64,000 nt of DNA from Neobacillus driksii (lineage in GTDB: Bacteria; Bacillota; Bacilli; Bacillales; Cytobacillaceae). The position numbers and the translations under genes are program-made. Shown piece after piece: positions 1-64,000 of this stretch (position 1 is its first letter; the number at the start of each line of letters is the position of its first letter). Below the pieces are notes generated by a model that saw only the letters and a list, made by a program, of their open reading frames with translations, ran no database searches and was not told where the DNA came from. Where the stretch lies: assembly GCF_013409995.1 (NCBI RefSeq), contig NZ_JACCBX010000017.1:62001-126000 (forward strand), given 5' to 3'.

Positions 1-1012
1 CTTTGTCTTTATAACGATCTAATTCCACTAACGATAAGTCGTCTCCCGCCGCTGAAATTTCAATATTATCTATATTTAATGGCAAAGACCTAACATAATT
101 TATCAGTTCAAAAATATCATCTATGTCACTTTCCTCAAAATACTCAATGGTTTGGTGTCTATATAAGGAAAATGTATAAGATAAACATTCAGAGTAATCT
201 AATTCACTAATTTCTATTGACTCAGGGAAAGGAGTACATTCTAAAGAAGGACTGCCAAAAAATTCAAAATGAAGTGCTTTTAATCTTTCCTCTTCAACCT
301 TTATTGAATCCCTTGTAGAATAATAATTTAATAGAGCATTATTTTTATTATTAATTTCATTCATTTCTTTATTGAGATATTCTGTTGTTAACACTTCATT
401 TATATTCTTAAATTCAATATCGTTATAATGTTTATCATGCTCGTAATCTTCAAGAATATATTCATCATAATTTTCCAGGCTGCCTATTTTCATATTATGA
501 ATGTGATAACCATTGTTTTTAAATTCTTTTAGCCCTTGGTTAATCTTTTCTAAGGAGGCATTCAATTCAGCAAAATCCTTATTTAATAAAAATCCATTTT
601 CCTTCGCTAGATATAGACTTAAATTTTTTTCGTTATCCTCCGGTGAGAATTGTACATGAGATTTGGTATAACCTAAATCTAGCAAAGTCTTATGAAGACT
701 TGATTTTTTATATGTAGCATTCAACTCATACCGTTTCAAATCTTTTTCATAACTATCACCAGTTATTTTAATCGAGGACTAACCCTTTACAAATATTGCG
801 AATTCGACCTTTGGTTCGTCAGCTCTTTGAACTAAATAAGGTGTATTTAGTCCTGTACTCACTTGCGCTTCACTTAATATGTTAATTTCAAAGCCATATT
901 TGTCTCTTATATAATTTTTAACGTCTTCATTTGATTTGACGGTACCTTTACTTGAAATACAACCACCTAACATGATATTAATTAAAAACATGAGACCAAA
1001 TTTAATTATCAT
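1..1012 (-). pseudogene. Lipoprotein gene interrupted by an in-frame TAG, running off the left edge
   Basis: The 77-codon reading frame at 779-1012 starts behind a good ribosome site (AGGGGG) and carries a lipoprotein signal peptide with lipobox LGGC near residues 15-18. It stops at TAG (779-781). The same frame continues without another stop from 778 to the window edge, about 259 more codons of protein-like composition (for example SSIKITGDSYEKDLKRYE directly after the stop). The simplest reading is one lipoprotein gene of more than 335 residues with a single nonsense codon; CAG to TAG is a one-base change. I do not recognise the family. It could still be expressed as a short secreted lipoprotein, or the stop may be a sequencing error. 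The gene is divergent from the AraC regulator to its right. Confidence 0.7.
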
Positions 1013-1485
1013 ATTATCCCCCTATACAAATAACAAAAAACTGAATAACTTACTATTCTATTATTCCACTTGTAAAATGTTAAATTCATCCTTTCAAGTT
1101 TAATCATCCAAAAATTCTAGAAAAATAACAGATTTTAATGGCTCTAAATTGCTTAAGTTTCACTATGATGAAATCAATAACCCGCTGACTGATTTCTGCA
1201 TCTGTCTAAACATATAATCTATAAATGTCTAGGGCCAGGGGTCCCTGGGCTATTTTTTATTCCTATATTTATCCGTCTATTATCCCGTTTGATAGCTGGA
1301 AGAATGTGAGTATAGTCTTAACTTTTTGAATTTTGGGAATTTAAGGAGGTAATTATAAGAAGTTAAGAGAATAAAATTTTAGCTTAACAAGAACGAAGGG
1401 CAGTTATATTTTAATGAAATAAGAGAAGTACGCTGCTTTTAAAGTAAAGGAGACCTAATTGTCGTAAAAAGAGGAGGAAGCAGGT
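1013..1485. other. Intergenic region between divergent genes
   Basis: This 473-base AT-rich spacer separates the minus-strand lipoprotein gene from the plus-strand AraC regulator. It contains an imperfect GC-rich inverted repeat followed by a T-rich run (1231-1260, listed separately) and, just before 1486, the strong GAGGAGG ribosome site. I see no convincing gene and no clear consensus promoter. Confidence 0.5.
1231..1260 (+). terminator. Possible terminator-like hairpin
   Basis: CCAGGG and CCCTGG form the core of a GC-rich hairpin, followed by TATTTTTTAT. The stem is short and imperfect beyond six pairs. It lies between divergent genes, where no upstream plus-strand gene is visible, so it may be a relic or a leader element of the AraC gene. 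Confidence 0.35.
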
Positions 1486-2376
1486 TTGGATGAGAAAATA
1501 AATGCAAACTATCGGTTGGTCGACACCGTCAACTCGCATGAAGCTTTTAGTTACCACTCACACGAACAATATGAAATTTATTATTTCCATGGTGGTAACT
1601 GTAAGTTTTTAATTGGTGACCATATTTATCCTTTACAAGAAGACGATATTATTATCATGAATGGTTTAACATTGCACAGAGCATACCCAGAACCAGGTAT
1701 CCCATATGAAAGAAGCGTCATTGAGTTTTCATCTGAATGGTTACGGCCAATTTTAATTAACTTAAACGTTCCTGAATTATTAAATCCGTTTAACCAGCTC
1801 AGTAATACTTTATTCCGGGGAACAGACAAAGAGAAATTAGTAGAGATTAAGGAGCTAATTAGAAAAATCGCCTGCAAAGATCAGACTACATTGCTTGATA
1901 AAGAAAATAGTGTAGAAAGTCGTTTGCGAAATGGTGAAATATCCACTTTATTCGTACAACTTCTATTTAAAATCTATGAATTAAGTAATCAACAGCTCGT
2001 AAAAATACCTCCAATCGAAACGGAAAAGAATACTCACGTAAAACGGATTATACCCTGGATTGAAAAGAATTTTAACAGTTCGATTACGTTAGACAGTATT
2101 GCAGCCAATTTAAATTTAAGTAAATACCATATGGCTAGGATATTTAAAGAGGTAACAGGTTTTACCATCATGCAGTACTTAATGACTTGTCGGATTAACC
2201 GGGCAAAATACTTGCTGGAGATCCACCCGGGAAAATCTATACATGAAGTAGCCTTAGAATCCGGTTTTGAAGATTCATCTCATTTTAGTCGTTTTTTTCG
2301 AAAACAAATGAATATTACCCCATCAGAATATCGAAATAGTAGAGCAATCCGGAAACATTCAGCGTATTCAAAATAA
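1486..2376 (+). CDS. AraC-family transcriptional regulator with cupin sensor
   Basis: This is a DNA-binding regulator, probably activating the sugar operon that follows. The N-terminal part (about residues 10-115) is a cupin-like sugar-binding domain with several His residues (YHSHEQYE). The C-terminal 100 residues hold two helix-turn-helix motifs typical of AraC/XylS proteins (ITLDSIAANLNLSKYHMARI and the conserved GFEDSSHFSRFFRK). The length of 296 residues is normal for the family. The start is TTG, chosen because GAGGAGG lies eight bases upstream. It sits 320 bases before, and co-directional with, the first ABC permease, as local regulators of CUT1 importers often do. The effector is unknown. 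Confidence 0.9.
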   Translation: MDEKINANYRLVDTVNSHEAFSYHSHEQYEIYYFHGGNCKFLIGDHIYPLQEDDIIIMNGLTLHRAYPEPGIPYERSVIEFSSEWLRPILINLNVPELLNPFNQLSNTLFRGTDKEKLVEIKELIRKIACKDQTTLLDKENSVESRLRNGEISTLFVQLLFKIYELSNQQLVKIPPIETEKNTHVKRIIPWIEKNFNSSITLDSIAANLNLSKYHMARIFKEVTGFTIMQYLMTCRINRAKYLLEIHPGKSIHEVALESGFEDSSHFSRFFRKQMNITPSEYRNSRAIRKHSAYSK

Positions 2377-2696
2377 AGCATTGCCCCTAAAAAAATAGCA
2401 AAACAGCAACAAATGACAAATTAAAGTCAAAATATCACAATTACAAACAAGCGAAATATTCTAAATTTTTATACTATTTAATCAGAAGTTGAAAGTGTAT
2501 CCGCTAGATTTACTAGAATGATACTTAACAGAAACAGGAGGGCGTTGTTAAAAGGAGATAAAAAAGGCATTGGTAAAAAGCAACGCCTACATATGAAAAA
2601 ATTTTTTAGGTTAATTTGAAAGCGTTGTCATTCATGAGCGGTTAAATGACCAAAATCAAAACGGTGAAGGAATTTTAATCAAGAAAGGAGATATTT
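2377..2696. other. Promoter/leader region of sugar operon A
   Basis: This 320-base spacer holds a candidate sigma-A promoter (TTGAAA at 2489, TAGAAT at 2514, spacer 19, so weak), a 7-base inverted repeat GGCGTTG/CAACGCC (2541-2547 and 2581-2587), and the cre box at 2616. No gene is evident apart from a doubtful 24-codon frame starting at 2544. Confidence 0.45.
2616..2630 (+). promoter_or_regulatory. CcpA cre box
   Basis: TTGAAAGCGTTGTCA matches every position of the cre consensus WTGNAANCGNWNNCW. It lies about 67 bases before the first permease start, in the leader of operon A, so glucose repression through CcpA and HPr(Ser-P), by blocking initiation or elongation, is likely. Confidence 0.8.
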
Positions 2697-3647
2697 ATGG
2701 CGAATAACAGCATGGAAGCGGCCAATACAGCCACTCAAAGTGTGAATACAAACACTCACACAGAGTCTAAAACGATGAAACAGAAAAAAAGAAGTTCCCA
2801 ATGGACATGGTATATTTTCTTAATCCCAAGTTTTCTAGGTATTTTACTGTTCATGGTCTATCCAATCGCAGAATCTCTAAGATTGAGTTTTTTTAAATCA
2901 AATGGGACGATTGAGACCTTTACGGGACTGGCTAACTTTCGTACGGTATTAACTTCAGGTCCTTTTTGGAATTCCGTTTGGAATACCTTTTATATCGGTA
3001 TCTTTCAAATCATTATCACCATTCCACTAGGATTTATTTTTGCAACACTTATCAACTCTGTGTCAAAAGGGAAAAACTTTTTTAAGGTCTTATACTTTCT
3101 GCCAAATGTCACTTCCATTGTTGCGGCAGCCATGATCTTTCAATTTGTTTTACACCCTGAAATGGGGATTCTAAATTATATTCTTGGTTCTTTAGGATTA
3201 CCAACACCAGGCTGGTTTTCAGATCCTGCCACTTCTAAATGGGGTGTAATATTGCTAGCGGTTTGGCATTGGATTGGTTTTGTTATTATTATCTGTCTTG
3301 CCAATCTTCAAGCCATTTCATCGGAAATGTATGAGGCGGCTAAAATCGACGGGGCAAGTGGAATCCAACAATGGTTTTTTATCACCATTCCAAACATGAC
3401 TGGAACGTTTGCCTTCTTATTAATCACTGGTTGGATTGGTGCTCTTCAGCGTTTCAATGAGGTTTACGTCGTTGGCGGACCAAATGGAAGTCCTGCTCGT
3501 TCAATCCAAACCATGGGAGCCTTTATTTATGAGCGTGGTTTTACAGGGTTTGAATTTGGTATCGCATCCGCTGCCACATATATCATGTTTATAATCATCT
3601 TGATTTTTACCTTTATTAATCTCAAAGTCTCGAAAATGAAAATATAA
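2697..3647 (+). CDS. Sugar ABC transporter permease (CUT1, MalF-like)
   Basis: This is an inner-membrane subunit of a carbohydrate importer. The 316-residue protein has a hydrophilic, Thr/Gln-rich N-terminal tail of about 35 residues, then six predicted membrane segments beginning with WYIFLIPSFLGILLFMVYP. The cytoplasmic EAA loop that docks the ATPase is present (EAAKIDGASGIQQWFFITIP). The start is ATG with AAGGAG upstream (AAGAAAGGAGATATTT). It is followed 20 bases later by its partner permease and then by the binding protein. This order (permease, permease, SBP) and the absence of an ATPase gene are typical of Firmicute CUT1 systems that use a shared MsmX-type ATPase. Confidence 0.93.
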   Translation: MANNSMEAANTATQSVNTNTHTESKTMKQKKRSSQWTWYIFLIPSFLGILLFMVYPIAESLRLSFFKSNGTIETFTGLANFRTVLTSGPFWNSVWNTFYIGIFQIIITIPLGFIFATLINSVSKGKNFFKVLYFLPNVTSIVAAAMIFQFVLHPEMGILNYILGSLGLPTPGWFSDPATSKWGVILLAVWHWIGFVIIICLANLQAISSEMYEAAKIDGASGIQQWFFITIPNMTGTFAFLLITGWIGALQRFNEVYVVGGPNGSPARSIQTMGAFIYERGFTGFEFGIASAATYIMFIIILIFTFINLKVSKMKI

Positions 3648-3667
3648 CCTAGAGAGGAGGGACTGTA

Positions 3668-4522
3668 TTGAATAACACCATGTCTATGAAGAAAATGGAA
3701 AAGATTACATCTATTATTAAGTTTCTTATTCTATTAATTTTCGGTGTCGTGCTTATGGCTCCATTTATATGGATGGTTAGCGTAGGTTTTGATAGAACAG
3801 CCAATATTTCAATGCCTTTTCCACCTCGATTAATACCAGAGGAACCTTCAAAATTCAACTATGGAATCGTATTTGAGAATGGAAGACTTATTAAATCGTA
3901 TATAAACTCTACCATTGTAACAGTGAGTTCTGTGATTTTGGGAGTTTCTGCCTCCCTTCTGTCAGGATATGCGTTCTCTAAGGGTAAATTCAAGGGAAAG
4001 AAAATCTTGTTCATTGTTGTCCTTTGTACGCTCATGATCCCAATGGAGCCGAGGTTAATCCCCTTATATACCTTGTTTAATAAAATGAATCTATTGAACA
4101 CATATTATCCATTGGTTCTTCCCTCTATTATTAGCGGCATGTTGATTTTCCTTTGTAAACAGTTTTTTGATCAGCTGCCAGATACGCTTCGGGAGGCGGC
4201 CCAAATTGATGGAGCCGGTGAGTTTAGAATTTTCTTCACTGTCTATTTGCCGCTTGCCGGACCGATCGCTGCAACAATGGTGATTTTAGCCTTTATTTGG
4301 AGCTGGAATGACTTCATGTGGCCATTAGTTGTGCTGAACGATTTAGAACTACAAACCGTTCCTCTTTATCTAGCGAGTTTTTCGCTAGAGAATGGTTCAA
4401 GTTTAGGTGGCTTAACGATGGCTCTCGCAACCGTTAGTATTCTACCAATCATCATCTTGTATCTTTTTTTACAACGATACATTATCCAAAGTATTGCACT
4501 AAGCGGGGTAAAGGGAGAATAG
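3668..4522 (+). CDS. Sugar ABC transporter permease (CUT1, MalG-like)
   Basis: This is the second membrane subunit of the operon A importer, 284 residues with six predicted membrane helices. The EAA loop reads EAAQIDGAGEFRIFFTVYLP, and the C-terminus has the usual MalG-type SGVKG ending. The start is TTG at 3668 behind GAGAGGAGGGAC; an ATG lies three codons in and could also be used. It would form a heterodimer with the preceding permease. The substrate cannot be read from the sequence. Confidence 0.93.
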   Translation: MNNTMSMKKMEKITSIIKFLILLIFGVVLMAPFIWMVSVGFDRTANISMPFPPRLIPEEPSKFNYGIVFENGRLIKSYINSTIVTVSSVILGVSASLLSGYAFSKGKFKGKKILFIVVLCTLMIPMEPRLIPLYTLFNKMNLLNTYYPLVLPSIISGMLIFLCKQFFDQLPDTLREAAQIDGAGEFRIFFTVYLPLAGPIAATMVILAFIWSWNDFMWPLVVLNDLELQTVPLYLASFSLENGSSLGGLTMALATVSILPIIILYLFLQRYIIQSIALSGVKGE

Positions 4523-4563
4523 TTTATTAGTTTTAATTAAAGGAATTAATAGGGGGTAATGAA

Positions 4564-5934
4564 ATGCGTAGAGGTATTTACAAGAAGAAGATCACTTTAT
4601 TTATTACGATGATGTTGTTATTGAGTTTTGCACTTGTGGGCTGTGTTCCGAAATCAAATAGTTCTTCTTCAACTAGTAAAACAGAAGGAAAATGGGCTGG
4701 ACAAAAAATTAAGGTCCAGATGATTGGTGACTTTGCGATGGAAGACAAGACAGATCCCGTTACTGGTGAGACAGCAAAAGGCATGAAAGTAGTAAAGGAG
4801 GAGTTCGAAAAGCAGCACCCTGGAGCAACGGTTGACTTTGTTTTAATGCCATGGGAAGGATATACAGAGAAAACGCAGGCGATGATCACTTCTGGTGAAG
4901 CCGACGTGTACCAAATGCCTGGTGTCGCAGATTTTGCTCCACAAGGTGTACTAGAACCATTACAGCCGTGGATTGAAAAGGACAAAGAATTCAGTCTAGA
5001 TATCTTCATTGATAACCAAGTAGATGGATGGAAGGCTTTGGGCACAGACAGTAAGGAATTGGATATTTTTGGACTTCCGTTTTTGGGAGATACCCGTTTT
5101 ATTGCTTACGATAAGAAGATATTTGACGACTGGGGTGTAGAATATCCATCTGAAAACCCAACAATGGAAGAAATTGCAGAAAAAGCAAAACAAATGACAG
5201 GAAAGAATCCAAAAACCGGTGAACAAAACTATGGAATTTGGTTCCGTGGGGATTGGTCTTCTGCTTTCACACTTGTGGATCTTGCTGAAGGACAAAACGG
5301 TACATGGGGAACAGGTTTTGCATGGGATGAAGTTAAGTTTAACCTTGATTCACCAGAAATGCTCAATGGGTTAAATTGGCTGTTGGAAATGCAAAAATAT
5401 GCACCAAAGGGAATCGTTAGTAACCAAGGGAATGAAAAATGGTTATCAAAGGATAACAATATTGCCATTATGTTAAACCAAGGACCTGGGGATACCGTTA
5501 AACCAGCTTATGCCCAAGGACTTGGAGACCGAATCGGAATTGTTAATGAGTTTAAAAATGATGAAGGTCGTGGAGGATTATTTGCAGGTAGTCCGATTAC
5601 CATTGCGAAAAGTAGTAAAAATAAAGAATTGGCTTGGGAATGGGTAAAATTTGCTACGAGCGATTTCGTCCAAAAATTTGTTTTTGAAGAATATGGAGCA
5701 ATCCCAGCAGTGAAATCCGCAACTGAATGGGAAAGTGTGAAAGAAATGCCGTTAATGCTTCCAGTTTTTAAAGCAATGGAAACACCGATGACTCCTAGAT
5801 ACCCATGGGGATCTTCACAGCCGCGCTTTATCTTAACCTCTGAAATTGAGGCTGCATTAACTGGAAATAGAAGTGCGGAAGATGCACTTAAAAAAGCTCA
5901 AAAAGAGAGCACGGAATGGGTTGAAAATCGTTAA
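4564..5934 (+). CDS. Extracellular sugar-binding lipoprotein of ABC importer A
   Basis: This is the solute-binding protein of the importer (family 1, MalE/UgpB-like), anchored outside the membrane. The signal peptide has a positive RRGIYKKK start and a lipobox LVGC, so the mature protein begins with lipid-modified Cys27. A Ser/Thr-rich linker follows, then the two-lobed binding fold (456 residues in all, a normal length). Conserved features include the KGMKVVKEEFEKQHPG and DVYQMPGVADF regions of the first lobe and many Trp/Tyr residues suited to stacking on sugars. A strong terminator follows at 6003. As last gene of the three it completes the transporter. Confidence 0.93.
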   Translation: MRRGIYKKKITLFITMMLLLSFALVGCVPKSNSSSSTSKTEGKWAGQKIKVQMIGDFAMEDKTDPVTGETAKGMKVVKEEFEKQHPGATVDFVLMPWEGYTEKTQAMITSGEADVYQMPGVADFAPQGVLEPLQPWIEKDKEFSLDIFIDNQVDGWKALGTDSKELDIFGLPFLGDTRFIAYDKKIFDDWGVEYPSENPTMEEIAEKAKQMTGKNPKTGEQNYGIWFRGDWSSAFTLVDLAEGQNGTWGTGFAWDEVKFNLDSPEMLNGLNWLLEMQKYAPKGIVSNQGNEKWLSKDNNIAIMLNQGPGDTVKPAYAQGLGDRIGIVNEFKNDEGRGGLFAGSPITIAKSSKNKELAWEWVKFATSDFVQKFVFEEYGAIPAVKSATEWESVKEMPLMLPVFKAMETPMTPRYPWGSSQPRFILTSEIEAALTGNRSAEDALKKAQKESTEWVENR

Positions 5935-6002
5935 TCTTCGGGGCATAAAACTTGAGAAGACCAGATGATAAACTAGAAGATTGCTAGAGCGGTAGATTGA
6001 TG

Positions 6003-6041
6003 AAGAAGTAACTGTAGAGAAATAGTATACAGTTACTTCTT
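6003..6041 (+). terminator. Hairpin terminator after importer A
   Basis: A perfect 14-base stem (6003-6016 pairing with 6028-6041) with an 11-base loop is followed by a short T-rich stretch. It lies 68 bases after the binding-protein stop. It would end or attenuate transcription before the enzyme genes, so that transporter and enzymes need not be made in equal amounts. Confidence 0.75.
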
Positions 6042-6119
6042 TTCATAATGGTTGTTCATTATTTTCATAGATAGAAAGTATACGCTGTAAAATACGAAAA
6101 GGATAAGGGAGTGTGACTT

Positions 6120-7139
6120 ATGCTAAAGGTTGCCGTGATTGGACTTGGAGATGTTTCGAGTGTTCATCTATCCGCAATAAAGGGAAATACGCGTGCAGAG
6201 TTGGTGGCAGTTTGTGATATCGATGAAACAAGGAAAGATATCGTGCCAGGTGTGAATTTTTATACTGATTTTCAAGAGATGCTGGAAAAAGAAGTGTTGG
6301 ATTGCGTACATATTTGTTTGCCGCACTATCTTCATTATCCCGTAACAAAAGCATGTGTTGAAAAGGGTGTGCACGTATTTCAAGAAAAGCCGCTATCATT
6401 GAATTCGGAAGAAGGATCTGACCTCGTCAAACTAGAGGAAAAGCATAAAGATAGTAAAATATGTGTTTGCTTCCAAAACCGTTTCAATGAAACCTTTGAA
6501 GTGCTGCAGAAAATAGTTGAAAGCGAACAATATGGAAAGGTGTTGGGTATCAAGGGGTTAGTGACATGGGCGAGACCCAAATCTTATTATGACAATAAAC
6601 CATGGCGGGGGAAATTGGAATTTGCAGGTGGTGGAGTGATGATCAACCAATCCATTCATACTTTGGATCAAATGCAGCTGCTTGGCGGCGAAATTAAATC
6701 CATTCGAGGGTCCGTCGATCAGCTTCTAGACTATGGGGTAGAAATCGAAGATACTGCCACAGCGTCTATTCAATTTGAAAATGGGGTGAAAGGATTCTTT
6801 TTTGCGACCATTGCCAATGCAAATAATTCCAGTGTCGAGCTTCAGGTTGTTTTTGAAAAACAGAAATTCACCATTAAGGATAGTATTCTAACGAAGCTGG
6901 ATGAAGAGGGTAAAAAAGTAGAAATGATCGAAGACAGCAAGATGCCAGGCTCAAAATTCTATTACGGTGCAAGTCATATGAAATTAATCAATAAATTCTA
7001 TGAGTGTATTGTAGAGAATACGGATGAGTACGTACACGTCAAAGATGCCCTTCCGTCAATGAAAATGATTGACAGTATTGTTAAATCATCTGAACAAAAA
7101 AGAGAAGTCAAGATGCAAAGTTTAGAAGCTAGCATATAA
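6120..7139 (+). CDS. Gfo/Idh/MocA-family oxidoreductase
   Basis: This is a predicted NAD(P)-dependent sugar or glycoside dehydrogenase/reductase of 339 residues. The N-terminal Rossmann domain has GLGDVS (residues 8-13) in place of the more usual GxGxxG spacing. The catalytic Lys is in the EKP motif (89-91), and the substrate domain carries GGGVMINQSIHTLD (170-183) with the conserved His. The start is ATG behind AAGGGAGTG. It follows the importer terminator, so it probably has its own promoter or depends on readthrough. Such enzymes typically oxidise or reduce a sugar ring carbon, often C3. Direction and substrate are unknown. Confidence 0.88.
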   Translation: MLKVAVIGLGDVSSVHLSAIKGNTRAELVAVCDIDETRKDIVPGVNFYTDFQEMLEKEVLDCVHICLPHYLHYPVTKACVEKGVHVFQEKPLSLNSEEGSDLVKLEEKHKDSKICVCFQNRFNETFEVLQKIVESEQYGKVLGIKGLVTWARPKSYYDNKPWRGKLEFAGGGVMINQSIHTLDQMQLLGGEIKSIRGSVDQLLDYGVEIEDTATASIQFENGVKGFFFATIANANNSSVELQVVFEKQKFTIKDSILTKLDEEGKKVEMIEDSKMPGSKFYYGASHMKLINKFYECIVENTDEYVHVKDALPSMKMIDSIVKSSEQKREVKMQSLEASI

Positions 7140-7241
7140 AACGAGGAAAGCGGAATAAACATACTGTTAGCGAAGAAATACTTGAGGAATGCTTACCCTA
7201 TATGATCTCAAATAGTAGTTTTTAAGTGAAAGGAGCAAATT

Positions 7242-8435
7242 ATGTCTATTGTTAATGTTGGAATTATTATGAACGGTGTTACCGGCCGTATGGGGACCAA
7301 TCAACATCTTATTCGATCCATTGTTGCCATTCGGGAACAGGGAGGAGTCGCTTGTAAAAACGGTGTTATCATTATGCCTGATCCCATTTTAGTAGGAAGA
7401 AATGAAGAAAAATTAAAAACATTAGCGAGTAAACACAATATTACTCGTTGGAGTACCAATTTAGATGAATGTCTTACCGATGAACAAAATATCATTTATT
7501 TTGATGCTCAAAAAACGGTTAGACGTGCTGAGGCGATTCGCAAGGCCATAAAGGCCGGGAAACATATTTATTGTGAAAAGCCAACAGCTGTAGGACTAGA
7601 AGAGTCTTTAGAACTTGCGACCTTAGCCTATAAAGCGGGAGTCAAAAATGGAGTAGTCCAGGATAAATTATTTCTCCCAGGGATTTTAAAGTTAAAAAGA
7701 TTAGTTGATTCTGGTTTCTTTGGTAAAATTCTCTCTGTCCGAATGGAATTTGGTTACTGGGTATTTGAAGGAGATTGGCAGCAAGCACAGCGTCCATCTT
7801 GGAACTATCGAAAAGAAGACGGCGGCGGCATAATTTCCGACATGTTTGCCCATTGGCGCTATGTCCTGGACAATCTATTTGGAAACGTCCGTGCTGTTTC
7901 TTGTATCGGTGCCACACATATCCAAAAGCGGGTGGATGAAAAAGATGAAATATATACAGCCACTGCAGAGGATGCAGCCTACGCTACATTCGAATTAGAT
8001 GGAGGGATTATCGTACAAGCAAATTCTTCTTGGGCAGTACGCGTAAACCGAGATGACCTTTTAACCATCCAAGTCGATGGAACGGAAGGCAGTGCAGTTG
8101 CGGGATTAAGAGATTGTAAGACACAGCATCGTGTTAACACGCCAAAGCCTGTTTGGAACCCGGATATAGCGAATCCAATCTCTTTCCTAGACCAATGGCA
8201 GGAGATGCCGACGAACGATATCTATGATAATGGCTTTAAGGTACAGTGGGAATTATTCCTGAAGCACATTGTTCTTGATGAAGAATTTCCATGGGATTTA
8301 TTAGAAGGTGCAAAAGGAACACAATTATCTGACCTTGGTCTTCAATCGTGGAAGGAAAGACGATGGGTGGATGTACCGGAACTGACCATTGGAGGGACAC
8401 TGAATGGTGAAAAAGTTAAAGCTGCTAAGAGCTAA
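7242..8435 (+). CDS. Gfo/Idh/MocA-family oxidoreductase of the DUF993-linked type
   Basis: This is a 397-residue predicted NAD(P)-dependent dehydrogenase. The nucleotide-binding loop NGVTGRMG (11-18) is unusual for the family, and the catalytic EKP motif (112-114) is intact. The C-terminal domain shows DGGGIISDMFAHWRYVLDNL, with His in the place where the family binds substrate. It is longer than the neighbouring relatives. The gene overlaps the start of the DUF993 gene by 32 bases and is followed by a TIM-barrel isomerase-like gene. From general knowledge this trio occurs together in other bacteria, so the three probably act in successive steps on one substrate. Confidence 0.85.
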   Translation: MSIVNVGIIMNGVTGRMGTNQHLIRSIVAIREQGGVACKNGVIIMPDPILVGRNEEKLKTLASKHNITRWSTNLDECLTDEQNIIYFDAQKTVRRAEAIRKAIKAGKHIYCEKPTAVGLEESLELATLAYKAGVKNGVVQDKLFLPGILKLKRLVDSGFFGKILSVRMEFGYWVFEGDWQQAQRPSWNYRKEDGGGIISDMFAHWRYVLDNLFGNVRAVSCIGATHIQKRVDEKDEIYTATAEDAAYATFELDGGIIVQANSSWAVRVNRDDLLTIQVDGTEGSAVAGLRDCKTQHRVNTPKPVWNPDIANPISFLDQWQEMPTNDIYDNGFKVQWELFLKHIVLDEEFPWDLLEGAKGTQLSDLGLQSWKERRWVDVPELTIGGTLNGEKVKAAKS

Positions 8436-9567
8436 TGGGTCTTTTGAATACTATGAACCGGGTAATACTGCTAGTTTTGAAATCCCTGCAAAGAAATTCC
8501 ATAGCAGGACTGCTTTTTCCGCTGCTCATGTTGTTTGTGACCCATTGGCTGTTGCATGTCCGTTAGGAAATCCCCAGATTCATTGGGAAGATACGTTATC
8601 TTATCGGCGTTATCTTTGGTCAATGGGTCTTTCGGTTGCGGAAGCCATGGATACCGCCCAAAGAGGTATGGGCCTTAGCTGGGATGGTGCGAAGGAATTA
8701 ATCAGACGTTCCAGTGTGGAAGCAAATGCAGTTGGCGGAAGGATAGCCTGTGGTGCAGGAACTGATCATTTGATACCCAATAATAAATACTCTATGGAAC
8801 AAATCATTGAAGCCTATGAAGAACAGTGTGCTTTTATCGAGGAGCAGGGTAGTCAAATTATTTTAATGGCAAGCCGGGCATTGGCGGCAAATGCGAAGGG
8901 CCCGGAGGATTATGCTCGCGTTTATAGACATATCCTGTCCCAAATTTCTCAACCTGTTATCTTACATTGGTTAGGTGATATGTTTGACCCATCCTTAACA
9001 GGGTACTGGGGACATAAAAATCTGGATGATGCAATGGAAGTTTGTTTAAACATCATTTGGGAAAATCAGGATAAGGTGGACGGGATTAAAATCTCTCTTC
9101 TGGATGCTGATAAGGAAATTGAGATGAGACAGCGATTACCAGAAACTGTCAAGATGTACACGGGCGATGATTTTAACTACCCTGAATTAATTCGAGGAGA
9201 TCATCACGGGTTTAGCCATGCCCTATTGGGTATTTTTGACGCAATCGCCCCGGCAGCCGCCGCAGCACTAAATGCCCTTGATCAGGATGACGTGAATACC
9301 TATGAGTCCATATTAGATAAAACAGTTCCATTATCTAGACATATTTTTCAAACTCCTACTTACTCGTATAAAACTGGAATTGTATTCATGGCATACTTGA
9401 ATGGTCATCAGAATCATTTTCGAATGATTAACGGTGCTGAGAGTGCCAGATCGATTGCACATTTATCAGAACTTTTTGTACTGGCTGATCAAGCTGGTTT
9501 ACTTAGGGAGCCAGATTTAGCTGCAGAAAGAATGAAGCTAGTCCTCAAACTGGCCGGGATCGAATAG
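8404..9567 (+). CDS. DUF993 family protein (predicted aldolase-like TIM barrel)
   Basis: The 387-residue protein matches what I know of DUF993, a family often labelled dihydrodipicolinate-synthase-like and of unknown reaction. Notable segments are AHVVCDPLAVACPLGNPQIH near the N-terminus, GRIACGAGTDHL, VILHWLGDMFDPSLTGYWG and VDGIKISLLDADKE, where the Lys would be the Schiff-base candidate if the class I aldolase analogy holds. The ATG lies seven bases after GGAGGG, inside the upstream gene, so the two are translationally coupled. The next gene starts nine bases after its stop. A role in cleaving or rearranging a keto sugar made by the upstream oxidoreductase is an inference. Confidence 0.8.
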   Translation: MVKKLKLLRANGSFEYYEPGNTASFEIPAKKFHSRTAFSAAHVVCDPLAVACPLGNPQIHWEDTLSYRRYLWSMGLSVAEAMDTAQRGMGLSWDGAKELIRRSSVEANAVGGRIACGAGTDHLIPNNKYSMEQIIEAYEEQCAFIEEQGSQIILMASRALAANAKGPEDYARVYRHILSQISQPVILHWLGDMFDPSLTGYWGHKNLDDAMEVCLNIIWENQDKVDGIKISLLDADKEIEMRQRLPETVKMYTGDDFNYPELIRGDHHGFSHALLGIFDAIAPAAAAALNALDQDDVNTYESILDKTVPLSRHIFQTPTYSYKTGIVFMAYLNGHQNHFRMINGAESARSIAHLSELFVLADQAGLLREPDLAAERMKLVLKLAGIE

Positions 9568-9576
9568 GAGGAGCAA

Positions 9577-10398
9577 ATGGAACAGTTAACAACCATTGAC
9601 CGATTAAGCTTAAATCAAATTACGACAGGTAACTGGAATCTACGTCAAGCCGTTGATGGCTGCGTCCGGCAGGAAATTCCTTGGATTGCCCTATGGCGGC
9701 ACAAAGTTGAGGAAATCGGCCTGGCAGACAGTAAGCGGTTGGTGAAAAATGCTGGACTTAAGGTATCAAGCCTTTGTCGAGGCGGTATGTTTCCGGCAGC
9801 AACAGAAAGTGAACGTCAAAAACGAATCGATGATAATAAGCGGGCGATTGAAGAAGCAGCTGAACTGGGGACGGATACCTTGGTACTTGTATGCGGACCT
9901 TCATCAGATAAGGATATTGCAACAGCAAGAAAAATGGTTGCAGACGGTATCGAGCAGATTGTCCCATTTGCTGCAGACTATGGGATTAAATTAGGAATTG
10001 AACCATTGCACCCGATGTATGCGGCAGAAAGATGTGTCATTGTTACCCTGAATGAAGCAAATACCATTGCCGAACAATATCAGCCTGAACAGGTTGGAGT
10101 AGTCGTGGATGTTTTCCATGTGTGGTGGGATCCTGATTTGTACAATCAAATTGCACGTGCAAAGGGACGGATTCTCGGGTTCCATATGTCTGACTGGATT
10201 GTACCGACACCCGATTTATTGATGGGGCGAGGGATGATGGGTGATGGGGTCATTGACATAAGAAAAATTAGATATGCCGTTGAGCAGACTGGCTATAAAG
10301 GTCCGATAGAAGTAGAGATTTTTAATGAAACGATTTGGAATCAGCCTGGAGATGAAGTATTAAGAGTAATGAAGTCCCGCTATTTAGAACATGTTTAA
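9577..10398 (+). CDS. Sugar phosphate isomerase/epimerase-like TIM-barrel protein
   Basis: This 273-residue AP-endonuclease-2/xylose-isomerase-like barrel probably binds a divalent metal. Candidate ligands are the Glu in GIEPLHPM, the Asp and His in VVDVFHVWW, the His in FHMSDW and the Glu in EVEIFN near the C-terminus. It is third in the tight oxidoreductase-DUF993-TIM unit, starting nine bases after the DUF993 stop with GGAGG as ribosome site. Relatives act as keto-sugar isomerases, epimerases, lyases or hydratases, and the exact step is not deducible. Confidence 0.85.
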   Translation: MEQLTTIDRLSLNQITTGNWNLRQAVDGCVRQEIPWIALWRHKVEEIGLADSKRLVKNAGLKVSSLCRGGMFPAATESERQKRIDDNKRAIEEAAELGTDTLVLVCGPSSDKDIATARKMVADGIEQIVPFAADYGIKLGIEPLHPMYAAERCVIVTLNEANTIAEQYQPEQVGVVVDVFHVWWDPDLYNQIARAKGRILGFHMSDWIVPTPDLLMGRGMMGDGVIDIRKIRYAVEQTGYKGPIEVEIFNETIWNQPGDEVLRVMKSRYLEHV

Positions 10399-10543
10399 TA
10401 GTTGAGTACAAATTTCCTCTTAATATAGCAATATGGGAAAAAAATCAGCCTATACTGAACAACTTTAACCAAGTTTATTCTGAATATTCCGTTTAATATA
10501 GACATAAAGCTATTACACTGTAATAAGAAAAGGAGCTAGTGAT

Positions 10544-11302
10544 ATGAGAAATAAGTTTGCAGCCCAATTGTATACGCTAAGAGAAGAATTAAAAAGAGGA
10601 ATTGTACCAGTTTTTAAAGAATTGAAGGAAATGGGCTGGGCCGGAGTTCAGTTGTCGGCGTTACCGCCTGGCTATGATCCAGAAGAAGTCGCAGCAGCTC
10701 TAAAGGAAAATCAACTGGGTACGGCCGGGATACATATATCCATTGACAGGCTGGAAAACGATCTTGATAATCTTCTAGATGAAGTCAGCTTATATCAAAC
10801 AAAAGATATTGTTTGTCCATTCCTTCCTGAGAATTTAAGAAACAGAGAAGGCTATCAAAAAGTAAAGACCTTCTTAAATGAAGTGGCTGAGAAAGCACCC
10901 GGATATCGGATTAGCTATCATAACCATGCTTTTGAATTTGACACTGAAATAGAAGGGAAATCTTCTTTAGAATACTTGTTAGAACCAACAGCAGAGAATA
11001 AAATTTTGGCGGAAATTGACGTGTTTTGGGTAAAAAAAGGCGGAAGAGACCCGCTGCAATTTCTACAAGCATATGCACAAAGAATGCCTATTATCCATTT
11101 AAAAGACATGACAAAGGATGAAAGAAAAACCTTTGCGGAAGTTGGAACAGGCTTGATTGATTTTGCTCCAATCCTAGATTGGTGTGAAAAATCAGGAGTT
11201 GAATGGTATGCAGTGGAACAAGATATCTGTCCTGGTAACCCAATGGATAGTCTTCAAACAAGCTTAGAAAACCTAAAAGTACTTGCAAAGCAATTTCAAT
11301 AA
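10544..11302 (+). CDS. Sugar phosphate isomerase/epimerase-like TIM-barrel protein
   Basis: This is a 252-residue xylose-isomerase-like barrel. Characteristic segments are QLYTLREELKRG at the start, ISYHNHAFEF in the middle, AEIDVFWVKKGG with acidic metal ligand, HLKDMTKDE, EVGTGLIDF and VEQDIC near the end. This pattern resembles the barrel proteins that hydrate or eliminate 3-keto sugars next to Gfo/Idh/MocA genes, an assignment based on memory of the family rather than a search. ATG follows AAAAGGAGC. It is followed after 54 bases by another oxidoreductase with which it may form a functional pair. Confidence 0.85.
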   Translation: MRNKFAAQLYTLREELKRGIVPVFKELKEMGWAGVQLSALPPGYDPEEVAAALKENQLGTAGIHISIDRLENDLDNLLDEVSLYQTKDIVCPFLPENLRNREGYQKVKTFLNEVAEKAPGYRISYHNHAFEFDTEIEGKSSLEYLLEPTAENKILAEIDVFWVKKGGRDPLQFLQAYAQRMPIIHLKDMTKDERKTFAEVGTGLIDFAPILDWCEKSGVEWYAVEQDICPGNPMDSLQTSLENLKVLAKQFQ

Positions 11303-11356
11303 AACAAATCTGAAGCGCTTACTGCAAACCAATTATGAAATAAGGAGAGGGAAAAT

Positions 11357-12520
11357 TTGGAGAATGTCAAAATAGGAATTATCGGTATTGGCAATATGGG
11401 AAGTTCCCATTCACTCTATCTTAATAATGGTGAAGTACCAGGGGCAGTATTAACAGCCGTATGTGATCAGAACCCCGAGAGATTAAAATGGACAAAAGAA
11501 ACATTAGGTGAAAATATACAAATGTTTGACAATACCGAAGCATTTTTCGAATTCGGTGATATTGATGCGGTGATTGTAGCAACCCCGCATTATGATCATC
11601 CGCCTTTAGCGATAAAAGCCCTTCAAAAAGGTCTACATGTTTTGGTAGAAAAGCCGGTTGGTGTTTTTACCAAAAACGTTCGTGAATTGAATGAGGTGGC
11701 TAAAAAAAGTGGAAAAGTTTTTGGGATTATGTTTAACCAACGAACCAATCCTTTGTATCAAAAGCTAAGAGATCTTGTACAAAGCGGAGAATTAGGAGAA
11801 ATCAAACGAACAAATTGGATTATAACAGATTGGTATCGGTCTCAAAGCTATTATGATTCAGGCGGTTGGAGAGCAACATGGGCAGGTGAAGGCGGCGGGG
11901 TCCTCGCAAATCAAGACCCACACCAGCTTGATTTATGGCAATGGACGAGCGGATTGATGCCGAAACGAGTTCGGGCATTTTGTGGGTTTGGTAAGTTTCA
12001 TAATATTGAAGTAGAAGATGACGTAACGGCTTATGTTGAATACGAAAATGGTGCAACAGGTGTATTCGTTACTTCAACAGGTGATGCTCCTGGAACCAAT
12101 CGCTACGAAATATCCGGGGATCGTGGAAAATTGGTAGTCGAAGATGGAAAATTGACATTTTGGAGATTAAGACAATCCGAAAGGGAATTTAACAGAGAAT
12201 ATAAAGGTGGATTTGGAGAACCAGAATGCTGGAAAATTGATATCCCAATTAAAGGAGTAGCAACACAGCATAAAGGAATTACCACCAACTGGGTGAATGC
12301 GATTCTTCATGGCACAGAATTATTAGGGCCAGGCGTAGAAGGAATCAAAGGGCTAGAAATTTCGAATGCTATGCATTTATCTGCCTGGACAGACGATTGG
12401 GTAGACCTTCCCATAAATGAAGATCTCTTCTATTCAAAATTGCAAGAGAGAATCAAAACCTCTACATTCAAAAAGGAAATCGTTGCTGATCGAACACTTA
12501 ATATTCAAGGAACACATTAA
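11357..12520 (+). CDS. Gfo/Idh/MocA-family oxidoreductase
   Basis: This 387-residue NAD(P)-dependent dehydrogenase has a classic nucleotide loop GIGNMG (10-15), catalytic EKP (98-100) and a GGGVLANQDPHQLDLWQW active-site segment. The start is TTG, supported by AAGGAGAGGG just upstream; no ATG fits better. The PHQLDLWQW region, rich in aromatic residues, is typical of members acting on whole glycosides or anhydro sugars. A terminator follows 24 bases after the stop, so this gene ends a transcription unit that also holds the TIM-barrel gene before it. Confidence 0.88.
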   Translation: MENVKIGIIGIGNMGSSHSLYLNNGEVPGAVLTAVCDQNPERLKWTKETLGENIQMFDNTEAFFEFGDIDAVIVATPHYDHPPLAIKALQKGLHVLVEKPVGVFTKNVRELNEVAKKSGKVFGIMFNQRTNPLYQKLRDLVQSGELGEIKRTNWIITDWYRSQSYYDSGGWRATWAGEGGGVLANQDPHQLDLWQWTSGLMPKRVRAFCGFGKFHNIEVEDDVTAYVEYENGATGVFVTSTGDAPGTNRYEISGDRGKLVVEDGKLTFWRLRQSEREFNREYKGGFGEPECWKIDIPIKGVATQHKGITTNWVNAILHGTELLGPGVEGIKGLEISNAMHLSAWTDDWVDLPINEDLFYSKLQERIKTSTFKKEIVADRTLNIQGTH

Positions 12521-12543
12521 AGGATTAGCTAAATAACACTTGA

Positions 12544-12575
12544 AAAGCAGAATATCCCCTATATTCTGCTTTCTT
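12544..12575 (+). terminator. Rho-independent terminator
   Basis: A perfect 12-base stem AAAGCAGAATAT / ATATTCTGCTTT with a five-base loop is followed by CTTCTT. It lies between the oxidoreductase at 11357 and the toroid-protein gene at 12601, whose ribosome site begins within 25 bases downstream, so some readthrough is likely. Confidence 0.75.
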
Positions 12576-12600
12576 CTTACGATTTGAGAGGAGTAAAGCC

Positions 12601-14448
12601 TTGTTAGAAAAACCATTTCCGCTTGAAGGTGCAGTATCGAAGTATGTTGAACAATTTGATGAATCACAAATACGTGATTCACAGTACAAAAAAAGCTCAT
12701 ATCTAGACATCATTGAACCTCTTGTTCATTATTTTTATACCTGTATGGATGACGAAGGTCGAATTATCGACCCTTGTATGCATCGTGAGACACAATATTC
12801 TACCCCAGCTTTCGCTGCTGCCACAGCACTCTTATATACGCAGCGAATGGAAAATTGGATGTTAGTAAGTGCTAGTAAAGCGTTAGATTCTTCGCTTAAA
12901 CAAATGGTGGAAGAGAATTGTGCAGATGATCATAGTAATTTTTATACCACCATGGTCACTTTTGCTTATATGAAACTGAAACCTTATGTATCTGACACAA
13001 AAGCCAAACAATGGGAAATGTCATTTTCTAGAATGAATCCTGCAAGTTTATATCGAAAAACCATTAACAATTGGAAAGTGGTGGCACTTGCAGGAGAATA
13101 CTTGCGGGGAGCACATGGGCTTGGAAATCCTATGGATTTAGAAGAGATTGATCAGGAATTAGCCCCCCAAATGGAGCTTTTAACAGAGTATGGTCTCTAT
13201 GTAGATCCAAATGGCCCAATGGCATATGCCATGTTTACACGAAACTATTTTCGATTAATGTTGCTTGAAGGGTATGACGGCAGGCACAAAGAGAGATTGG
13301 TAGAATGCTGTAAGCGTGGAGACTTAACGTCACTGTTTATGCAAAGTCCAACAGGCGAAATGCCGACGGGAGGCCGAAGCTCCCAGCATCAGTGGAATGA
13401 AGCCCAACAAGCTTTTCAGTTTGAAGTGGCAGCAAATGAATATGCCAATCGTGGAGATTATATCATGGCAGCGGCCTTTAAACGGGGAGCAGCGTTATCG
13501 CTAGAATCTATCAAAAGATGGAAGAGGCCGACAGGCGAGCTGAATGTGGTCAGAAATTATGCTGACCCTATGGCTCGTACCGGTTACGAAACCTACACCT
13601 ATCATTCTCAATACAATTTGCTTGCAGCGTATTTTTTAGCGCTGGCATTCGAACAGGGTGACGATGAAATAGGAGAACTTCCATGTCCAGCACAAACAGG
13701 TGGATTCTATCTTTTGATGGAACCGTATTTTCATAAATTGATTATTAATGCAGGCGGGCATTACATTGAGTATCAGACCAAAGGGGATAAAAACTACACT
13801 CCTACAGGAATTGTCCGGATCCAGCGAAAAAATGTATGGCCCACCATTGGTCCAGCAGATGGAACACCATTAACAAGTAATAGAGCTCTATCATTTGCTC
13901 CAGCTTGGATCAATGTAAACAATGTGATGACACGATTAAGTGAGATGACATCAAAAGAATCTCCCAATCTGGATGTCTCTGTAATATCCTGTGACCCTAA
14001 AAAAGTCGAGGTGAAACTTGTTTTTAGAGGACCTATGAATGGGGCTTTTCTGATTGAGCAAACGCTTACCGTTACACCAGAAATCCTACTTGTGCAAGAT
14101 TCTATTATAGGTGAGATAGAAAGTGTGGTACAGGAATTTCCTCTGTTTTTATCTGATGGCGAAACCAGCACGAAAATTAGCTGTACAGAAAACAGGATTG
14201 ACGTTGATTATAAAGGAAATAAGGTTTGTATTAAAGTGCTTGATGATAAGGCTTTTACGGGCATAGAAATGGGACCCCAGGTTGTCCGATACCGTAATGG
14301 ATTACTGACAAGTGCATCCTATCAGACAAAGCAAACCGTTTCTCACTATATGGTTCATCTCTATCAAGATGATGAATACATTGAGGAGAATACTTTACTA
14401 GAAATGATGGAAGTCAGTAAAATTGATTCTTTAGTTGGAAGGAGTTAA
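12601..14448 (+). CDS. Predicted alpha/alpha-toroid carbohydrate-active protein, function unknown
   Basis: The 615-residue protein has no signal peptide and so probably acts in the cytoplasm. The first 380 residues are helix-rich with many aromatic and His residues (for example DHSNFYTTMVTF, NNWKVVALAGEYLR, YHSQYNLLAAYF), as in the alpha/alpha toroids of heparinase-type polysaccharide lyases and some glycosidases. The last 220 residues look like beta-sandwich sequence. The segment TGGRSSQHQWNEAQ, with Arg, His, Trp and Glu, is a candidate active site. I cannot assign a named family. The start is TTG with GAGAGGAG seven bases upstream. The stop is three bases before the next gene. Alternatives are a glucuronyl hydrolase-like enzyme or a lyase of a modified oligosaccharide. 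Confidence 0.65.
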   Translation: MLEKPFPLEGAVSKYVEQFDESQIRDSQYKKSSYLDIIEPLVHYFYTCMDDEGRIIDPCMHRETQYSTPAFAAATALLYTQRMENWMLVSASKALDSSLKQMVEENCADDHSNFYTTMVTFAYMKLKPYVSDTKAKQWEMSFSRMNPASLYRKTINNWKVVALAGEYLRGAHGLGNPMDLEEIDQELAPQMELLTEYGLYVDPNGPMAYAMFTRNYFRLMLLEGYDGRHKERLVECCKRGDLTSLFMQSPTGEMPTGGRSSQHQWNEAQQAFQFEVAANEYANRGDYIMAAAFKRGAALSLESIKRWKRPTGELNVVRNYADPMARTGYETYTYHSQYNLLAAYFLALAFEQGDDEIGELPCPAQTGGFYLLMEPYFHKLIINAGGHYIEYQTKGDKNYTPTGIVRIQRKNVWPTIGPADGTPLTSNRALSFAPAWINVNNVMTRLSEMTSKESPNLDVSVISCDPKKVEVKLVFRGPMNGAFLIEQTLTVTPEILLVQDSIIGEIESVVQEFPLFLSDGETSTKISCTENRIDVDYKGNKVCIKVLDDKAFTGIEMGPQVVRYRNGLLTSASYQTKQTVSHYMVHLYQDDEYIEENTLLEMMEVSKIDSLVGRS

Positions 14449-14451
14449 AGG

Positions 14452-15270
14452 ATGAAATTAGCTTTTACGACATTAGGTTGTCCCAATTGGGATTTAGATA
14501 AAATCATCTCAAATGCAGTGGAAAACGGCTATGATGGAGTTGATTTCCGAGGTTACCTAGGTGAATTGGATCTATTTAAATTTCCAGAGTTCTCAAGTAA
14601 CGTACGTGAGACTGTTCGCAGATTTCAAGAAGCATCCCTAGAAGTGCCCTGTTTTTCAAGCTCGGTAAGGCTGTTTACAAACTCAAGAGAAGAATTTGAA
14701 ATTTATCGAGAAGAATTAACGAACTATGCGGCGCTTTGTCAAGAATTTCACACGCCATACATTCGGGTATTTGGCGGTTCCATTAGAGATACAAGCAGAG
14801 AAGAAGCATTTTCAATTGTAGAGAGTACCGTCTTAGAATATCTCAAAATTGCGGAGGAGTACGACGTTCACCTCCTTTTTGAAACACATGATGATTGGAC
14901 CAGCAGCGAATATATGAAAGAAATTTTTACTAGAATTCACTCCTCACATTTTCATGTCCTATGGGATGTGCATCATCCTTATCGAACGATAGGAGAAGAA
15001 CCTGCCTTCACTTGGGAGACTCTTGGAGACTATGTTAAATATACACACTGGAAGGATTCTTATGTAAAGGAAGGTACACAAAGAGGGTACCAGCTTTGTC
15101 TTCTTGGGGAGGGTGATGTCCCCTTAAAAGAAATATACACTCTTTTAAAGAGTAATGGATACGAAGGCTATTGCACATTAGAATGGGAAAAAAAATGGTG
15201 TCCTGAGATAGAAGAACCAGAAATTGCATTTAAACAATATAGTTCTTTTATGAAAGAAATACTTAAATAA
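14452..15270 (+). CDS. Sugar phosphate isomerase/epimerase-like TIM-barrel protein
   Basis: This is a 272-residue xylose-isomerase-like barrel. Likely metal ligands lie in LLFETHDDW (Glu), VLWDVHHPYR (Asp, His), THWKDS (His) and CTLEWEKKW (Glu). It begins three bases after the toroid-protein stop, with GGAAGGAG inside the upstream gene, so the two are almost certainly co-translated. It is followed twelve bases later by another barrel gene, so two different isomerase- or lyase-type steps are coupled here. The exact reaction is unknown. Confidence 0.85.
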   Translation: MKLAFTTLGCPNWDLDKIISNAVENGYDGVDFRGYLGELDLFKFPEFSSNVRETVRRFQEASLEVPCFSSSVRLFTNSREEFEIYREELTNYAALCQEFHTPYIRVFGGSIRDTSREEAFSIVESTVLEYLKIAEEYDVHLLFETHDDWTSSEYMKEIFTRIHSSHFHVLWDVHHPYRTIGEEPAFTWETLGDYVKYTHWKDSYVKEGTQRGYQLCLLGEGDVPLKEIYTLLKSNGYEGYCTLEWEKKWCPEIEEPEIAFKQYSSFMKEILK

Positions 15271-15282
15271 GGTGGGATTTAT

Positions 15283-16053
15283 ATGAAACTAGGTTGTTGT
15301 GCAGGTATAGAGAAAGCGTCCATTCTCTATCAAGCTGGTTATGATTTTATTGAATGTACGGTTGTTTCATTACAACCTGAGGCAAGCGAAGCGGAGTTTA
15401 CATCCATCCTAAGAACTTATGAAGAATCGCCCATTCCGGTTGAAGCCTGTAATATTCTTCTTCCCGGAGATTTAAAAATTGTCGGCGAACAGGTTAATAC
15501 CGAACGGATAAAAAAATATTTGGCGTCTGCCTTAGAACGAGTAAAACGAATAGGTGCTGACACCATTGTGTTTGGAAGCGGGGGTGCTAGAGCATTGCCA
15601 GATGGTTTTTCAAGGATGAAAGGTGAAGAACAAATTGTCCAGTTTTTGCATCTGGCAGCTGACGTGGCGGATCCACTCGATTTGACCATTGTCATAGAGC
15701 CTCTTAATAGAAAGGAATCAAATATTATTAACAGTGTTCCAGAAGCAGTCAAATTTGCTGAAATAGTAAACCGTAAATCGATTAAGGCCTTGGCAGATTT
15801 TTACCATATGGATGAAGATTCTGAGCCTTTAACTCATATTTACGAACATAAAGATTTTATTAAACATATCCATGTTGCAGACTCTGGCAGACTATCACCT
15901 GGTACAGGAAGTTACCCATATTCGGACTTTGTCAACTTGGTGCAGCAATCTAGTTATAATGGCCGGATTTCAATCGAATGTAAGTGGAATGACTTTGAAA
16001 CAGAGGTTAAACAATCACTACTTTATTTAAAAGAGCAGTTTCGTATTGCATAG
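15283..16053 (+). CDS. Sugar phosphate isomerase/epimerase-like TIM-barrel protein
   Basis: This 256-residue barrel protein carries VIEPLNRKESN, a segment typical of hydroxypyruvate isomerase and tagatose epimerase relatives, plus ALADFYHMDED, HIHVADSGR and RISIECKW, which supply the usual Glu/Asp/His/Glu metal site. ATG follows AAGGTGGG. It is the second of two adjacent barrel genes in this operon and differs clearly from the one upstream, which suggests a different step rather than a recent duplicate. Confidence 0.85.
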   Translation: MKLGCCAGIEKASILYQAGYDFIECTVVSLQPEASEAEFTSILRTYEESPIPVEACNILLPGDLKIVGEQVNTERIKKYLASALERVKRIGADTIVFGSGGARALPDGFSRMKGEEQIVQFLHLAADVADPLDLTIVIEPLNRKESNIINSVPEAVKFAEIVNRKSIKALADFYHMDEDSEPLTHIYEHKDFIKHIHVADSGRLSPGTGSYPYSDFVNLVQQSSYNGRISIECKWNDFETEVKQSLLYLKEQFRIA

Positions 16054-16081
16054 TAGTCTCTTATAGGAAAGAAGGGAAAGC

Positions 16082-17065
16082 ATGCTTCGAGGGATTTACT
16101 TACTAGACAATTTTGATCTCATATACGGAAGCGCATATAAAGAAATTAACAACCAGGTACACATCTATGCAGAACCACAAACAAAAATATCCATCAAAGA
16201 GAATCCCTCCATTTTGTCAGCAGCGGATATTATATTGTCTGGATGGGGTTGTCCAGTCATGGATCAATCTTTTCTAGAATTATCTCCTAATTTGAAAGCT
16301 GTATTTTATGGTGCAGGATCTATTAAGAATATTGTAACAGATGAGTTTTGGGATAAAAACATCGTCATAACAAGTGCGTATGAAGCAAATGCGGTACCTG
16401 TTGTGGAATATACGTTATCTCAAATTCTCTTTTCATTGAAACGGGGCTGGTACTTTTTCCAACAAGTAAAAAAGAAAGCTTCCTTTCCAGCTAGAGAAAA
16501 TGTTCCAGGAGCTTATGGATCGACTGTTGGGCTTGTGTCCTTAGGAATGATTGGCCGGAAAGTAGCTGAAATGTTAAAGCAGTTTGATTGTAAGGTCATC
16601 GCATATGATCCTTTGGTTTCCGAAATGGAAGAAAAAGCTCTAAATGTTGAAATGTGTTCATTAGAGGATGTGTTTCGAAGAGCAGATGTCGTTTCCTTAC
16701 ATACTCCTTGGATTAAAGAAACGGAAGGTTTAATTACCGGTAGCCATATTTCTTCCATGAAACCTAATGCGACACTTATCAATACAGCAAGAGGTGCTGT
16801 GATACGGGAGCAGGAGATGATTGAAACACTGCAGCAACGTCAAGACCTTTATGCGATACTAGATGTAACATACCCAGAACCGCCAGTAAAGGACTCACCA
16901 TTATACTTCTTAGAAAATGTCATATTGACTCCGCATATCGCTGGGTCCATGTCAGCTGAATGTCAGAGAATGGGTAAATACATGGCACAAGAGCTTGGAC
17001 GTTATCTAAGGGGTGAACCATTGAAATGGAATATAACGAAAGAAGAATCTATCATAATGGCATAG
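16082..17065 (+). CDS. D-isomer-specific 2-hydroxyacid dehydrogenase
   Basis: This 327-residue NAD-dependent dehydrogenase reduces a 2-keto acid or oxidises a D-2-hydroxy acid. The nucleotide loop is GLVSLGMIG (150-158). The catalytic set is visible as Arg237 in NTARGAV, Glu266 in TYPEPP and His285 in LTPHIAGS. The catalytic domain at both ends and the NAD domain between them fit the family. It begins 28 bases after the second barrel gene and so belongs to the same operon. It implies that a sugar acid or keto acid arises in this pathway, or is a side product that needs recycling. Confidence 0.88.
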   Translation: MLRGIYLLDNFDLIYGSAYKEINNQVHIYAEPQTKISIKENPSILSAADIILSGWGCPVMDQSFLELSPNLKAVFYGAGSIKNIVTDEFWDKNIVITSAYEANAVPVVEYTLSQILFSLKRGWYFFQQVKKKASFPARENVPGAYGSTVGLVSLGMIGRKVAEMLKQFDCKVIAYDPLVSEMEEKALNVEMCSLEDVFRRADVVSLHTPWIKETEGLITGSHISSMKPNATLINTARGAVIREQEMIETLQQRQDLYAILDVTYPEPPVKDSPLYFLENVILTPHIAGSMSAECQRMGKYMAQELGRYLRGEPLKWNITKEESIIMA

Positions 17066-17176
17066 AAATAGATTACTAAATTAGATGTGTACAGGGATTG
17101 CGATGTGATCCTGACGTATAGATTTGTAAAAAAAGCTTAAGAACAATCAAGTCATTTAATGAATGGAGTTTTTACG

Positions 17177-18274
17177 ATGGATAAACAAGATGGAATGAAC
17201 TACGCACCAAAAGGACTGGTAAATCATATTGTAGAGAAAGGAGAATTCCCTTTTGCTGCCATTGGTTTAGATCATGGTCATATCTATGGAATGTGTAACG
17301 GATTAATAGAAGCTGGCGGCGAACTTGTTGCAGTGTATGATCCTGATCCAAATAAGCTTGAAAAATTTTGCACTACTTATCCGAATGTAATCCCTGCTGC
17401 ATCAGAAGAAGAGATCTTGAAAAATCCTTCCATCAAGCTAATTGCTGCAGCAAATATTCCTGTAGACCGCTGCGATCTAGGATTAAGAGTCCTTGATGCA
17501 GGGAAACATTTTTTCGTTGATAAACCAGGGTTTACAAACTTGAATCAAATAGGAAAAGCAAAGAAGAAAACAGCAGAAACTGAGTTGAAATGGGGAATTT
17601 ATTATAGCGAACGTCTGCATGTAGAGAGTGCGGTCTTTGCTGGACAATTAATTGAAGAAGGAGCCATTGGCCGTGTTATTCAAGTAACTGGAATGGGTCC
17701 GCACCGTGCAAATCCTGACAGCAGACCAGATTGGTTCTTTGATCCAAAGTATTATGGTGGTATTTTGTGTGACATCGGAAGTCATCAGGTTGAACAATTT
17801 CTATATTATACAGGTGCAAAAGATGCAAAAGTTTTGCATAGTAAAGTAGCGAATTACAACTTCAAAAAATATCCGAAATTTGAGGATTACGGGGATGCCA
17901 CACTTGTTGCCGACAATGGAGCGACGTTTTACTTCCGTGTGGATTGGTTCACACCAGATGGACTTGGTACATGGGGGGACGGTCGTGTATTTATTCTAGG
18001 AACAGATGGATACATCGAGATAAGAAAATACATTGATATTGCCAGGGAAAATCAAGGAGACCATTTATATTTGGTTAATCATCAAGGTGAAAAACAATAT
18101 CAGCTATCAGGAAAAGTCGGCTGTCCTTTCTTTGGAGAATTTATCTTAGATTGCTTGAATGGAACAGAAAATGCCATGACACAAGAACATGCATTTAAGG
18201 CTGCATCTTTATGCATTGAAGCACAAGAAAAAGCGATGAAGATTGAGACTGCTGAAAGGCTATCGGTTAATTAA
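17177..18274 (+). CDS. Divergent Gfo/Idh/MocA-family protein
   Basis: The protein has 365 residues from the ATG at 17177, chosen because ATGGAG lies eight bases upstream; an earlier in-frame ATG at 17159 has no ribosome site. The Rossmann loop is unorthodox (AIGLDHGHIYGM), and the usual EKP is DKP (VDKPGF). The rest, including GGILCDIGSHQVEQFLYY with the conserved Asp and His, fits the family. Members with this GxDHxH-like start are often reductases or dehydrogenases in sugar loci. It closes locus A, before the terminator at 18349, and may have its own weak promoter in the 111-base gap before it. Confidence 0.82.
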   Translation: MDKQDGMNYAPKGLVNHIVEKGEFPFAAIGLDHGHIYGMCNGLIEAGGELVAVYDPDPNKLEKFCTTYPNVIPAASEEEILKNPSIKLIAAANIPVDRCDLGLRVLDAGKHFFVDKPGFTNLNQIGKAKKKTAETELKWGIYYSERLHVESAVFAGQLIEEGAIGRVIQVTGMGPHRANPDSRPDWFFDPKYYGGILCDIGSHQVEQFLYYTGAKDAKVLHSKVANYNFKKYPKFEDYGDATLVADNGATFYFRVDWFTPDGLGTWGDGRVFILGTDGYIEIRKYIDIARENQGDHLYLVNHQGEKQYQLSGKVGCPFFGEFILDCLNGTENAMTQEHAFKAASLCIEAQEKAMKIETAERLSVN

Positions 18275-18348
18275 AAAGATGTAAGAAGAGTGCCATGGAT
18301 TCAGGTAATTTCCAAGTATTTGAAAGAAAGAACAGAGCTGGAAAGGTA

Positions 18349-18380
18349 AAGGACTAACCAATCGAGGTTAGTCCTTCATT
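18349..18380 (+). terminator. Terminator of locus A
   Basis: An 11-base perfect stem (AAGGACTAACC at 18349-18359 with its complement at 18366-18376) has a six-base loop and is followed by CATTTCT. It lies 75 bases after the last oxidoreductase and before the minus-strand island genes. Confidence 0.75.
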
Positions 18381-18413
18381 TCTAGCCTAATTATATTTTC
18401 TTCAATAATTTAA

Positions 18414-18653
18414 TTACCTAGAGATTTTGTTCAACGATCTTAATCGTTTAATAAGATTTTCTAATGCTTCACTTTCAGTTTGGAATTCTTTCTCTGAGAT
18501 CGGATTTGCCCGCTCGTCTGAAGTATATACTATCCATTTATTTGCTTTTTCGCTAATACCGACTTCATTAGGTTTAATTTTATGGTCATCGAACCAATTT
18601 AAATTCTGTAATTTCTCATTTTGGATGATTTCTAAAGCACCCTCTCTTGTCAA
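18414..18653 (-). CDS. Probable immunity protein (Imm59-like)
   Basis: The 79-residue acidic and basic protein with NKWIVYTSDERA in the middle and EALENLIKRLRSLN at the end resembles, from memory, the Imm59 immunity family of polymorphic toxin systems. The track-type GTG at 18662 has its ribosome site too close; TTG at 18653 lies eight bases after AAGGTG and is the better start. Directly upstream on the same strand is the broken C-terminus of a TNT-like toxin, the usual position for an immunity gene. Its partner here is degenerate, so it may now be an orphan that protects against siblings' toxin. Confidence 0.6.
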   Translation of the reverse strand: MTREGALEIIQNEKLQNLNWFDDHKIKPNEVGISEKANKWIVYTSDERANPISEKEFQTESEALENLIKRLRSLNKISR

Positions 18654-18665
18654 CGTAATCACACC

Positions 18666-18780
18666 TTATTTCATTTTTTCTATTAAGCCTAAACCTTTCA
18701 ATTGGTAATGGCATTTCATACTGAATCCCGCCGCCGGTTGAACCTAAAAATGGCTGCATCTGCCTTAAGATGATACCAAG
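18666..18780 (-). pseudogene. C-terminal remnant of a TNT-like polymorphic toxin
   Basis: On the minus strand a short frame reads QPFLGSTGGGIQYEMPLPI, which resembles the C-terminal end of TNT (NAD glycohydrolase-type) toxin domains, where a G-GGG-QY motif is characteristic. After this the frame has slipped: the next frame reads LKGLGLIEKMK and stops at 18666-18668, which is the expected tail. No start or N-terminal export domain is left, so this is only a scrap of the gene, with at least one frameshift. The immunity-like gene begins 12 bases further on. The identification rests on the motif and the gene order only. Confidence 0.5.
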
Positions 18781-19413
18781 ATTTATCCCTTTCTATTTTA
18801 GAAGGGAACTTTTTTGTTGAGTATCATTAAAGTTGTATAAATATCCGTGCAGGATTGCTTAAAATATAGACTTTGATGTGCTATAAAATAGTCGAAAAAA
18901 ATAAGAATCTATTCTTTATAGAAGCGACCCTCGAAAGAAATTCTCTATTAAATATGTAAACACATTTCCAGAATTTATACTACTCAAAAACTATTTTTGA
19001 AAACGAGGCTTAAAATTGGATAAGTTGAGATGTAATTGGATCCAAGATTGGTCTATTTTTGTTCAGAAACTGTCCTTTGTGTTAGTACAATAGGGGAGAG
19101 GGAATTGAGTCATTAGATAAAAACATTAATAATCATATAAATGCAAGTAAACTTGTTAAGCTTAGTTGATATGATAGTTTGTTTTGACTTGTATTCCCTA
19201 TCGAAAAGAGGCCAATATTGCTGATTAGACAGAAATATAAACAATCCATATAGACGGCATTTTAGGTCAGAACTTCCCTTGGATGTTCTATTTTTTATGT
19301 AAATCCTTGTTCGAAAAAGTCAAATTTTAAAAAATAAAGGAAGAAATTGATCGTTTATCGAATTTATAAACTATAGGTCTTAATGCTCAATAATAAAGTT
19401 AGGGAGTGAACTC
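18781..19413. other. Non-coding, decayed region
   Basis: More than 600 bases without a supportable gene. The sequence is AT-rich with stops in all frames. A weak hairpin with one bulge lies near 18785-18810 (CCCTTTCT / AGAAGGG, followed by T's). It probably represents the eroded remainder of the toxin island. Confidence 0.4.
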
Positions 19414-19704
19414 ATGCTTACACTGGATGAAAAAAGAAAAATTTTAAATTCATTTGAGGAATTAAGGGAAAAAGAAGACAAGTTGGGACGATTCTTTTAT
19501 TACTACGATAAGTCGCCTTCAAGAAAGAAAATATTCGCAAGAGAATTTGTTAATTCAGGAAATGGCTATGTATTTAGGAAATTCCTACCAGAATATAAGG
19601 AAGTTTTGTATCAAGATGGATCAGTATGTGTGAAAGATTTTTCCTCAAAGGAGCTACAGGATATTGTTAGAAAATCAATAAACTCACTAAATAATAGGAG
19701 GTAA
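19414..19704 (+). CDS. Hypothetical small protein
   Basis: This is a 96-residue charged protein with no signal peptide or membrane segment. The first 30 residues look helical (KRKILNSFEELREKEDKLG), and the middle is aromatic (GRFFYYYDKS). ATG follows AGGGAGTGAAC. It ends five bases before the next small gene, whose ribosome site lies inside its 3-prime end, so the two form a small operon. I do not recognise the family. Its position in a toxin-immunity island suggests an immunity or orphan gene, but no motif supports this. Confidence 0.55.
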   Translation: MLTLDEKRKILNSFEELREKEDKLGRFFYYYDKSPSRKKIFAREFVNSGNGYVFRKFLPEYKEVLYQDGSVCVKDFSSKELQDIVRKSINSLNNRR

Positions 19705-19708
19705 GGGA

Positions 19709-19942
19709 ATGGCCTTAATGTGTAGAAAGAAAGATCCAATATGGATAAATATAGACGACCCAACAAAGAAATTCACACTACACCATCAATGTCGATTCAC
19801 TGAAAATATAAAAGAGACACCTTATAAAAGCGTCAATACTTTAAAAAGAGATGGTGGGTGGCTACAAGTTGATAGTTTAAGAGTTGCAGAAAAGCTTTAT
19901 GAAAATAGTTATTCTAACTATTCCTTTGCTAACCATTGCTAA
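19709..19942 (+). CDS. Hypothetical small protein
   Basis: This 77-residue protein starts at an ATG 4-10 bases behind AGGAGGTAAGGG, a strong ribosome site. It contains two to three Cys and His residues (MCRKK, LHHQCRF, NHC at the very end) but no recognisable zinc motif. The abrupt end NHC could mean that it is the intact N-terminal part of a longer broken protein; I see no clear continuation in another frame. It is coupled to the gene at 19414. Function unknown. Confidence 0.45.
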   Translation: MALMCRKKDPIWINIDDPTKKFTLHHQCRFTENIKETPYKSVNTLKRDGGWLQVDSLRVAEKLYENSYSNYSFANHC

Positions 19943-20044
19943 GATTATCAAAATCGTATTATGGAAGTTTCTAAACTACTAAAGTCTTATTAATATTTTA
20001 ATGAAAAATATATATATGATGTTTATTCGTAGGGAGGCATAAAC

Positions 20045-20323
20045 ATGAGTCAGGTGTTAAAAAGGACTAAATACTGCAATTTATTAGTCCAAGGTTTATC
20101 ACAAGAGGGTGAGGACATTTCAGCAGTTGAGAGAATCTTTGTCAAAGCTCTTAATCGTGAGGAAATTAGGTTCGCATGGTATAAGGAAAAGAATGGATCA
20201 AAACATTTCCAGCTAAGACCACTGGACCTCACAGAAGAGGAACTTTTAGAACTGTTAAAAGATGGTGTTAACAAAGGGGTTTTTACAAGTGATTTTAGGA
20301 AAAAACTTAAAGAAATACTTTAG
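20045..20323 (+). CDS. Hypothetical small protein
   Basis: This 92-residue soluble protein has AGGGAGGC seven bases before the ATG. The second half is acidic and probably helical (LTEEELLELLKDGVNKGVF), and the centre has a short beta-like segment (EIRFAWYKEKNGSKHFQL). I do not recognise it with certainty. Its reading frame and ribosome site are good, so it is probably a real gene. It lies directly before an IS3-family remnant, which may have truncated the original transcription unit. Confidence 0.55.
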   Translation: MSQVLKRTKYCNLLVQGLSQEGEDISAVERIFVKALNREEIRFAWYKEKNGSKHFQLRPLDLTEEELLELLKDGVNKGVFTSDFRKKLKEIL

Positions 20324-20340
20324 GAACTATATAAAAAGTA

Positions 20341-20480
20341 GGAACTTGCACTTAACCCTGACAAGGTAGACAGTGAATAAAAGAGAACATTTAGCTGCGG
20401 CAGCCTTTTCTCGGTATTGAATCGGGGAAAGGCATTTTAATTTTTCTTGGAATCGATCATTATTATATGTTGGTAATGTA
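20341..20480 (-). mobile_element. Remnant of an IS3-family insertion sequence
   Basis: On the minus strand the frame reads YNNDRFQEKLKCLSPIQYRE and then KAAAA, the hallmark C-terminus of IS3-family transposase OrfB (normally YNN-RxQ--L--LSPxxYR). The sequence at 20341-20372 (ending GACAAGGTAGACA) looks like the terminal inverted repeat end of such elements. Upstream of YNN the frame breaks down within about 15 codons, and no other transposase part is present, so only about 140 bases at one end survive. It marks a past insertion in the island. Confidence 0.65.
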
Positions 20481-20564
20481 CTCAAGCTAACGGGTAAGAT
20501 TAATAGTAGAGTACTAATATCCTATACCATCTAAGTGTTGGATCAATATAGGTGGGGAACTAAA

Positions 20565-20770
20565 GTGAACAAGAGTATAAAATATGTAATTAATTCTATT
20601 CTATTGCTTTGTATTTTAATCTCAGGTTATTTTACATCCGTTTCCAAATGTTCCCTATATATAAGATTGAGTATAATGCTGGAGAAGAAATGATTGAGGG
20701 AAAACCATATGCACTCCATTACGTTTATTTCAAACCCATTCCTTTATTTAGTTCATTATCCTCTAGGTAA
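20565..20770 (+). pseudogene. Frameshifted small secreted or membrane protein gene
   Basis: GTG at 20565, behind GGTGGGG, opens a frame with a hydrophobic N-terminus (NKSIKYVINSILLLCILISG), then continues as a poor frame to a stop. From 20642 another frame reads FQMFPIYKIEYNAGEEMIEG and on to LFSSLSSR with stop at 20768-20770. Joining the two at about 20640 gives a plausible 67-residue protein with a signal anchor. A one-base indel is the likely cause. Family not recognised. Confidence 0.45.
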
Positions 20771-21299
20771 ATAGATTGGGAAGACGGTGAAGGATATGGA
20801 GAGAGTTTTTTTTGCGGTGAAAGGAAATAAAGGTTTGATAGCCCTAAGGGGTTTTATGAGTGGACCTACATATATTAATTAAATTAAGGACCCCGAATAG
20901 GGTCCTTAATTTAAGGTCATTTTTCAACATAATTATTAAACAAAGCTTATACCAATAAAAGTGTCAGGCACCTTCCAATTTTGGTTGGTATAACACTTTT
21001 TTATGTAGATGTAAGAATTTAAGAATTCCCTTATAAAAAGGAAATATTGGGATAAAAGACTGTATTCTCTATGATAGAATATGACATATATACTAAAAAA
21101 ATAAATTTTTCTGTTTCTTTAGGGGAATAAAGCTCACTATGTTCATTTAAAGATGGGCTTCTTAGCTAGAATCTAAAAGGGGTGAATAATATTACCTATG
21201 TTTATTAGACTATTAAATAGTTATTTTTACGTTATTCAAAACTAATAAGATAAAAGTCTTCAGATTATATTACTTCATTATTTTAGGAGGAAAGAAACA
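20771..21299. other. Intergenic region with two hairpins
   Basis: About 530 bases without a supportable gene. It holds the strong hairpin at 20879-20914 and a second hairpin-like stretch at 20957-21000 (AAAAGTGT / ACACTTTT) that includes GTGTCAGGCACC, a motif I associate with dispersed repeats of Bacillus-type genomes. The rest is AT-rich. Confidence 0.45.
20879..20914 (+). terminator. Strong hairpin, probable terminator
   Basis: A 15-base perfect stem (20879-20893 with 20900-20914) with a six-base loop is followed by AGG and then CATTTTTC. Both arms are AT-rich outside and GC-rich near the loop. It would end transcription from the broken gene at 20565. Confidence 0.65.
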
Positions 21300-22265
21300 G
21301 TGATAGATATTCTACTAGCGATTGTGTCTACACTTGCTATTGTGTTAGGTATAGGCGGTTTAATAAAACCTAAATGGACATTAATGTGGGGGGAGAAAAC
21401 TAGGAAAAAAATATTGATTACATATTTGCCAATCTGCCTTGTTACATTATTTTTACTATGGACGACAATTGAAACTAAGGGGAAAACATATAAAAGAACA
21501 AGTGATATATCTCAAGAAGAGATGTTTAACAAGCAAAAAGAGTCTATTAGAGTTATAGAAACTGAACTTGATAAGTTAGCAGAAAACTATGTATACTACC
21601 AGGTTACTTCTGAACTTTTACTTAAACAAACGAATTGGATTAATGAAAAAGTAGTTCCTTATTTTGAGAATATTGAAGGAATCAAAAATATTACAGATAA
21701 AGCAGAGAATTTAAGTAAGCTATCTATGGTAAAACAGGTTTCCAAAGTTAGTCCTATAGGAGATCTATCAGCAACTATTAGTGAAACCATAATCTACATA
21801 AAAAAATTACGTGAATTTTTGGAATTAAATAAGGAAATAAACAGTTCAATAAACAAAATTAAAACTTTACATGAGGAATACGATAAAACAAAAGATATAG
21901 TAGTTCTTCAAGAAATCAATAAAGAGTTAACTACAAACTATATATACTTAATTGGGGACTTAGAGAAATTTACTAATGAATCGATAGATATTTTTGATAC
22001 ATTCGCTACATTAATTTATCAAAAACAAAACATTAAAATGTTCGCTTCTGATGCAATTGATGTGGTTAAGATATGGGACAATTCAAAAGAGCAGACTTCA
22101 GAGGAAGAAAATACCTTGGAACAGTTAGAGGAAAATAAAAAAGATATAGAAAATGCTCCCGAAGAAATACAAAATAGGATGAAGTTAGATTATGAGTATA
22201 TTCTAAAGATACAATCGGAGACTGAGGTTATTAGTGCCTTTAATGAGATTCTTTCTAAGAATTAA
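21300..22265 (+). CDS. Membrane-anchored coiled-coil protein, function unknown
   Basis: The 321-residue protein has two membrane segments near the N-terminus (about residues 2-20 and 36-55). A long, Lys/Glu-rich helical region follows (about 70-310), likely coiled coil and probably cytoplasmic. The start is GTG, nine bases behind AGGAGG. I recognise no enzymatic motif. Its codon use is more AT-rich than the sugar loci, and it stands alone between the decayed island and a minus-strand gene, which fits an accessory gene. A structural or phage/toxin-related membrane function is possible but unsupported. Confidence 0.65.
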   Translation: MIDILLAIVSTLAIVLGIGGLIKPKWTLMWGEKTRKKILITYLPICLVTLFLLWTTIETKGKTYKRTSDISQEEMFNKQKESIRVIETELDKLAENYVYYQVTSELLLKQTNWINEKVVPYFENIEGIKNITDKAENLSKLSMVKQVSKVSPIGDLSATISETIIYIKKLREFLELNKEINSSINKIKTLHEEYDKTKDIVVLQEINKELTTNYIYLIGDLEKFTNESIDIFDTFATLIYQKQNIKMFASDAIDVVKIWDNSKEQTSEEENTLEQLEENKKDIENAPEEIQNRMKLDYEYILKIQSETEVISAFNEILSKN

Positions 22266-22302
22266 TTCTTCATGTGTCTTAATCTATTAAGGTCTTTAAT
22301 CG

Positions 22303-22560
22303 TTAAATGGGATGGTTCGATTGCCAGATCACCGATAGCGCATACTCAATCTGCTTTGCTGATAGGGTGTAATCTTCTTCAAGGCTACTGCCTCTCCCGT
22401 GTGATAATTGTTCTGTTTGGTTAATTTCTATTGCAGCTACATGCTCTTTTAGTTTTGCCTCAACGATGGACTCAACCTCTGCCTGGCTGATGGATTGGTT
22501 TTGCTGCGGGCTGTTGGTTTGAGGTGTTTTAAATAGTTTTTCTATTATTCCTTTTAACAT
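22303..22560 (-). CDS. Hypothetical small protein
   Basis: This is an 85-residue protein with a Gln/Asn/Ser-rich linker (TNSPQQNQSISQAE) between an N-terminal amphipathic helix and a second helical segment. A good ribosome site (GGAGTG, five to seven bases before ATG on the minus strand) supports expression. No membrane segment and no recognised domain are seen. It is divergent from the NERD-helicase gene, with about 190 bases of shared promoter region. Confidence 0.55.
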   Translation of the reverse strand: MLKGIIEKLFKTPQTNSPQQNQSISQAEVESIVEAKLKEHVAAIEINQTEQLSHGRGSSLEEDYTLSAKQIEYALSVIWQSNHPI

Positions 22561-22749
22561 CTTTTCACTCCGGTCTCTTTAAGACTTCCACTTTAGTCTT
22601 ATTTTCCTATAATACTATTATTAATAGAAAATATTGCAAAATACAATACTTTTGGGAGAATTTTGTTATTTTTGGATGATGTTAGTCAAAAAACGCCTAT
22701 AATTCAAGAAGATATTGTAATATTTTTAGGATGATTGTCCTAAATGTAG

Positions 22750-22755
22750 TATAAT
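22750..22755 (+). promoter_or_regulatory. -10 element upstream of the NERD-helicase gene
   Basis: A perfect TATAAT lies 32 bases before the ATG at 22787. No good -35 box sits at the right distance, so this may be a promoter needing an activator or an extended element. It overlaps the upstream in-frame ATG (22754), which argues that the ATG at 22787 is the true start. Confidence 0.45.
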
Positions 22756-22786
22756 GGAGAAAATTGCAATTTTTGGAGCGGTTGTT

Positions 22787-24694
22787 ATGGCTATTACGAT
22801 TCCTGAGACAATTCGATCATCTGCGACAACAGGGGAGAGGCTGTTTTTTCGAACGCTTAAGACCTTTTTACCAGACGATTACATAGTATATTTTGAACCT
22901 GATATACAAGGAAGAAGACCTGATTTTGTGATTATTGGGCCCGACCTTGGCATTGTCGTATTAGAAGTGAAGGACTATACGAAGAATACCCTTTTTCAAA
23001 TAAATCATGATGAATGGCATATTGTTACTACTTCTGGAGATCAAGCGGTTATTAAGAGTCCAATGAAGCAGGCGAGAGACAATATGTTTCATGTAGTTGA
23101 TACCTTGAAGAAAGATAAAAGTCTGATTCAATTAGACGGAAAATATAAATTTCAATTAAAGTTCCCTTATGGCCATGGGGTTGTTTTTACTAGATTGTAT
23201 TCTAAGGATTTTGTACAAGAAGGACTTTACTCCGTCATTGAACCGAATCTTTGTTTTACCAGGGATGAAATTGACCCGGACAAAGAGGGATTTTCAGAAG
23301 AAATATTAATGGAAAAGATCCTCAATATGTTTGTCGTTCCATTCCGATTAAAGGAATCGCTATCCATAGAGGACATCAATGCGATTCGTTATCACTTATT
23401 TCCGGAGGTACGCATTAGTGCTGAATACAAACCACCAGTACCTTATCAGGACCAGCTTCTGTTATCCTTGCATGATATTAAAACCATGGATCTACACCAG
23501 GAGAATCTAGCTAAACAAATTGGAGATAAGAACCGCTTAATACGTGGAGTTGCTGGAAGTGGCAAAACGATTATATTAGCAAGTCGAGCAAAGATGTTAT
23601 CAAAACAAAATCCAGACTGGAAGATTCTTATTCTCTGCTACAATATTTCTCTTTCAAATGCGATCCAGCAAATGATTCATCATATGCTCAATGAGCCTGA
23701 GGATTTATTTGATTTTGATCCTAATGCGAAGTCTGTGCAAAATGAGAATATTATAGTGAGGAATTTTCACTCTTGGTTAAAGAATGATTTAAGAATAAGG
23801 GAGCAGCAACTTCCGGATATTATAGAAAAACTAGAAAGAAATGAAGCGATTCTACCTACATATGACGCTGTATTGATTGATGAAGGGCAAGACTTTGAGG
23901 CTGACTGGCTTCGACTAGTTAGTTTATTAATTAATGCAGATACACAGTCTCTATTATTAGTAGAAGACCGAGCTCAGACGATTTATCAGAGGAAGCGTTC
24001 CTACCTTGAAGATACAGGCCTAAGTTTTCGTGGAAGATCAAAAGTTCTTTCTATAAACTATCGGAACACCCAACAGATTGTAAAATTTGCATGGGAATTT
24101 TACCGTAAGCATTCGATGTTTAAGAATAAAGTGGTAAATCGTGAACTAGAAGGTGAGATAATTGCACCGCAGAGCACAAAGCGGAAAGGTCCAGAGCCAG
24201 GTATTGTAAAGGCAGCTAATTTTTTCGAGGAAATGAGAATTGTTGCTCGCTCTATTAAGAAACTTCATATGGAGAAAAAAGTCCCGCTGGAGGACATGCT
24301 TATTCTTTACCGTGTTAAAAGGACTCATAAATTCCCTGTTATTGATATAATTCAGCGTTCTTTGAAAGATGAAGGATTACCTTACTTTTGGATCACGGAG
24401 AACGACGTTTCAAAACGATCATTTGCAAAAGATGATGGGAAAGTTAAAATCAGTACTATTGATAGCAGTAAAGGATTAGATTTCAGAGCAGTTTTTATCG
24501 TTAATTTGGATTCGATGCCTTTTACACTTGAGGAGAATAAGGAAAGGGAAGTTTCATTGCTATATATAGGGATGACGAGAGCTAAAGAATACCTATGCTT
24601 GTCTTATTCAGGGGAATCAGAGTTCACTCATTATTTGGATAGCCTCAAACAAGTGAAAAAAGAAATAAAACCTGGAGTAAAGAAAATTAATTAA
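22787..24694 (+). CDS. NERD domain-containing UvrD/Rep-type helicase
   Basis: This 635-residue protein combines an N-terminal NERD nuclease-related domain (about residues 10-125; GRRPDFVIIGPDLG and VVLEVKDY, with the acidic and Lys residues of the PD-(D/E)XK type) with superfamily 1 helicase motifs. These are Walker A GVAGSGKT (near 255), Walker B LIDEGQDF (near 363), a KVKISTIDSSKGLDFRAVF motif V and a GMTRAKEYL motif VI. It should act on DNA, as an ATP-driven helicase with possible nuclease activity, in repair or in defence against foreign DNA. The start at 22787 has GGAG eight bases upstream. It stands alone, with terminator-like hairpins downstream. Confidence 0.88.
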   Translation: MAITIPETIRSSATTGERLFFRTLKTFLPDDYIVYFEPDIQGRRPDFVIIGPDLGIVVLEVKDYTKNTLFQINHDEWHIVTTSGDQAVIKSPMKQARDNMFHVVDTLKKDKSLIQLDGKYKFQLKFPYGHGVVFTRLYSKDFVQEGLYSVIEPNLCFTRDEIDPDKEGFSEEILMEKILNMFVVPFRLKESLSIEDINAIRYHLFPEVRISAEYKPPVPYQDQLLLSLHDIKTMDLHQENLAKQIGDKNRLIRGVAGSGKTIILASRAKMLSKQNPDWKILILCYNISLSNAIQQMIHHMLNEPEDLFDFDPNAKSVQNENIIVRNFHSWLKNDLRIREQQLPDIIEKLERNEAILPTYDAVLIDEGQDFEADWLRLVSLLINADTQSLLLVEDRAQTIYQRKRSYLEDTGLSFRGRSKVLSINYRNTQQIVKFAWEFYRKHSMFKNKVVNRELEGEIIAPQSTKRKGPEPGIVKAANFFEEMRIVARSIKKLHMEKKVPLEDMLILYRVKRTHKFPVIDIIQRSLKDEGLPYFWITENDVSKRSFAKDDGKVKISTIDSSKGLDFRAVFIVNLDSMPFTLEENKEREVSLLYIGMTRAKEYLCLSYSGESEFTHYLDSLKQVKKEIKPGVKKIN

Positions 24695-24709
24695 ATTTTT
24701 TTATAAAAC

Positions 24710-24735
24710 AAGCCTATAATTGCTTTTATAGGCTT
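24710..24735 (+). terminator. Hairpin after the NERD-helicase gene
   Basis: A ten-base stem AAGCCTATAA / TTATAGGCTT begins 16 bases after the helicase stop. The following T-run is interrupted (ATTCGATTTT), so it is a moderate terminator. Confidence 0.6.
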
Positions 24736-24906
24736 ATTCGATTTTACTACTTTTAAAGATTGAAACTTTTAAGGTGACTTAAATTAGAGATAACAAAAAT
24801 CAACTAGTCGCGCGAAACCGAATTTAATGAAGATCTTGATAGTATTACTTATAGAGGAAAAAATGAGTGATATATAGAATGAGTAATTAAATAAAATAAT
24901 GTTATT

Positions 24907-24939
24907 ACAGAGCCTATAAATAATTTTTATAGGTTCTGT
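24907..24939 (+). terminator. Second hairpin, terminator-like
   Basis: ACAGAGCCTATAAA pairs with TTTATAGGTTCTGT over 14 positions with one G-T pair, followed by TAAATTT. The core CCTATAA is the same as in the hairpin at 24710, so one may be a copy of the other. Confidence 0.5.
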
Positions 24940-25031
24940 TAAATTTGTCTCCCTTCAGGTATTGTTCATCAAATTGTATTTCTTGGTGGTGCACACCAAA
25001 AAAATATAGTTGATTACATTGGAGTAATAAT

Positions 25032-25109
25032 ATGAAATCTTTGATTGTCTTTTCTGTCTTAATAGTATTATTGTCTACTGTCGGTGTGAGTTTTCGCCAA
25101 TTAAGATAA
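25032..25109 (+). CDS. Possible 25-residue hydrophobic peptide
   Basis: ATG at 25032 follows GGAG by seven bases and opens a 25-codon frame, MKSLIVFSVLIVLLSTVGVS then FRQLR. This is one hydrophobic helix with basic ends, as in small membrane peptides or type I toxin-like peptides. No antisense RNA or partner is evident. It could equally be chance or the remnant of a signal peptide. Confidence 0.3.
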   Translation: MKSLIVFSVLIVLLSTVGVSFRQLR

Positions 25110-25155
25110 TGGATGTAAATTGTATTTACATTTTATAATCCCAATCAACGTTGTT

Positions 25156-25170
25156 ATGAATGCGTTTTCA
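25156..25170 (-). promoter_or_regulatory. CcpA cre box of the PTS locus
   Basis: Read on the minus strand, TGAAAACGCATTCA matches the cre consensus TGNAANCGNWNNCW. It lies 28 bases before the start of the BglG-type regulator, within or just after its promoter, and would give glucose repression of the PTS operon. Confidence 0.7.
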
Positions 25171-25197
25171 CCATAAGATTGAATCAGGAGGTAGGGA

Positions 25198-27285
25198 ATG
25201 GTGCTTGAACAGAGAAGTTTGCAATTATTAGATTTACTCATTCGAAATGAATCCATTACTATAGGAGAAATTGAGAAGAGGTTGAAATTAACTCGGCGTC
25301 AAATTGATTATGATTTAGTGAAGATTAATAATTGGTTAGTAGAGTCAAAAGTTCCACAACTTGAAAAGCTAAGGCAAAAGGGTATTATTATTCCCTCTGC
25401 AACAAAGCGGTATTTTATCGAGCATTTATCAGCGAAAGGAGAGAATCATTCAAAAACGGCTTATGTATTTAGTGAAAAAGAAAGAAAGGCATTCATTTTT
25501 TTACTTCTATTTAATCATCATGATTATATTTCATTAAACCACTTTATTTATTCATTAAACATTAGTAAGAGTACTGTATTGAAGGACATAAAGAAGCTAG
25601 ATAAAGACTTAAAACAATATGATGTAAGTATCATGTATGACCGTTCGCGAGGCTACTCTATAGGAGGTGATGAACAAAACCTTCGTTATTGTATGATGCG
25701 TTTTATCATTAAACTATTATCCAATCCAAATGGAACAATACTATTAGACCGGTTTATTAGTAATAATCAATTTGTTCAAGTGAAGGATATTCAACCCATT
25801 ATTCAAGAAGCTTCTCAAAAATGGTCAATTAAATTTGTTGAAAACAGAATGCAAGAATTTATCTATAGTTTCATTTTTATTATTTCGAGGATAAAAGGAA
25901 CCAATCATAGGTTGACGATGGAGCTAAGTAAATCTGTATTTAAGAATACCAATGAATTTCAGTTTTCAGAAGATATATTAAGTGGTTTTACTATTAATTC
26001 TACTGAAGAAACAGCTTACATGTGTGGTTGGATTTTAGGATTATCAATGGGGAACTTAGATAAAAACACAAATGATCGAACTATTTTAGTGGAATTACTA
26101 AAAGGTATAATTGATCGATTTGAGAGTTTAGCGGGTATCCGTTTTGTTGAACAAAACCAGGATATTTCACAGCTGTATACTCATTTTAGGCCTGCCTATT
26201 ATCGTCTATTATTTAAGCTCCCTATTGTAAACGCATTGCTGCCTAGGATTCAAAACGAATATAAAGAAATGTATAAATTAGTCGAGGAAACCATGAAACC
26301 TTTTAATGCTGTATTTGGCGGTCAGGTTCCCAACGAAGAAATAGCCTATTTAACGATCCATTTTGCTTCCATTATCAAAAATAGCGATGAGGAATTTATA
26401 GAAAGAAAGACTGCTCTTATCGTTTGTCCAAGTGGAGTAGGAACCTCAGCCATTTTATATAAAGAATTAAGTACGCTGTTTCCAGAATTTAAATTTATAA
26501 AGCCTATTAATATAGAAGAGTTAGATTCCATTCATGAAGAAATTGATATCTTATTTTCTACTGTGCCCACAGCAAAGATGATCTCAAAAAAAACACCACT
26601 TGTGATTGTAAATCCCATCATGTCCAGTCTTGAGAAGATACATGTCATTCAAAATGTATATGCACAAATGGGAAAACCAGTGTATAATCCTCCATCTATA
26701 CAAAACATCCTGGGAATAATAGAAGAGTTTGCAGACATAAAGGATAGGTTTGGCTTAGAAAAAAGCCTTTATCACTTATTTTCTACCAATAACAAAATAG
26801 AGCCACAGGAAGTGAAAGAACCATTGCTAAGTGAAATTACAAATGAGAAATTAATTCAATTGAACATTGAAGTAGCTAATTGGCAGGAAGCAATTGTTAA
26901 AGCGGGTCAGCCATTAGTTGATGAAGAAAAGGTATCACCAGAATATATCAAGGCGATGATAGAATCTGCAATTGAGTCAGGGCCGTATATTGTGATTGCA
27001 AAGCATGTAGCACTTCCACATGCTAGACCTGAAGCAGGTTCTAAAGAAATCGCTATCAGTATGACAAGGTTGAAACATCCCGTACATTTTGGAAACCCAG
27101 AAAATGATCCTGTAAGATATATTTTTTGCTTAAGTGCCATTGACAACAAAACACACTTGACAGCAATGGCAGAATTAGTGGAATTGTTAGATTGCCGTAA
27201 TTTTTATAATAAATTTGATGAAGCTAGTGATTCTAAAGAAGTTTATGAGTTTATTTTAAAGTATGAACAGGAGGCTAATCTATGA
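25198..27285 (+). CDS. BglG/MtlR-type PTS transcriptional regulator with fused IIA domain
   Basis: This 695-residue PTS-controlled activator has, in order: an N-terminal helix-turn-helix (about residues 1-60, KRLKLTRRQIDYDL), a second HTH-like part (about 90-160), two PRD domains (about 180-395), a IIB-like domain with Cys410 in CPSGVGTS, and a C-terminal IIA domain (about 545-690) with phospho-acceptor His608 in LPHARP. It senses flux through the PTS by phosphorylation and probably activates its own operon. Because no separate IIA gene is present, the fused IIA may also carry phosphate to the IIB that follows. Its stop overlaps the IIB start (ATGA). Confidence 0.9.
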   Translation: MVLEQRSLQLLDLLIRNESITIGEIEKRLKLTRRQIDYDLVKINNWLVESKVPQLEKLRQKGIIIPSATKRYFIEHLSAKGENHSKTAYVFSEKERKAFIFLLLFNHHDYISLNHFIYSLNISKSTVLKDIKKLDKDLKQYDVSIMYDRSRGYSIGGDEQNLRYCMMRFIIKLLSNPNGTILLDRFISNNQFVQVKDIQPIIQEASQKWSIKFVENRMQEFIYSFIFIISRIKGTNHRLTMELSKSVFKNTNEFQFSEDILSGFTINSTEETAYMCGWILGLSMGNLDKNTNDRTILVELLKGIIDRFESLAGIRFVEQNQDISQLYTHFRPAYYRLLFKLPIVNALLPRIQNEYKEMYKLVEETMKPFNAVFGGQVPNEEIAYLTIHFASIIKNSDEEFIERKTALIVCPSGVGTSAILYKELSTLFPEFKFIKPINIEELDSIHEEIDILFSTVPTAKMISKKTPLVIVNPIMSSLEKIHVIQNVYAQMGKPVYNPPSIQNILGIIEEFADIKDRFGLEKSLYHLFSTNNKIEPQEVKEPLLSEITNEKLIQLNIEVANWQEAIVKAGQPLVDEEKVSPEYIKAMIESAIESGPYIVIAKHVALPHARPEAGSKEIAISMTRLKHPVHFGNPENDPVRYIFCLSAIDNKTHLTAMAELVELLDCRNFYNKFDEASDSKEVYEFILKYEQEANL

Positions 27286-27560
27286 AAACAGCATTAATTG
27301 CTTGTCGTACCGGAATGGGTTCTAGTATGATGTTGAAAATTAAAGTAGACCAAGTTATCAGGGAAAATAAATTTCCTATTAAAGCCGAACATAATTCCAT
27401 TGACGCCGTTAGTCAATTTAGGGGGGATTTACTGATAACAATGGCAGATTTGGTGCCCGACCTTAAAAATAAGGTGAAATATATCATTGGAATTCAAAAT
27501 CTTATGGACAAAAAGGAGATTAAGGAAAAGCTTTTAAAGTTTTTAGAGGATACACAATAA
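27282..27560 (+). CDS. PTS ascorbate-type IIB component (UlaB/SgaB-like)
   Basis: This is a 92-residue cytoplasmic phosphotransfer protein. The phosphorylated Cys8 lies in the loop ACRTGMGSSMMLK, typical of lactose/ascorbate-type IIB. The start overlaps the regulator stop by four bases, so the two are coupled. It would take phosphate from a IIA domain (perhaps that of the regulator) and pass it to sugar bound by the IIC that follows. Family membership does not fix the substrate: ascorbate-type PTS units next to transketolase often serve pentoses or pentitols. Confidence 0.85.
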   Translation: MKTALIACRTGMGSSMMLKIKVDQVIRENKFPIKAEHNSIDAVSQFRGDLLITMADLVPDLKNKVKYIIGIQNLMDKKEIKEKLLKFLEDTQ

Positions 27561-27630
27561 AACTGCTATAAAAGCAGATGAAAGGATCTAGTTTCTAGCA
27601 GACTATTACTATTAGGGGGAGAATAGTTAT

Positions 27631-28903
27631 ATGGAACTTATTAAGGTCATAGTATTTGATTTATTAAGCTCTGCTGCCATTTTAGTTGGTCTTATGGCTT
27701 TTATTGGGCTGATTTTACAAAAGCAAACAGCTGAAAATATTGTCTCTGGCACCTTAAAGACGATCGTCGGATTTCTTGTTTTTGGAGTTGGTTCTGGGGC
27801 TGCCGTTGTCGCACTTAGTAGTTTTCAGGATTTGTTTGCCGTAGGTTTTGGCTTAAAAGGAGTCCTCCCATTAGCAGAAGCCGTAACAGCTTTAGCACAG
27901 CAAAAGTTTGGAACCACTGTATCCTTAGTAATGGTATTCGGATTTGTAATGAATTTAGTAGTAGCCAGGTTCACTCCTTTAAAATATATCTTCTTAACTG
28001 GGCAGCACAATCTTTACCTTGCTGCACTATTAACCGTTATGTTAAAGGCTTTGGGTGTTAGTACTACATTAATCGTTATTATCGGCGGTATACTTCTAGG
28101 AATATGCAGCTATGTTCCCAGCCATCTGTCAGCCATATATGAGGAAAGTAACTGGCGATGATGAATTAGCACTAGGACATTATGTAACAGTAGGTTATGC
28201 GTTGTCAGGCTGGATTGGATCGAAAGTCGGAAAGCCGGAAGATAGTACAGAGAACTTAAAACTTCCTGTTTGGTTATCTATTTTTAAAGACTATGTCGTA
28301 GGAGTCAGTATTACTATTATTATCTTCTTCTATATAGCAGCTATTGCAGCTGGGAAGGCAAAAGTAGAAGCATTATCGGGAGGAGTCAATTGGCTAGTTT
28401 ATCCATTGTTTCAAGGCTTAAGCTTTGCAGCATCGTTATTCGTTATTATTACGGGTGTTCGTATGCTTTTAGGGGAAATTGTAAATGCATTTGTGGGTAT
28501 TTCTGAACGCTTAATTCCAAATGCAAAGCCGGCATTAGATTGTCCAATTGTATTTCCATTTGCACCTACTGCAACAGTCATCGGATTTTTAAGTGCATAT
28601 GTGGGCGGACTCCTATGCATGTTTGCATTCGGCGCTTTCAATATGGCAGTTATTATTCCTGTTGCTGTTCCTTACTTCTTTATTGGGGCAACAGCTGGTG
28701 TTTTTGGTAATGCAACAGGAGGCTGGAAGGGTGCAATTGCAGGTTCATTTGTGGTAGGAGTTTTAATTGCGATTGGGCCATCAACTATTTATCCAATTAT
28801 GGCGAATTTAGGGCTTGAAGGTACTGCTTTCCCTGAAACAGATTTTAATATTGTAGGTTTACTTGTTTACTATATTGGTAAGTTTCTTCAGTTTATTTTC
28901 TAA
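27631..28903 (+). pseudogene. PTS ascorbate-type IIC permease (UlaA-like), frameshifted
   Basis: Two overlapping frames (27631-28161 and 28112-28903) each carry half of a UlaA-type permease. The first has about four membrane helices, ending in-family near GGILLGI. The second resumes with MFPAICQPYMRKVTGDDELA, which matches the conserved family segment after that point, and continues to the end. Together they give about 420 residues, the normal length. The frames meet around 28105-28112, where one extra base (or two missing) explains the break; the sequence there has no obvious slippery site. Unless this is a sequencing error or recoding, the PTS cannot transport. Confidence 0.82.
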
Positions 28904-28944
28904 TTTAATTTTTGTAAATAAGATTACTCTGGGGGTTTTAAATT

Positions 28945-30945
28945 GTGATGGTTAATGTAACGAATAATAGTGTAGCTGAGATGTCAGTAACTACCCTAAG
29001 GACCTTGTGTTTAGATAGTGTTGAACATGTAAAACATGGTCATCTAGGCATGCCGTTAGGTGCTGCACCCATGGCCTATGTTCTTTGGAAAGAGAAAATG
29101 AGGCACAATCCAAAAAATCCCAACTGGTTTAATCGTGATCGATTCGTCTTAACATCCGGCCATGGTTCCATTTTACTTTATTCGCTGCTGCATTTATCAG
29201 GGTATGATTTGACAATAGATGATCTAAAGGGTTTTCGTAAATTAAACAGCCGTACCCCTGGACATCCAGAGGTGCATGTTACCCCAGGTGTTGAAGCCAC
29301 TACTGGTCCACTTGGGCAAGGGCTATCTCTAACTGTAGGGATGGCGATTGCAGAAGCACACTTGGCTGCAAAGTTTAATCGAGATGGTTTTAACATTATT
29401 GACCATTACACCTATACGATTTGCGGTGATGGTGATTTAATGGAAGGTGTTGCTCAGGAAGCAGTATCACTTGCTGGACAATTAGGATTAGGACGTTTGA
29501 TTGTATTGTATGATTCGAACGATGTTACGTCCGACGGACCAGTTGAAGTTTCTAATACTGAGGATATAAAAGGGAAGTTTGAAGCAATGGGATGGCAGGT
29601 TTTACGAGTCGAGGATGGCAATGATTTAAATAGGATAGCAGCCACGATTGATAAAGCAAGGGCTTGTCATGATCAACCGACACTTATTGAGGTCAAAAAT
29701 GTGATTGGTTTTGGTTCCCCAAATCTACAGGGAACGGAAAAAATCCATAGTAATCCGGTTGGTGCCGATGAATCGAAAAGAATTAAACAATCATACGGCT
29801 GGCAGTATGAAGAATTGATTTATGTTCCAGATGAAGTCCGTTCCTCATTTTCAGAAATTATTGAAAATGGGAGGAAGGAAGAAGAGAAATGGAATCATCT
29901 ATTTGACTCCTATAAACAGACTTATCCGAAATTAGCAGAAGAATTATATAGAACGATTCATGATGGCTTCTCACTTTCTGAGAAGGCGATAAGAAAGTTT
30001 AAGCCAAGTAAAATGGCTACAAGAACGGCATCAGGTGAGATGTTAAACAGTATATATCAGGATATTCCTACGTTGCTAGGGGGTTCTGCAGATCTTGCAT
30101 CATCGAATAAAACCACAATTAATCAATTGCCATTTATGAAAAAAGGAGACTATTTGGGTCCAAATATCCACTTTGGTGTTCGAGAATTTGCGATGGCCTC
30201 CATTTTAACAGGTGCTGTTCTTCACGGTGGTATTAAGGGCTATTGTGGTACATTCTTGGTTTTTGCTGATTATATGAGATCTGCTATCCGTCACTCAGCA
30301 TTAATGGAAATACCTATGACCTATATTTTTACACATGATAGTATCTTACTTGGTCAGGATGGACCGACCCATCAGCCGATTGAGCATTTGATATCATTAC
30401 GTGCGATGCCGAATTTAATTGTCATACGACCTGCTGATGCCAATGAAACTGCAGCAGCTTGGAAAATTGCTATTGAATCTAAAAAGACACCTGTTGTTCT
30501 TGCGTTAGGACGTCATGATGTTCCGGTTTTAGAGAATGCCTCATTTGAAGGTGTGAGAAGAGGAGCCTACGTTATTTCGCCTTCTACAGCCGAACCAGTG
30601 GGAATTATTATTGCAACCGGTTCAGATGTGGAACTTGCTTTAGAAGCTCAGGATATCTTACGAGAAAAAGGGATAGAAGTGAATGTTGTCAGTATGCCTA
30701 GTTGGGAATTGTTTGAAGCTCAAGATAATGATTATAAACAACAAGTTCTCCCACCTAGACTTAAAAAGAGATTGTCGGTTGAAATGGGTTCAAGTTACGG
30801 GTGGGAGAGGTATGTTGGACCTGAAGGAACCGTGATGAGCATCGACCAATTCGGTGCATCTGGACCAGGAGATGACTTAGCTAGGAGTCTCAATTTTACT
30901 GTTGAGCATATCGTTAAAAAAATGGAGAGGTTGATAGGAATGTAG
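28945..30945 (+). CDS. tkt: Transketolase
   Basis: This thiamine-diphosphate enzyme transfers two-carbon units between sugar phosphates in the pentose phosphate pathway. The 666-residue protein is full length. It has the N-terminal substrate motif GHLGMPLGAAPMAY, the diphosphate/metal segment GDGDLMEGVAQEA near residue 160, the middle-domain EFAMASILTGAVLHGG with the catalytic Glu, and TGSDVELAL in the C-terminal domain. GTG at 28945 or ATG at 28948 follows GGGGG. It is placed 41 bases after the PTS IIC, so it presumably feeds a PTS-imported pentose-type sugar into central metabolism. It is probably a second copy besides a housekeeping one elsewhere. Confidence 0.93.
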   Translation: MMVNVTNNSVAEMSVTTLRTLCLDSVEHVKHGHLGMPLGAAPMAYVLWKEKMRHNPKNPNWFNRDRFVLTSGHGSILLYSLLHLSGYDLTIDDLKGFRKLNSRTPGHPEVHVTPGVEATTGPLGQGLSLTVGMAIAEAHLAAKFNRDGFNIIDHYTYTICGDGDLMEGVAQEAVSLAGQLGLGRLIVLYDSNDVTSDGPVEVSNTEDIKGKFEAMGWQVLRVEDGNDLNRIAATIDKARACHDQPTLIEVKNVIGFGSPNLQGTEKIHSNPVGADESKRIKQSYGWQYEELIYVPDEVRSSFSEIIENGRKEEEKWNHLFDSYKQTYPKLAEELYRTIHDGFSLSEKAIRKFKPSKMATRTASGEMLNSIYQDIPTLLGGSADLASSNKTTINQLPFMKKGDYLGPNIHFGVREFAMASILTGAVLHGGIKGYCGTFLVFADYMRSAIRHSALMEIPMTYIFTHDSILLGQDGPTHQPIEHLISLRAMPNLIVIRPADANETAAAWKIAIESKKTPVVLALGRHDVPVLENASFEGVRRGAYVISPSTAEPVGIIIATGSDVELALEAQDILREKGIEVNVVSMPSWELFEAQDNDYKQQVLPPRLKKRLSVEMGSSYGWERYVGPEGTVMSIDQFGASGPGDDLARSLNFTVEHIVKKMERLIGM

Positions 30946-31101
30946 TTTAGCTTTAAATTGCAATATATCAACTTTACATTTGTTGTTAGTGATAAAGAAT
31001 ACGTATGTATTTCTAAAATTGGAGAATCAGAATTTAAGCAGTATTATGATACTCTAAACCAATGTGGTTCAGTGTTGTTTTTGAAAAATGCTATTACCCT
31101 T

Positions 31102-31130
31102 AACCCTTGCCCCATACAGCAAGGGTTTTT
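31102..31130 (+). terminator. Terminator of the PTS-transketolase operon
   Basis: AACCCTTGC pairs perfectly with GCAAGGGTT around an eight-base loop, and a run of T's overlaps and follows the right arm. It lies 157 bases after the transketolase stop. Confidence 0.8.
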
Positions 31131-31302
31131 ACCTGTACATGTAACATTGCCAGAAGCTAAGACAGGGATTTTTATATTTACGCGATTTTAGTCTCTATTT
31201 ATTAATAAGTCATGTCAAATAGTTTATTTAACAAAATATATTAAAAAATCTGACAAAAAAGTAGTAAGCTATAGGTATTACATAACAAAGTAGGTGATGT
31301 CG

Positions 31303-33135
31303 ATGAATAGTAGGAAAAACAATCAAATGATCAAAAAATACATATTTTCCCTCCCATACAGGGCCAAGCTAATACTTGTTTTTTCTCTACTTATTTTACT
31401 TACTGCTACAATTCTCGGAACTATTACATACTACCAATTTTCTAAATCTAGCAGAGAGCGAACAGAGGAATACCAGATTCAATTGGCGGATCAAATTAAT
31501 CAGAATTTAAATCGTTATCTAAGAGAAATGCAAATTATGTCATTGTCACCCTTGTATGACCAAGAAATATTAGATATCTTAAAGTCTCATAAAGAACAGG
31601 GAGAGAGTACTTCTTTTCCTCCTGCAGGTGAAAGAGTCCCTATGTGGAGATATATTTCTGGTTTGATCCATATGAGAAATGAGATTAAAGGAATACATAT
31701 TATGGCCAATGACGGTACCATATTTAGTAATTTGGATTCGAATACGGTCATGTTGAAGGCATTCGAATCCGATAATGACTGGATTAAACAGATTAAAAAG
31801 GCAGATGGGAATTGGGTATTACTGCCACTGCATAAACCATTTTATTACTTAAACAAAGATACCTCTGTTTTTTCTGTTTCAAGACTCATACGTGACCCTT
31901 CCTCCTTTGAACCCTTAGGGATTATCAAAATTGATTTAAAGCAAGAATTAATCCAAGAGATTGTCAGCAATCCAAATGAGAAGAGTCATATTTTTATCTT
32001 AGATCATAATAACCAATTCATTTACCCAAATAAGGAAGATAAAATTATTGAATCTTCCTTTCTAGAAGACCTGGGAGATATAAAGGTAAATAATTATACC
32101 AATATTCCCATTGATGGAACAGAATACATGATGGTCTATAATCAATCGAACTATTCAGGTGTCAAAACCATTATGCTAACGCCGCAATCGACTGTATTTA
32201 GTGAAGTGAATAATTTGCGGAGAGTGATGATACTAGTTGTTTTCATGGGAATTCTAATCTCGTTTTTATTAGGATTTTTGCTCTCGAAGCCGCTGGTGGA
32301 ATCGATACACCAACTAAGGCGAGCGATGAAAAATGTTGAAAAAGGGAATCTAGGACAGCGAGTTTCGATTACATCCAATGACGAAATTGGAGAACTTGGA
32401 AAAGGCTTTAATCATATGATCAATGAAATTGATCGTCTCGTTTCGGAGGTTTATAAAACTAGTTTGCGAGAAAAAGAGGCAGAAATCAGAGCACTGCAAA
32501 GTCAAATGAACCCCCACTTTCTGTATAACACTTTGGAATCAATCAATATGCTGGCAATCACAAAGGGGAATTTTGATGTTTCAGATATGGTCTCCTCACT
32601 GGGCAAGCTGCTTCGATATACCATTGATAATACATCAAAAATTGTCACATTAGAGTCTGAGTTATCTTTTATCCGCTCCTATGTGGCCATTCAAAAGGTA
32701 AGGATTGGGGAGGATCTTCAGTATCATGAGAACATTGAACCTGCAGTACTGCATGTATATCTGCCAAAACTGATTTTGCAGCCATTCGTTGAGAATGCCA
32801 TCGTCCATGGGGGTATTCTGCAAGGCAGAACGATTACAATCAATGCTCATAAGGTAGGACCTATTCTTAAAATTACAATTTGTGATAACGGAAAAGGTGT
32901 TAGCTCACAGCAATTAGCAAAGCTGAAGAATCTTATAAAAAACCACGATACTACCTCTTCCGATAAACATAATGGGATTGCACTATCAAATGTGCATGAG
33001 CGTCTTCAGCTATTATATGGAAAACAATATGGAATTAAGATTGATAGTCAAGAACAATATGGATTCTCTGTTACGTTAACATTACCCATTCAAACGAAGG
33101 AGGAAGCTGATGATGAAAGAAATATTAATGGTTGA
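31303..33135 (+). CDS. Sensor histidine kinase, YesM-like
   Basis: This membrane sensor kinase has 610 residues from ATG 31303, chosen because AGGTG lies six bases upstream. It has two membrane helices (about residues 20-42 and 305-328) around an extracellular dCache-like sensor domain of about 260 residues, then a HAMP domain, a His_kinase dimerisation part with the phospho-acceptor His in MNPHFLYNTLE, and an ATPase domain (QPFVENAIVHGG, CDNGKGV). This layout is that of carbohydrate-sensing YesM-type kinases of Bacilli. It overlaps the response regulator gene. It probably senses the oligosaccharide or the loaded binding protein of importer B. Confidence 0.9.
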   Translation: MNSRKNNQMIKKYIFSLPYRAKLILVFSLLILLTATILGTITYYQFSKSSRERTEEYQIQLADQINQNLNRYLREMQIMSLSPLYDQEILDILKSHKEQGESTSFPPAGERVPMWRYISGLIHMRNEIKGIHIMANDGTIFSNLDSNTVMLKAFESDNDWIKQIKKADGNWVLLPLHKPFYYLNKDTSVFSVSRLIRDPSSFEPLGIIKIDLKQELIQEIVSNPNEKSHIFILDHNNQFIYPNKEDKIIESSFLEDLGDIKVNNYTNIPIDGTEYMMVYNQSNYSGVKTIMLTPQSTVFSEVNNLRRVMILVVFMGILISFLLGFLLSKPLVESIHQLRRAMKNVEKGNLGQRVSITSNDEIGELGKGFNHMINEIDRLVSEVYKTSLREKEAEIRALQSQMNPHFLYNTLESINMLAITKGNFDVSDMVSSLGKLLRYTIDNTSKIVTLESELSFIRSYVAIQKVRIGEDLQYHENIEPAVLHVYLPKLILQPFVENAIVHGGILQGRTITINAHKVGPILKITICDNGKGVSSQQLAKLKNLIKNHDTTSSDKHNGIALSNVHERLQLLYGKQYGIKIDSQEQYGFSVTLTLPIQTKEEADDERNING

Positions 33136-33814
33136 GGATGAAGCGATTATCAGACAAGGTCTTAAGGTATTACTAGAGCAGGTTATTGGGGGATTTCAGG
33201 TTATCGAAGCAAAAAGCGGCGAGGAGGGGGTCTCCCTTTTTCACCAAAGAATTCCTCATTTAATCATTACAGATATTCGCATGGGAGGAATGGACGGACT
33301 TACTTTTGTCTCAAAAGTAAGACAAGTTTCTAAAGATGTTCCCGTTATTATCCTAAGCGGTCATAGTGATTTTGAATATGCACGGGCTGCGATGCGATAT
33401 GGTGTCACTGACTATCTCTTAAAACCGATTAATCGAGTTGAGTTATCGCAGACGATATCAAAATTATTTAAAGCTGATTCTGAAGAAAGAATAGACACAT
33501 CCAAACAATTCCAGAAAATTCTTCAGTACATAGATGACCAGTTAAGTCATGAAATTACCCTCAAACATATAGCAGATTACGTATATTTGAATCCTCAATA
33601 TGTGGGGCAATTATTTAAGTCTGAACTTAACAAAACCTTTACGGAGTATATTACTGAGGAACGATTAAAGCGAGCAAAGCAATTATTAACAGGGACGAAT
33701 TTAAAAGTATACGAGGTGGCGCAGCTTTCCGGATATAAAAGCCCCAAGCATTTTATGATGGTTTTTAAGCAGGAGACCGGAATGACGCCAATGTACTATC
33801 GAAAGTATTCATAA
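33110..33814 (+). CDS. Response regulator with AraC-type DNA-binding domain
   Basis: The 234-residue protein has a receiver domain (about residues 1-120; Asp55 in ITDIRMGGMDG, Lys in YLLKPINR) joined directly to an AraC-type double HTH (about 135-234; ITLKHIADYVYLNPQYVGQL and GYKSPKHFMMVFKQETGMTP). It is much shorter than typical YesN regulators, which carry a long linker domain. The gene overlaps the kinase gene by 26 bases, with AAGGAGG inside the kinase gene. It most likely activates the binding-protein gene that begins 99 bases downstream. Confidence 0.9.
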   Translation: MMKEILMVEDEAIIRQGLKVLLEQVIGGFQVIEAKSGEEGVSLFHQRIPHLIITDIRMGGMDGLTFVSKVRQVSKDVPVIILSGHSDFEYARAAMRYGVTDYLLKPINRVELSQTISKLFKADSEERIDTSKQFQKILQYIDDQLSHEITLKHIADYVYLNPQYVGQLFKSELNKTFTEYITEERLKRAKQLLTGTNLKVYEVAQLSGYKSPKHFMMVFKQETGMTPMYYRKYS

Positions 33815-33913
33815 TATTTTAAAGAATCTATGATTAACGAACTATTTCTCTGTTTGAAGGGATATTTTTAACATGGTATGTCCCTTAAAATAAAGGTCAA
33901 AGGAGGGTTATAC

Positions 33914-35194
33914 ATGAAGAAAAAGTTAAAACTGCTATTTTTAACACTTATTTTGTTAGCGTTTACAGCTGCTTGTAGCAATGACGCTGGCACGGAACCA
34001 AAGGATAAGGATTCCAAAGATGAAGAAGTTGAGTTGACCTTTATGATGTGGGGAAATGAAGCACATCAGGAAGTGTACAACAATTTAATCAAAAAGTTTA
34101 ATGAAACTCACCCGAATATAAAGGTGAAAATGGAGAGCGTGCCTTTTCCAGATTATCAGCAAAAAATTACCGTGTTAGCTGCCGGCAGGGAACTGCCTGA
34201 TGTCGGTTGGGTTGCCGAGCGGATGGCTCCTCAATTTATGGAAAATGGACTTTTAGAAGACGTTTCTTCGTTTAAAGAAGATAAAGACTATAACATGGAT
34301 GACTTTTTCCCATCCACACTAGATTTATTCGAGAAGGATAGTAAATTATATGGCATTCCATTCTCCACTCCGCCAATGGTTATGTTCTATAACGAAGACC
34401 TATTTAAAAAAGCGGGTGAAAAAACTCCTAATGAACATGTAGCTGCTGGAACATGGAATTGGGAACAGTTTGAAAAGTCAGCAAAGGCAATTTCAGCTGA
34501 CGGTGTCTATGGTGCTAACTTCTTCCGCGATTGGAATACGTGGATATCTTTACTTTCACATACCTGGAGCTATGGCGGGGACTTATTTAATAAAGACCAA
34601 AGTAAATTTACTTGGAACAGCCCTGAGGGTGTAGAAACATTAAATATGCTTGATCGCATGATGTTTAAGGATTCTTCACATCCAAAAGCGGGTGAGCAAG
34701 TGAGCTTTGACTCAGGAAAAATCGGTATGTTCTTTGATGTATATAGTTATGTTTCAGCTGCTCGTAATGTAAAAGATTTCAAGTGGGATATTGCACCACT
34801 TCCAGAAGGTTCGGAAGGCAGATATCCAATGCTTGGTCAAGCAGGATATGGATTATTTAAGGATTCAAAACATCCGGAAGAAGCAAAAGAACTTCTTAAA
34901 TTCTTTACAAGTCAAGAGGGAATCACAGCTACTTCAACATTCTTCGTGCCGCCACGGGAATCAGTACTAAGCTCTGATGCGTTTGTAAATCAGCCTAATA
35001 ACCCGCCGGTAGAGAGTATTAAGCGTGCAGTTATTGATGAAATGGAAAATGCTCGCTTGCAAGCCGGACACATAGAATGGCAAAAAATTGATACGGCTAT
35101 TCAATTTGGTTTCGACGAATTATTTGGTCAATTGAAAAAGCCTGAAGATATCTTAAAAGGCATGGAAGAAAAAATTAATCCTATTTTAAAATAA
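33914..35194 (+). CDS. Extracellular sugar-binding lipoprotein of ABC importer B
   Basis: This is a family 1 solute-binding protein, 426 residues from ATG 33914, where AAAGGAGG precedes and the peptide MKKKLKLLFLTLILLAFT begins a lipoprotein signal; an upstream in-frame ATG at 33878 lacks both. The lipobox ends at Cys21 (TAAC). The typical segment FMMWGNEAHQEVYNNLIKKF starts the first lobe, and YGIPFSTPPMVMFYN forms the hinge region. It is separated from its permease genes by a hairpin and a small TIM-barrel gene, an unusual order. Confidence 0.93.
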   Translation: MKKKLKLLFLTLILLAFTAACSNDAGTEPKDKDSKDEEVELTFMMWGNEAHQEVYNNLIKKFNETHPNIKVKMESVPFPDYQQKITVLAAGRELPDVGWVAERMAPQFMENGLLEDVSSFKEDKDYNMDDFFPSTLDLFEKDSKLYGIPFSTPPMVMFYNEDLFKKAGEKTPNEHVAAGTWNWEQFEKSAKAISADGVYGANFFRDWNTWISLLSHTWSYGGDLFNKDQSKFTWNSPEGVETLNMLDRMMFKDSSHPKAGEQVSFDSGKIGMFFDVYSYVSAARNVKDFKWDIAPLPEGSEGRYPMLGQAGYGLFKDSKHPEEAKELLKFFTSQEGITATSTFFVPPRESVLSSDAFVNQPNNPPVESIKRAVIDEMENARLQAGHIEWQKIDTAIQFGFDELFGQLKKPEDILKGMEEKINPILK

Positions 35195-35201
35195 TCAAGA
35201 A

Positions 35202-35239
35202 GATGCGGTTAACCCTCAATAGGATTAACCGCATCCCTT
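35202..35239 (+). terminator. Hairpin after binding-protein gene B
   Basis: An eleven-base perfect stem GATGCGGTTAA / TTAACCGCATC (35202-35212 and 35225-35235) is followed by CCTTTTAC. Being eight bases after the stop and before co-directional operon genes, it is likely a partial terminator that also protects the upstream mRNA, giving more binding protein than permease. Confidence 0.75.
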
Positions 35240-35257
35240 TTACAGGGGTGAAAGACA

Positions 35258-35950
35258 GTGACCACATCAATTGTACAAATGCTCAAAGAAAACAAAATGA
35301 CATTAATCGTGAGTTTACCAGAAAACCGAGTAGAACTGGCAAAGGCGGCGATCCATGCTGGAGTGGACGCTATTAAGTTGCATGTGAATGTAGAGCACCG
35401 TGCATCCGGGAATCATTTTACCTCCGTTGAATCCTATTTTGATGTATTCCGCAAAATTAGAGATGAATTTTCTGGACCACTAGGCATCGTCCCAGGTGGG
35501 TCATTTGAAGATATAAAACAAAGGGAGATGGAGGAATTAATTGGCTTAGGCTTCAATTTTTATTCCATCTATGCGCACCATCACCCAAGTTGGATGCTCA
35601 GTCTAAAAAGAATCGATAAAACGTTCGCGATTTCAAGTGATTATAACTTTAGCTCCATTGGTAATGTAGGTCACCTAGGTGTGTCGGCATTAGAAGCTTC
35701 AATCATTCCAGGCGAGGAATATGGGACGCCACTGACCCTAAAGGATGTACTTGCCTATCAATCACTTGTCCAACATGTAGATGTGCCAGTTCTCGTTCCT
35801 TCACAACGAAAACTAGTACCATCTGATATTCCTTTATTAGCGAAAGCTGGAGTAAAAGCAGTCATGCTCGGTGCTATTGTAATAGGACACACCAAGAATA
35901 GTATTCAATCAGAAATCACTTCATTTAGAAAAGCAATCGATTTATTGTAG
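35258..35950 (+). CDS. Small TIM-barrel protein, function unknown
   Basis: The 230-residue protein has beta/alpha-barrel features of phosphate-binding barrels: LIVSLPENRVELAKAAIHAG then AIKLHVN at the start, GIVPGGS, YSIYAHHHPSW in the middle, and AGVKAVMLGAIVIG at the end where a phosphate would bind. It resembles the general shape of HisA/NanE/thiamine-phosphate-synthase-type proteins, but I cannot name a family. GTG at 35258 follows AGGGGTGA. It is inserted between binding protein and permeases, so it is co-expressed with the importer and probably acts on the imported sugar. Confidence 0.6.
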   Translation: MTTSIVQMLKENKMTLIVSLPENRVELAKAAIHAGVDAIKLHVNVEHRASGNHFTSVESYFDVFRKIRDEFSGPLGIVPGGSFEDIKQREMEELIGLGFNFYSIYAHHHPSWMLSLKRIDKTFAISSDYNFSSIGNVGHLGVSALEASIIPGEEYGTPLTLKDVLAYQSLVQHVDVPVLVPSQRKLVPSDIPLLAKAGVKAVMLGAIVIGHTKNSIQSEITSFRKAIDLL

Positions 35951-35963
35951 AGGGGGTTGGAAG

Positions 35964-36899
35964 GTGGAAGCAAAGGTTGAAGCAGCGAAACGTCCGCCCT
36001 TAAAGGGTGTTAAACAGCGAAAAAAATTTATTGGCAGTGAAGCCTTTTACGGCTACTTATTTGTCAGCCCCATGGTGATAGGTTTTCTATTGGTAATGCT
36101 TTTTCCGCTTATCTACTCGATTTATATGAGTTTAACAGATTGGCAGTTGCTCGGAGATCCCAATTTTATTGGGACAGAGAACTATCAACGATTAGTAAAT
36201 GATCCTGATTTTTGGGTGGTACTGAAAAATACACTTATTTTCGCAGCCGGATTAGTGCCGATCAATATCATTCTTGCTCTTTTGTTGGCACTTTTACTTC
36301 AGAAGAATTTACCTGGCATTGGATTTTTTCGAACAGCAATCTTTATTCCTGTTATGACATCCATTGTTGTTTGGTCGATTATTTGGAAATATATGTTTGG
36401 AACTGAAGAAGGCTTTATTAATCAAGTACTTGCTGCTATTGGGATTGACGGGCCAGCCTGGCTATATGATCCTGATCTTGCTATGGGGGCAGTTATTGTC
36501 GTCAGTGCCTTGAAAAATGTAGGGTTAAATATGGTTCTGTTCCTAGCGGCCCTTCAGCAGGTAGACAAGAATCTTTATGAAGCCTCCTATTTAGATGGTG
36601 CTAATAAGCTTAGACAATTTTGGAATGTAACCCTTCCAATGATTACACCTACGGTATTTTTAACCTTAATCTTAACTATTATTGGTTCCATGAAGGTTTT
36701 TGGTCAAATCTATGTCATGACCAACGGAGGTCCGGGAAATCATACGAAGGTATTAGTTTACTATATTTGGGAAAATGCATTTAAACTTTTCGATTTTGGG
36801 TATGCATCAGCCATTGCACTCGTTTTATTTGTGATTATCTTAGTTTTTACTATCATTCAATGGACTGCTAGAAAAAGGTGGGTTTTCCATGAAGAATAA
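35964..36899 (+). CDS. Sugar ABC transporter permease (CUT1, MalF-like)
   Basis: This is a 311-residue membrane subunit of importer B with six predicted helices after a basic N-terminal tail. The EAA loop reads EASYLDGANKLRQFWNVTLP. The start is GTG, placed behind GAGGGGGTTGGAAG. Its 3-prime end overlaps the next permease gene by eleven bases, so both are made together. It would pair with the next gene's product and with a shared ATPase encoded elsewhere. Confidence 0.93.
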   Translation: MEAKVEAAKRPPLKGVKQRKKFIGSEAFYGYLFVSPMVIGFLLVMLFPLIYSIYMSLTDWQLLGDPNFIGTENYQRLVNDPDFWVVLKNTLIFAAGLVPINIILALLLALLLQKNLPGIGFFRTAIFIPVMTSIVVWSIIWKYMFGTEEGFINQVLAAIGIDGPAWLYDPDLAMGAVIVVSALKNVGLNMVLFLAALQQVDKNLYEASYLDGANKLRQFWNVTLPMITPTVFLTLILTIIGSMKVFGQIYVMTNGGPGNHTKVLVYYIWENAFKLFDFGYASAIALVLFVIILVFTIIQWTARKRWVFHEE

Positions 36900-37725
36900 A
36901 AAGAAAAATGGAATGTTTACGAAAGTATTATTTTATGGTGTGCTGTCATTTATTTCTATCGTGATGATTGTGCCGTTTTTATGGATGATTAATACCTCAT
37001 TCAAGGATTCAACGAAAATATTTGTTTTTCAATTCATCCCTAATCCGTTTAAGTGGGAAAATTATCTACAGGTATTAGAATCAACACCATTTCACCTTTT
37101 CTATTTTAATAGCTTATATATTGCCATTCTAGTAACAGCTGGAACCATATTTCTTGGTTCATTAGCAGGCTATGCCTTTGCAAAGCTAAAATTCAGAGGG
37201 AGTTCCATCCTATTCCTTTGCCTATTAAGCACGATGATGATTCCAGTTGAAGTTATCACCATCCCTCTTTTCTTATTTATGAGAGATTTAGGGTTAATCA
37301 ATACACATGTACCGTTAATTGCGATACCCATTTTAGGACCTGCAGGTGTTTTTGGTGTTTTCGTTATGCGGCAGTTTTTCTTATTAGTACCAACAGAACT
37401 AGAAGAGGCTGCAAAATTAGATGGATGCTCGTATTTCCGTATTTATTGGAATATCATGCTTCCACTAGCAAAACCAGCCGTTGCCACACTCACAATCTTC
37501 ACCTTTTTAACAAGCTGGAATGAATTCTATGAACCGCTTATTTACATTAATTCAAAAGAACTTATGACGCTGCCACTTGCATTGGCTTTATTCACAGATG
37601 AGGTAGGGACCAAATGGGAGCTGCTAATGAGTGCATCGGTAATGGCAACACTTCCATTATTAATTATCTTTTTCTTCGCACAAAAGCAATTTATTGAAGG
37701 AGTAGCCATGACAGGTGGAAAGTAA
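36889..37725 (+). CDS. Sugar ABC transporter permease (CUT1, MalG-like)
   Basis: This 278-residue second permease of importer B has six predicted helices and the EAA loop EAAKLDGCSYFRIYWNIMLP. It ends VAMTGGK as expected of MalG-type proteins. The ATG lies inside the 3-prime end of the preceding gene. It is followed 25 bases downstream by the FAD oxidoreductase, so transporter and enzyme genes form one operon. Confidence 0.93.
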   Translation: MKNKKKNGMFTKVLFYGVLSFISIVMIVPFLWMINTSFKDSTKIFVFQFIPNPFKWENYLQVLESTPFHLFYFNSLYIAILVTAGTIFLGSLAGYAFAKLKFRGSSILFLCLLSTMMIPVEVITIPLFLFMRDLGLINTHVPLIAIPILGPAGVFGVFVMRQFFLLVPTELEEAAKLDGCSYFRIYWNIMLPLAKPAVATLTIFTFLTSWNEFYEPLIYINSKELMTLPLALALFTDEVGTKWELLMSASVMATLPLLIIFFFAQKQFIEGVAMTGGK

Positions 37726-37750
37726 CAACTAAAAAAGGATGTGTCTATTT

Positions 37751-39091
37751 TTGAAAAGAGAACTTGAATTTGATGTTGTTGTTACAGGAGGTGGTCCTGC
37801 TGGGATTAATGCAGCAATTGCTTCAGGGAGAACAGGAGCAAAAACACTTCTGATTGAAAGATATGGATTTTTAGGCGGGATGTCAACGGTTGCACTTGTT
37901 TATCCATGGATGACCTTCCATACAGAATCAGGAAAACAAGTAATAAAAGGGATTGCACAGGAAATCGTTGATAGATTAATGGACCAAGGTGGTTCCCCAG
38001 GCCATTTGCGCGATACTGTAGGATTTACCAATACGCTCACTCCCTATCATCCAGAAAAATATAAGCTATTAGCATTAGAAATGCTAGAAGAAGCGGGGGT
38101 AGAAGTCCTTGTTCATAGCTTTGTAGATAATGTCGAGGTAGTGGGGAATCAGATTACAACTATCAATCTAACAACTAAATCGGGGCCAATCCGAGTATCG
38201 GCTAAACGATTTGTTGATACAACTGGTGATGCTGATATTGCCTTTTTAGCGGGTGCTCCTTGCTTAAAAGGGAGGGACAGCGATCAAAATACCCAGCCGA
38301 TGACGATGAAATTCCGAATGAGGGGCGTTGATCTTTCAAAGGTTAAAGAAGCGATGAAGACAAATCCATGCAATTTCTACAAAAAAACACCCATTGCGGA
38401 ATTGGACGATTTACCACTCACAGGAGTACAAGGATTTTATAAAGAATGGAACGAGTCTGGTGTACCTATCAATCGGGATCAAGTTCTCTTTTTTGCTGGT
38501 CCCGAAGAGGATGAGGTTCTTGTAAATTGTACCCGGGTGCAGGGTCTAGATGGAACAGATGTTTTCGATTTAACAAAAGGTGAAAAAGAAGGCAGAAAAC
38601 AAGTGCTCATGATGGCAGAATTTTTACAACAGAAGATACCAGGTTTTGAAAAGGCATCTATCTCAGCGGTAGGAACACAAATTGGGATACGTGAAACAAG
38701 AAGGATTGATGGGCAATATGCTCTTACCATTGAGGATGTAGTTGCTGGAAAAAAATTCGATGATAGTATTGCTCTCAGTGGTTACCCAATCGATATTCAT
38801 GACCCAACTGGTAAAGGTGTTCAAGCAAATGATATCGAGGGAGATGGAAGCTATGGTATCCCTTATCGCTGTCTCATTCCTAAACATATTGATAACCTAT
38901 TAGTCGCAGGTCGTTGTATTTCCACTACTCATGAAGCATTGGCTACAACACGGTTAACTCCAAGTGCAATGGCAACAGGACAGGCAGCTGGAACCGCCGC
39001 AGCACTCTCGATTGCCGATAATGTTGCGCCTAAGGATTTGAATATCAAAAAGCTCCAGGAAATTTTGGTAGAGAACGGTGTCGTCATTTAA
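37751..39091 (+). CDS. FAD-dependent oxidoreductase (FAD_oxidored/PF12831 type)
   Basis: This flavoprotein of about 446 residues has the N-terminal FAD motif VVVTGGGPAGINAAIASGRTG, a VDTTGDADIAFLAG segment and the C-terminal LLVAGRCISTTHEALATTR signature with GQAAGTAAAL, all typical of this family, which lies in many carbohydrate loci. There is no signal peptide. TTG at 37751 is preferred because AAAGGA is upstream; ATG 37739 overlaps that site. Its substrate is unknown. It probably oxidises a sugar, or dehydrogenates a sugar-derived intermediate, in the pathway fed by importer B. Confidence 0.85.
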   Translation: MKRELEFDVVVTGGGPAGINAAIASGRTGAKTLLIERYGFLGGMSTVALVYPWMTFHTESGKQVIKGIAQEIVDRLMDQGGSPGHLRDTVGFTNTLTPYHPEKYKLLALEMLEEAGVEVLVHSFVDNVEVVGNQITTINLTTKSGPIRVSAKRFVDTTGDADIAFLAGAPCLKGRDSDQNTQPMTMKFRMRGVDLSKVKEAMKTNPCNFYKKTPIAELDDLPLTGVQGFYKEWNESGVPINRDQVLFFAGPEEDEVLVNCTRVQGLDGTDVFDLTKGEKEGRKQVLMMAEFLQQKIPGFEKASISAVGTQIGIRETRRIDGQYALTIEDVVAGKKFDDSIALSGYPIDIHDPTGKGVQANDIEGDGSYGIPYRCLIPKHIDNLLVAGRCISTTHEALATTRLTPSAMATGQAAGTAAALSIADNVAPKDLNIKKLQEILVENGVVI

Positions 39092-39114
39092 GGTTACTTT
39101 AAAGGAGGATAATC

Positions 39115-40764
39115 ATGAATCGATTGAGGAAATTCTTTACTGTTTGCCTTGCTGTGCTCCTTTTATTTAGCACGGTAGGGATGGTGAATGCAGAAGGAAA
39201 CAAGAAAGATTTAGCTACCATTCTACTAGTTCCATTGGATGATCGGCCAGCAAATGTATATTTTCCTACTGAAGTTGGTGCAGCTGCAGGTGTAGATGTG
39301 GTTACACCTCCGAAAGAAATGATCGGAATGTTCACTCAGCCAGGGAATGGGAAGGAAATTAGTAAATGGCTGCTAGAGAATGGTGATCAAGCGGATGGAT
39401 TTGTTATTTCAACAAGTATGCTTGCATATGGTGGCTTGGTAGCATCACGGACGGGTGTCAAATCTCTTGAAGATGCAATCGAAGATATTCAGGTGATAAA
39501 ACAATTAAAACAATTGTACCCTGAAAAACCTGTATATGTTTTTGATACGATTCAAAGATTAGCCGTCACGGCAATCAGTGATGAGTATTTAAAATATTAC
39601 TCACAGATTAGTGAATGGGCCGTCTTATATGATAAGGTCGTTAATTTAGGCATGGAGGGAAAAGCGAGACTTGATGAATTAGAATCGATTATCCCTGATG
39701 CTGTATTACAAGATTACAAAAATGCTAGAGCGAGAAATCATAGTGTTAATAACCTAATGATTGATTGGGTTAATGAAGGATATATCGACCATTTAATCTT
39801 GGCACAAGATGATGCGGCCCCTTATGGACTTCACCGTGCTGAAAGGGAGCTTTTACTTGATAAAGTAAACAAGCTCAGGGTAGAGGATCAAGTAGCCGTC
39901 TTTCCTGGGGCAGATGAAGTGGGAGTTGTGTTGGTATCTCGCTTTGTCAATAAATTGTTCCATACATCCCCAGCCTTTTTTATTGAATATGGAGGGATTC
40001 ATGGGGATGATTGGACTGCTCCATTTGAAGATACAACCTTCGATTATAATGTTCAAAAGCATATCGTTTCGGCCGGAGGAAGGGTTGTTGACAACGAAAA
40101 AGAGGCTGACATCCACCTATTATTAAATACTCCATCTTCAGCTGGAACAGATAGGTCAGTTGATATTACTAGGCTCGTTACGCGGACAAATGAATTACTA
40201 TCGAACGGAAAACAAGTAGCCATTGGTGATGTCTTGATCGTCAATAAAGCGGATGAGGCGTTTGTGACTGAGCTAGCTGAAAACGTCGATTTAACGAAAA
40301 TCTTATCCTATAGTGGGTGGAATACCGCAGGAAATGCACTGGGAATTACAGTCGGGCATGCTGCAGCACGAACCGCATTTTTAGAGCAAAAGTCAGGAAT
40401 CGGCGTGCCTTTATATGAGCAAGCAGCTGAAACCCACTATGAATTTTTACTCCATCGATACGCAAAGGATCAAGGATATAAAAATGTTGTTCATCCAGCC
40501 GCAAGACAATATATTCAGCAAATTGGTGCAAGTGAATGGGATTTAGGTTCTAAATACACACTAGTAAACAACTTTGTAAAGGAAAAGTTAACAGCAGAAA
40601 CAGAAAAGTGGTATCAATATTTTGATGGAAAAGAAGTTTACATTGGTTCAAGAGGAAACAAGGATTTCTTCAAAACTATTTCATCTTTAGAAAGTGTTCA
40701 TGTGAACCTGCCTTGGCCAAGAATTTTTGAGGCAGAATTAGAACCAGATTTAGAACTTAAGTAA
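39115..40764 (+). CDS. Secreted DUF4127 protein
   Basis: The 549-residue protein has a Sec signal peptide (MNRLRKFF start, cleavage after VNA at residue 26), so it should be exported and released. The mature part matches DUF4127 as I know it: LVPLDDRP near 38-45, STSMLAYGGLVASR, LAQDDAAPYG, FPGADEVG, YSGWNTAGNA and LPWPR near the end. The Asp-rich motifs suggest a metal- or sugar-binding active site, but no reaction is established to my knowledge. It shares all these motifs with the cytosolic copy at 46448. It is last in operon B, 23 bases after the FAD enzyme, before the strong terminator. An extracellular glycan-processing role is an inference. Confidence 0.82.
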   Translation: MNRLRKFFTVCLAVLLLFSTVGMVNAEGNKKDLATILLVPLDDRPANVYFPTEVGAAAGVDVVTPPKEMIGMFTQPGNGKEISKWLLENGDQADGFVISTSMLAYGGLVASRTGVKSLEDAIEDIQVIKQLKQLYPEKPVYVFDTIQRLAVTAISDEYLKYYSQISEWAVLYDKVVNLGMEGKARLDELESIIPDAVLQDYKNARARNHSVNNLMIDWVNEGYIDHLILAQDDAAPYGLHRAERELLLDKVNKLRVEDQVAVFPGADEVGVVLVSRFVNKLFHTSPAFFIEYGGIHGDDWTAPFEDTTFDYNVQKHIVSAGGRVVDNEKEADIHLLLNTPSSAGTDRSVDITRLVTRTNELLSNGKQVAIGDVLIVNKADEAFVTELAENVDLTKILSYSGWNTAGNALGITVGHAAARTAFLEQKSGIGVPLYEQAAETHYEFLLHRYAKDQGYKNVVHPAARQYIQQIGASEWDLGSKYTLVNNFVKEKLTAETEKWYQYFDGKEVYIGSRGNKDFFKTISSLESVHVNLPWPRIFEAELEPDLELK

Positions 40765-40835
40765 TAGATAAAACGGTAAAAAGGTAACCTGATTACAAAC
40801 ATTACGAAAAGAGATTTAGCATAAATGTCCTATTA

Positions 40836-40877
40836 AATAGACAAGCCTATTTATCTTTTATAGGCTTGTTTATTTTT
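40836..40877 (+). terminator. Terminator of operon B
   Basis: A stem of 15 pairs (one G-T) formed by AATAGACAAGCCTAT and ATAGGCTTGTTTATT is followed by a T-rich tail (TTTTTTG). It lies 72 bases after the secreted DUF4127 gene. Confidence 0.85.
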
Positions 40878-41029
40878 TGTTTTCTTTAAATTTTGATATT
40901 GGTCTCTCTTAATTTGTAAGAAATATGGTGACTATGCAAGTCTATATTTTAACTTTGATTGTAGAAGAACATCTGTTTTAACTTAACTTCCCCTATGGTT
41001 CTTTTCGTAACACTTCTGCTAATTTTAAA

Positions 41030-41047
41030 TTTTAGAAAATTCTAAAA
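41030..41047. promoter_or_regulatory. 18-base palindrome, candidate operator
   Basis: TTTTAGAAAATTCTAAAA is a perfect palindrome lying six bases before the -35 box of the locus C promoter. AT-rich palindromes of this kind are used by RpiR/MurR-type regulators, and one is encoded in locus C (51090). The pairing of this site with that regulator is an inference. Confidence 0.55.
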
Positions 41048-41053
41048 ATACAA

Positions 41054-41082
41054 TTGACAGCTTTGCTCGGGTAATATAGAAT
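41054..41082 (+). promoter_or_regulatory. Sigma-A promoter of locus C
   Basis: TTGACA (41054-41059), a 17-base spacer and TAGAAT (41077-41082) form a near-perfect sigma-A promoter. It predicts a transcript start near 41089 and a leader of about 205 bases before the NanE start. Confidence 0.75.
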
Positions 41083-41168
41083 AAAAAATGAAGAAATAAT
41101 CCTTTAATTATAAAAAAAATGGAGTAAAAATCCTACGTGTATTTTTTATCCTTTTTGGAGTTCAAACT

Positions 41169-41216
41169 TAACTAACCAATGCTTGTTGTATAAAAGAGAA
41201 GGTTAGGTTTTTTTTG
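41169..41216 (+). terminator. Leader hairpin with T run, possible attenuator
   Basis: TAACC (41173-41177) and GGTTA (41201-41205) form a short stem, extendable with a bulge, directly followed by GG and eight T's. It lies between the promoter at 41054 and the NanE gene, so it could end transcription in the leader unless relieved. The stem is weak and no T-box or known riboswitch motif was seen. Confidence 0.45.
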
Positions 41217-41293
41217 CACACTAATGGGGAAAATATCCTCCTAATTTTATAATTTTGGATATATTTTTCTAAAAAATGAACAGAGGGGGGGAA

Positions 41294-41998
41294 ATGATGG
41301 ATAAGGAAACCTTTTTAAATATTATCAAAGGGGAATTAATTGTATCATGTCAAGCGCTAGAGGATGAGCCTTTACATGGACCTGAAATTATGGCCAAAAT
41401 GGGCCTTGCTGCCAAAATTGGTGGAGCAGTAGCTATACGTGCTAATAGCAAAGAGGATATCATTGCCATTCGTAAAGAGACTGGGCTTCCGACAATTGGT
41501 ATCGTTAAAAGAGAATATAGGGATAGTGATGTATATATTACACCGACCTTTAAAGAGGTCCAAGAATTAATAGAATCCGGAACAGACGTCATTACGTTAG
41601 ATGCTACCTTAAGGAAAAGACCACAAGGAATTAATTTTCGAGAGTTGGTTTCTTTCATAAGAAAAAATAGTAATTGTTTAATTATGGGTGATGTTTCGAC
41701 GGTAGAAGAAGGAAAGAAAGCCGTTTTAGATGGATGCGATTTAATTTCAACCACTATGTCAGGCTATACGCCTTATAGCCGTCATTTAGATGGCCCTGAT
41801 TTTGAGCTGATAAAAGAACTCACTTCTTCTATTAATATCCCAGTTATCGCGGAAGGTAGAATTTCTACTCCTGAAGATGCAGTGAAGGCTTTATTGTTTG
41901 GTTCTCATTCCGTTGTTGTAGGCACAGCCATTACAAGACCCCAAGAGATAACAAAATCGTTTGTGAAAAAGATTCATCACGCAAGAAAGATTGTCTAG
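41294..41998 (+). CDS. nanE: N-acylglucosamine-6-phosphate 2-epimerase
   Basis: NanE converts N-acetylmannosamine 6-phosphate to N-acetylglucosamine 6-phosphate. The 234-residue protein shows the family signature throughout: IVSCQALEDEPLHG, AAKIGGAVAIRAN, GIVKREYRDSDVYITPT, TLDATLRKRP, TTMSGYTPYS and VIAEGRIST. The catalytic Lys (GIVKREY) and Glu (AEGRI) are present. Starts at ATG 41294 or 41297, behind a run of G's, are preferred to ATG 41276, which precedes it. It is the first gene of locus C and shows that the pathway handles an N-acetylated or otherwise N-substituted hexosamine. Lyase NanA, deacetylase NagA and deaminase NagB are not in the window. Confidence 0.92.
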   Translation: MMDKETFLNIIKGELIVSCQALEDEPLHGPEIMAKMGLAAKIGGAVAIRANSKEDIIAIRKETGLPTIGIVKREYRDSDVYITPTFKEVQELIESGTDVITLDATLRKRPQGINFRELVSFIRKNSNCLIMGDVSTVEEGKKAVLDGCDLISTTMSGYTPYSRHLDGPDFELIKELTSSINIPVIAEGRISTPEDAVKALLFGSHSVVVGTAITRPQEITKSFVKKIHHARKIV

Positions 41999-42064
41999 TT
42001 GGGTACGAGGTAAGAATACAACTTTGGTGATACCATACGAACAAATATAAAAGGGGTGTATGAA

Positions 42065-42928
42065 ATGAAGGTTGCATTAAGTATGTGGAGTGTTCACAAG
42101 TATTGGTATGAAGGGAAATGGAGTATTTTAGATTTTATTGATTTTGCGGGTACGACGAAAGCGCAGGGAGTAGAACTGCTAAGTATTTTTTGGAGTGATA
42201 AAGAAATAGAATTACCGAAGGTAGAAGAAGCATTAAAACGGAACAAGCTCGAAGTATCTAGTTATGCAGCTTGCAATAATTTTGTCGTTTCTGATCCTGA
42301 ACAACGTAAGGCTCAGTTGAAAGAAGTAACAGATGCAGTAGATATGGCTGTTCACTTCGGTACAAATATCGTTAGAGTATTTTCCGGGGATCTCCCACAT
42401 GATAATTCCATTACATATGAAGTGGGGATGGGCTATGTTTTGGAAGGATTGGCTGCGGCAGCAAAATATGCTGAAGAAAAGGGTGTCCTCCTTTGTATCG
42501 AAAATCATGGATTATTTGCCGGAAGAAGTGATCAAGTACTAAGTATTATAAAAAATGTTGGTTCACCATCATTAAGAAGTACATTTGATACAGGTAACTT
42601 TTTATTGGTAGGTCAAAATCCTAAAGATGCAGTTGTAGATCTAAAAGGCTATATTAGCCATGTTCATGTTAAAGACTTCTTACCTACGGATGTAGAACAA
42701 AAGGGAAATACTTATAAAGCGCTGTCAGGAGATTTGTTTTTAGGAAAAATCCCAGGTGATGGCGAAGTAGATTTATCCTATATTTTTACAGAATTAATTA
42801 AAAATAAGTATGATGGCTGGCTTGCAGTTGAATTTGAAGGTAGCGAAGAACCAACTATGGGATCGATTATATCTATCGATTATGTCGATGGTTTAGTTCA
42901 GTCTTGTATTGAAAGCGCTACCTTTTAA
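42065..42928 (+). CDS. Sugar phosphate isomerase/epimerase-like TIM-barrel protein
   Basis: The protein has 287 residues from ATG 42065, placed seven bases after AAGGGGTG. It has the xylose-isomerase-like pattern: VALSMWSVHKYW start, GVELLSIFW, LCIENHGLFAG (Glu and His), STFDTGNFLLVG (Asp), HVHVKDF (His) and AVEFEGSEEP (Glu) near the C-terminus. The gene lies 66 bases after nanE and before the binding protein, so it belongs to the amino-sugar operon. The reaction is not deducible; a lyase/hydratase or an isomerase step on a keto-amino sugar is possible. Confidence 0.82.
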   Translation: MKVALSMWSVHKYWYEGKWSILDFIDFAGTTKAQGVELLSIFWSDKEIELPKVEEALKRNKLEVSSYAACNNFVVSDPEQRKAQLKEVTDAVDMAVHFGTNIVRVFSGDLPHDNSITYEVGMGYVLEGLAAAAKYAEEKGVLLCIENHGLFAGRSDQVLSIIKNVGSPSLRSTFDTGNFLLVGQNPKDAVVDLKGYISHVHVKDFLPTDVEQKGNTYKALSGDLFLGKIPGDGEVDLSYIFTELIKNKYDGWLAVEFEGSEEPTMGSIISIDYVDGLVQSCIESATF

Positions 42929-43098
42929 CTGAAATATATATTTTGTGAAATTTAAAAGCTAACAAACTATTATAATATCAACATGTTTCTACCTCAACCA
43001 CTATTCCTCTCTTGTACATTCACCTTTGATAGCATTTTATTCTCAGTAATAGATTGAGAATTTTGGATTATTTTAAAACATTTAAAGGAGGAGAAAGG

Positions 43099-44385
43099 AT
43101 GAAAAAGAAGTTTATATTTTCTCTGTTATTATCAATTCTTTTAATTGGTTCCATTTTGGCTGGTTGTTCTAATGAAAAGTCAGGAACTACAAAGAGTGAT
43201 AAAGTAGTTGTGGATTTCTGGTATGGTTGGACAGGGCCTGAAGGGGAAGCCATGGAAGAACTAATTAAGGAGTTTAATAATAGTCAGGATAAAATTGAGG
43301 TAAAAGGGCTAAGTCAAAGTGATTATCAAAAACAATTGACCGCCATTACTGGAGGTAATCCACCTGACATCGCTTCCCAGTTCGGTAATAATGTTGTACC
43401 GTGGGGAACGAAAGCAGCCATGCAACCTTTAGATAGTTATATTAAAAAGAGTGGCATGGATATGAATGACTTTATTCCAGCTGCGTTAGATACTGTTACC
43501 TATGATGATAAAACGTTTGCCATTCCGATTGCGATGCACGTATCCATGCTGTTCTATAATAAAGATATTTTGTCTGAGGCTGGTTTTGATGGTCCACCTA
43601 AAACGATTGCCGAGCTGAAAGAAGTCATTGAGAAAACGAGTGTTGTAAAAAGTGACGGACGTTTAGATAGACTTGGGTTATGGCCAGGAGTCGACCCGTA
43701 TACATTTGCATATACATTTGGTGGAGATTTCTGGGACCCTTCAAAGAAAGAAGTAACTCCAGATGATCCTGGTGTTGTGAAATCTATCCAATTAGCGAAA
43801 GATATTTGGAGTGAGTATGGCTCTGATAACCTAGATCGTTTTTCTTCTGGACTTGGAAAGTATATGTCTGCACAAAACCCATTCTTTATTGGTAAATATG
43901 CAATGACCATTGATGGAGAATGGCTGCCTACCTTTATAAAACAATATGCACCAAACTTAAATTATGGCATTGCTCCAATTCCATATGACGAAAATCAGCC
44001 TGAATTTGCCAATGCAGGTAATATTAATACAAGTGTATTTTATATTCCAAAAGGCGCTAAACACCCTGATGAAGCATGGGAATTCCTAAATTGGTTTGCG
44101 AAAAAGGAGAATATGGTAAAGTTTACTGCAAAACTTGGAAACCTGCCTACACTGAATAGTGCATTAACTGATTCCGCATATGCAGATGTTCCTGGATTCA
44201 AAGAATTTTTAGAATATGCCGGAGGGGAAAATATGCGTTCCTTCCCAGCTTTACCGTTTATGAACGAATATACAGCTGAAATTACTAAGCAATATGACCT
44301 CATCTTAAGAGGAAAAATTTCGATTGAAGATGCTACGAAAAAAATAAAAGAAACTGTGCAGCCATTGGCCACTAGTACAAAATAA
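43099..44385 (+). CDS. Extracellular sugar-binding lipoprotein of ABC importer C
   Basis: This is a family 1 solute-binding protein, 428 residues from ATG 43099, which has AAAGGAGG upstream and the lipoprotein signal MKKKFIFSLLLSILLIGS; the earlier in-frame ATG lacks them. The lipobox LAGC gives Cys23. WYGWTGPEGEAMEELIKEF marks lobe one. The two permease genes follow after a 203-base gap. It delivers the locus C sugar to the membrane subunits. Confidence 0.93.
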   Translation: MKKKFIFSLLLSILLIGSILAGCSNEKSGTTKSDKVVVDFWYGWTGPEGEAMEELIKEFNNSQDKIEVKGLSQSDYQKQLTAITGGNPPDIASQFGNNVVPWGTKAAMQPLDSYIKKSGMDMNDFIPAALDTVTYDDKTFAIPIAMHVSMLFYNKDILSEAGFDGPPKTIAELKEVIEKTSVVKSDGRLDRLGLWPGVDPYTFAYTFGGDFWDPSKKEVTPDDPGVVKSIQLAKDIWSEYGSDNLDRFSSGLGKYMSAQNPFFIGKYAMTIDGEWLPTFIKQYAPNLNYGIAPIPYDENQPEFANAGNINTSVFYIPKGAKHPDEAWEFLNWFAKKENMVKFTAKLGNLPTLNSALTDSAYADVPGFKEFLEYAGGENMRSFPALPFMNEYTAEITKQYDLILRGKISIEDATKKIKETVQPLATSTK

Positions 44386-44588
44386 GAGGTAGTAAATTAG
44401 ATCCTTATAATTGGGTGGAGGCAGATAAAACCATTCCATCCTAATTATAAGGACTAATGTTTGAAATTGCTTTATCGATAAGAGCCTGTCCATTCATTGA
44501 GTAAAATAATTCACCTAAGAACGTTTTAACACTATTGGTTCCAGCAGTATATTTTTATCGTTTCTCAGCAATTGGTAGGAGGAGGACT

Positions 44589-45509
44589 ATGGGGAAAGTT
44601 GCGTTAGGTGTAAATAATCGAAAATATCGAATGACGAATAAACGCTGGACATTAATCGGATTGGCATTTGCTTCACCATGGATTATTGGATTCCTATGTT
44701 TTACTGCTTATCCGTTCATTGTATCTTTTTATTACAGTTTGACTAGCTATGATTTGATTAATTCGCCAAAATGGGTTGGTTTTGAAAATTATGCAGAAGT
44801 TATGAAAGACACCAACTTTTATAAGGCTATTAAAAACACATTTTTTATGGCGATAATTGCAGTTCCTATCAATCTTTTTTCCAGTTTAATGATTGCGCTT
44901 ATTCTTAATTTAAAAGTGAAGGGTATTGCTATATACCGAACTATTTATTATTTACCATCGGTTATTCCTGCTGTTGCTGGTGCGATGCTTTGGAGTTGGT
45001 TATTAAATCCCGAGTATGGAATTATCGATATTGTTTTAAGAGCATTGGGCCTCCCAGATCCCGCATGGCTATCGGATCCGAGTTTTACAAAGCCTGCTTT
45101 AATTTTAATGGGGTTATGGGGCTCAGGAGCTGGAGCAATCATTTATTTAGCCGCACTGCAAGGAATTCCACAACACTATTATGAGGCTGCTTCATTAGAT
45201 GGAGCTAATGTATGGCAAAAGTTTCGTTATATTACTCTTCCTGCCTTATCTCCAGTAACTCTCTTTCAACTAATTATGGGCTTAATTGGCGCATTTCAAA
45301 TATTTACAGAATCATTTATATTAATGGGTGGTGCAGAAGGTGGGCCGGATATGCTATTCTATGCAGTTTATTTGTACCAGCAAGCTTTTGTTTTCTTGAA
45401 AATGGGATATGCATCTGCATTGGCTTGGGTATTATTTGTAATTGTTATACTTATCACGATAGGAGTATTTAAATCTTCTATTCGTTGGGTTTACTACGGA
45501 GGTGAATAA
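44589..45509 (+). CDS. Sugar ABC transporter permease (CUT1, MalF-like)
   Basis: This is a 306-residue membrane subunit of importer C. ATG 44589 follows AGGAGGAGG; the in-frame ATG at 44535 has no ribosome site. Six helices are predicted, and the EAA loop is EAASLDGANVWQKFRYITLP. It ends two bases before the next permease start. The partner ATPase is not in the window. Confidence 0.93.
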   Translation: MGKVALGVNNRKYRMTNKRWTLIGLAFASPWIIGFLCFTAYPFIVSFYYSLTSYDLINSPKWVGFENYAEVMKDTNFYKAIKNTFFMAIIAVPINLFSSLMIALILNLKVKGIAIYRTIYYLPSVIPAVAGAMLWSWLLNPEYGIIDIVLRALGLPDPAWLSDPSFTKPALILMGLWGSGAGAIIYLAALQGIPQHYYEAASLDGANVWQKFRYITLPALSPVTLFQLIMGLIGAFQIFTESFILMGGAEGGPDMLFYAVYLYQQAFVFLKMGYASALAWVLFVIVILITIGVFKSSIRWVYYGGE

Positions 45510-45511
45510 AT

Positions 45512-46402
45512 TTGGCTAAACTTAAACATTCTAATCTATCAACTATCCAAGTATCAGAAAAAGAAAATAAAGATATTGGATTACTAGTAAAACAAAAAAT
45601 ATTACCTCATCTACTACTTATTATAGTAGGAAGTATCTTTTTATTTCCGTTTCTTTGGCTTCTTTCTTCCTCTTTAAAATCACCGGAGGAAATTTTTAAA
45701 TTACCACCTGACATTTTTCCAAAGGATATGCAATTCATAAATTACGAAAATGCGATCTCTGCCATACCTTTTTTTCGCTATATTTTAAATACACTTTTTC
45801 TTTGTGCCGTTAATATTCTAGGACAGGTAATTTCTGCTCCTCTCATTGCCTATTCACTGGCAAAGATCCCATGGAAAGGCAGGAATATCATCTTTGCCAT
45901 TGTAGTTGCCACTATGATTTTACCTCCACAAGTCACGATGATACCCATATATATCATATTTGCCAAGCTTGGATGGGTGAATACCTATTTACCTTTAACG
46001 ATCGGCGCATTCTTTGGAGCACCTTTTTTTATCTTTTTAATAAGACAATTCATAATGGGTATTCCAGATGACCTGCTAGATGCAGCGCGAATTGATGGGG
46101 CATCGGAATTTAGAATATACTGGCAAATCGTCTTACCACTGTTAAAACCGGTACTAGCAACGGTTGTGTTATTTACCTTTATGTGGACGTGGACAGACTT
46201 TTTAGGACCACTCATTTACTTAAATGATACGGATAAATGGACCATTACGGTTGGATTACAAGGTTTCTTGCAGGATCACGGTGCACAGTGGGAATTATTA
46301 ATGGCCGCTGCTGCTATTTTTACCATCCCAATGATTATCATCTATTTCTTTGGACAGAAGTATTTTATGAAAGCCGGTTCCACCATGTCAGGCTTTAAAT
46401 AA
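45512..46402 (+). CDS. Sugar ABC transporter permease (CUT1, MalG-like)
   Basis: This is a 296-residue second permease of importer C. The start is TTG, with GGAGGTGA six bases upstream, inside the end of the preceding gene. It has a long hydrophilic N-terminal tail, six helices, the EAA loop DAARIDGASEFRIYWQIVLP and a MalG-type ending. It is followed 45 bases later by the cytosolic DUF4127 gene. Confidence 0.93.
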   Translation: MAKLKHSNLSTIQVSEKENKDIGLLVKQKILPHLLLIIVGSIFLFPFLWLLSSSLKSPEEIFKLPPDIFPKDMQFINYENAISAIPFFRYILNTLFLCAVNILGQVISAPLIAYSLAKIPWKGRNIIFAIVVATMILPPQVTMIPIYIIFAKLGWVNTYLPLTIGAFFGAPFFIFLIRQFIMGIPDDLLDAARIDGASEFRIYWQIVLPLLKPVLATVVLFTFMWTWTDFLGPLIYLNDTDKWTITVGLQGFLQDHGAQWELLMAAAAIFTIPMIIIYFFGQKYFMKAGSTMSGFK

Positions 46403-46447
46403 TCAAAATGGAAACATAAGTGAATGTGAATTCAGGAGGGTAAGAAT

Positions 46448-48001
46448 ATGAAGAAGATTGTTTATTTACCGCTGGATGAAAGACCGGTTAACCTGGTTTT
46501 TCCACAACAACTAGCGAATATCACCGATTTAACCATGTGTGTTCCACACCCATCGATCTTGGGTAGAAAAAAGAAACCTGCAGACTTTCATGCCATTAAG
46601 GAATGGCTTTTTCACGAAACGAAACATGCCCATTATTTAGTTGTTTCCATTGATATGCTTATTTACGGCGGTATTGTCCCTTCAAGATTACATTCTTTAT
46701 CTAAAGAAGAATGTAATGCTCGACTGCAAATCCTAAATCTAGTAAAAAAACAAAATCCAAAAATAAAAATATTGGCATTTAATTTGATTATGCGAGCACC
46801 TGCCTATAGTAGCAGCGAAGAAGAACCCGACTATTATCAATTACATGGCCGAGAGATTTTTCGCTTCGGATGGTTAACAGACAAAATGGATAAGGAAAAG
46901 CTTGATCGTCCTGAAGAAACCGAACTGATATCCATTCAAGAGAAGGTTCCGGCAGAAATTTTATCAGATTTTCTCAACCGTAGGGAAGTAAACTTCTTTG
47001 TGAATCAACAAGTAATTCGCTTAACGAATGAGGAATTGATCGATTTCTTAATTATTCCACTTGATGATAATTCCAAATATGGTTTTTCACCGAAAGAACA
47101 GCGCCAGCTTATCCTTCAGGTAGAAGAACAAAATCTGTTTGATCGAGTGTCCATCTATCCAGGTGCAGATGAAATTGGCTGTACACTATTTGCTAAAGTT
47201 TTTTGTGAAGTAAAGAATTATGTCCCAAGAATCTTTGTTAGATATTCATCTACTAAAGGGCCTGAGATTATCCCAAAATATGAAGATAGAAGTTTAAATG
47301 AAAGTATTAAATCCCATATAACAGCATCTGGCGGTATCATGTTAGATTATTCTAAGGATGCGGATATATTACTCATGGTCAATTCACCAGCGGTAGGAGA
47401 ATTTAATGTTGCAGAACAAGGTACATATAAGGAAAGACATCGGTCCTATTTCTCTGAAGTACATCAACAAGAATTTGTAAGAGTCATGGAGTATTATCTC
47501 AATGAAAAAAAGTTTATTGCTTTGGCTGATGTTGCTACCTGTAACGGAAGTGATAATGTTTTAATGAAATTACTGGCTAAAAAAGGACTGCTATCTAAAA
47601 TAAATTGTTATGCAGGCTGGAATACATCAGGTAATACAATAGGAACGGTAAATGCCCATGCGATTGTTGCATCTTATTACAATGAGTCAGGTAATGAGGA
47701 GAAATTAGGCAGAAGCAAAGAGTTTTATTATTCAAGATTAGTAGAAGACTGGGGTTACCAAGCTTTGGTTCGTCAAAATGTGTGTTCCGAGGATTTGCCG
47801 AAGTTTGGTGTCGATTACTTTCATTTAGGCGAATATCAAGAGGAAATTCAAAATATTATTCAAAATAAACTTAAAGATTTTATTGAACAGTATCTTACTG
47901 ATCATGAAGTGACTCTGAAAAATGTTGTTTTACCATGGGACAGAATGTTTGAAGTGGGGTTTGACTTATCTATTAAAACTGCTCGAATTTCTGCAATATA
48001 A
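46448..48001 (+). CDS. Cytosolic DUF4127 protein
   Basis: The 517-residue protein has no signal peptide. It is a clear paralogue of the secreted protein at 39115: PLDERPVN (8-15), SIDMLIYGGIVPSR, IPLDDNSKYGF, IYPGADEIGCTLF, YAGWNTSGNT and LPWDRMFE line up with the same motifs there. Absolute conservation of the Asp/Glu, Gly and aromatic residues in two such diverged copies points to a shared catalytic or binding site. ATG follows GGAGGG. It lies between the importer C permeases and the AAC(3)-family gene, eight bases before the latter. DUF4127 has no reaction that I know of; intracellular processing of the imported oligosaccharide is the inference. Confidence 0.82.
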   Translation: MKKIVYLPLDERPVNLVFPQQLANITDLTMCVPHPSILGRKKKPADFHAIKEWLFHETKHAHYLVVSIDMLIYGGIVPSRLHSLSKEECNARLQILNLVKKQNPKIKILAFNLIMRAPAYSSSEEEPDYYQLHGREIFRFGWLTDKMDKEKLDRPEETELISIQEKVPAEILSDFLNRREVNFFVNQQVIRLTNEELIDFLIIPLDDNSKYGFSPKEQRQLILQVEEQNLFDRVSIYPGADEIGCTLFAKVFCEVKNYVPRIFVRYSSTKGPEIIPKYEDRSLNESIKSHITASGGIMLDYSKDADILLMVNSPAVGEFNVAEQGTYKERHRSYFSEVHQQEFVRVMEYYLNEKKFIALADVATCNGSDNVLMKLLAKKGLLSKINCYAGWNTSGNTIGTVNAHAIVASYYNESGNEEKLGRSKEFYYSRLVEDWGYQALVRQNVCSEDLPKFGVDYFHLGEYQEEIQNIIQNKLKDFIEQYLTDHEVTLKNVVLPWDRMFEVGFDLSIKTARISAI

Positions 48002-48024
48002 TCAACTTATTGGAGGGGGGTTCA

Positions 48025-48780
48025 TTGCCAGTAAATGAGTATAAAAAATTAATAAGTAAGCAGCTTAAGGAGCTCGGGGTAGCGAAAGGGGATGTCATCT
48101 TCGTTCATTCCTCGTTAAGCTCGTTTGGATATGTCCCGGGTGGAGAACGAACGATTATCGAGAGTCTGTATCAAGCCGTTGGAGAAACCGGAACGCTGCT
48201 TTTTCCAAGCCTTTCATATGAAATTGTTACACCTGAAAACCCTTATTTTGATGTAGTACGAACGCCATCCAATGTAGGGAAAATTCCTGAATATTTTCGG
48301 AAGCATATCGCAGTAAAGCGTAGTCTAAACCCCACGCATTCTGTCAGCGGTATGGGGAAATTGGTAAAAGAACTGTTATCGGATCATTCCTTGGATGAAA
48401 CTCCATGTGGTGAGCATTCGCCCTATCGAAAACTCCCGGAACGAAATGGGAAAATATTATTTCTAGGTTGTGGCATAGAACCGAATACATCCATGCATGC
48501 GATTGAAGAATTGGTAAATCCTCCTTATTTATTTGGTAACTTTTATACGTACAAAGTGATAGATGAACATAGAAGAACGCACATGTTAAAGTGCAGAAGA
48601 CATGATTTTAATGGATGGAAGCAGAGATATGACCGTATTGAAGCGATATTAGAAGAAAAACAACTTCATAGTGGAAAAGTCCTGAAAGCTAACGCACATT
48701 TAATAGAGGCTAAACCCCTTTGGGATAGAGCACTTAATATCTTAAAAAAGGATCCTTTCTATTTTGTTGAACGGGTGTGA
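48025..48780 (+). CDS. AAC(3)-family N-acetyltransferase-like protein
   Basis: This 251-residue protein of the aminoglycoside 3-N-acetyltransferase/YokD fold family would transfer an acetyl group from acetyl-CoA to an amine. Family segments are DVIFVHSSLSSFGYVPGG near residues 23-40, PTHSVSGMG (His), and GEHSPYRKL. TTG at 48025 is chosen because GGAGGGGGG lies just before it and the TTG at 48010 overlaps that site. In a locus with NanE and ROK kinase it more likely acetylates an amino sugar than an antibiotic. It could also be a transacylase working with the cytosolic DUF4127 protein just upstream. Confidence 0.82.
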   Translation: MPVNEYKKLISKQLKELGVAKGDVIFVHSSLSSFGYVPGGERTIIESLYQAVGETGTLLFPSLSYEIVTPENPYFDVVRTPSNVGKIPEYFRKHIAVKRSLNPTHSVSGMGKLVKELLSDHSLDETPCGEHSPYRKLPERNGKILFLGCGIEPNTSMHAIEELVNPPYLFGNFYTYKVIDEHRRTHMLKCRRHDFNGWKQRYDRIEAILEEKQLHSGKVLKANAHLIEAKPLWDRALNILKKDPFYFVERV

Positions 48781-48824
48781 AAAGAGTTAAAGCGATTATA
48801 TTTGGATATAAGGAGTGATTCAGA

Positions 48825-49898
48825 ATGGGCAAAGTAAAAGTAGGGATTATTGGTGCAGGTACCATAGCCGAATATGGCCATCTGCCTTATTATCAGGAAA
48901 ATGAAGATGTTGAAATCACTGCGATTGTTGATATGAATTTAGAGAGAGCACATAAAATGGCAGTTAAATTTAATGTTGCGAATATCTATAGCGATGCGGA
49001 GGAAATGTTCAAAAGCTCGGATATTGACGCGGTCAGTATCTGTACTTCCAATCATGCACATATTCCTTTAGCCAAATTAGCCATTCGTAACGGTGTTGAT
49101 GTTTTAGTAGAAAAGCCAATAGGGACATCTTATCAGGATTCCCTAGAATTAGTTCGACTTGCTGAAACCCATAATAGAATTTGTATGGTGGGTATGACTC
49201 ATCGTTTCAGAAACGATTCTCAAGCGTTAAAGGAATTTGTTGAAGCCAATAGTCTTGGTGAAATCTATTATACAAAAGTGAAAATTCTCAGTAGAAGAGG
49301 TACTCCTACAGGTTGGTTTACTGATCATTCCAAGTCAGGTGGCGGTCCGCTAATGGATATTGGTGTACACGCCCTAGATTTGGCCTGGTGGATTCTTGGA
49401 AAGCCTGAACCTGAACGAATTTCAGGATTTTTAAAGAACGGAATCGGTAGTTTTGCTACAAAAATGACCTCACGCTGGCAATCTTCAAGTAATTATAACG
49501 ATAATAATGAAGTGTTTGATGTAGAAGATTTTGCAGCCGCCTTTATTCGTTTTAAATCAGGTATGGTTATGAACCTAGAAGTAAGCTGGGCTTTAAATGG
49601 CGCTAAAGATGATGCCATATGTGTAGATATTTATGGAACCAAAGGTGGCCTTTCTTTAGAACCACTTCGATTTTATACAGAAATCAATCAATTTTTCACT
49701 GAATCTAAACTTGATATTATAAAAAATGATCAAATGAAAGAAGAAATCAATCACTTTGTACATTGTGTCCATAATAGAACGAAGCCGCTGATTCCAGCTG
49801 ATGAAGGTGCTGAAGTTCTAAGAATGTTAGAAGCAATAGCCGAATCATCCAGGATTAATAAAGAAGTCTTACTTGAAACTTTCTATCAAAAAAAATAA
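48825..49898 (+). CDS. Gfo/Idh/MocA-family oxidoreductase
   Basis: This 357-residue NAD(P)-dependent dehydrogenase/reductase has GAGTIAEYG in the nucleotide loop (10-18), the catalytic VEKPIG, and the active-site segment GGGPLMDIGVHALDLAWW. ATG follows AAGGAGTG. It is similar over the whole length to the enzyme at 55575 (same GWF-D---SGGGPL-D-GVH--DL-W pattern), so locus C holds a pair of paralogues that may oxidise and reduce different positions or act at two ends of one pathway. Confidence 0.87.
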   Translation: MGKVKVGIIGAGTIAEYGHLPYYQENEDVEITAIVDMNLERAHKMAVKFNVANIYSDAEEMFKSSDIDAVSICTSNHAHIPLAKLAIRNGVDVLVEKPIGTSYQDSLELVRLAETHNRICMVGMTHRFRNDSQALKEFVEANSLGEIYYTKVKILSRRGTPTGWFTDHSKSGGGPLMDIGVHALDLAWWILGKPEPERISGFLKNGIGSFATKMTSRWQSSSNYNDNNEVFDVEDFAAAFIRFKSGMVMNLEVSWALNGAKDDAICVDIYGTKGGLSLEPLRFYTEINQFFTESKLDIIKNDQMKEEINHFVHCVHNRTKPLIPADEGAEVLRMLEAIAESSRINKEVLLETFYQKK

Positions 49899-50014
49899 TA
49901 ATACTGATTCCTACTGCTCCTATATTAAGTTAAGGGATGTTTTTAGTTAGGTGCAGTAACATACATATTCTTTTATCTTTCGTACCGAAGATAAAGCGAG
50001 AGTAGGTGATACTG

Positions 50015-50995
50015 ATGGAAGAAGCGAAATATTCAATCGGTGTTGATATTGGAGGAACAAAGATTTCTTTTGGGATTGTTAGTCATGATGGAAAGATACT
50101 AGAAAAAGCGACCTATTCAACCCCTCAGGAAACACGTGAATCCATTATTGACTTAATGAAAGAGAAGATAACCATTTTTCTGGAAAGAGCCAAGTTGCTT
50201 AAAATTCAAATTGTCGGTATTGGAATTGGAACGGCAGGACAAATCGATTTTGAAAAGGGAAGAGTACTTTCGGGAACAACCAATATTAAGGATTGGAATG
50301 ACGTCCCACTAAGGGATATCTTCACAAAAAAATTTGATTTGCCTGTCTGGGTAGACAATGATGTAAATGCCTTAACCCTTGCAGAACAACAACTTGGTGT
50401 AGGAAAAAACGTCAAGGATTTAATTTGTCTTGCCTTAGGAACCGGGGTTGGAGGGGGCGTTATATCCGGTGGGAATATGATTCGTGGCGCTTGGGGCGGT
50501 GCTGCTGAACTGGGACATATTACAGTAGATATGAATGGTCCTGTCTGTAATTGTGGATTAAATGGCTGTTTAGAAGTCTACTCATCTGGAACTGGGATAG
50601 CAAATAGGATGCGTGAAAAATTGAAAGAATATCATCCAGTTCAAGATAGCAAACTCTCTTACTATCAAGGACATCTTGATCAAGTCACAAGTAAAGTTGT
50701 TTTTGATTTAATGAATGAAGGTAATCATCTTGCAATCGAAGTGGTAGAGAAAGCGTTAGAAGCTTTTGCCTATGCGATTGTTAGTATTATTCATACTTTT
50801 AATCCTTCATTAATCATTTTAGCCGGTGGAGTCCTTAATGATGGGAATTGGTTTATTAAAAGAGTGAAAGATAAGGTTGGGGGGCTTGGAATGCAGTCAC
50901 TTGTATCCCCAGTCGAGTTCAAAATGGCAGAACTTGGTCCGGATGCCGGACTAATTGGTGCAGCCCTGCAGCCATGGGTGTATGATGAGGTCTAA
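50015..50995 (+). CDS. ROK-family sugar kinase, candidate N-acetylmannosamine kinase
   Basis: This 326-residue ATP-dependent kinase has the phosphate loop DIGGTK (11-16), a WVDNDVNAL catalytic Asp segment (near 115), LALGTGVGGGV, the LGH His168 and the zinc site CNCGLNGCLE (Cys178, 180, 185), which together define ROK kinases. The start ATG at 50015 is behind AGGTGAT. There is no N-terminal HTH, so it is an enzyme and not a repressor. Together with nanE it could make and use ManNAc 6-phosphate (NanK role), but ROK kinases for glucose or GlcNAc look the same, so the substrate is an inference. Confidence 0.87.
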   Translation: MEEAKYSIGVDIGGTKISFGIVSHDGKILEKATYSTPQETRESIIDLMKEKITIFLERAKLLKIQIVGIGIGTAGQIDFEKGRVLSGTTNIKDWNDVPLRDIFTKKFDLPVWVDNDVNALTLAEQQLGVGKNVKDLICLALGTGVGGGVISGGNMIRGAWGGAAELGHITVDMNGPVCNCGLNGCLEVYSSGTGIANRMREKLKEYHPVQDSKLSYYQGHLDQVTSKVVFDLMNEGNHLAIEVVEKALEAFAYAIVSIIHTFNPSLIILAGGVLNDGNWFIKRVKDKVGGLGMQSLVSPVEFKMAELGPDAGLIGAALQPWVYDEV

Positions 50996-51089
50996 ATGTA
51001 AATAATGCAAGCCTTAGGACTGTTTTTAAAACGAGAAGTTCTTACTAATAATGTCGTCCGAACTGTCTCTGATTTCGAAGGGAGAAAAA

Positions 51090-51947
51090 ATGAATATACT
51101 TAAACAATCAAGCCCACTGGTGTTAATTTCAAGTATGTATAAATCATTAACAAAAGCCGAACAAAAGGTAGCTGATTTAGTTACAAGAGATACACATGAT
51201 GCCGTTTATTCATCCGTAACAGATCTTGCTGAAAAGGCCAATGTGGGTGAAACAACGGTCATTCGCTTTTGCCGGAAACTTGGCTATCGTGGATTTCAAG
51301 ATTTTAAATTAGCTGTAGCGCAAAATTTAGTGAGTCCATCTGAACAAGTTCACGGAAAAATTGAGGATGGAGATAGTTTAGCTGTTGTATCTAAAAAAAT
51401 TACTTCTCAAATTATTGATTCACTTGATAATACCCTTAACCTGTTACAGCCTTCTAGTGTTGAGAAAGTAGTAGATAGGATTACAACAGCCAGAAAACTA
51501 TATTTTTTTGGCGTTGGTTCATCTGGCATTTTAGCAAAAGACGCAAAACATCGATTTATGCGCTTAGGATATCATGTTGAGCAATCATCAGATACACATA
51601 TTATGGCGATGAATGCCGCACTTGCTACGAATGAAGATATTGTATTTGGGATTTCTACATCTGGCAGCACAAAGGATGTAGTGGATACCATGCGAATTGC
51701 AAAGGAAAATCATGCATTTATTGTCTGTCTTACCAGTCATTCCAAATCACCGATTACGCAATATGCAGATGTAATTTTATTAGCAGCTTCGAAGGAGACA
51801 CCACTGCAAGGAGGCTCATTTTCCTCTAAAATTGCCCAATTACAATTATTGGATATTTTAACAACAGCGGTTGCCCTTAAAAGAAAAGACTATACGTTTA
51901 AATCAATTGAAAAAACAGCAAAAGCAGTTTTAGATAAGATGTATTAA
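51090..51947 (+). CDS. MurR/RpiR-family transcriptional regulator
   Basis: This 285-residue DNA-binding regulator has an N-terminal HTH_6 domain (about residues 1-75; AEKANVGETTVIRFCRKLGY) and a SIS sugar-phosphate-binding domain (about 120-250; FFGVGSSGILAKDAKHR, GISTSGSTKDVVDTM). ATG 51090 follows GAAGGGAG; the earlier in-frame start has no site. Such proteins sense sugar or amino-sugar phosphates, for example GlcNAc-type or MurNAc phosphates. It is the likely controller of locus C, perhaps through the palindrome at 41030. Confidence 0.9.
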   Translation: MNILKQSSPLVLISSMYKSLTKAEQKVADLVTRDTHDAVYSSVTDLAEKANVGETTVIRFCRKLGYRGFQDFKLAVAQNLVSPSEQVHGKIEDGDSLAVVSKKITSQIIDSLDNTLNLLQPSSVEKVVDRITTARKLYFFGVGSSGILAKDAKHRFMRLGYHVEQSSDTHIMAMNAALATNEDIVFGISTSGSTKDVVDTMRIAKENHAFIVCLTSHSKSPITQYADVILLAASKETPLQGGSFSSKIAQLQLLDILTTAVALKRKDYTFKSIEKTAKAVLDKMY

Positions 51948-51983
51948 AATGGCTGAACTATAAAGCAAAAAGAGAGGTTAGGA

Positions 51984-52814
51984 ATGAAAAAAGGCGTAAA
52001 CCATTGGTGTTTCCCTGAAACATGGAGTTTTGAGAGAGTAATAGAAACAACAGCTAAGGCGCATTTTGATGGTATCGAATTGAATATGGCTGAATCCGGT
52101 ATGTTTTCGTTAACAAGTTCGGACGCTGAACTCATTACTATTAGGGATAAAGTGAGAAATGCAAATCTCGAGATCCCAAGTCTCTCCACAAGTCTTTTAT
52201 GGAAATATAGTTTGACAAGTAATAATAAGAAGGAACGGGAAAAGGGAAAATCAATTGTTCAAAAAATGATTGATGCTGCGGCGTTGCTTCAAATCAAAAC
52301 CATCTTAGTTGTTCCAGGTGTTGTAAACCAGGATGTATCATATGATGCAGCCTACTCACGGGCTCTGGAAGCCCTTGGCGAATTAAGTGCCTATGCAGAA
52401 GAGGCTAAGGTTGAAATTGGCGTTGAAAATGTTTGGAATAAATTTCTATTAAGTCCAATCGAAATGAAGAATTTTATTCATGAAATAGGTTCTGAAGCGG
52501 TTGGTGTATATTTTGATGTAGGAAATGTCCTGAATTATGGATATCCGGAACAGTGGATTTCTATCTTAAATGGACATATAAAAAAAGTTCATGTAAAAGA
52601 TTTTATAACTGCAGCTGGAAACCATTCGGGGTTTACTTCCTTACTGCAGGGTGATGTGAATTGGAAGAATGTTATAGAAGCATTAAAGAATATTGGATAT
52701 GAGGATTATTTAACAGCAGAGATTCCACCACATCTACATTTTCCTGAAAAGTTGCTAAACGATATATCAGATTCTATCAATTTTATGATCAAGGAGGGAT
52801 GGACATCATGTTGA
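51984..52814 (+). CDS. Sugar phosphate isomerase/epimerase-like TIM-barrel protein
   Basis: This is a 276-residue xylose-isomerase-like barrel. Recognisable parts are NHWCFPETWSFERV at the start, GIELNMAESG, IGVENVWNKFL (Glu), VYFDVGNVLNYG (Asp), KVHVKDF (His) and TAEIPPHLHF (Glu). ATG follows AGAGAGG. Its end overlaps the start of the next oxidoreductase by seven bases, so the two enzymes are coupled, as in other barrel-Gfo pairs of the window. Confidence 0.85.
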   Translation: MKKGVNHWCFPETWSFERVIETTAKAHFDGIELNMAESGMFSLTSSDAELITIRDKVRNANLEIPSLSTSLLWKYSLTSNNKKEREKGKSIVQKMIDAAALLQIKTILVVPGVVNQDVSYDAAYSRALEALGELSAYAEEAKVEIGVENVWNKFLLSPIEMKNFIHEIGSEAVGVYFDVGNVLNYGYPEQWISILNGHIKKVHVKDFITAAGNHSGFTSLLQGDVNWKNVIEALKNIGYEDYLTAEIPPHLHFPEKLLNDISDSINFMIKEGWTSC

Positions 52815-53806
52815 AGGTGGCAGTAATAGGAGCAGGAACAATGGGCTCGGCACACTCAGAGGCGTACGTGAACATGAGTGATACAGTACTGGTTGGGATT
52901 GTCGATATAAGGGAAGATGTTGGAAGAAACCTAGCTGAGAGTCAAAGGACTAACTATTATAAGAGCTTTGAAGATTTAATAGCTTCTGAGAGTCCGGATC
53001 TTATAGATGTCTGCGTCCCGACATCTCTACATCGAGAGTATGTAGAAAAGGCAGCAAAGTCAAAAAAACATGTCATCTGTGAAAAACCCCTTGCCAGAAA
53101 CTTAGAAGATGCACGTGCGATGATTAAGATTTGTAAGGAAGAAGGTGTGAAGCTTTTTGTTGCCCAGGTGGTTCGCTTTTTTCCTGACTACCAAAAAATT
53201 TATCGTTTAGTTGCTGAACAAAAGTTAGGCAAAATTGGGACCGTTCGAACAATGAGAGGCGGCGTTTTTCCAACAGCCTGGGATGATTGGTATGCGAATG
53301 TTGAGAAAAGCGGTACATTAATTGTCGATATGATTATTCATGATTTTGACTTTTTAAGATGGTGCTTTGGTGATGTCGAAAGAGTGTTTGCTAAAAGCCA
53401 TTTAGGGCGTGATTTTAATCGAATCGACCATACATTTGTTAGCTTGCGTTTTAAAAATGGTGTGATTGCTCATGTCGAAGGGTCCTGGGCATACCCAAGC
53501 GGTTTTAAGACGGAAATTGAAATTGCCGGTTCAAATGGAGTTTTAATCCATAATAGCGAAGATGCTGTTCCCATTAGGTCCACTTTAAGGGAAAACAGTT
53601 TACATATATCTGGTGTTGCTGTACCGGAAAGTCCCTTGAAGACAGGCCCCTATCAAGTAGAACTTGAACATTTTGTGAGCTGTATTATAAACGGGACGGA
53701 TCCAATAGTGACGGCAGAAGATGGTTTTAAAGCGCTTGAAATTAGTCTAGCAGCTTTAGAATCTGTAAAAACCGGCAAGGTTGTAGCGTTAAAGGAGGTT
53801 GATTAA
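52808..53806 (+). CDS. Gfo/Idh/MocA-family oxidoreductase
   Basis: The protein has 332 residues from ATG 52808, chosen because AAGGAGGG lies nine bases upstream and touches the alternative ATG at 52799. The nucleotide loop is GAGTMG, and the catalytic EKP is intact (CEKPLARN). The substrate domain carries GTLIVDMIIHDFDFLRWC, a pattern seen in myo-inositol-dehydrogenase-like members (Asp and His in D-x-x-x-HD-D). It ends in an overlap-coupled arrangement with the next oxidoreductase (GTG start one base after its stop). Confidence 0.87.
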   Translation: MLKVAVIGAGTMGSAHSEAYVNMSDTVLVGIVDIREDVGRNLAESQRTNYYKSFEDLIASESPDLIDVCVPTSLHREYVEKAAKSKKHVICEKPLARNLEDARAMIKICKEEGVKLFVAQVVRFFPDYQKIYRLVAEQKLGKIGTVRTMRGGVFPTAWDDWYANVEKSGTLIVDMIIHDFDFLRWCFGDVERVFAKSHLGRDFNRIDHTFVSLRFKNGVIAHVEGSWAYPSGFKTEIEIAGSNGVLIHNSEDAVPIRSTLRENSLHISGVAVPESPLKTGPYQVELEHFVSCIINGTDPIVTAEDGFKALEISLAALESVKTGKVVALKEVD

Positions 53807-53807
53807 T

Positions 53808-54791
53808 GTGAAGGTAGGAATCCTTAGCTTTGCCCATATGCATGCCTATAGCTACGCCGAAGCATTAAACGAAATCAGCGGAGTTGAATTATTTGGCATA
53901 GCAGATGAAAATGAAGAACGCGGTAAAAACGCGGCAAACCAATATAAAACTAACTATTTTCATGACTATCACGATTTATTAAAAGAAGACATTGATGCTG
54001 TTATTATTTGCAGTGAAAATAGTAGGCATAAAGAGATGACTATTGCAGCCGCAAAAGCGGGAAAACATATTCTTTGTGAAAAACCACTTGCTACCTCTGT
54101 CGAAGATGCACAGTCCATGATTGAAACATGTAAAAAGTATGGTGTAAAACTGCAGACCGCATTTCCTGTTCGTTTTAATCCACCTGTCCAACGTGTCAAG
54201 CAAATGATAGACAATGGCGAGTTAGGAAGAATTGTTGCGATCCGCGGAACAAACCGAGGCCAAAATCCGGGAGGATGGTTTATCGAAGAAGAGCTGTCAG
54301 GTGGCGGTGCGGTTCTTGACCATACAGTACATGTGGTTGATTTAATGCGCTGGTTTATGAATAGCGAAGTGAAAGAGGTATATGCAGAAGTGGACACTGT
54401 CTTTAACGATATCCAAATCGATGATTGCGGATTGTTAATGCTTGAATTTGAAAATGGTGTTTTTGCTTCCCACGATCCAAGTTGGTCCAGATGTAAAACC
54501 TTCCCGACCTGGGGGGATGTGACCATGGAGATAGTGGGAACCAACGGGGTTGTCCACTTGGATGCATTTAATCAGCATTTTATGGTCTATAATGATGCAG
54601 ACCATAAGGTCAATCAGGAATTTTGGGGTAATTCTTATGATTTAGGGTTAGTTGAGGATTTTATACATTGCCTAAAAGAAGACAGAGAGCCGTCAATCAC
54701 TGGCTTTGATGGCCTAAAGGCTATGGAAGTTGCGATAAAGGCCTATGAATCAGCTAAAATGAAAAAACCAATCCGAATAAGGAATGAATGA
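53808..54791 (+). CDS. Gfo/Idh/MocA-family oxidoreductase
   Basis: The protein has 327 residues from GTG 53808, with AAAGGAGG nine bases upstream; the TTG at 53799 abuts the ribosome site. The nucleotide-binding start is unusual (GILSFAHMHAYSY instead of GxGxxG), as in the locus A protein at 17177. EKP is intact (CEKPLATS), and GGGAVLDHTVHVVDLMRW forms the active site. It is directly coupled to the enzyme before it, so two dehydrogenases or a dehydrogenase/reductase pair are made in fixed ratio. Confidence 0.87.
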   Translation: MKVGILSFAHMHAYSYAEALNEISGVELFGIADENEERGKNAANQYKTNYFHDYHDLLKEDIDAVIICSENSRHKEMTIAAAKAGKHILCEKPLATSVEDAQSMIETCKKYGVKLQTAFPVRFNPPVQRVKQMIDNGELGRIVAIRGTNRGQNPGGWFIEEELSGGGAVLDHTVHVVDLMRWFMNSEVKEVYAEVDTVFNDIQIDDCGLLMLEFENGVFASHDPSWSRCKTFPTWGDVTMEIVGTNGVVHLDAFNQHFMVYNDADHKVNQEFWGNSYDLGLVEDFIHCLKEDREPSITGFDGLKAMEVAIKAYESAKMKKPIRIRNE

Positions 54792-54899
54792 AAGGAATGT
54801 GATGTAAAACAATGTGATGCCAGAGACTGACTCTAAATTGGGATTATTCTCTCCAAACGCGCAGCATTAACAATGATAGGAAAAGGAGGGGAATCTAGA

Positions 54900-55511
54900 A
54901 TGTTATCTTATGATGGAGCGATAATGCGAGCCTTATCGTCAATGGGAAATTATTGTTTATTAAATCTGCTATGGATTATTTTTTCACTCCCAGTAATAAC
55001 GGTATTTCCAGCAACTGTTGCCATGTTCGGCATTCTGAAAGAGTGGAAAAATGGGTCTGAACCACCTATGTTAAGCACATTCTTTTCTATCTTTAAAAAA
55101 AATATACTAAAAAGCAGCTTTATCGGCGTTATTCAAATAGTATGCAGCATTATTTTTATCGTTGATTTTCAAATTATTTGGAATATGGAAGGTAACTTAA
55201 AATTAATCCTTTTTCCCGTTTTAATGCTATTGGGATTCATTTTCATATCCACGTCACTTTATCTCTATCCAATAATGGCCAAATATGATATGCCACTTAA
55301 ACTACTTGTTAAAAAGGCATTCTTCCTGTCAGCAGCAAGACCTTTTTCACCACTTATGATGATCGTGATTTTTGTCATTATGATTTTCATATGTACAATT
55401 GCCCGATTTTTACCTTTTGTATGTGCATTTAGCATATGTGGGGTAATTAATTACCGATTGGTTTCGAGCACCATCGAAAAGGCAAATAAGATTGCTTTAA
55501 AGGCTAAATAA
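54900..55511 (+). CDS. DUF624 (YesL-like) membrane protein
   Basis: This 203-residue integral membrane protein has about five predicted helices and the N-terminal motif NLLWIIFSLPVITVFPAT, typical of DUF624. ATG 54900 follows AAAGGAGGGG; the earlier in-frame ATG overlaps no site. These proteins sit in many oligosaccharide loci of Bacilli beside ABC importers and may help their assembly or regulation, but the biochemical role is unknown. The gene lies in the middle of the oxidoreductase genes of locus C. Confidence 0.85.
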   Translation: MLSYDGAIMRALSSMGNYCLLNLLWIIFSLPVITVFPATVAMFGILKEWKNGSEPPMLSTFFSIFKKNILKSSFIGVIQIVCSIIFIVDFQIIWNMEGNLKLILFPVLMLLGFIFISTSLYLYPIMAKYDMPLKLLVKKAFFLSAARPFSPLMMIVIFVIMIFICTIARFLPFVCAFSICGVINYRLVSSTIEKANKIALKAK

Positions 55512-55574
55512 CATTAAAAAATTCGGAATGTTGTGATTTGATTTACAGATACCATTTAAAAGGAGAGGTTTATT

Positions 55575-56651
55575 ATGACAAAATTAAATATTGGAGTCAT
55601 CGGGGCAGGATCCATATCAGCTTTACATTTGCAGTCGTATGAAAAGAATCAACGTGCAAATCTTTATGCCGTTTGTGATTTAAACGAACAGAGAGCAGAA
55701 ACAAAAGCTCAAACCTATAGTATTCAAAAGGTTTATACAGATTATCATGAACTGCTAGCCGATCCGCTTGTTGATGCAGTGAGTATTTGTACATGGAACA
55801 ATTCGCATGCAGAAATTGCCATTGCAGCAATGGAGGCAGGAAAGCATGTCCTAGTAGAAAAGCCATTATGTAAAACAGTGGAGGAGGCGCTCAAGGTTCA
55901 GGAGGCAGTTAAACGCTCAGGTAAGCTTCTCCAGGTTGGATTTGTCCGAAGATATGCCACGAATACGAAAATCGTAAAACAGTTTATGGATGCTGGAGAT
56001 ATCGGAGAAATATACTATGCGAAAGCTTCCTGCTTAAGGCGGTTAGGAAACCCGGGCGGCTGGTTTGCTGACAATGAGCGATCTGGTGGGGGACCGTTGA
56101 TTGACCTGGGTGTTCATGTCATTGATCTTTGCTGGTATTTAATGGGGAAACCAAAAGTGAAATCAGTAAGTGGGAACACTTATTCAAAATTAGGAAATCG
56201 CTCCAATATCAATCATCTATCTTTTTATCAAGCTTCGGATTATGATCCAAATCATAACTCGGTGGAAGATCTTGCGAATGCCATCATTCGATTTGACAAT
56301 GGTGCTTCGATCATGGTGGATGTTAGCTTCACTCTCCATGCAAAAGAAGATGAGATTTCTGTAAAACTATATGGAGATAAAGGTGGAGTTGAAATTGAAC
56401 CAGAGCTTTTCTTGGTTTCAGAAAAGCACAATACCATTTTAAATATTACTCCACAGGTAGATAATTTGAAGTTTGATTTTGTCCAAGGATTTCAAAATGA
56501 AATCGACCATTTTGTCTTAAGTTGTTTTGGTGAAAAACCTACACTAAGTCCTGTTGAAGACGGTGTTGAGATAATGAAAATTTTAAATGCAGTATATGAA
56601 TCAGCGGAAAAAGGTATTGAAATTACATTTGAACAAGAAGTGGAAGTTTAA
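55575..56651 (+). CDS. Gfo/Idh/MocA-family oxidoreductase
   Basis: This is a 358-residue dehydrogenase with GAGSIS in the nucleotide loop, the catalytic VEKPLC, and GGGPLIDLGVHVIDLCWY as active-site segment. It is the paralogue of the locus C enzyme at 48825, and an acidic C-terminal helix closes the protein. ATG follows AAAAGGAGAGG. It probably acts in the same amino-sugar pathway, followed by the MFS carrier gene after a weak hairpin. Confidence 0.87.
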   Translation: MTKLNIGVIGAGSISALHLQSYEKNQRANLYAVCDLNEQRAETKAQTYSIQKVYTDYHELLADPLVDAVSICTWNNSHAEIAIAAMEAGKHVLVEKPLCKTVEEALKVQEAVKRSGKLLQVGFVRRYATNTKIVKQFMDAGDIGEIYYAKASCLRRLGNPGGWFADNERSGGGPLIDLGVHVIDLCWYLMGKPKVKSVSGNTYSKLGNRSNINHLSFYQASDYDPNHNSVEDLANAIIRFDNGASIMVDVSFTLHAKEDEISVKLYGDKGGVEIEPELFLVSEKHNTILNITPQVDNLKFDFVQGFQNEIDHFVLSCFGEKPTLSPVEDGVEIMKILNAVYESAEKGIEITFEQEVEV

Positions 56652-56673
56652 TAGTTATGATAAAGATAGAAAA

Positions 56674-56698
56674 GCCATTTCTGTAATGGCCTTCTATT
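56674..56698 (+). terminator. Weak hairpin before the MFS gene
   Basis: GCCATT pairs with AATGGC around a five-base loop and is followed by CTTCTATTT. Only six pairs are perfect, with more pairing possible outside across a mismatch. Confidence 0.35.
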
Positions 56699-56725
56699 TA
56701 ATTGCAAGATAGAAGGTGCTCCCAA

Positions 56726-57886
56726 GTGAATAATAAATTATTGAAAGCATTTTATTTCTGCTTTTTTCTAAGTGTGGGTTCCTTGCAATTTCTAAATTTA
56801 TATTACTTAGATTTTGGTCTAACAAAGGCAGAAATAGGCGTATTATTTGGTGTCGGTCCATTAATCATGATCTGCTCCCAGCCGCTGTTTGGATTTTTAA
56901 CGGATTTTTGGGATGCACCTAAGAGAACGCTATTTCTGACAATACTCGGTTCCGCCATTACTGTTTTGTTTTATCCATTATCCATGGATTTTCAGCATTT
57001 ATTAATTCTAACAATAATTTATTCATTATTTCAAAGTGCCGTTATACCAATTGCCGATAGTACCGCACTAGAGCTTTTACAGGAAAGAAATGATTATGGG
57101 AAAATCCGTTTATGGGGTTCATTAGGATATGCTGTAGGAGTTATTTCAATAGGGAAAATCCTCGACCTTTTTGGATTGCCTTTGATGTTTGTCCTACATT
57201 GCTCTCTATTGCTACTATCACTTCTATTAGCAATAAGTCTCCCGATAAAAAAAGGGGCAAAAAAGCATTTCAAATTCTCTGAAGCCATAGGGTTATTAAA
57301 AAATCCAGCATTTATTATCTTTTTGATCTTCAATTTTGTTTTGCAATTGACGATCAATGCAAATAATTCTTTTTATGCGATTTATTTAAAAACATTGGGC
57401 GCCAGTATATCCCTGGTTGGATTTGCCCTATTGATTAAATCGGTACTGGAAATACCGCTATTTGCAATGTCAAAAAAATTAATGAAACGTTTTTCCTATC
57501 CCATGTTACTGACTATCGTAGCAATTGTTTATTCCATTAGATGGTTGATATTAGGTGTTAGTTCGAATCTTACCATTTTAGTCGTATCGCAGATTCTTCT
57601 AAGTCTATCATTTAGCATCCAGTACTTTGTATCGGTGGCTTACGTTGACTACATCACCCCAGAAAGATATCGTGCAACCGGGCAAACATTATATTGGGCT
57701 ATTACATTTGGGCTTGGCGGGCTAATGGGAAATATACTCGCTGGCTTTGTTTTAAACTATATTACCATTAGTCATATGTACGAATTCGCCTCCCTTTTAG
57801 CCATTCTATGTACAATATTTCTATGGATGTTTCCACGTAACCAACATGGAAGTAAATATAAGCAATCTATTAGTTACAATAAATAG
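56726..57886 (+). CDS. MFS transporter
   Basis: This is a 386-residue carrier with about twelve predicted membrane helices, resembling the MFS_1-like (nucleoside:H+ symporter-type, PF12832) group. Conserved-looking parts are GVGPLIMICSQPLFGFLTD after helix two and a YGKIRLWGSLGYAVG segment in the first half. GTG 56726 follows AAGGTG by seven bases; the earlier TTG has no site. It closes locus C and could import a monosaccharide or glycoside, or export a product of the pathway. The substrate is unknown. Confidence 0.85.
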   Translation: MNNKLLKAFYFCFFLSVGSLQFLNLYYLDFGLTKAEIGVLFGVGPLIMICSQPLFGFLTDFWDAPKRTLFLTILGSAITVLFYPLSMDFQHLLILTIIYSLFQSAVIPIADSTALELLQERNDYGKIRLWGSLGYAVGVISIGKILDLFGLPLMFVLHCSLLLLSLLLAISLPIKKGAKKHFKFSEAIGLLKNPAFIIFLIFNFVLQLTINANNSFYAIYLKTLGASISLVGFALLIKSVLEIPLFAMSKKLMKRFSYPMLLTIVAIVYSIRWLILGVSSNLTILVVSQILLSLSFSIQYFVSVAYVDYITPERYRATGQTLYWAITFGLGGLMGNILAGFVLNYITISHMYEFASLLAILCTIFLWMFPRNQHGSKYKQSISYNK

Positions 57887-58074
57887 ATGCATAAAGAGAA
57901 CCGAATTATAAATGAATTTTTTCAGAAGAAATTCTTTAATTGAACAGACAGAAACAATGCTTGTAGGAAGCGTAAAAGTTTAAAAATAAATTCCTAAATC
58001 CATAAGTGGATTGCAAAGTTAGCAGCCAAGACGTACTAATTTTTTCGCAGGATGCAGTTTAAAAAAAGATAATC

Positions 58075-58126
58075 AGCAAACCAAAGCCCCTTTGATCTTA
58101 TCCAATCAGAGGGGCTTTGGTTTGCT
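58075..58126 (-). terminator. Large near-perfect hairpin (22-base arms)
   Basis: Arms 58075-58096 and 58105-58126 pair over 22 positions with one G-T pair; the loop has eight bases. A run of T's follows only on the minus strand (seven T's after seven bases), so it should terminate minus-strand transcription, for example from the small frame at 58106-58219 whose stop lies inside the stem. On the plus strand it may protect the mRNA end of locus C. Confidence 0.65.
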
Positions 58127-58219
58127 GTAGAAATAATTACATTTCCCTTCTTCATCAGGCCGGCACATTACCCAATATGGAAGTTCCCTGCCTATTTTTG
58201 TAAATTCCACTTGACTCAA
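58106..58219 (-). CDS. Possible 37-residue small protein or remnant
   Basis: On the minus strand, TTG at 58219 opens MSQVEFTKIGRELPYWVMCR and then PDEEGKCNYFYSKPKPL, ending with TGA inside the big hairpin. The composition (aromatic, two Cys, Pro-Lys-Pro tail) looks like real protein. However, no strong ribosome site precedes TTG or the GTG three codons later, and the frame stays open about 13 codons further upstream. It could be a small gene with its own terminator or the last part of a lost longer gene. Confidence 0.35.
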   Translation of the reverse strand: MSQVEFTKIGRELPYWVMCRPDEEGKCNYFYSKPKPL

Positions 58220-58239
58220 TGTATAGTTTACTTTACATT
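58211..58239 (+). promoter_or_regulatory. Candidate promoter for the membrane protein-HTH pair
   Basis: TTGACT (58211-58216) and TACATT (58234-58239) are spaced by 17 bases, about 55 bases before the ATG at 58295. The region after it (GTATAAC repeats) might serve as operator for the HTH protein. Confidence 0.45.
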
Positions 58240-58294
58240 TAGTATAACAAGTTTAACTTCTTGTAAAAATAATCATACACTAAAGAGGTGAATT

Positions 58295-58741
58295 ATGACG
58301 TATCAAGAAAAGAAAAGTATCGTTTCGGTCATTAGTGCAATTCTCATTTTCGTCTCGTATTGTTTGTTCATGTACCCGCGCTACCCAGGAGTGGGTGTCG
58401 AGTCGAGTGAGGTGTTTCATTATTGGGGTTCCTTCGTCCTGAACCTGACTTTGTTTTCAATCGTCGCACATATCATCATCAGCATTATTTTCAACATTGT
58501 ATTTAGAATGACGACCAATGAAAAAGAACCAGCATTTGCGGATGAATTAGATAAGTTAATTAACTTGAAAGCGTTCCGAAATTCATTTTTTGTGTTTGTC
58601 GTTGGTTTTCTGTTTGCAATGGGATCGCTGGCCTTTTATCAGCCATTACATGTGATGTTCATGATTCTGATTTCTTCAGGTTTCATTTCAGATGTCACTG
58701 GCTCGGTTACAAAACTTTATCACTATCGGAGAGGAGTGTAA
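58295..58741 (+). CDS. Four-helix membrane protein (DUF2178-like)
   Basis: This 148-residue membrane protein has four predicted helices in two pairs, separated by a cytoplasmic loop with ADELDKLINLKAFRN, a feature of small membrane partners of XRE-type regulators. ATG follows AGAGGTG. Its stop is three bases before the start of the HTH gene. It may hold or sense for that regulator. Family assignment is from general pattern only. Confidence 0.75.
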   Translation: MTYQEKKSIVSVISAILIFVSYCLFMYPRYPGVGVESSEVFHYWGSFVLNLTLFSIVAHIIISIIFNIVFRMTTNEKEPAFADELDKLINLKAFRNSFFVFVVGFLFAMGSLAFYQPLHVMFMILISSGFISDVTGSVTKLYHYRRGV

Positions 58742-58743
58742 GA

Positions 58744-58968
58744 ATGGGTAAAAATCTTGTCGGCAATCACATCCGTAAATTACGATTCAACCATGATGAA
58801 ATGACACAGCAGCAGTTGGCTGACAAGGTGGGAGTAACCAGGCAAACCATCGTAGCTCTCGAAAAGGGAAACTACTCCCCATCACTGGAACTAGCTTTTC
58901 GCATCGCTCATGCCTTCAACTTACCATTGGAAGAAGTATTCTTTTATGGGGATCACACAAAGCAGTAA
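58744..58968 (+). CDS. Cro/CI (XRE)-type transcriptional regulator
   Basis: This is a 74-residue single-domain DNA-binding protein. The helix-turn-helix spans about residues 19-40 (MTQQQLADKVGVTRQTIVAL), followed by EKGNYSPSLELAFRIAHAFN, the usual pattern of this family (YgzD/YvaO-like). It is coupled to the membrane protein upstream with GGAGAGG as ribosome site. It probably regulates this pair and perhaps the DUF4386 and dehydrogenase genes that follow. Confidence 0.9.
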   Translation: MGKNLVGNHIRKLRFNHDEMTQQQLADKVGVTRQTIVALEKGNYSPSLELAFRIAHAFNLPLEEVFFYGDHTKQ

Positions 58969-59019
58969 GAACAATCCATGCTTAACGTTTTTGAATTTAT
59001 GACGTGAGGGGATAGAAAA

Positions 59020-59739
59020 ATGAATTCAAACAGAAAAGCTGCAAAAATTGTGGGAGTCCTGTTTATACTTGCTGCTGTTACAGCAGTGATAGGTCTAAAC
59101 TTATATGATCCGATCTTAAACGGTCCCGATTATTTACTAAAAGGTTCCGAACACGCCAACCAAGTGATACTCGGAGCTGTAATGGAATTAATGCTAGTTG
59201 TTTCAGCGGTTGGAACGGCCACAACCATGTTTCCATTGTTAAGACAGTATAATGAAACAATCGCCCTTTGGCATGTTTGCTTCAGGTTTCTGGAAGCGAT
59301 TATTATTACAGTTGGTGTCATCAGTGTATTGTCCCTCTTAACCCTAAGCCGAGAATTCGTAGCAGCAGGAGCCCCAGATCCTTCATCTTTTCACTCTTCA
59401 GGCATAATCCTAAAAGCAATACATGACTGGACATTTATGCTTGGTCCACTTTTCATGCTTGGTATCAATACGGTGATGTATAGTTATATCTTTTATAAAA
59501 CAAAGCTTGTACCCAGATTTATTTCCATCCTAGGTATGACAGGAGCCATTTGTGTTTTCGTTTGTTCCTTGTTCGTAATGTTTGGTGTATTTCCTCAAAT
59601 CTCTTTTTTGGGGGCCGTTTTGGCGGTGCCTGTAGCAGCGAATGAAATGATTTTAGCCGTATGGCTGATCGTAAAAGGATTTAATGAAAATGCGATTACG
59701 ACCCTCACTGCAAAAAGAGAAAGGAAAGCAGCTTTATGA
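59020..59739 (+). CDS. DUF4386 family membrane protein
   Basis: This 239-residue integral membrane protein has about six predicted helices. The start NRKAAKIVGVLFILAAVTAV and the central CFRFLEAIIITVGVISVLSL segment are as in DUF4386, a family of unknown role common in Bacilli. ATG follows GAGGGG. Its stop codon overlaps the start of the next gene (ATGA), so the two are co-translated. Confidence 0.85.
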   Translation: MNSNRKAAKIVGVLFILAAVTAVIGLNLYDPILNGPDYLLKGSEHANQVILGAVMELMLVVSAVGTATTMFPLLRQYNETIALWHVCFRFLEAIIITVGVISVLSLLTLSREFVAAGAPDPSSFHSSGIILKAIHDWTFMLGPLFMLGINTVMYSYIFYKTKLVPRFISILGMTGAICVFVCSLFVMFGVFPQISFLGAVLAVPVAANEMILAVWLIVKGFNENAITTLTAKRERKAAL

Positions 59740-60698
59740 GAGCCATGATATGCACAGATTATGGAACTCCGGATGTTTTTCAGCTCAAAGAGATAAAAAC
59801 GCCAATCCCGAAAGATCATGAAGTCAGGATAAAAATACACGCCGCTTCCGTCGGACCATCAGACTGTACCTTTCGAAAAGGTTCACCCTTCGTTAAGCTT
59901 GTATACGGGTTTAGAAGACCGAAGAACCCGATATTTGGTACGGAACTGTCAGGCATAATTGATTCTGTTGGCAAAAAAGTAACACGATATAAAGTAGGTG
60001 ACCAAGTATTTGGGTTAAGTGCAAAGACGTTCGGTGCCCAAGCTGAATACAAATGTCTGCACGAAAACACCCCTCTGGCAATCATACCTCCAGCAATGTC
60101 CTGTGAAGAAGCGGTCGCTATCTGTGATGGTGCACCCACCGCATTGACGTTCCTTCGCGATAAAGCAAAGGTTCAGCGCGGACAACGTGTTTTGATTAAT
60201 GGTGCATCTGGAGCGGTGGGGATTTATGCCGTACAGATTGCGAAATACTTGGACGCGGAAGTGACAGGAGTATGCAGCGGTGCAAATGTGGAGTTGGTAA
60301 AATCGCACGGAGCAGATAAAGTGATTGACTATACCCGGGTGGATTTTACGAAAAACGGTCAACTCTATGACGTTATTTTTGATGCGGTGGGAAAGCGATC
60401 CTTTGCAGTATGTAAAGGATCGCTCACGCAAAGAGGCGTCTACCTTTCCACAGTACTTTCTCTATCCATTCTTTTAGACATGATGAAGACTACGGTGTTT
60501 AGTAACAAGAAAGCCATTTTTGTGACAGCAGGACTAATGCAGAACCAAGCGAATCTAACCTTTCTTACAGAGCTTTATAAGTCTGGGAAGATCAAAGCAG
60601 TTATCGATCAACGATATCCGCTGGAACATCTTGCCGAAGCTCACCGTTACGTGGAAACGGGTCACAAAAAAGGAAATGTAATAATAACTGTAGTGTGA
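59736..60698 (+). CDS. Medium-chain NAD(P)-dependent dehydrogenase (quinone oxidoreductase-like)
   Basis: This 320-residue MDR enzyme has an N-terminal GroES-like domain (IPKDHEVRIKIHAASVGPSD, then GTELSGIIDSVGKKVTRYKVGDQV) and a Rossmann domain with INGASGAVGIYAVQIAKYL as nucleotide loop. It lacks the zinc-binding Cys set, so it is of the zinc-free quinone reductase/enoyl reductase type, with NADPH as likely cofactor. It overlaps the DUF4386 gene by four bases and ends before a terminator. The natural substrate is unknown. Confidence 0.88.
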   Translation: MRAMICTDYGTPDVFQLKEIKTPIPKDHEVRIKIHAASVGPSDCTFRKGSPFVKLVYGFRRPKNPIFGTELSGIIDSVGKKVTRYKVGDQVFGLSAKTFGAQAEYKCLHENTPLAIIPPAMSCEEAVAICDGAPTALTFLRDKAKVQRGQRVLINGASGAVGIYAVQIAKYLDAEVTGVCSGANVELVKSHGADKVIDYTRVDFTKNGQLYDVIFDAVGKRSFAVCKGSLTQRGVYLSTVLSLSILLDMMKTTVFSNKKAIFVTAGLMQNQANLTFLTELYKSGKIKAVIDQRYPLEHLAEAHRYVETGHKKGNVIITVV

Positions 60699-60745
60699 GG
60701 CAAATGCTTTTTAAAGGATAGAATGCATTTTTTTTGAAGGAAGGG

Positions 60746-60776
60746 GAGCGTTAATCTTAAAGGATTAACGCTCTTT
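60746..60776 (+). terminator. Rho-independent terminator
   Basis: A perfect 11-base stem GAGCGTTAATC / GATTAACGCTC with a six-base loop is followed by TTTAG. It ends the dehydrogenase operon. Confidence 0.75.
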
Positions 60777-60887
60777 AGCAGTTACATATATTGTCATAGC
60801 ATCGCTAGCTAAAAATATGGGAGTTTCATGATGAAGGTAATGTGTTATTCTATAGAGGTAAATATGGTGAAATAGGAGAGAAAAACA

Positions 60888-61475
60888 TTGTCTAAAGAAA
60901 TATTATCTAAACAAACCGCAGGTGTTTTAAGCGCTGTCATGAACCAGCCCCATTGGAAAAAGGATGAGCTTCCACAAAGAATGACCCAAGTATTAAAAGA
61001 AATAAAACAAGGTGCGAATTCGCAAGAAGCTTATTTAGAGACGATACTTAAGAACGTAACCTTTTTGATTGGAAATACGAACCGAGCAATCGCTTTTTTA
61101 AAGCATTGTATTGATGAAGAAAAGTTTGTTCCGCAAGAAACATTTCAAACGCTCATGTTGGACGTCCCTAGACAAATGAACGAGTCTAATTTCTTCGCCG
61201 AAAATATGCCTCGTTTTAAGGACATGGTGTACAAAGGTTCCACTGAAGAAGAGCAAATAGCCAATGCAGAATTTGTCTATTGCAATGTCAGGCTAGTAAA
61301 CGATCTGTTAATTGATTTTATAGGTACTTTCCTTCAACCGAATAACAAAGACTTTATGATTCACTTTTTGGAATACGCTTCCGATGTAGTAGTAGATACC
61401 GTAATGCACCATTGTCAAAATATTTCGAACCTGATCCTAAAAGAAATAAACCAGAATATCAAAATAGAGAATTAG
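60888..61475 (+). CDS. Hypothetical helical protein
   Basis: This 195-residue soluble protein is almost entirely helical by composition, with many Asn, Gln and Glu and no signal or membrane segment. TTG at 60888 is the start, as AATAGGAGAG lies seven bases upstream. Visible segments are AVMNQPHWKKDELP and VVVDTVMHHCQNISN with two His and one Cys. I do not recognise the family. It is convergent with the minus-strand gene that ends eleven bases further on. Confidence 0.7.
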   Translation: MSKEILSKQTAGVLSAVMNQPHWKKDELPQRMTQVLKEIKQGANSQEAYLETILKNVTFLIGNTNRAIAFLKHCIDEEKFVPQETFQTLMLDVPRQMNESNFFAENMPRFKDMVYKGSTEEEQIANAEFVYCNVRLVNDLLIDFIGTFLQPNNKDFMIHFLEYASDVVVDTVMHHCQNISNLILKEINQNIKIEN

Positions 61476-61486
61476 TAAACTAAAAA

Positions 61487-61849
61487 TTATCTCTTTTGTG
61501 GGACAGTGTCAAACGATCTCACATAAAGGGGTTTTTTTGTAACTGAAAATTTAATTATACCGAGGATTAAAAATACCATACTGATTGTCCAAAGACCGCC
61601 TGTGATAGCAAGACGTAAAGATATTTCTTCGGAGGCCATTGGATAGTATCCGTCAAAACTAATTGCACGTAACGCTTGATAGACTGCAAGGCTAAATAGT
61701 ATTAAATGACACATGATTAAACCATAAGCCGTTCTAAAAGATTTGCGTTTTTTCGAGAAAAACATTCGTAAAACGATCATAAAGGTGATCCCCATTACGG
61801 TTGAAAAACCGCCTATTAACAAACCCATTGTTTCTTGTTCCATCGGCAT
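61487..61849 (-). CDS. Small three-helix membrane protein, function unknown
   Basis: The protein has about 120 residues with three predicted membrane helices (near residues 7-28, 42-60 and 80-103) and short charged loops (FFSKKRKSFR). The ATG at 61849 lies nine bases after AGGGGTG on the minus strand; GTG 61861 overlaps that site. No recognised domain. It is divergent from the nuclease-fold gene at 61981. Confidence 0.65.
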   Translation of the reverse strand: MPMEQETMGLLIGGFSTVMGITFMIVLRMFFSKKRKSFRTAYGLIMCHLILFSLAVYQALRAISFDGYYPMASEEISLRLAITGGLWTISMVFLILGIIKFSVTKKPLYVRSFDTVPQKR

Positions 61850-61945
61850 TATGCTGTACACCCCTATTAATTTTATTATTTATTAAATTTACCATATTTT
61901 AGAATATTAATGTGACGGAACTGTAAAAACTGTGAAATTTTAAAG

Positions 61946-61951
61946 TATAAT
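61946..61951 (+). promoter_or_regulatory. -10 element before the phosphatase-fold gene
   Basis: A perfect TATAAT lies 30 bases before the ATG at 61981. The -35 region (TGTAAA at 61922, spacer 18) is weak. Confidence 0.4.
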
Positions 61952-61980
61952 ATAAGGAAATAAAACATGGAGGACTACGG

Positions 61981-62688
61981 ATGAAACTAGTAACATGGAA
62001 TGCAGCAATGAGATTCCGCGATAAGATTGAAGAAGTATTCCCCTATATGGCCGACATTATTGTTATTCCAGAATGTGAAGCACCTGAAAAATGGAGGAAT
62101 AGCAGTAATCTGCAAGCACTTACTCAGTTTCTATGGTATGGAGACAATTTAAACAAGGGGATTGGCATCGCGACCTTAAATGATTCCTATCATATCGAAC
62201 TTCATCCTGCTTACAATAGGGAATTCCGCTATATCATTCCGTTGAAGGTTACTGGTAAAGACGATTTTATTTTACTTGCGATTTGGTCTCAAAATTCCAA
62301 ACCACAATTCAATAGTTACATAGGACAAATCTATCTCGCTTTAAAATATTATGAAACTTTGCTGAAAAAGCCATGTGTTATCATTGGGGATTGGAACAGC
62401 AATAAGATATTCGATCATTTTAAAAGGGTAGGGACCCATTCAGATGTTGTGGAGCTACTAAAGAACGAGGGCATTAAAAGTGCTTACCATATGTATTTCA
62501 ATGAAGAACACGGGGAGGAGACAATCCCGTCTCATTTTTTTAGAAAGGCACAGTCTAGCCCTTTTCATATTGATTTTTTGTTTGCTTCAGAACTCATTCT
62601 CTCTAGATTAAAACATTTTGAAATTGGAACTTATGAAAAATGGATTAAATTCAGCGACCACGTCCCGTTATGCGCTGTATTTGATTAG
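61981..62688 (+). CDS. Endonuclease/exonuclease/phosphatase-family protein
   Basis: The 235-residue protein has the four-layer fold motifs of the EEP superfamily: LVTWNAAMRF (Asn), IVIPECEAP (metal Glu), VIIGDWNSN (Asp and Asn) and FSDHVPLCAVF at the end (Asp-His pair). It has no signal peptide. It could be a nuclease or a phosphodiesterase acting on small molecules. ATG follows GGAGGACTACGG. It stands alone and converges on the MATE gene, with a shared terminator in between. Confidence 0.85.
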   Translation: MKLVTWNAAMRFRDKIEEVFPYMADIIVIPECEAPEKWRNSSNLQALTQFLWYGDNLNKGIGIATLNDSYHIELHPAYNREFRYIIPLKVTGKDDFILLAIWSQNSKPQFNSYIGQIYLALKYYETLLKKPCVIIGDWNSNKIFDHFKRVGTHSDVVELLKNEGIKSAYHMYFNEEHGEETIPSHFFRKAQSSPFHIDFLFASELILSRLKHFEIGTYEKWIKFSDHVPLCAVFD

Positions 62689-62720
62689 TAAGGGCAATAG
62701 GGAGTACTGAAAGCCAAAAA

Positions 62721-62747
62721 AGGGCCAATTATCATCAAATTGGCCCT
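62721..62747 (-). terminator. Bidirectional terminator
   Basis: A perfect ten-base stem AGGGCCAATT / AATTGGCCCT has a seven-base loop between two convergent genes. The run of T's lies on the minus strand (AAAAAA before the stem on the plus strand), so it mainly ends the MATE transcript. Confidence 0.8.
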
Positions 62748-62776
62748 AACCCTACATTCATTAAGAGTCTTATTAT

Positions 62777-64000
62777 TTAAACATGAACCGAAGTTGCCTG
62801 TGGTATAGATACATTTTTACTTTGAGCTGAGTTCCATTTGTAAAAGAAGTACCTTAAAGCATTGGTTAATCCTTGAAAAACAATTAAGCTTGAAAAAGCG
62901 ATCCACGCACCTGTCTGTCCTAAATCAAACACCTGTGTTAGTAGAATGGTACAAGGAATGAAGAAAATCCAGTTTAGCACCAAGGCTGCCCGAGAAAGGA
63001 AGGTGGTATCACCAACACCCCTTAATCCTCCGGCAAAAATGATGTTAGCCCCACTAAAGAGCTGAATAAAGGAAGCTAAATGAATCAGAGAAATGGCTGT
63101 TACTACTACCGCTGTTTCAGATGTATAGAGTTTCGCGACAGGCTCGGCAAACAAGAATAAACATACGGAAAATAATGCCATGAATCCCAAACCAAGATAA
63201 ACTGTCACTAACCCGAACTTCTTCGCTTCTAGCGGTCTGCCTCTTCCAATCGCTTGCCCAATTCCAACAGTAGAAGCAGCCCCGAATCCATTTGCCGGCA
63301 TAAAACCGAAGGACAGGATATTTAAAGCAATTTCATTGGCCGCAATGGCCACTGTGCCAAGACGGGTAATACAGGCAGTAAACACTAGCATTCCTATGCT
63401 GTTAGATAATTCTGTAATTCCCAGCTTCGAACCTTCAAACAATAGTAACCGAACTTGTGCTAGCTCCATTCGTACCCAAGAACGGGTAAAATATTTTTCG
63501 TTGTAAGAACGGAAATACACAAAGAGATTCAAAAGCAGGGTAATCCCTTCGGCCACCACCATACTCCAGCCTGCTCCCTGCAATCCTAAGTTAGGGAAGC
63601 CAAACTTTCCATAGGCGAGAACATAAGTGAATATTACCACCATAACACTGTTAATGATGGAGATATTCATCGGTGTACGTGTATCCCCGGTGGCTCTCAT
63701 GTAGGCGTAGAAAAGAATATTAAAAACAGTGAACATCATAGCGTACATTCGCACTTGAACATAAGAAGAACCTAATTCGAGAATGGTATCGTTTGAACCC
63801 ATTACTTCCAAAATAAAATGCGGAAACACAAAGCTGACACCAAATAACAGTATGGTCTGAAAGGCTGCTAGAACAATGGCAATCTGCATTCGTTGATTGC
63901 CAAGTTTCATATTCTTAGAGCCGTAATTTTGAGCAACCAAGTAGTTGATAGCTCCTTGGTTTCCGGAAAAAATGGCCCATAAATTGTACATCAAAATGTT
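62777..64000 (-). CDS. MATE-family multidrug/Na+ efflux transporter, 5-prime end outside window
   Basis: At least 407 residues are present, with about eleven predicted helices; MATE proteins usually have twelve and about 450 residues. The reading frame is open to the right edge, so the first helix and the start lie beyond it. Family features are NQGAINYLVAQNYGSKN in the first repeat and VGIGQAIGRGRPLEAKKFG in the second. It exports cationic compounds by Na+ or H+ antiport. The true start cannot be seen. Confidence 0.9.
   Translation of the reverse strand, partial: NILMYNLWAIFSGNQGAINYLVAQNYGSKNMKLGNQRMQIAIVLAAFQTILLFGVSFVFPHFILEVMGSNDTILELGSSYVQVRMYAMMFTVFNILFYAYMRATGDTRTPMNISIINSVMVVIFTYVLAYGKFGFPNLGLQGAGWSMVVAEGITLLLNLFVYFRSYNEKYFTRSWVRMELAQVRLLLFEGSKLGITELSNSIGMLVFTACITRLGTVAIAANEIALNILSFGFMPANGFGAASTVGIGQAIGRGRPLEAKKFGLVTVYLGLGFMALFSVCLFLFAEPVAKLYTSETAVVVTAISLIHLASFIQLFSGANIIFAGGLRGVGDTTFLSRAALVLNWIFFIPCTILLTQVFDLGQTGAWIAFSSLIVFQGLTNALRYFFYKWNSAQSKNVSIPQATSVHV

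Follow-up and report, generated by a model that had tools for sequence, protein, structure and literature searches.

A relative of 3-keto-glycoside β-eliminases and two DUF4127 proteins in three putative sugar-catabolic loci of Neobacillus driksii

The Agrobacterium enzyme AtOGE (8BVK) is a proven 3-keto-O-glycoside β-eliminase in which Glu39 is a ligand only in a shifted metal site; in C-glycoside eliminases the first metal ligand is Glu and the catalytic His is retained, as described in PMC10628242. In the levoglucosan pathway (LgdA/B1/B2/C), two dehydrogenases and two barrels are encoded beside ABC importer genes (PMC7676230), an arrangement similar to that analysed here, and in nan catabolism (NanA-NanK-NanE) the operons are described with an RpiR-type NanR (PMC12713135). 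A sequence-only reading of the window, the whole stretch of 64,000 nucleotides of N. driksii DNA that we analysed, had proposed several oxidation-first glycoside breakdown routes in place of classical hydrolysis.

Of the 52 ORFs with 150 aa or more, 50 were searched against Pfam (the antisense ORFs 4578-5045 and 53969-54544 and all shorter ORFs lay outside this search). The search revealed exactly eight Gfo/Idh/MocA enzymes, exactly six AP_endonuc_2 (xylose-isomerase-like) barrels and three sets of one solute-binding protein (SBP) with two permeases, matching the counts made from the sequence alone (Table 1); the first of these sets lies upstream of position 6120, where that reading began. Its claim that glycosidases are lacking also held, as neither glycoside hydrolase nor polysaccharide lyase families were matched at E≤0.001; for Gfo-type NAD-dependent glycosidases no Pfam glycosidase model matched, the Pfam coverage of GH109, GH177, GH179 and GH188 being uncertain. 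The pairwise coupling of the two enzyme families was evident in overlaps of 16 bp (AP6/Gfo6) and 8 bp (Gfo6/Gfo7), and AP3 and AP4 are separated by a gap of 12 bp. The whole genome contains 46 PF01408 and 36 PF01261 matches, of which 50.5 kb of 6.5 Mb would be expected to hold ~0.36 and ~0.28, respectively; the 8 and 6 observed represent a density above chance. Other contigs of the same genome bear further clusters of both families. The Pfam-named genes at 18.4-31 kb (NERD/UvrD helicase, PRD regulator, PTS EIIC and transketolase) are unrelated, and the stretch is therefore best described as three loci rather than one: locus 1 (1486-18274), locus 2 (31294-40764) and locus 3 (41276-57886). Our preferred reading, held tentatively and at somewhat less than even confidence, is that they are independent catabolic loci, the first working by oxidation, elimination and aldol cleavage and the other two acting on an N-acetylhexosamine (HexNAc) glycan by means of DUF4127, ROK and NanE proteins.

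Table 1. Coordinates of the features of the three loci and the basis of each assignment.
Feature	Position	Strand	Basis
AraC-type regulator, locus 1	1486..2376	+	Pfam
ABC sugar importer 1: permeases (2697, 3668), SBP1 (4564)	2697..5934	+	Pfam
Gfo1, Gfo/Idh/MocA oxidoreductase	6120..7139	+	Pfam
Gfo2, part of three-gene module with DUF993 and AP1	7242..8435	+	Pfam
DUF993, aldolase-like (DHDPS/NAL-type) barrel	8404..9567	+	Pfam; 4dnh; hhalign to DHDPS
AP1, xylose-isomerase-like barrel, E/D/H/E metal site	9577..10398	+	Pfam; MAFFT alignment
AP2, relative of 3-keto-glycoside β-eliminase AtOGE	10544..11302	+	8BVK match, conserved site
Gfo3, candidate glycoside dehydrogenase	11357..12520	+	Pfam; adjoins AP2
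TOR, orphan 615-aa protein	12601..14448	+	no family match
AP3, barrel, E-x-H at first metal ligand	14452..15270	+	Pfam; alignment
AP4, barrel	15283..16053	+	Pfam; NCBIfam
D-2-hydroxyacid dehydrogenase	16082..17065	+	Pfam
Gfo4	17159..18274	+	Pfam
Locus 2 two-component sensor/regulator (HK, RR)	31294..33814	+	Pfam; conserved in L056, L058-L061
Locus 2 importer: SBP2 (33878), permeases (35964, 36889); within it, orphan P230 (35258-35950)	33878..37725	+	Pfam
FAD_oxidored (PF12831) protein	37739..39091	+	Pfam
D4127a, DUF4127 protein, signal-peptide-like N-terminal segment	39115..40764	+	Pfam; hydropathy rule
NanE, ManNAc-6-P 2-epimerase	41276..41998	+	Pfam; NCBIfam PRK01130
AP5, barrel	42056..42928	+	Pfam; nine-sequence alignment
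Locus 3 importer: SBP3 and two permeases (43054, 44535, 45512)	43054..46402	+	Pfam
D4127b, DUF4127 protein without signal peptide	46448..48001	+	Pfam; hydropathy rule
Antibiotic_NAT-fold acetyltransferase	48010..48780	+	Pfam; 115 of 270 bits for AAC_3
Gfo5	48825..49898	+	Pfam
ROK sugar kinase (50006), RpiR/SIS regulator (51051)	50006..51947	+	Pfam
AP6 (51984), Gfo6 (52799), Gfo7 (53799): overlapping barrel/dehydrogenase trio	51984..54791	+	Pfam; overlaps
DUF624/MusI-like membrane protein, Gfo8 (55575), MFS-like transporter	54873..57886	+	Pfam

The best PDB match of AP2 was AtOGE (E 2.8e-26, 96 bits), followed by 8tcs, 8tcd and 8tct (E 8e-15 to 7e-12). The four metal ligands of AtOGE (H132, D163, H189 and E233) and its catalytic H134 are all kept, with H126, H128, D159, H185 and E225 of AP2 aligning to AtOGE H132, H134, D163, H189 and E233; the two proteins further share the barrel family and an adjoining Gfo dehydrogenase, here Gfo3. 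They differ in that AP2 has Gln at the position of AtOGE Glu39 and its locus further encodes DUF993, a 2-hydroxyacid dehydrogenase and the orphan TOR. AP2 is accordingly described here as a likely oxidise-then-eliminate enzyme for sugar bonds, and for locus 1 the oxidation-first proposal is supported. This support did not extend to the whole stretch, where loci 2 and 3 are of the DUF4127 type. In the MAFFT alignment, AP1, AP3, AP4, AP5 and AP6 lack the AtOGE-type site, having Glu rather than His at the first ligand, and AP1, AP4 and AP6 are also without the His two residues further on, which AP3 and AP5 possess. The E149-N150-H151, D178, H204 and E259 residues of AP5 are invariant across nine aligned sequences, and its PDB match was Art22 (8z1i, E 1.4e-20); AP1 matched 7vpf (E 5.6e-138) and 3ju2 (SMc04130, E 9.5e-80), and the nearest NCBIfam model of AP4, 5-keto-L-gluconate epimerase, scored 92.6 of 300 bits, far under its cut-off. 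Unlike the levoglucosan pathway, none of the eight Gfo proteins reaches the levoglucosan dehydrogenase cut-off (NF052479; best Gfo8, 146 of 650 bits), and Gfo8 was likewise the best, below cut-off, for the BT_2158/BT_2159 glycoside and disaccharide 3-dehydrogenases (73 of 750 and 78 of 650 bits). Gfo3 is a candidate glycoside dehydrogenase, and none of the eight is a proven one.

Class I aldolases of the DHDPS/NAL type employ a catalytic Tyr together with a Schiff-base Lys. DUF993 resembles them in its profile (hhalign against DHDPS, probability 90.9, E 1.2e-6) and in the Schiff-base Lys, which aligns to the invariant K229; it differs in being longer and in having an invariant His188 where the catalytic Tyr would be. 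The name DUF993 was absent from the literature searched, and its PDB relative, 4dnh (E 5.9e-138), is solved but uncharacterised. The Gfo2-DUF993-AP1 module was present at 17 of 18 DUF993 loci, and relatives of Gfo4 adjoined it at six of the 18. Since locus 1 combines an aldolase-like DUF993 with a 2-hydroxyacid dehydrogenase, chain cleavage is suggested, and its sugar is probably split by DUF993 instead of being returned to free glucose.

Importers of the SBP_bac_1 type, to which that of locus 1 belongs, are common for oligosaccharides. In our preferred reading, locus 1 would import a glycoside or small oligosaccharide, which a Gfo/Idh/MocA dehydrogenase, probably Gfo3, would oxidise to a keto-glycoside; AP2 would then cut the glycosidic bond by metal-dependent β-elimination, and the Gfo2-AP1-DUF993 module with the 2-hydroxyacid dehydrogenase would take the keto-sugar through isomerisation to aldol cleavage. 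Alternatively, the substrate of the locus might be an inositol-like compound, either a cyclic polyol or a sugar acid, degraded with no glycosidic bond being cut, the Gfo proteins acting as polyol dehydrogenases, AP2 as an IolE-like dehydratase, AP1, AP3 and AP4 as isomerases or epimerases and DUF993 as an aldolase. The sole NCBIfam match of AP2 is IolE/myo-inosose dehydratase (47.6 of 290 bits), a resemblance by which AP2 could dehydrate a keto-polyol, and inositol dehydrogenase is the best NCBIfam score for Gfo1 and Gfo3 among the four Gfo proteins of locus 1 and also for Gfo6 and Gfo8 of locus 3; the Glu first ligand of the five other barrels, the lack of a glycosidase and the occurrence of the Gfo2-DUF993-AP1 module without AP2 in 16 of the 17 loci bearing it point the same way. 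However, all these inositol dehydrogenase and myo-inosose dehydratase scores are far under the curated cut-offs, AtOGE tops the PDB ranking of AP2, from which IolE entries are missing at E≤0.001, and the importer is of the oligosaccharide type, so that we consider polyol degradation rather unlikely. If the β-elimination route is true, oxidation-first cleavage of glycosides would reach a locus of the Bacillaceae, one with the unstudied, aldolase-like DUF993.

The related locus L049 keeps locus 1 from the second permease through the 2-hydroxyacid dehydrogenase at 65-90% identity (SBP1 82%, second permease 90%, D-2-hydroxyacid dehydrogenase 74%). TOR matched nothing in Pfam or NCBIfam and nothing credible in the PDB, and its single-sequence model (helices, then strands) was unusable (pLDDT 33.6); among 298 other genomes of the order, a full-length relative occurred in one and a weak partial match in one more.

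With genes for NanE, ROK, RpiR and DUF4127, locus 3 is of the amino-sugar type; locus 2 forms a DUF4127 operon of its own. NanE scored 305.7 bits with PRK01130, above the cut-off of 189; it is absent from locus 2 and from the 20-kb maps of the five relatives of locus 2. P230 was considered as NanE-like and rejected (hhalign probability 2.1). The ROK protein lies below the NanK equivalog cut-offs, with 128 of 450 bits for one and 148 of 283 for N-acetylmannosamine kinase, its top score being ROK glucokinase (240 of 260 bits), still above its N-acetylmannosamine kinase score. The hydropathy rule for signal peptides was positive in D4127a and all five orthologues examined and negative in D4127b and all 80 named ORFs whose N-terminal motif could be read. 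The two loci have the appearance of glycan loci for N-acetylhexosamine, perhaps ManNAc, in which the secreted DUF4127 protein of locus 2 and the cytosolic one of locus 3 would release or process a glycan unit ending as ManNAc; the ROK kinase would phosphorylate ManNAc, NanE would convert ManNAc-6-P to GlcNAc-6-P, and the RpiR regulator would govern this route.

The neighbourhood of DUF4127 was assessed in 80 named loci, which come from related, non-independent genomes and, as the best 80 matches listed, favour one subfamily. Among these best 80 matches, NanE was found in 52 (38 of the 54 with full flanks), an ABC permease in 51, ROK in 42 and RpiR in 36; NanE was missing in 28, seven of which have GH84, GH20C or GH31. 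Overall, GH20C, GH84 or GH31 occurred in 20 of the best 80 and GH38 in two others, with hexosaminidases in 18, indicating that the absence of a glycosidase is local. Esterases and acetyltransferases recur as well. DUF4127-NanE ORF pairs were on the same strand in 40 of 45 cases, 16 being within 100 bp. A sample of 347 other genomes of the phylum contained 51 with DUF4127; of the 347, 23 had both genes, 14 NanE only, 28 DUF4127 only and 282 neither (P=7e-13, with related genomes not being independent); in 15 of the 23 the two were not within 10 kb, two of these 15 having them far apart on one contig. These data bear on the proposal that the whole stretch serves several oxidation-first routes. 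Besides the kinship of AP2 to AtOGE, L055, a DUF4127 locus from the same genus, encodes a protein that resembles AP2 and shares its motif, close to dehydrogenases like Gfo6 and Gfo7, and the Glu-x-His of AP3 and AP5 is consistent with C-glycoside eliminases as described in PMC10628242; yet an OGE-type site is found in only one of the six barrels, no AP2-like protein in any of the best 80 DUF4127 loci, and classical hexosaminidases do occur there, making the proposal unlikely.

The dehydrogenase YjhC is a Gfo protein. Its action on dehydrated sialic acids (PMC7315737), and the sharing of NanE, ROK and an RpiR-type regulator with nan operons, would fit locus 3 as a sialic or anhydro-sialic acid locus with a YjhC-like Gfo and NanA encoded elsewhere. 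In contrast to nan catabolism, locus 3 has DUF4127 and relatives with hexosaminidases, and it is without NanA, no PF00701 match being found on its contig or in the ORFs scanned. Likewise, PF00701 (NanA/DapA) was not near DUF4127 in any of 12 genomes, the nearest on a shared contig being ~82 kb away; four of the 12 have a single PF00701 gene, presumably DapA. On another contig (C1), a second NanE and a PF00701 gene lie ~0.5 kb apart, close to a Gfo, and hence a nan-like locus exists apart from locus 3. We therefore regard a sialic acid locus as very improbable.

The AlphaFold2 model of D4127b was of high confidence (pLDDT 94.3, pTM 0.93). Foldseek against the PDB gave no convincing match (best E 1.7e-4; TM≤0.33 among the 50 matches listed), and hhalign revealed no profile kinship to GH84 (probability 0.1) or GH20C (0.3), with at most 1.6 across the GH84, GH20C, barrel and DHDPS alignments. 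DUF4127, a name absent from the literature searched, may be a new glycan-cleaving enzyme. The lack of detectable kinship to the glycosidases compared, with the recurring esterases and acetyltransferases, would also suit an accessory protein that cleaves no bond and accompanies amino-sugar loci as an epimerase, de-acylase or aid to transport, a reading to which we give a substantial, though minority, share of belief. On the other hand, the secreted/cytosolic split and the invariance of 25 columns (16 with polar or charged residues) among members 25-57% identical to D4127b resemble a substrate-degrading enzyme.

ManNAc is a known component of Gram-positive wall polymers (PMC6030368), so a ManNAc-releasing enzyme would fill a gap; the exact string 'N-acetylmannosaminidase' was not found in the literature searched. 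Glycan cleavage by DUF4127 could, speculatively and on balance improbably, found a new family with secreted and cytosolic forms that frees ManNAc from, for example, such polymers, and the same doubtful standing applies to the freed ManNAc feeding a NanA-free ROK-NanE route. Loci 2 and 3 give this uncharacterised Pfam family a testable setting. In a bolder variant, oxidation, elimination and hydration of a HexNAc-glycoside would rebuild carbon 2 as ManNAc where Gfo/FAD oxidoreductases replace hexosaminidases, and NanE would therefore be needed. Relatives of the FAD_oxidored (PF12831) protein occur in 30 of the 80 named DUF4127 loci (best 80 matches), and Gfo8 is 71% identical in the related locus L054.

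Of the 52 ORFs in the window that reach 150 aa, 50 were searched with Pfam, which revealed eight Gfo/Idh/MocA oxidoreductases (Gfo1-8), six AP_endonuc_2 (xylose-isomerase-like) barrels (AP1-6) and three SBP/permease sets, exactly the counts given by the sequence-only reading; its statement that no glycosidase was recognisable was borne out, as neither a glycosidase nor a lyase family was matched in these ORFs. The 6.5-Mb genome, whose contig C17 supplies the window as bases 62001-126000, holds 46 Gfo/Idh/MocA and 36 AP_endonuc_2 matches, and by our own arithmetic both families are about 20 times denser in the 50.5-kb noted stretch than on genome average; clusters occur on other contigs too. 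A single oxidation-first system spanning 50 kb was ruled out, because unrelated genes split the stretch into three loci (Pfam and neighbour maps), the Pfam-named genes at 18.4-31 kb being unrelated to the sugar loci. Locus 1 is kept in another genome (L049) from the second permease to the 2-hydroxyacid dehydrogenase at 65-90% identity, with Gfo4 absent from its 20-kb map; locus 2 is an eight-gene operon recurring in L056, L058, L059, L060 and L061, and locus 3 recurs in parts in L054 and L055 (neighbour maps). All functions in the window are assigned from sequence and gene context, and our best explanation, a tentative one, is that the three loci are independent, with locus 1 performing oxidation, elimination and aldol cleavage and loci 2 and 3 acting on an N-acetylhexosamine glycan with DUF4127, ROK and NanE (ManNAc-6-P 2-epimerase). 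Between loci 1 and 2, a PTS permease gene looks interrupted, since its EIIC-GAT match is divided between two overlapping ORFs.

Coordinates of the loci and features discussed (window positions unless a contig is named)
Feature	Position	Description
Locus 1	1486-18274	Gfo1-4, AP1-4
DUF993	8404-9567	aldolase-like protein
AP2	10544	barrel of locus 1
TOR	12601-14448	615-aa orphan
Intervening ORFs	18414-22265	short ORFs plus one of 321 aa that matches no Pfam family; flanked by locus 1 and NERD/UvrD helicase gene
EIIC-GAT region	27631-28903	overlapping ORFs 27631-28161 and 28112-28903
Locus 2	31294-40764	eight-gene operon
P230	35258-35950	230-aa orphan
D4127a	39115-40764	DUF4127 protein of locus 2
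Locus 3	41276-57886	Gfo5-8, AP5-6
NanE	41276-41998	epimerase of locus 3
D4127b	46448-48001	DUF4127 protein of locus 3
Acetyltransferase	48010-48780	Antibiotic_NAT fold, inside amino-sugar locus 3
Second NanE region	G000:C1:163382-166556	Gfo, PF00701 and NanE genes side by side; window's own genome, contig C1

Oxidation-first glycoside breakdown, proposed earlier for the whole stretch, is well supported for one barrel, AP2 of locus 1, by kinship and active-site residues; the stretch as a whole is not so described. The top match of AP2 among solved proteins was AtOGE, the Agrobacterium 3-keto-O-glycoside eliminase (8BVK; E 2.8e-26), followed by 8tcs, 8tcd/8tcr and 8tct. According to excerpts of PMC10628242, the AtOGE metal is held by H132, D163, H189 and, weakly, E233, while H134 is catalytic; AP2 has the same four metal-ligand positions and catalytic His, with H126, D159, H185, E225 and H128 at the respective places, and all five are retained in the AP2 relatives of L049 (83% identical) and L055 (36%). 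The first ligand is Glu in AP1, AP3, AP4, AP5 and AP6 (MAFFT alignment), and a His two residues further on is found in AP3 (ETH) and AP5 (ENH, invariant among nine aligned sequences) and is absent from AP1, AP4 and AP6. The E-x-H of AP3 and AP5 is consistent with the C-glycoside eliminases in those excerpts.

The Gfo proteins scored far under the NCBIfam cut-offs for levoglucosan dehydrogenase and the BT_2158/BT_2159 dehydrogenases. DUF993 is present in 20 of 199 genomes of the order, the window's own counted, and 18 loci were examined, covering all 19 other genomes but G449: Gfo2, DUF993 and AP1 occur together in 17, Gfo4 in 6, the 2-hydroxyacid dehydrogenase in 3 and AP2 in L049 only. Profile alignment of DUF993 with DHDPS-type aldolases (probability 90.9) placed the Schiff-base lysine on the invariant K229, whereas a His stands at the place of the catalytic Tyr. 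Locus 1 would in our proposal carry out oxidation and elimination, then aldol cleavage; that the same genes serve an inositol-like breakdown without cleavage of a glycosidic bond is somewhat less likely. The idea that TOR is a recognisable toroid lyase was dropped (the lowest Pfam E was 0.072 at a limit of 10; one PDB match, E 1.7; single-sequence model unusable, pLDDT 33.6); a full-length relative was found in 1 of 298 other genomes of the order, and the apparent helix-then-strand pattern of TOR is seen only in that poor model.

What is more novel in the stretch is DUF4127, an unstudied family that is linked to NanE and has no NanA in its vicinity. A separate draw of 347 same-phylum genomes, leaving out G000, the below-cut-off DUF4127 match of G290 and NanE matches under 90 bits, contained strong NanE and DUF4127 together in 23, NanE only in 14, DUF4127 only in 28 and neither in 282 (odds ratio 16.5, p 7e-13, shared ancestry inflating such p-values). 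The 23 genomes span 13 families; both genes lie within 10 kb in 8 (coordinates read by eye), and in the other 15 on different contigs or, in G337 and G357, at least partly far apart on one contig. Scanning named genomes with a 31-sequence alignment confirmed at least 559 DUF4127 loci, of which the best 80 were kept. In these, tblastn detected NanE in 52 (38 when only the 54 loci whose 10-kb flanks are complete are counted), ROK in 42 and RpiR in 36; an ABC permease was present in 51, while Gfo8-like and AP5-like proteins occurred in 16 and 11. Among called ORFs, 40 of 45 DUF4127-NanE pairs share a strand and 16 are at most 100 bp apart, overlaps included. The two DUF4127 locus sets are not independent, as some loci are the same places in both (for example L054 = L079 and L065 = L096).

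ORF clustering of the same best 80 loci, with clusters named by Pfam on one representative each, added GH20C (11 loci), GHL10 (10 and 8), GDSL esterase (8), GH84 (7), putative esterase (6) and GH31 (5). GH84 or GH20C occurs in 18 of the 80, rising to 20 with GH31 and 27 with the glycosidase-like GHL10; GH38 and acetylxylan-esterase genes, outside this named set, appear in single loci. Two points speak against the N-acetylhexosamine reading: NanE is missing from 28 of the 80, 7 of which carry GH84, GH20C or GH31, and it is absent from locus 2 and the maps of its five relatives. Mutual exclusion of FAD and Gfo oxidoreductases was rejected as not significant: 30 of the best 80 loci have the former, 18 the latter and 4 have both (Fisher p 0.17). 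The locus 2 orphan P230 is kept at 67-80% in five genomes and matches no Pfam family at E<=0.001; its candidacy as a NanE-like epimerase was dismissed (hhalign probability 2.1). The locus 3 acetyltransferase scored 115/270 bits, far under the AAC(3) cut-offs, and may act on amino sugars rather than drugs; a protein 49% identical to it adjoins DUF4127 in L145, the type being present in 2 of the best 80 loci.

In none of 12 genomes did a PF00701 gene lie close to DUF4127, the nearest on a shared contig being about 82 kb away (G307); G024, G027, G268 and G307 each have one PF00701 gene, presumably DapA. A second NanE of the window's genome lies on contig C1 in what is probably a sialic acid locus, some 0.5 kb away from a PF00701 gene. 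On these two grounds, sialic acid use is probably not the role of the locus 3 NanE. Excerpts of PMC6030368 name Gram-positive cell wall polymers as a natural ManNAc source. DUF4127 is put forward, as a rather improbable candidate, as a new glycan-cleaving family that would release ManNAc into a NanA-free ROK-NanE route. The ROK of locus 3 scores best as glucokinase (240/260 bits) and lower as ManNAc kinase (148/283), which slightly lowers confidence both in this reading and in our best explanation; that DUF4127 is a non-cleaving accessory of amino-sugar loci is conceivable, if still doubtful.

The alignment-based AlphaFold2 model of DUF4127 was confident (pLDDT 94.3, pTM 0.93), and Foldseek matches to the PDB were weak (best E 1.7e-4; TM at most 0.33 among the 50 matches listed), many of which were barrels, among them xylose isomerase, GH20C and chitinase. 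The order of strands and helices, many strands being followed by conserved residues, would be compatible with a divergent, insertion-bearing barrel. Profile comparison rejected kinship with GH84, GH20C, AP_endonuc_2 (AP5 barrels) and DHDPS (probabilities 0.1, 0.3, 0.2 and 1.6). By a simple hydropathy rule, a signal-peptide-like segment is present in D4127a and all five orthologues examined; it is absent from D4127b and from every one of the 80 named DUF4127 ORFs whose N-terminal motif could be read (a further ORF was unreadable). The existence of a secreted and a cytosolic form would be more in keeping with an enzyme of glycan degradation than with one acting on sugar phosphates. Two partial DUF4127 matches in phages came from unannotated fecal records, and the predicted structure of a 693-aa viral protein (BFVD A0A346TNQ6) matches the DUF4127 model at E 1.5e-33.
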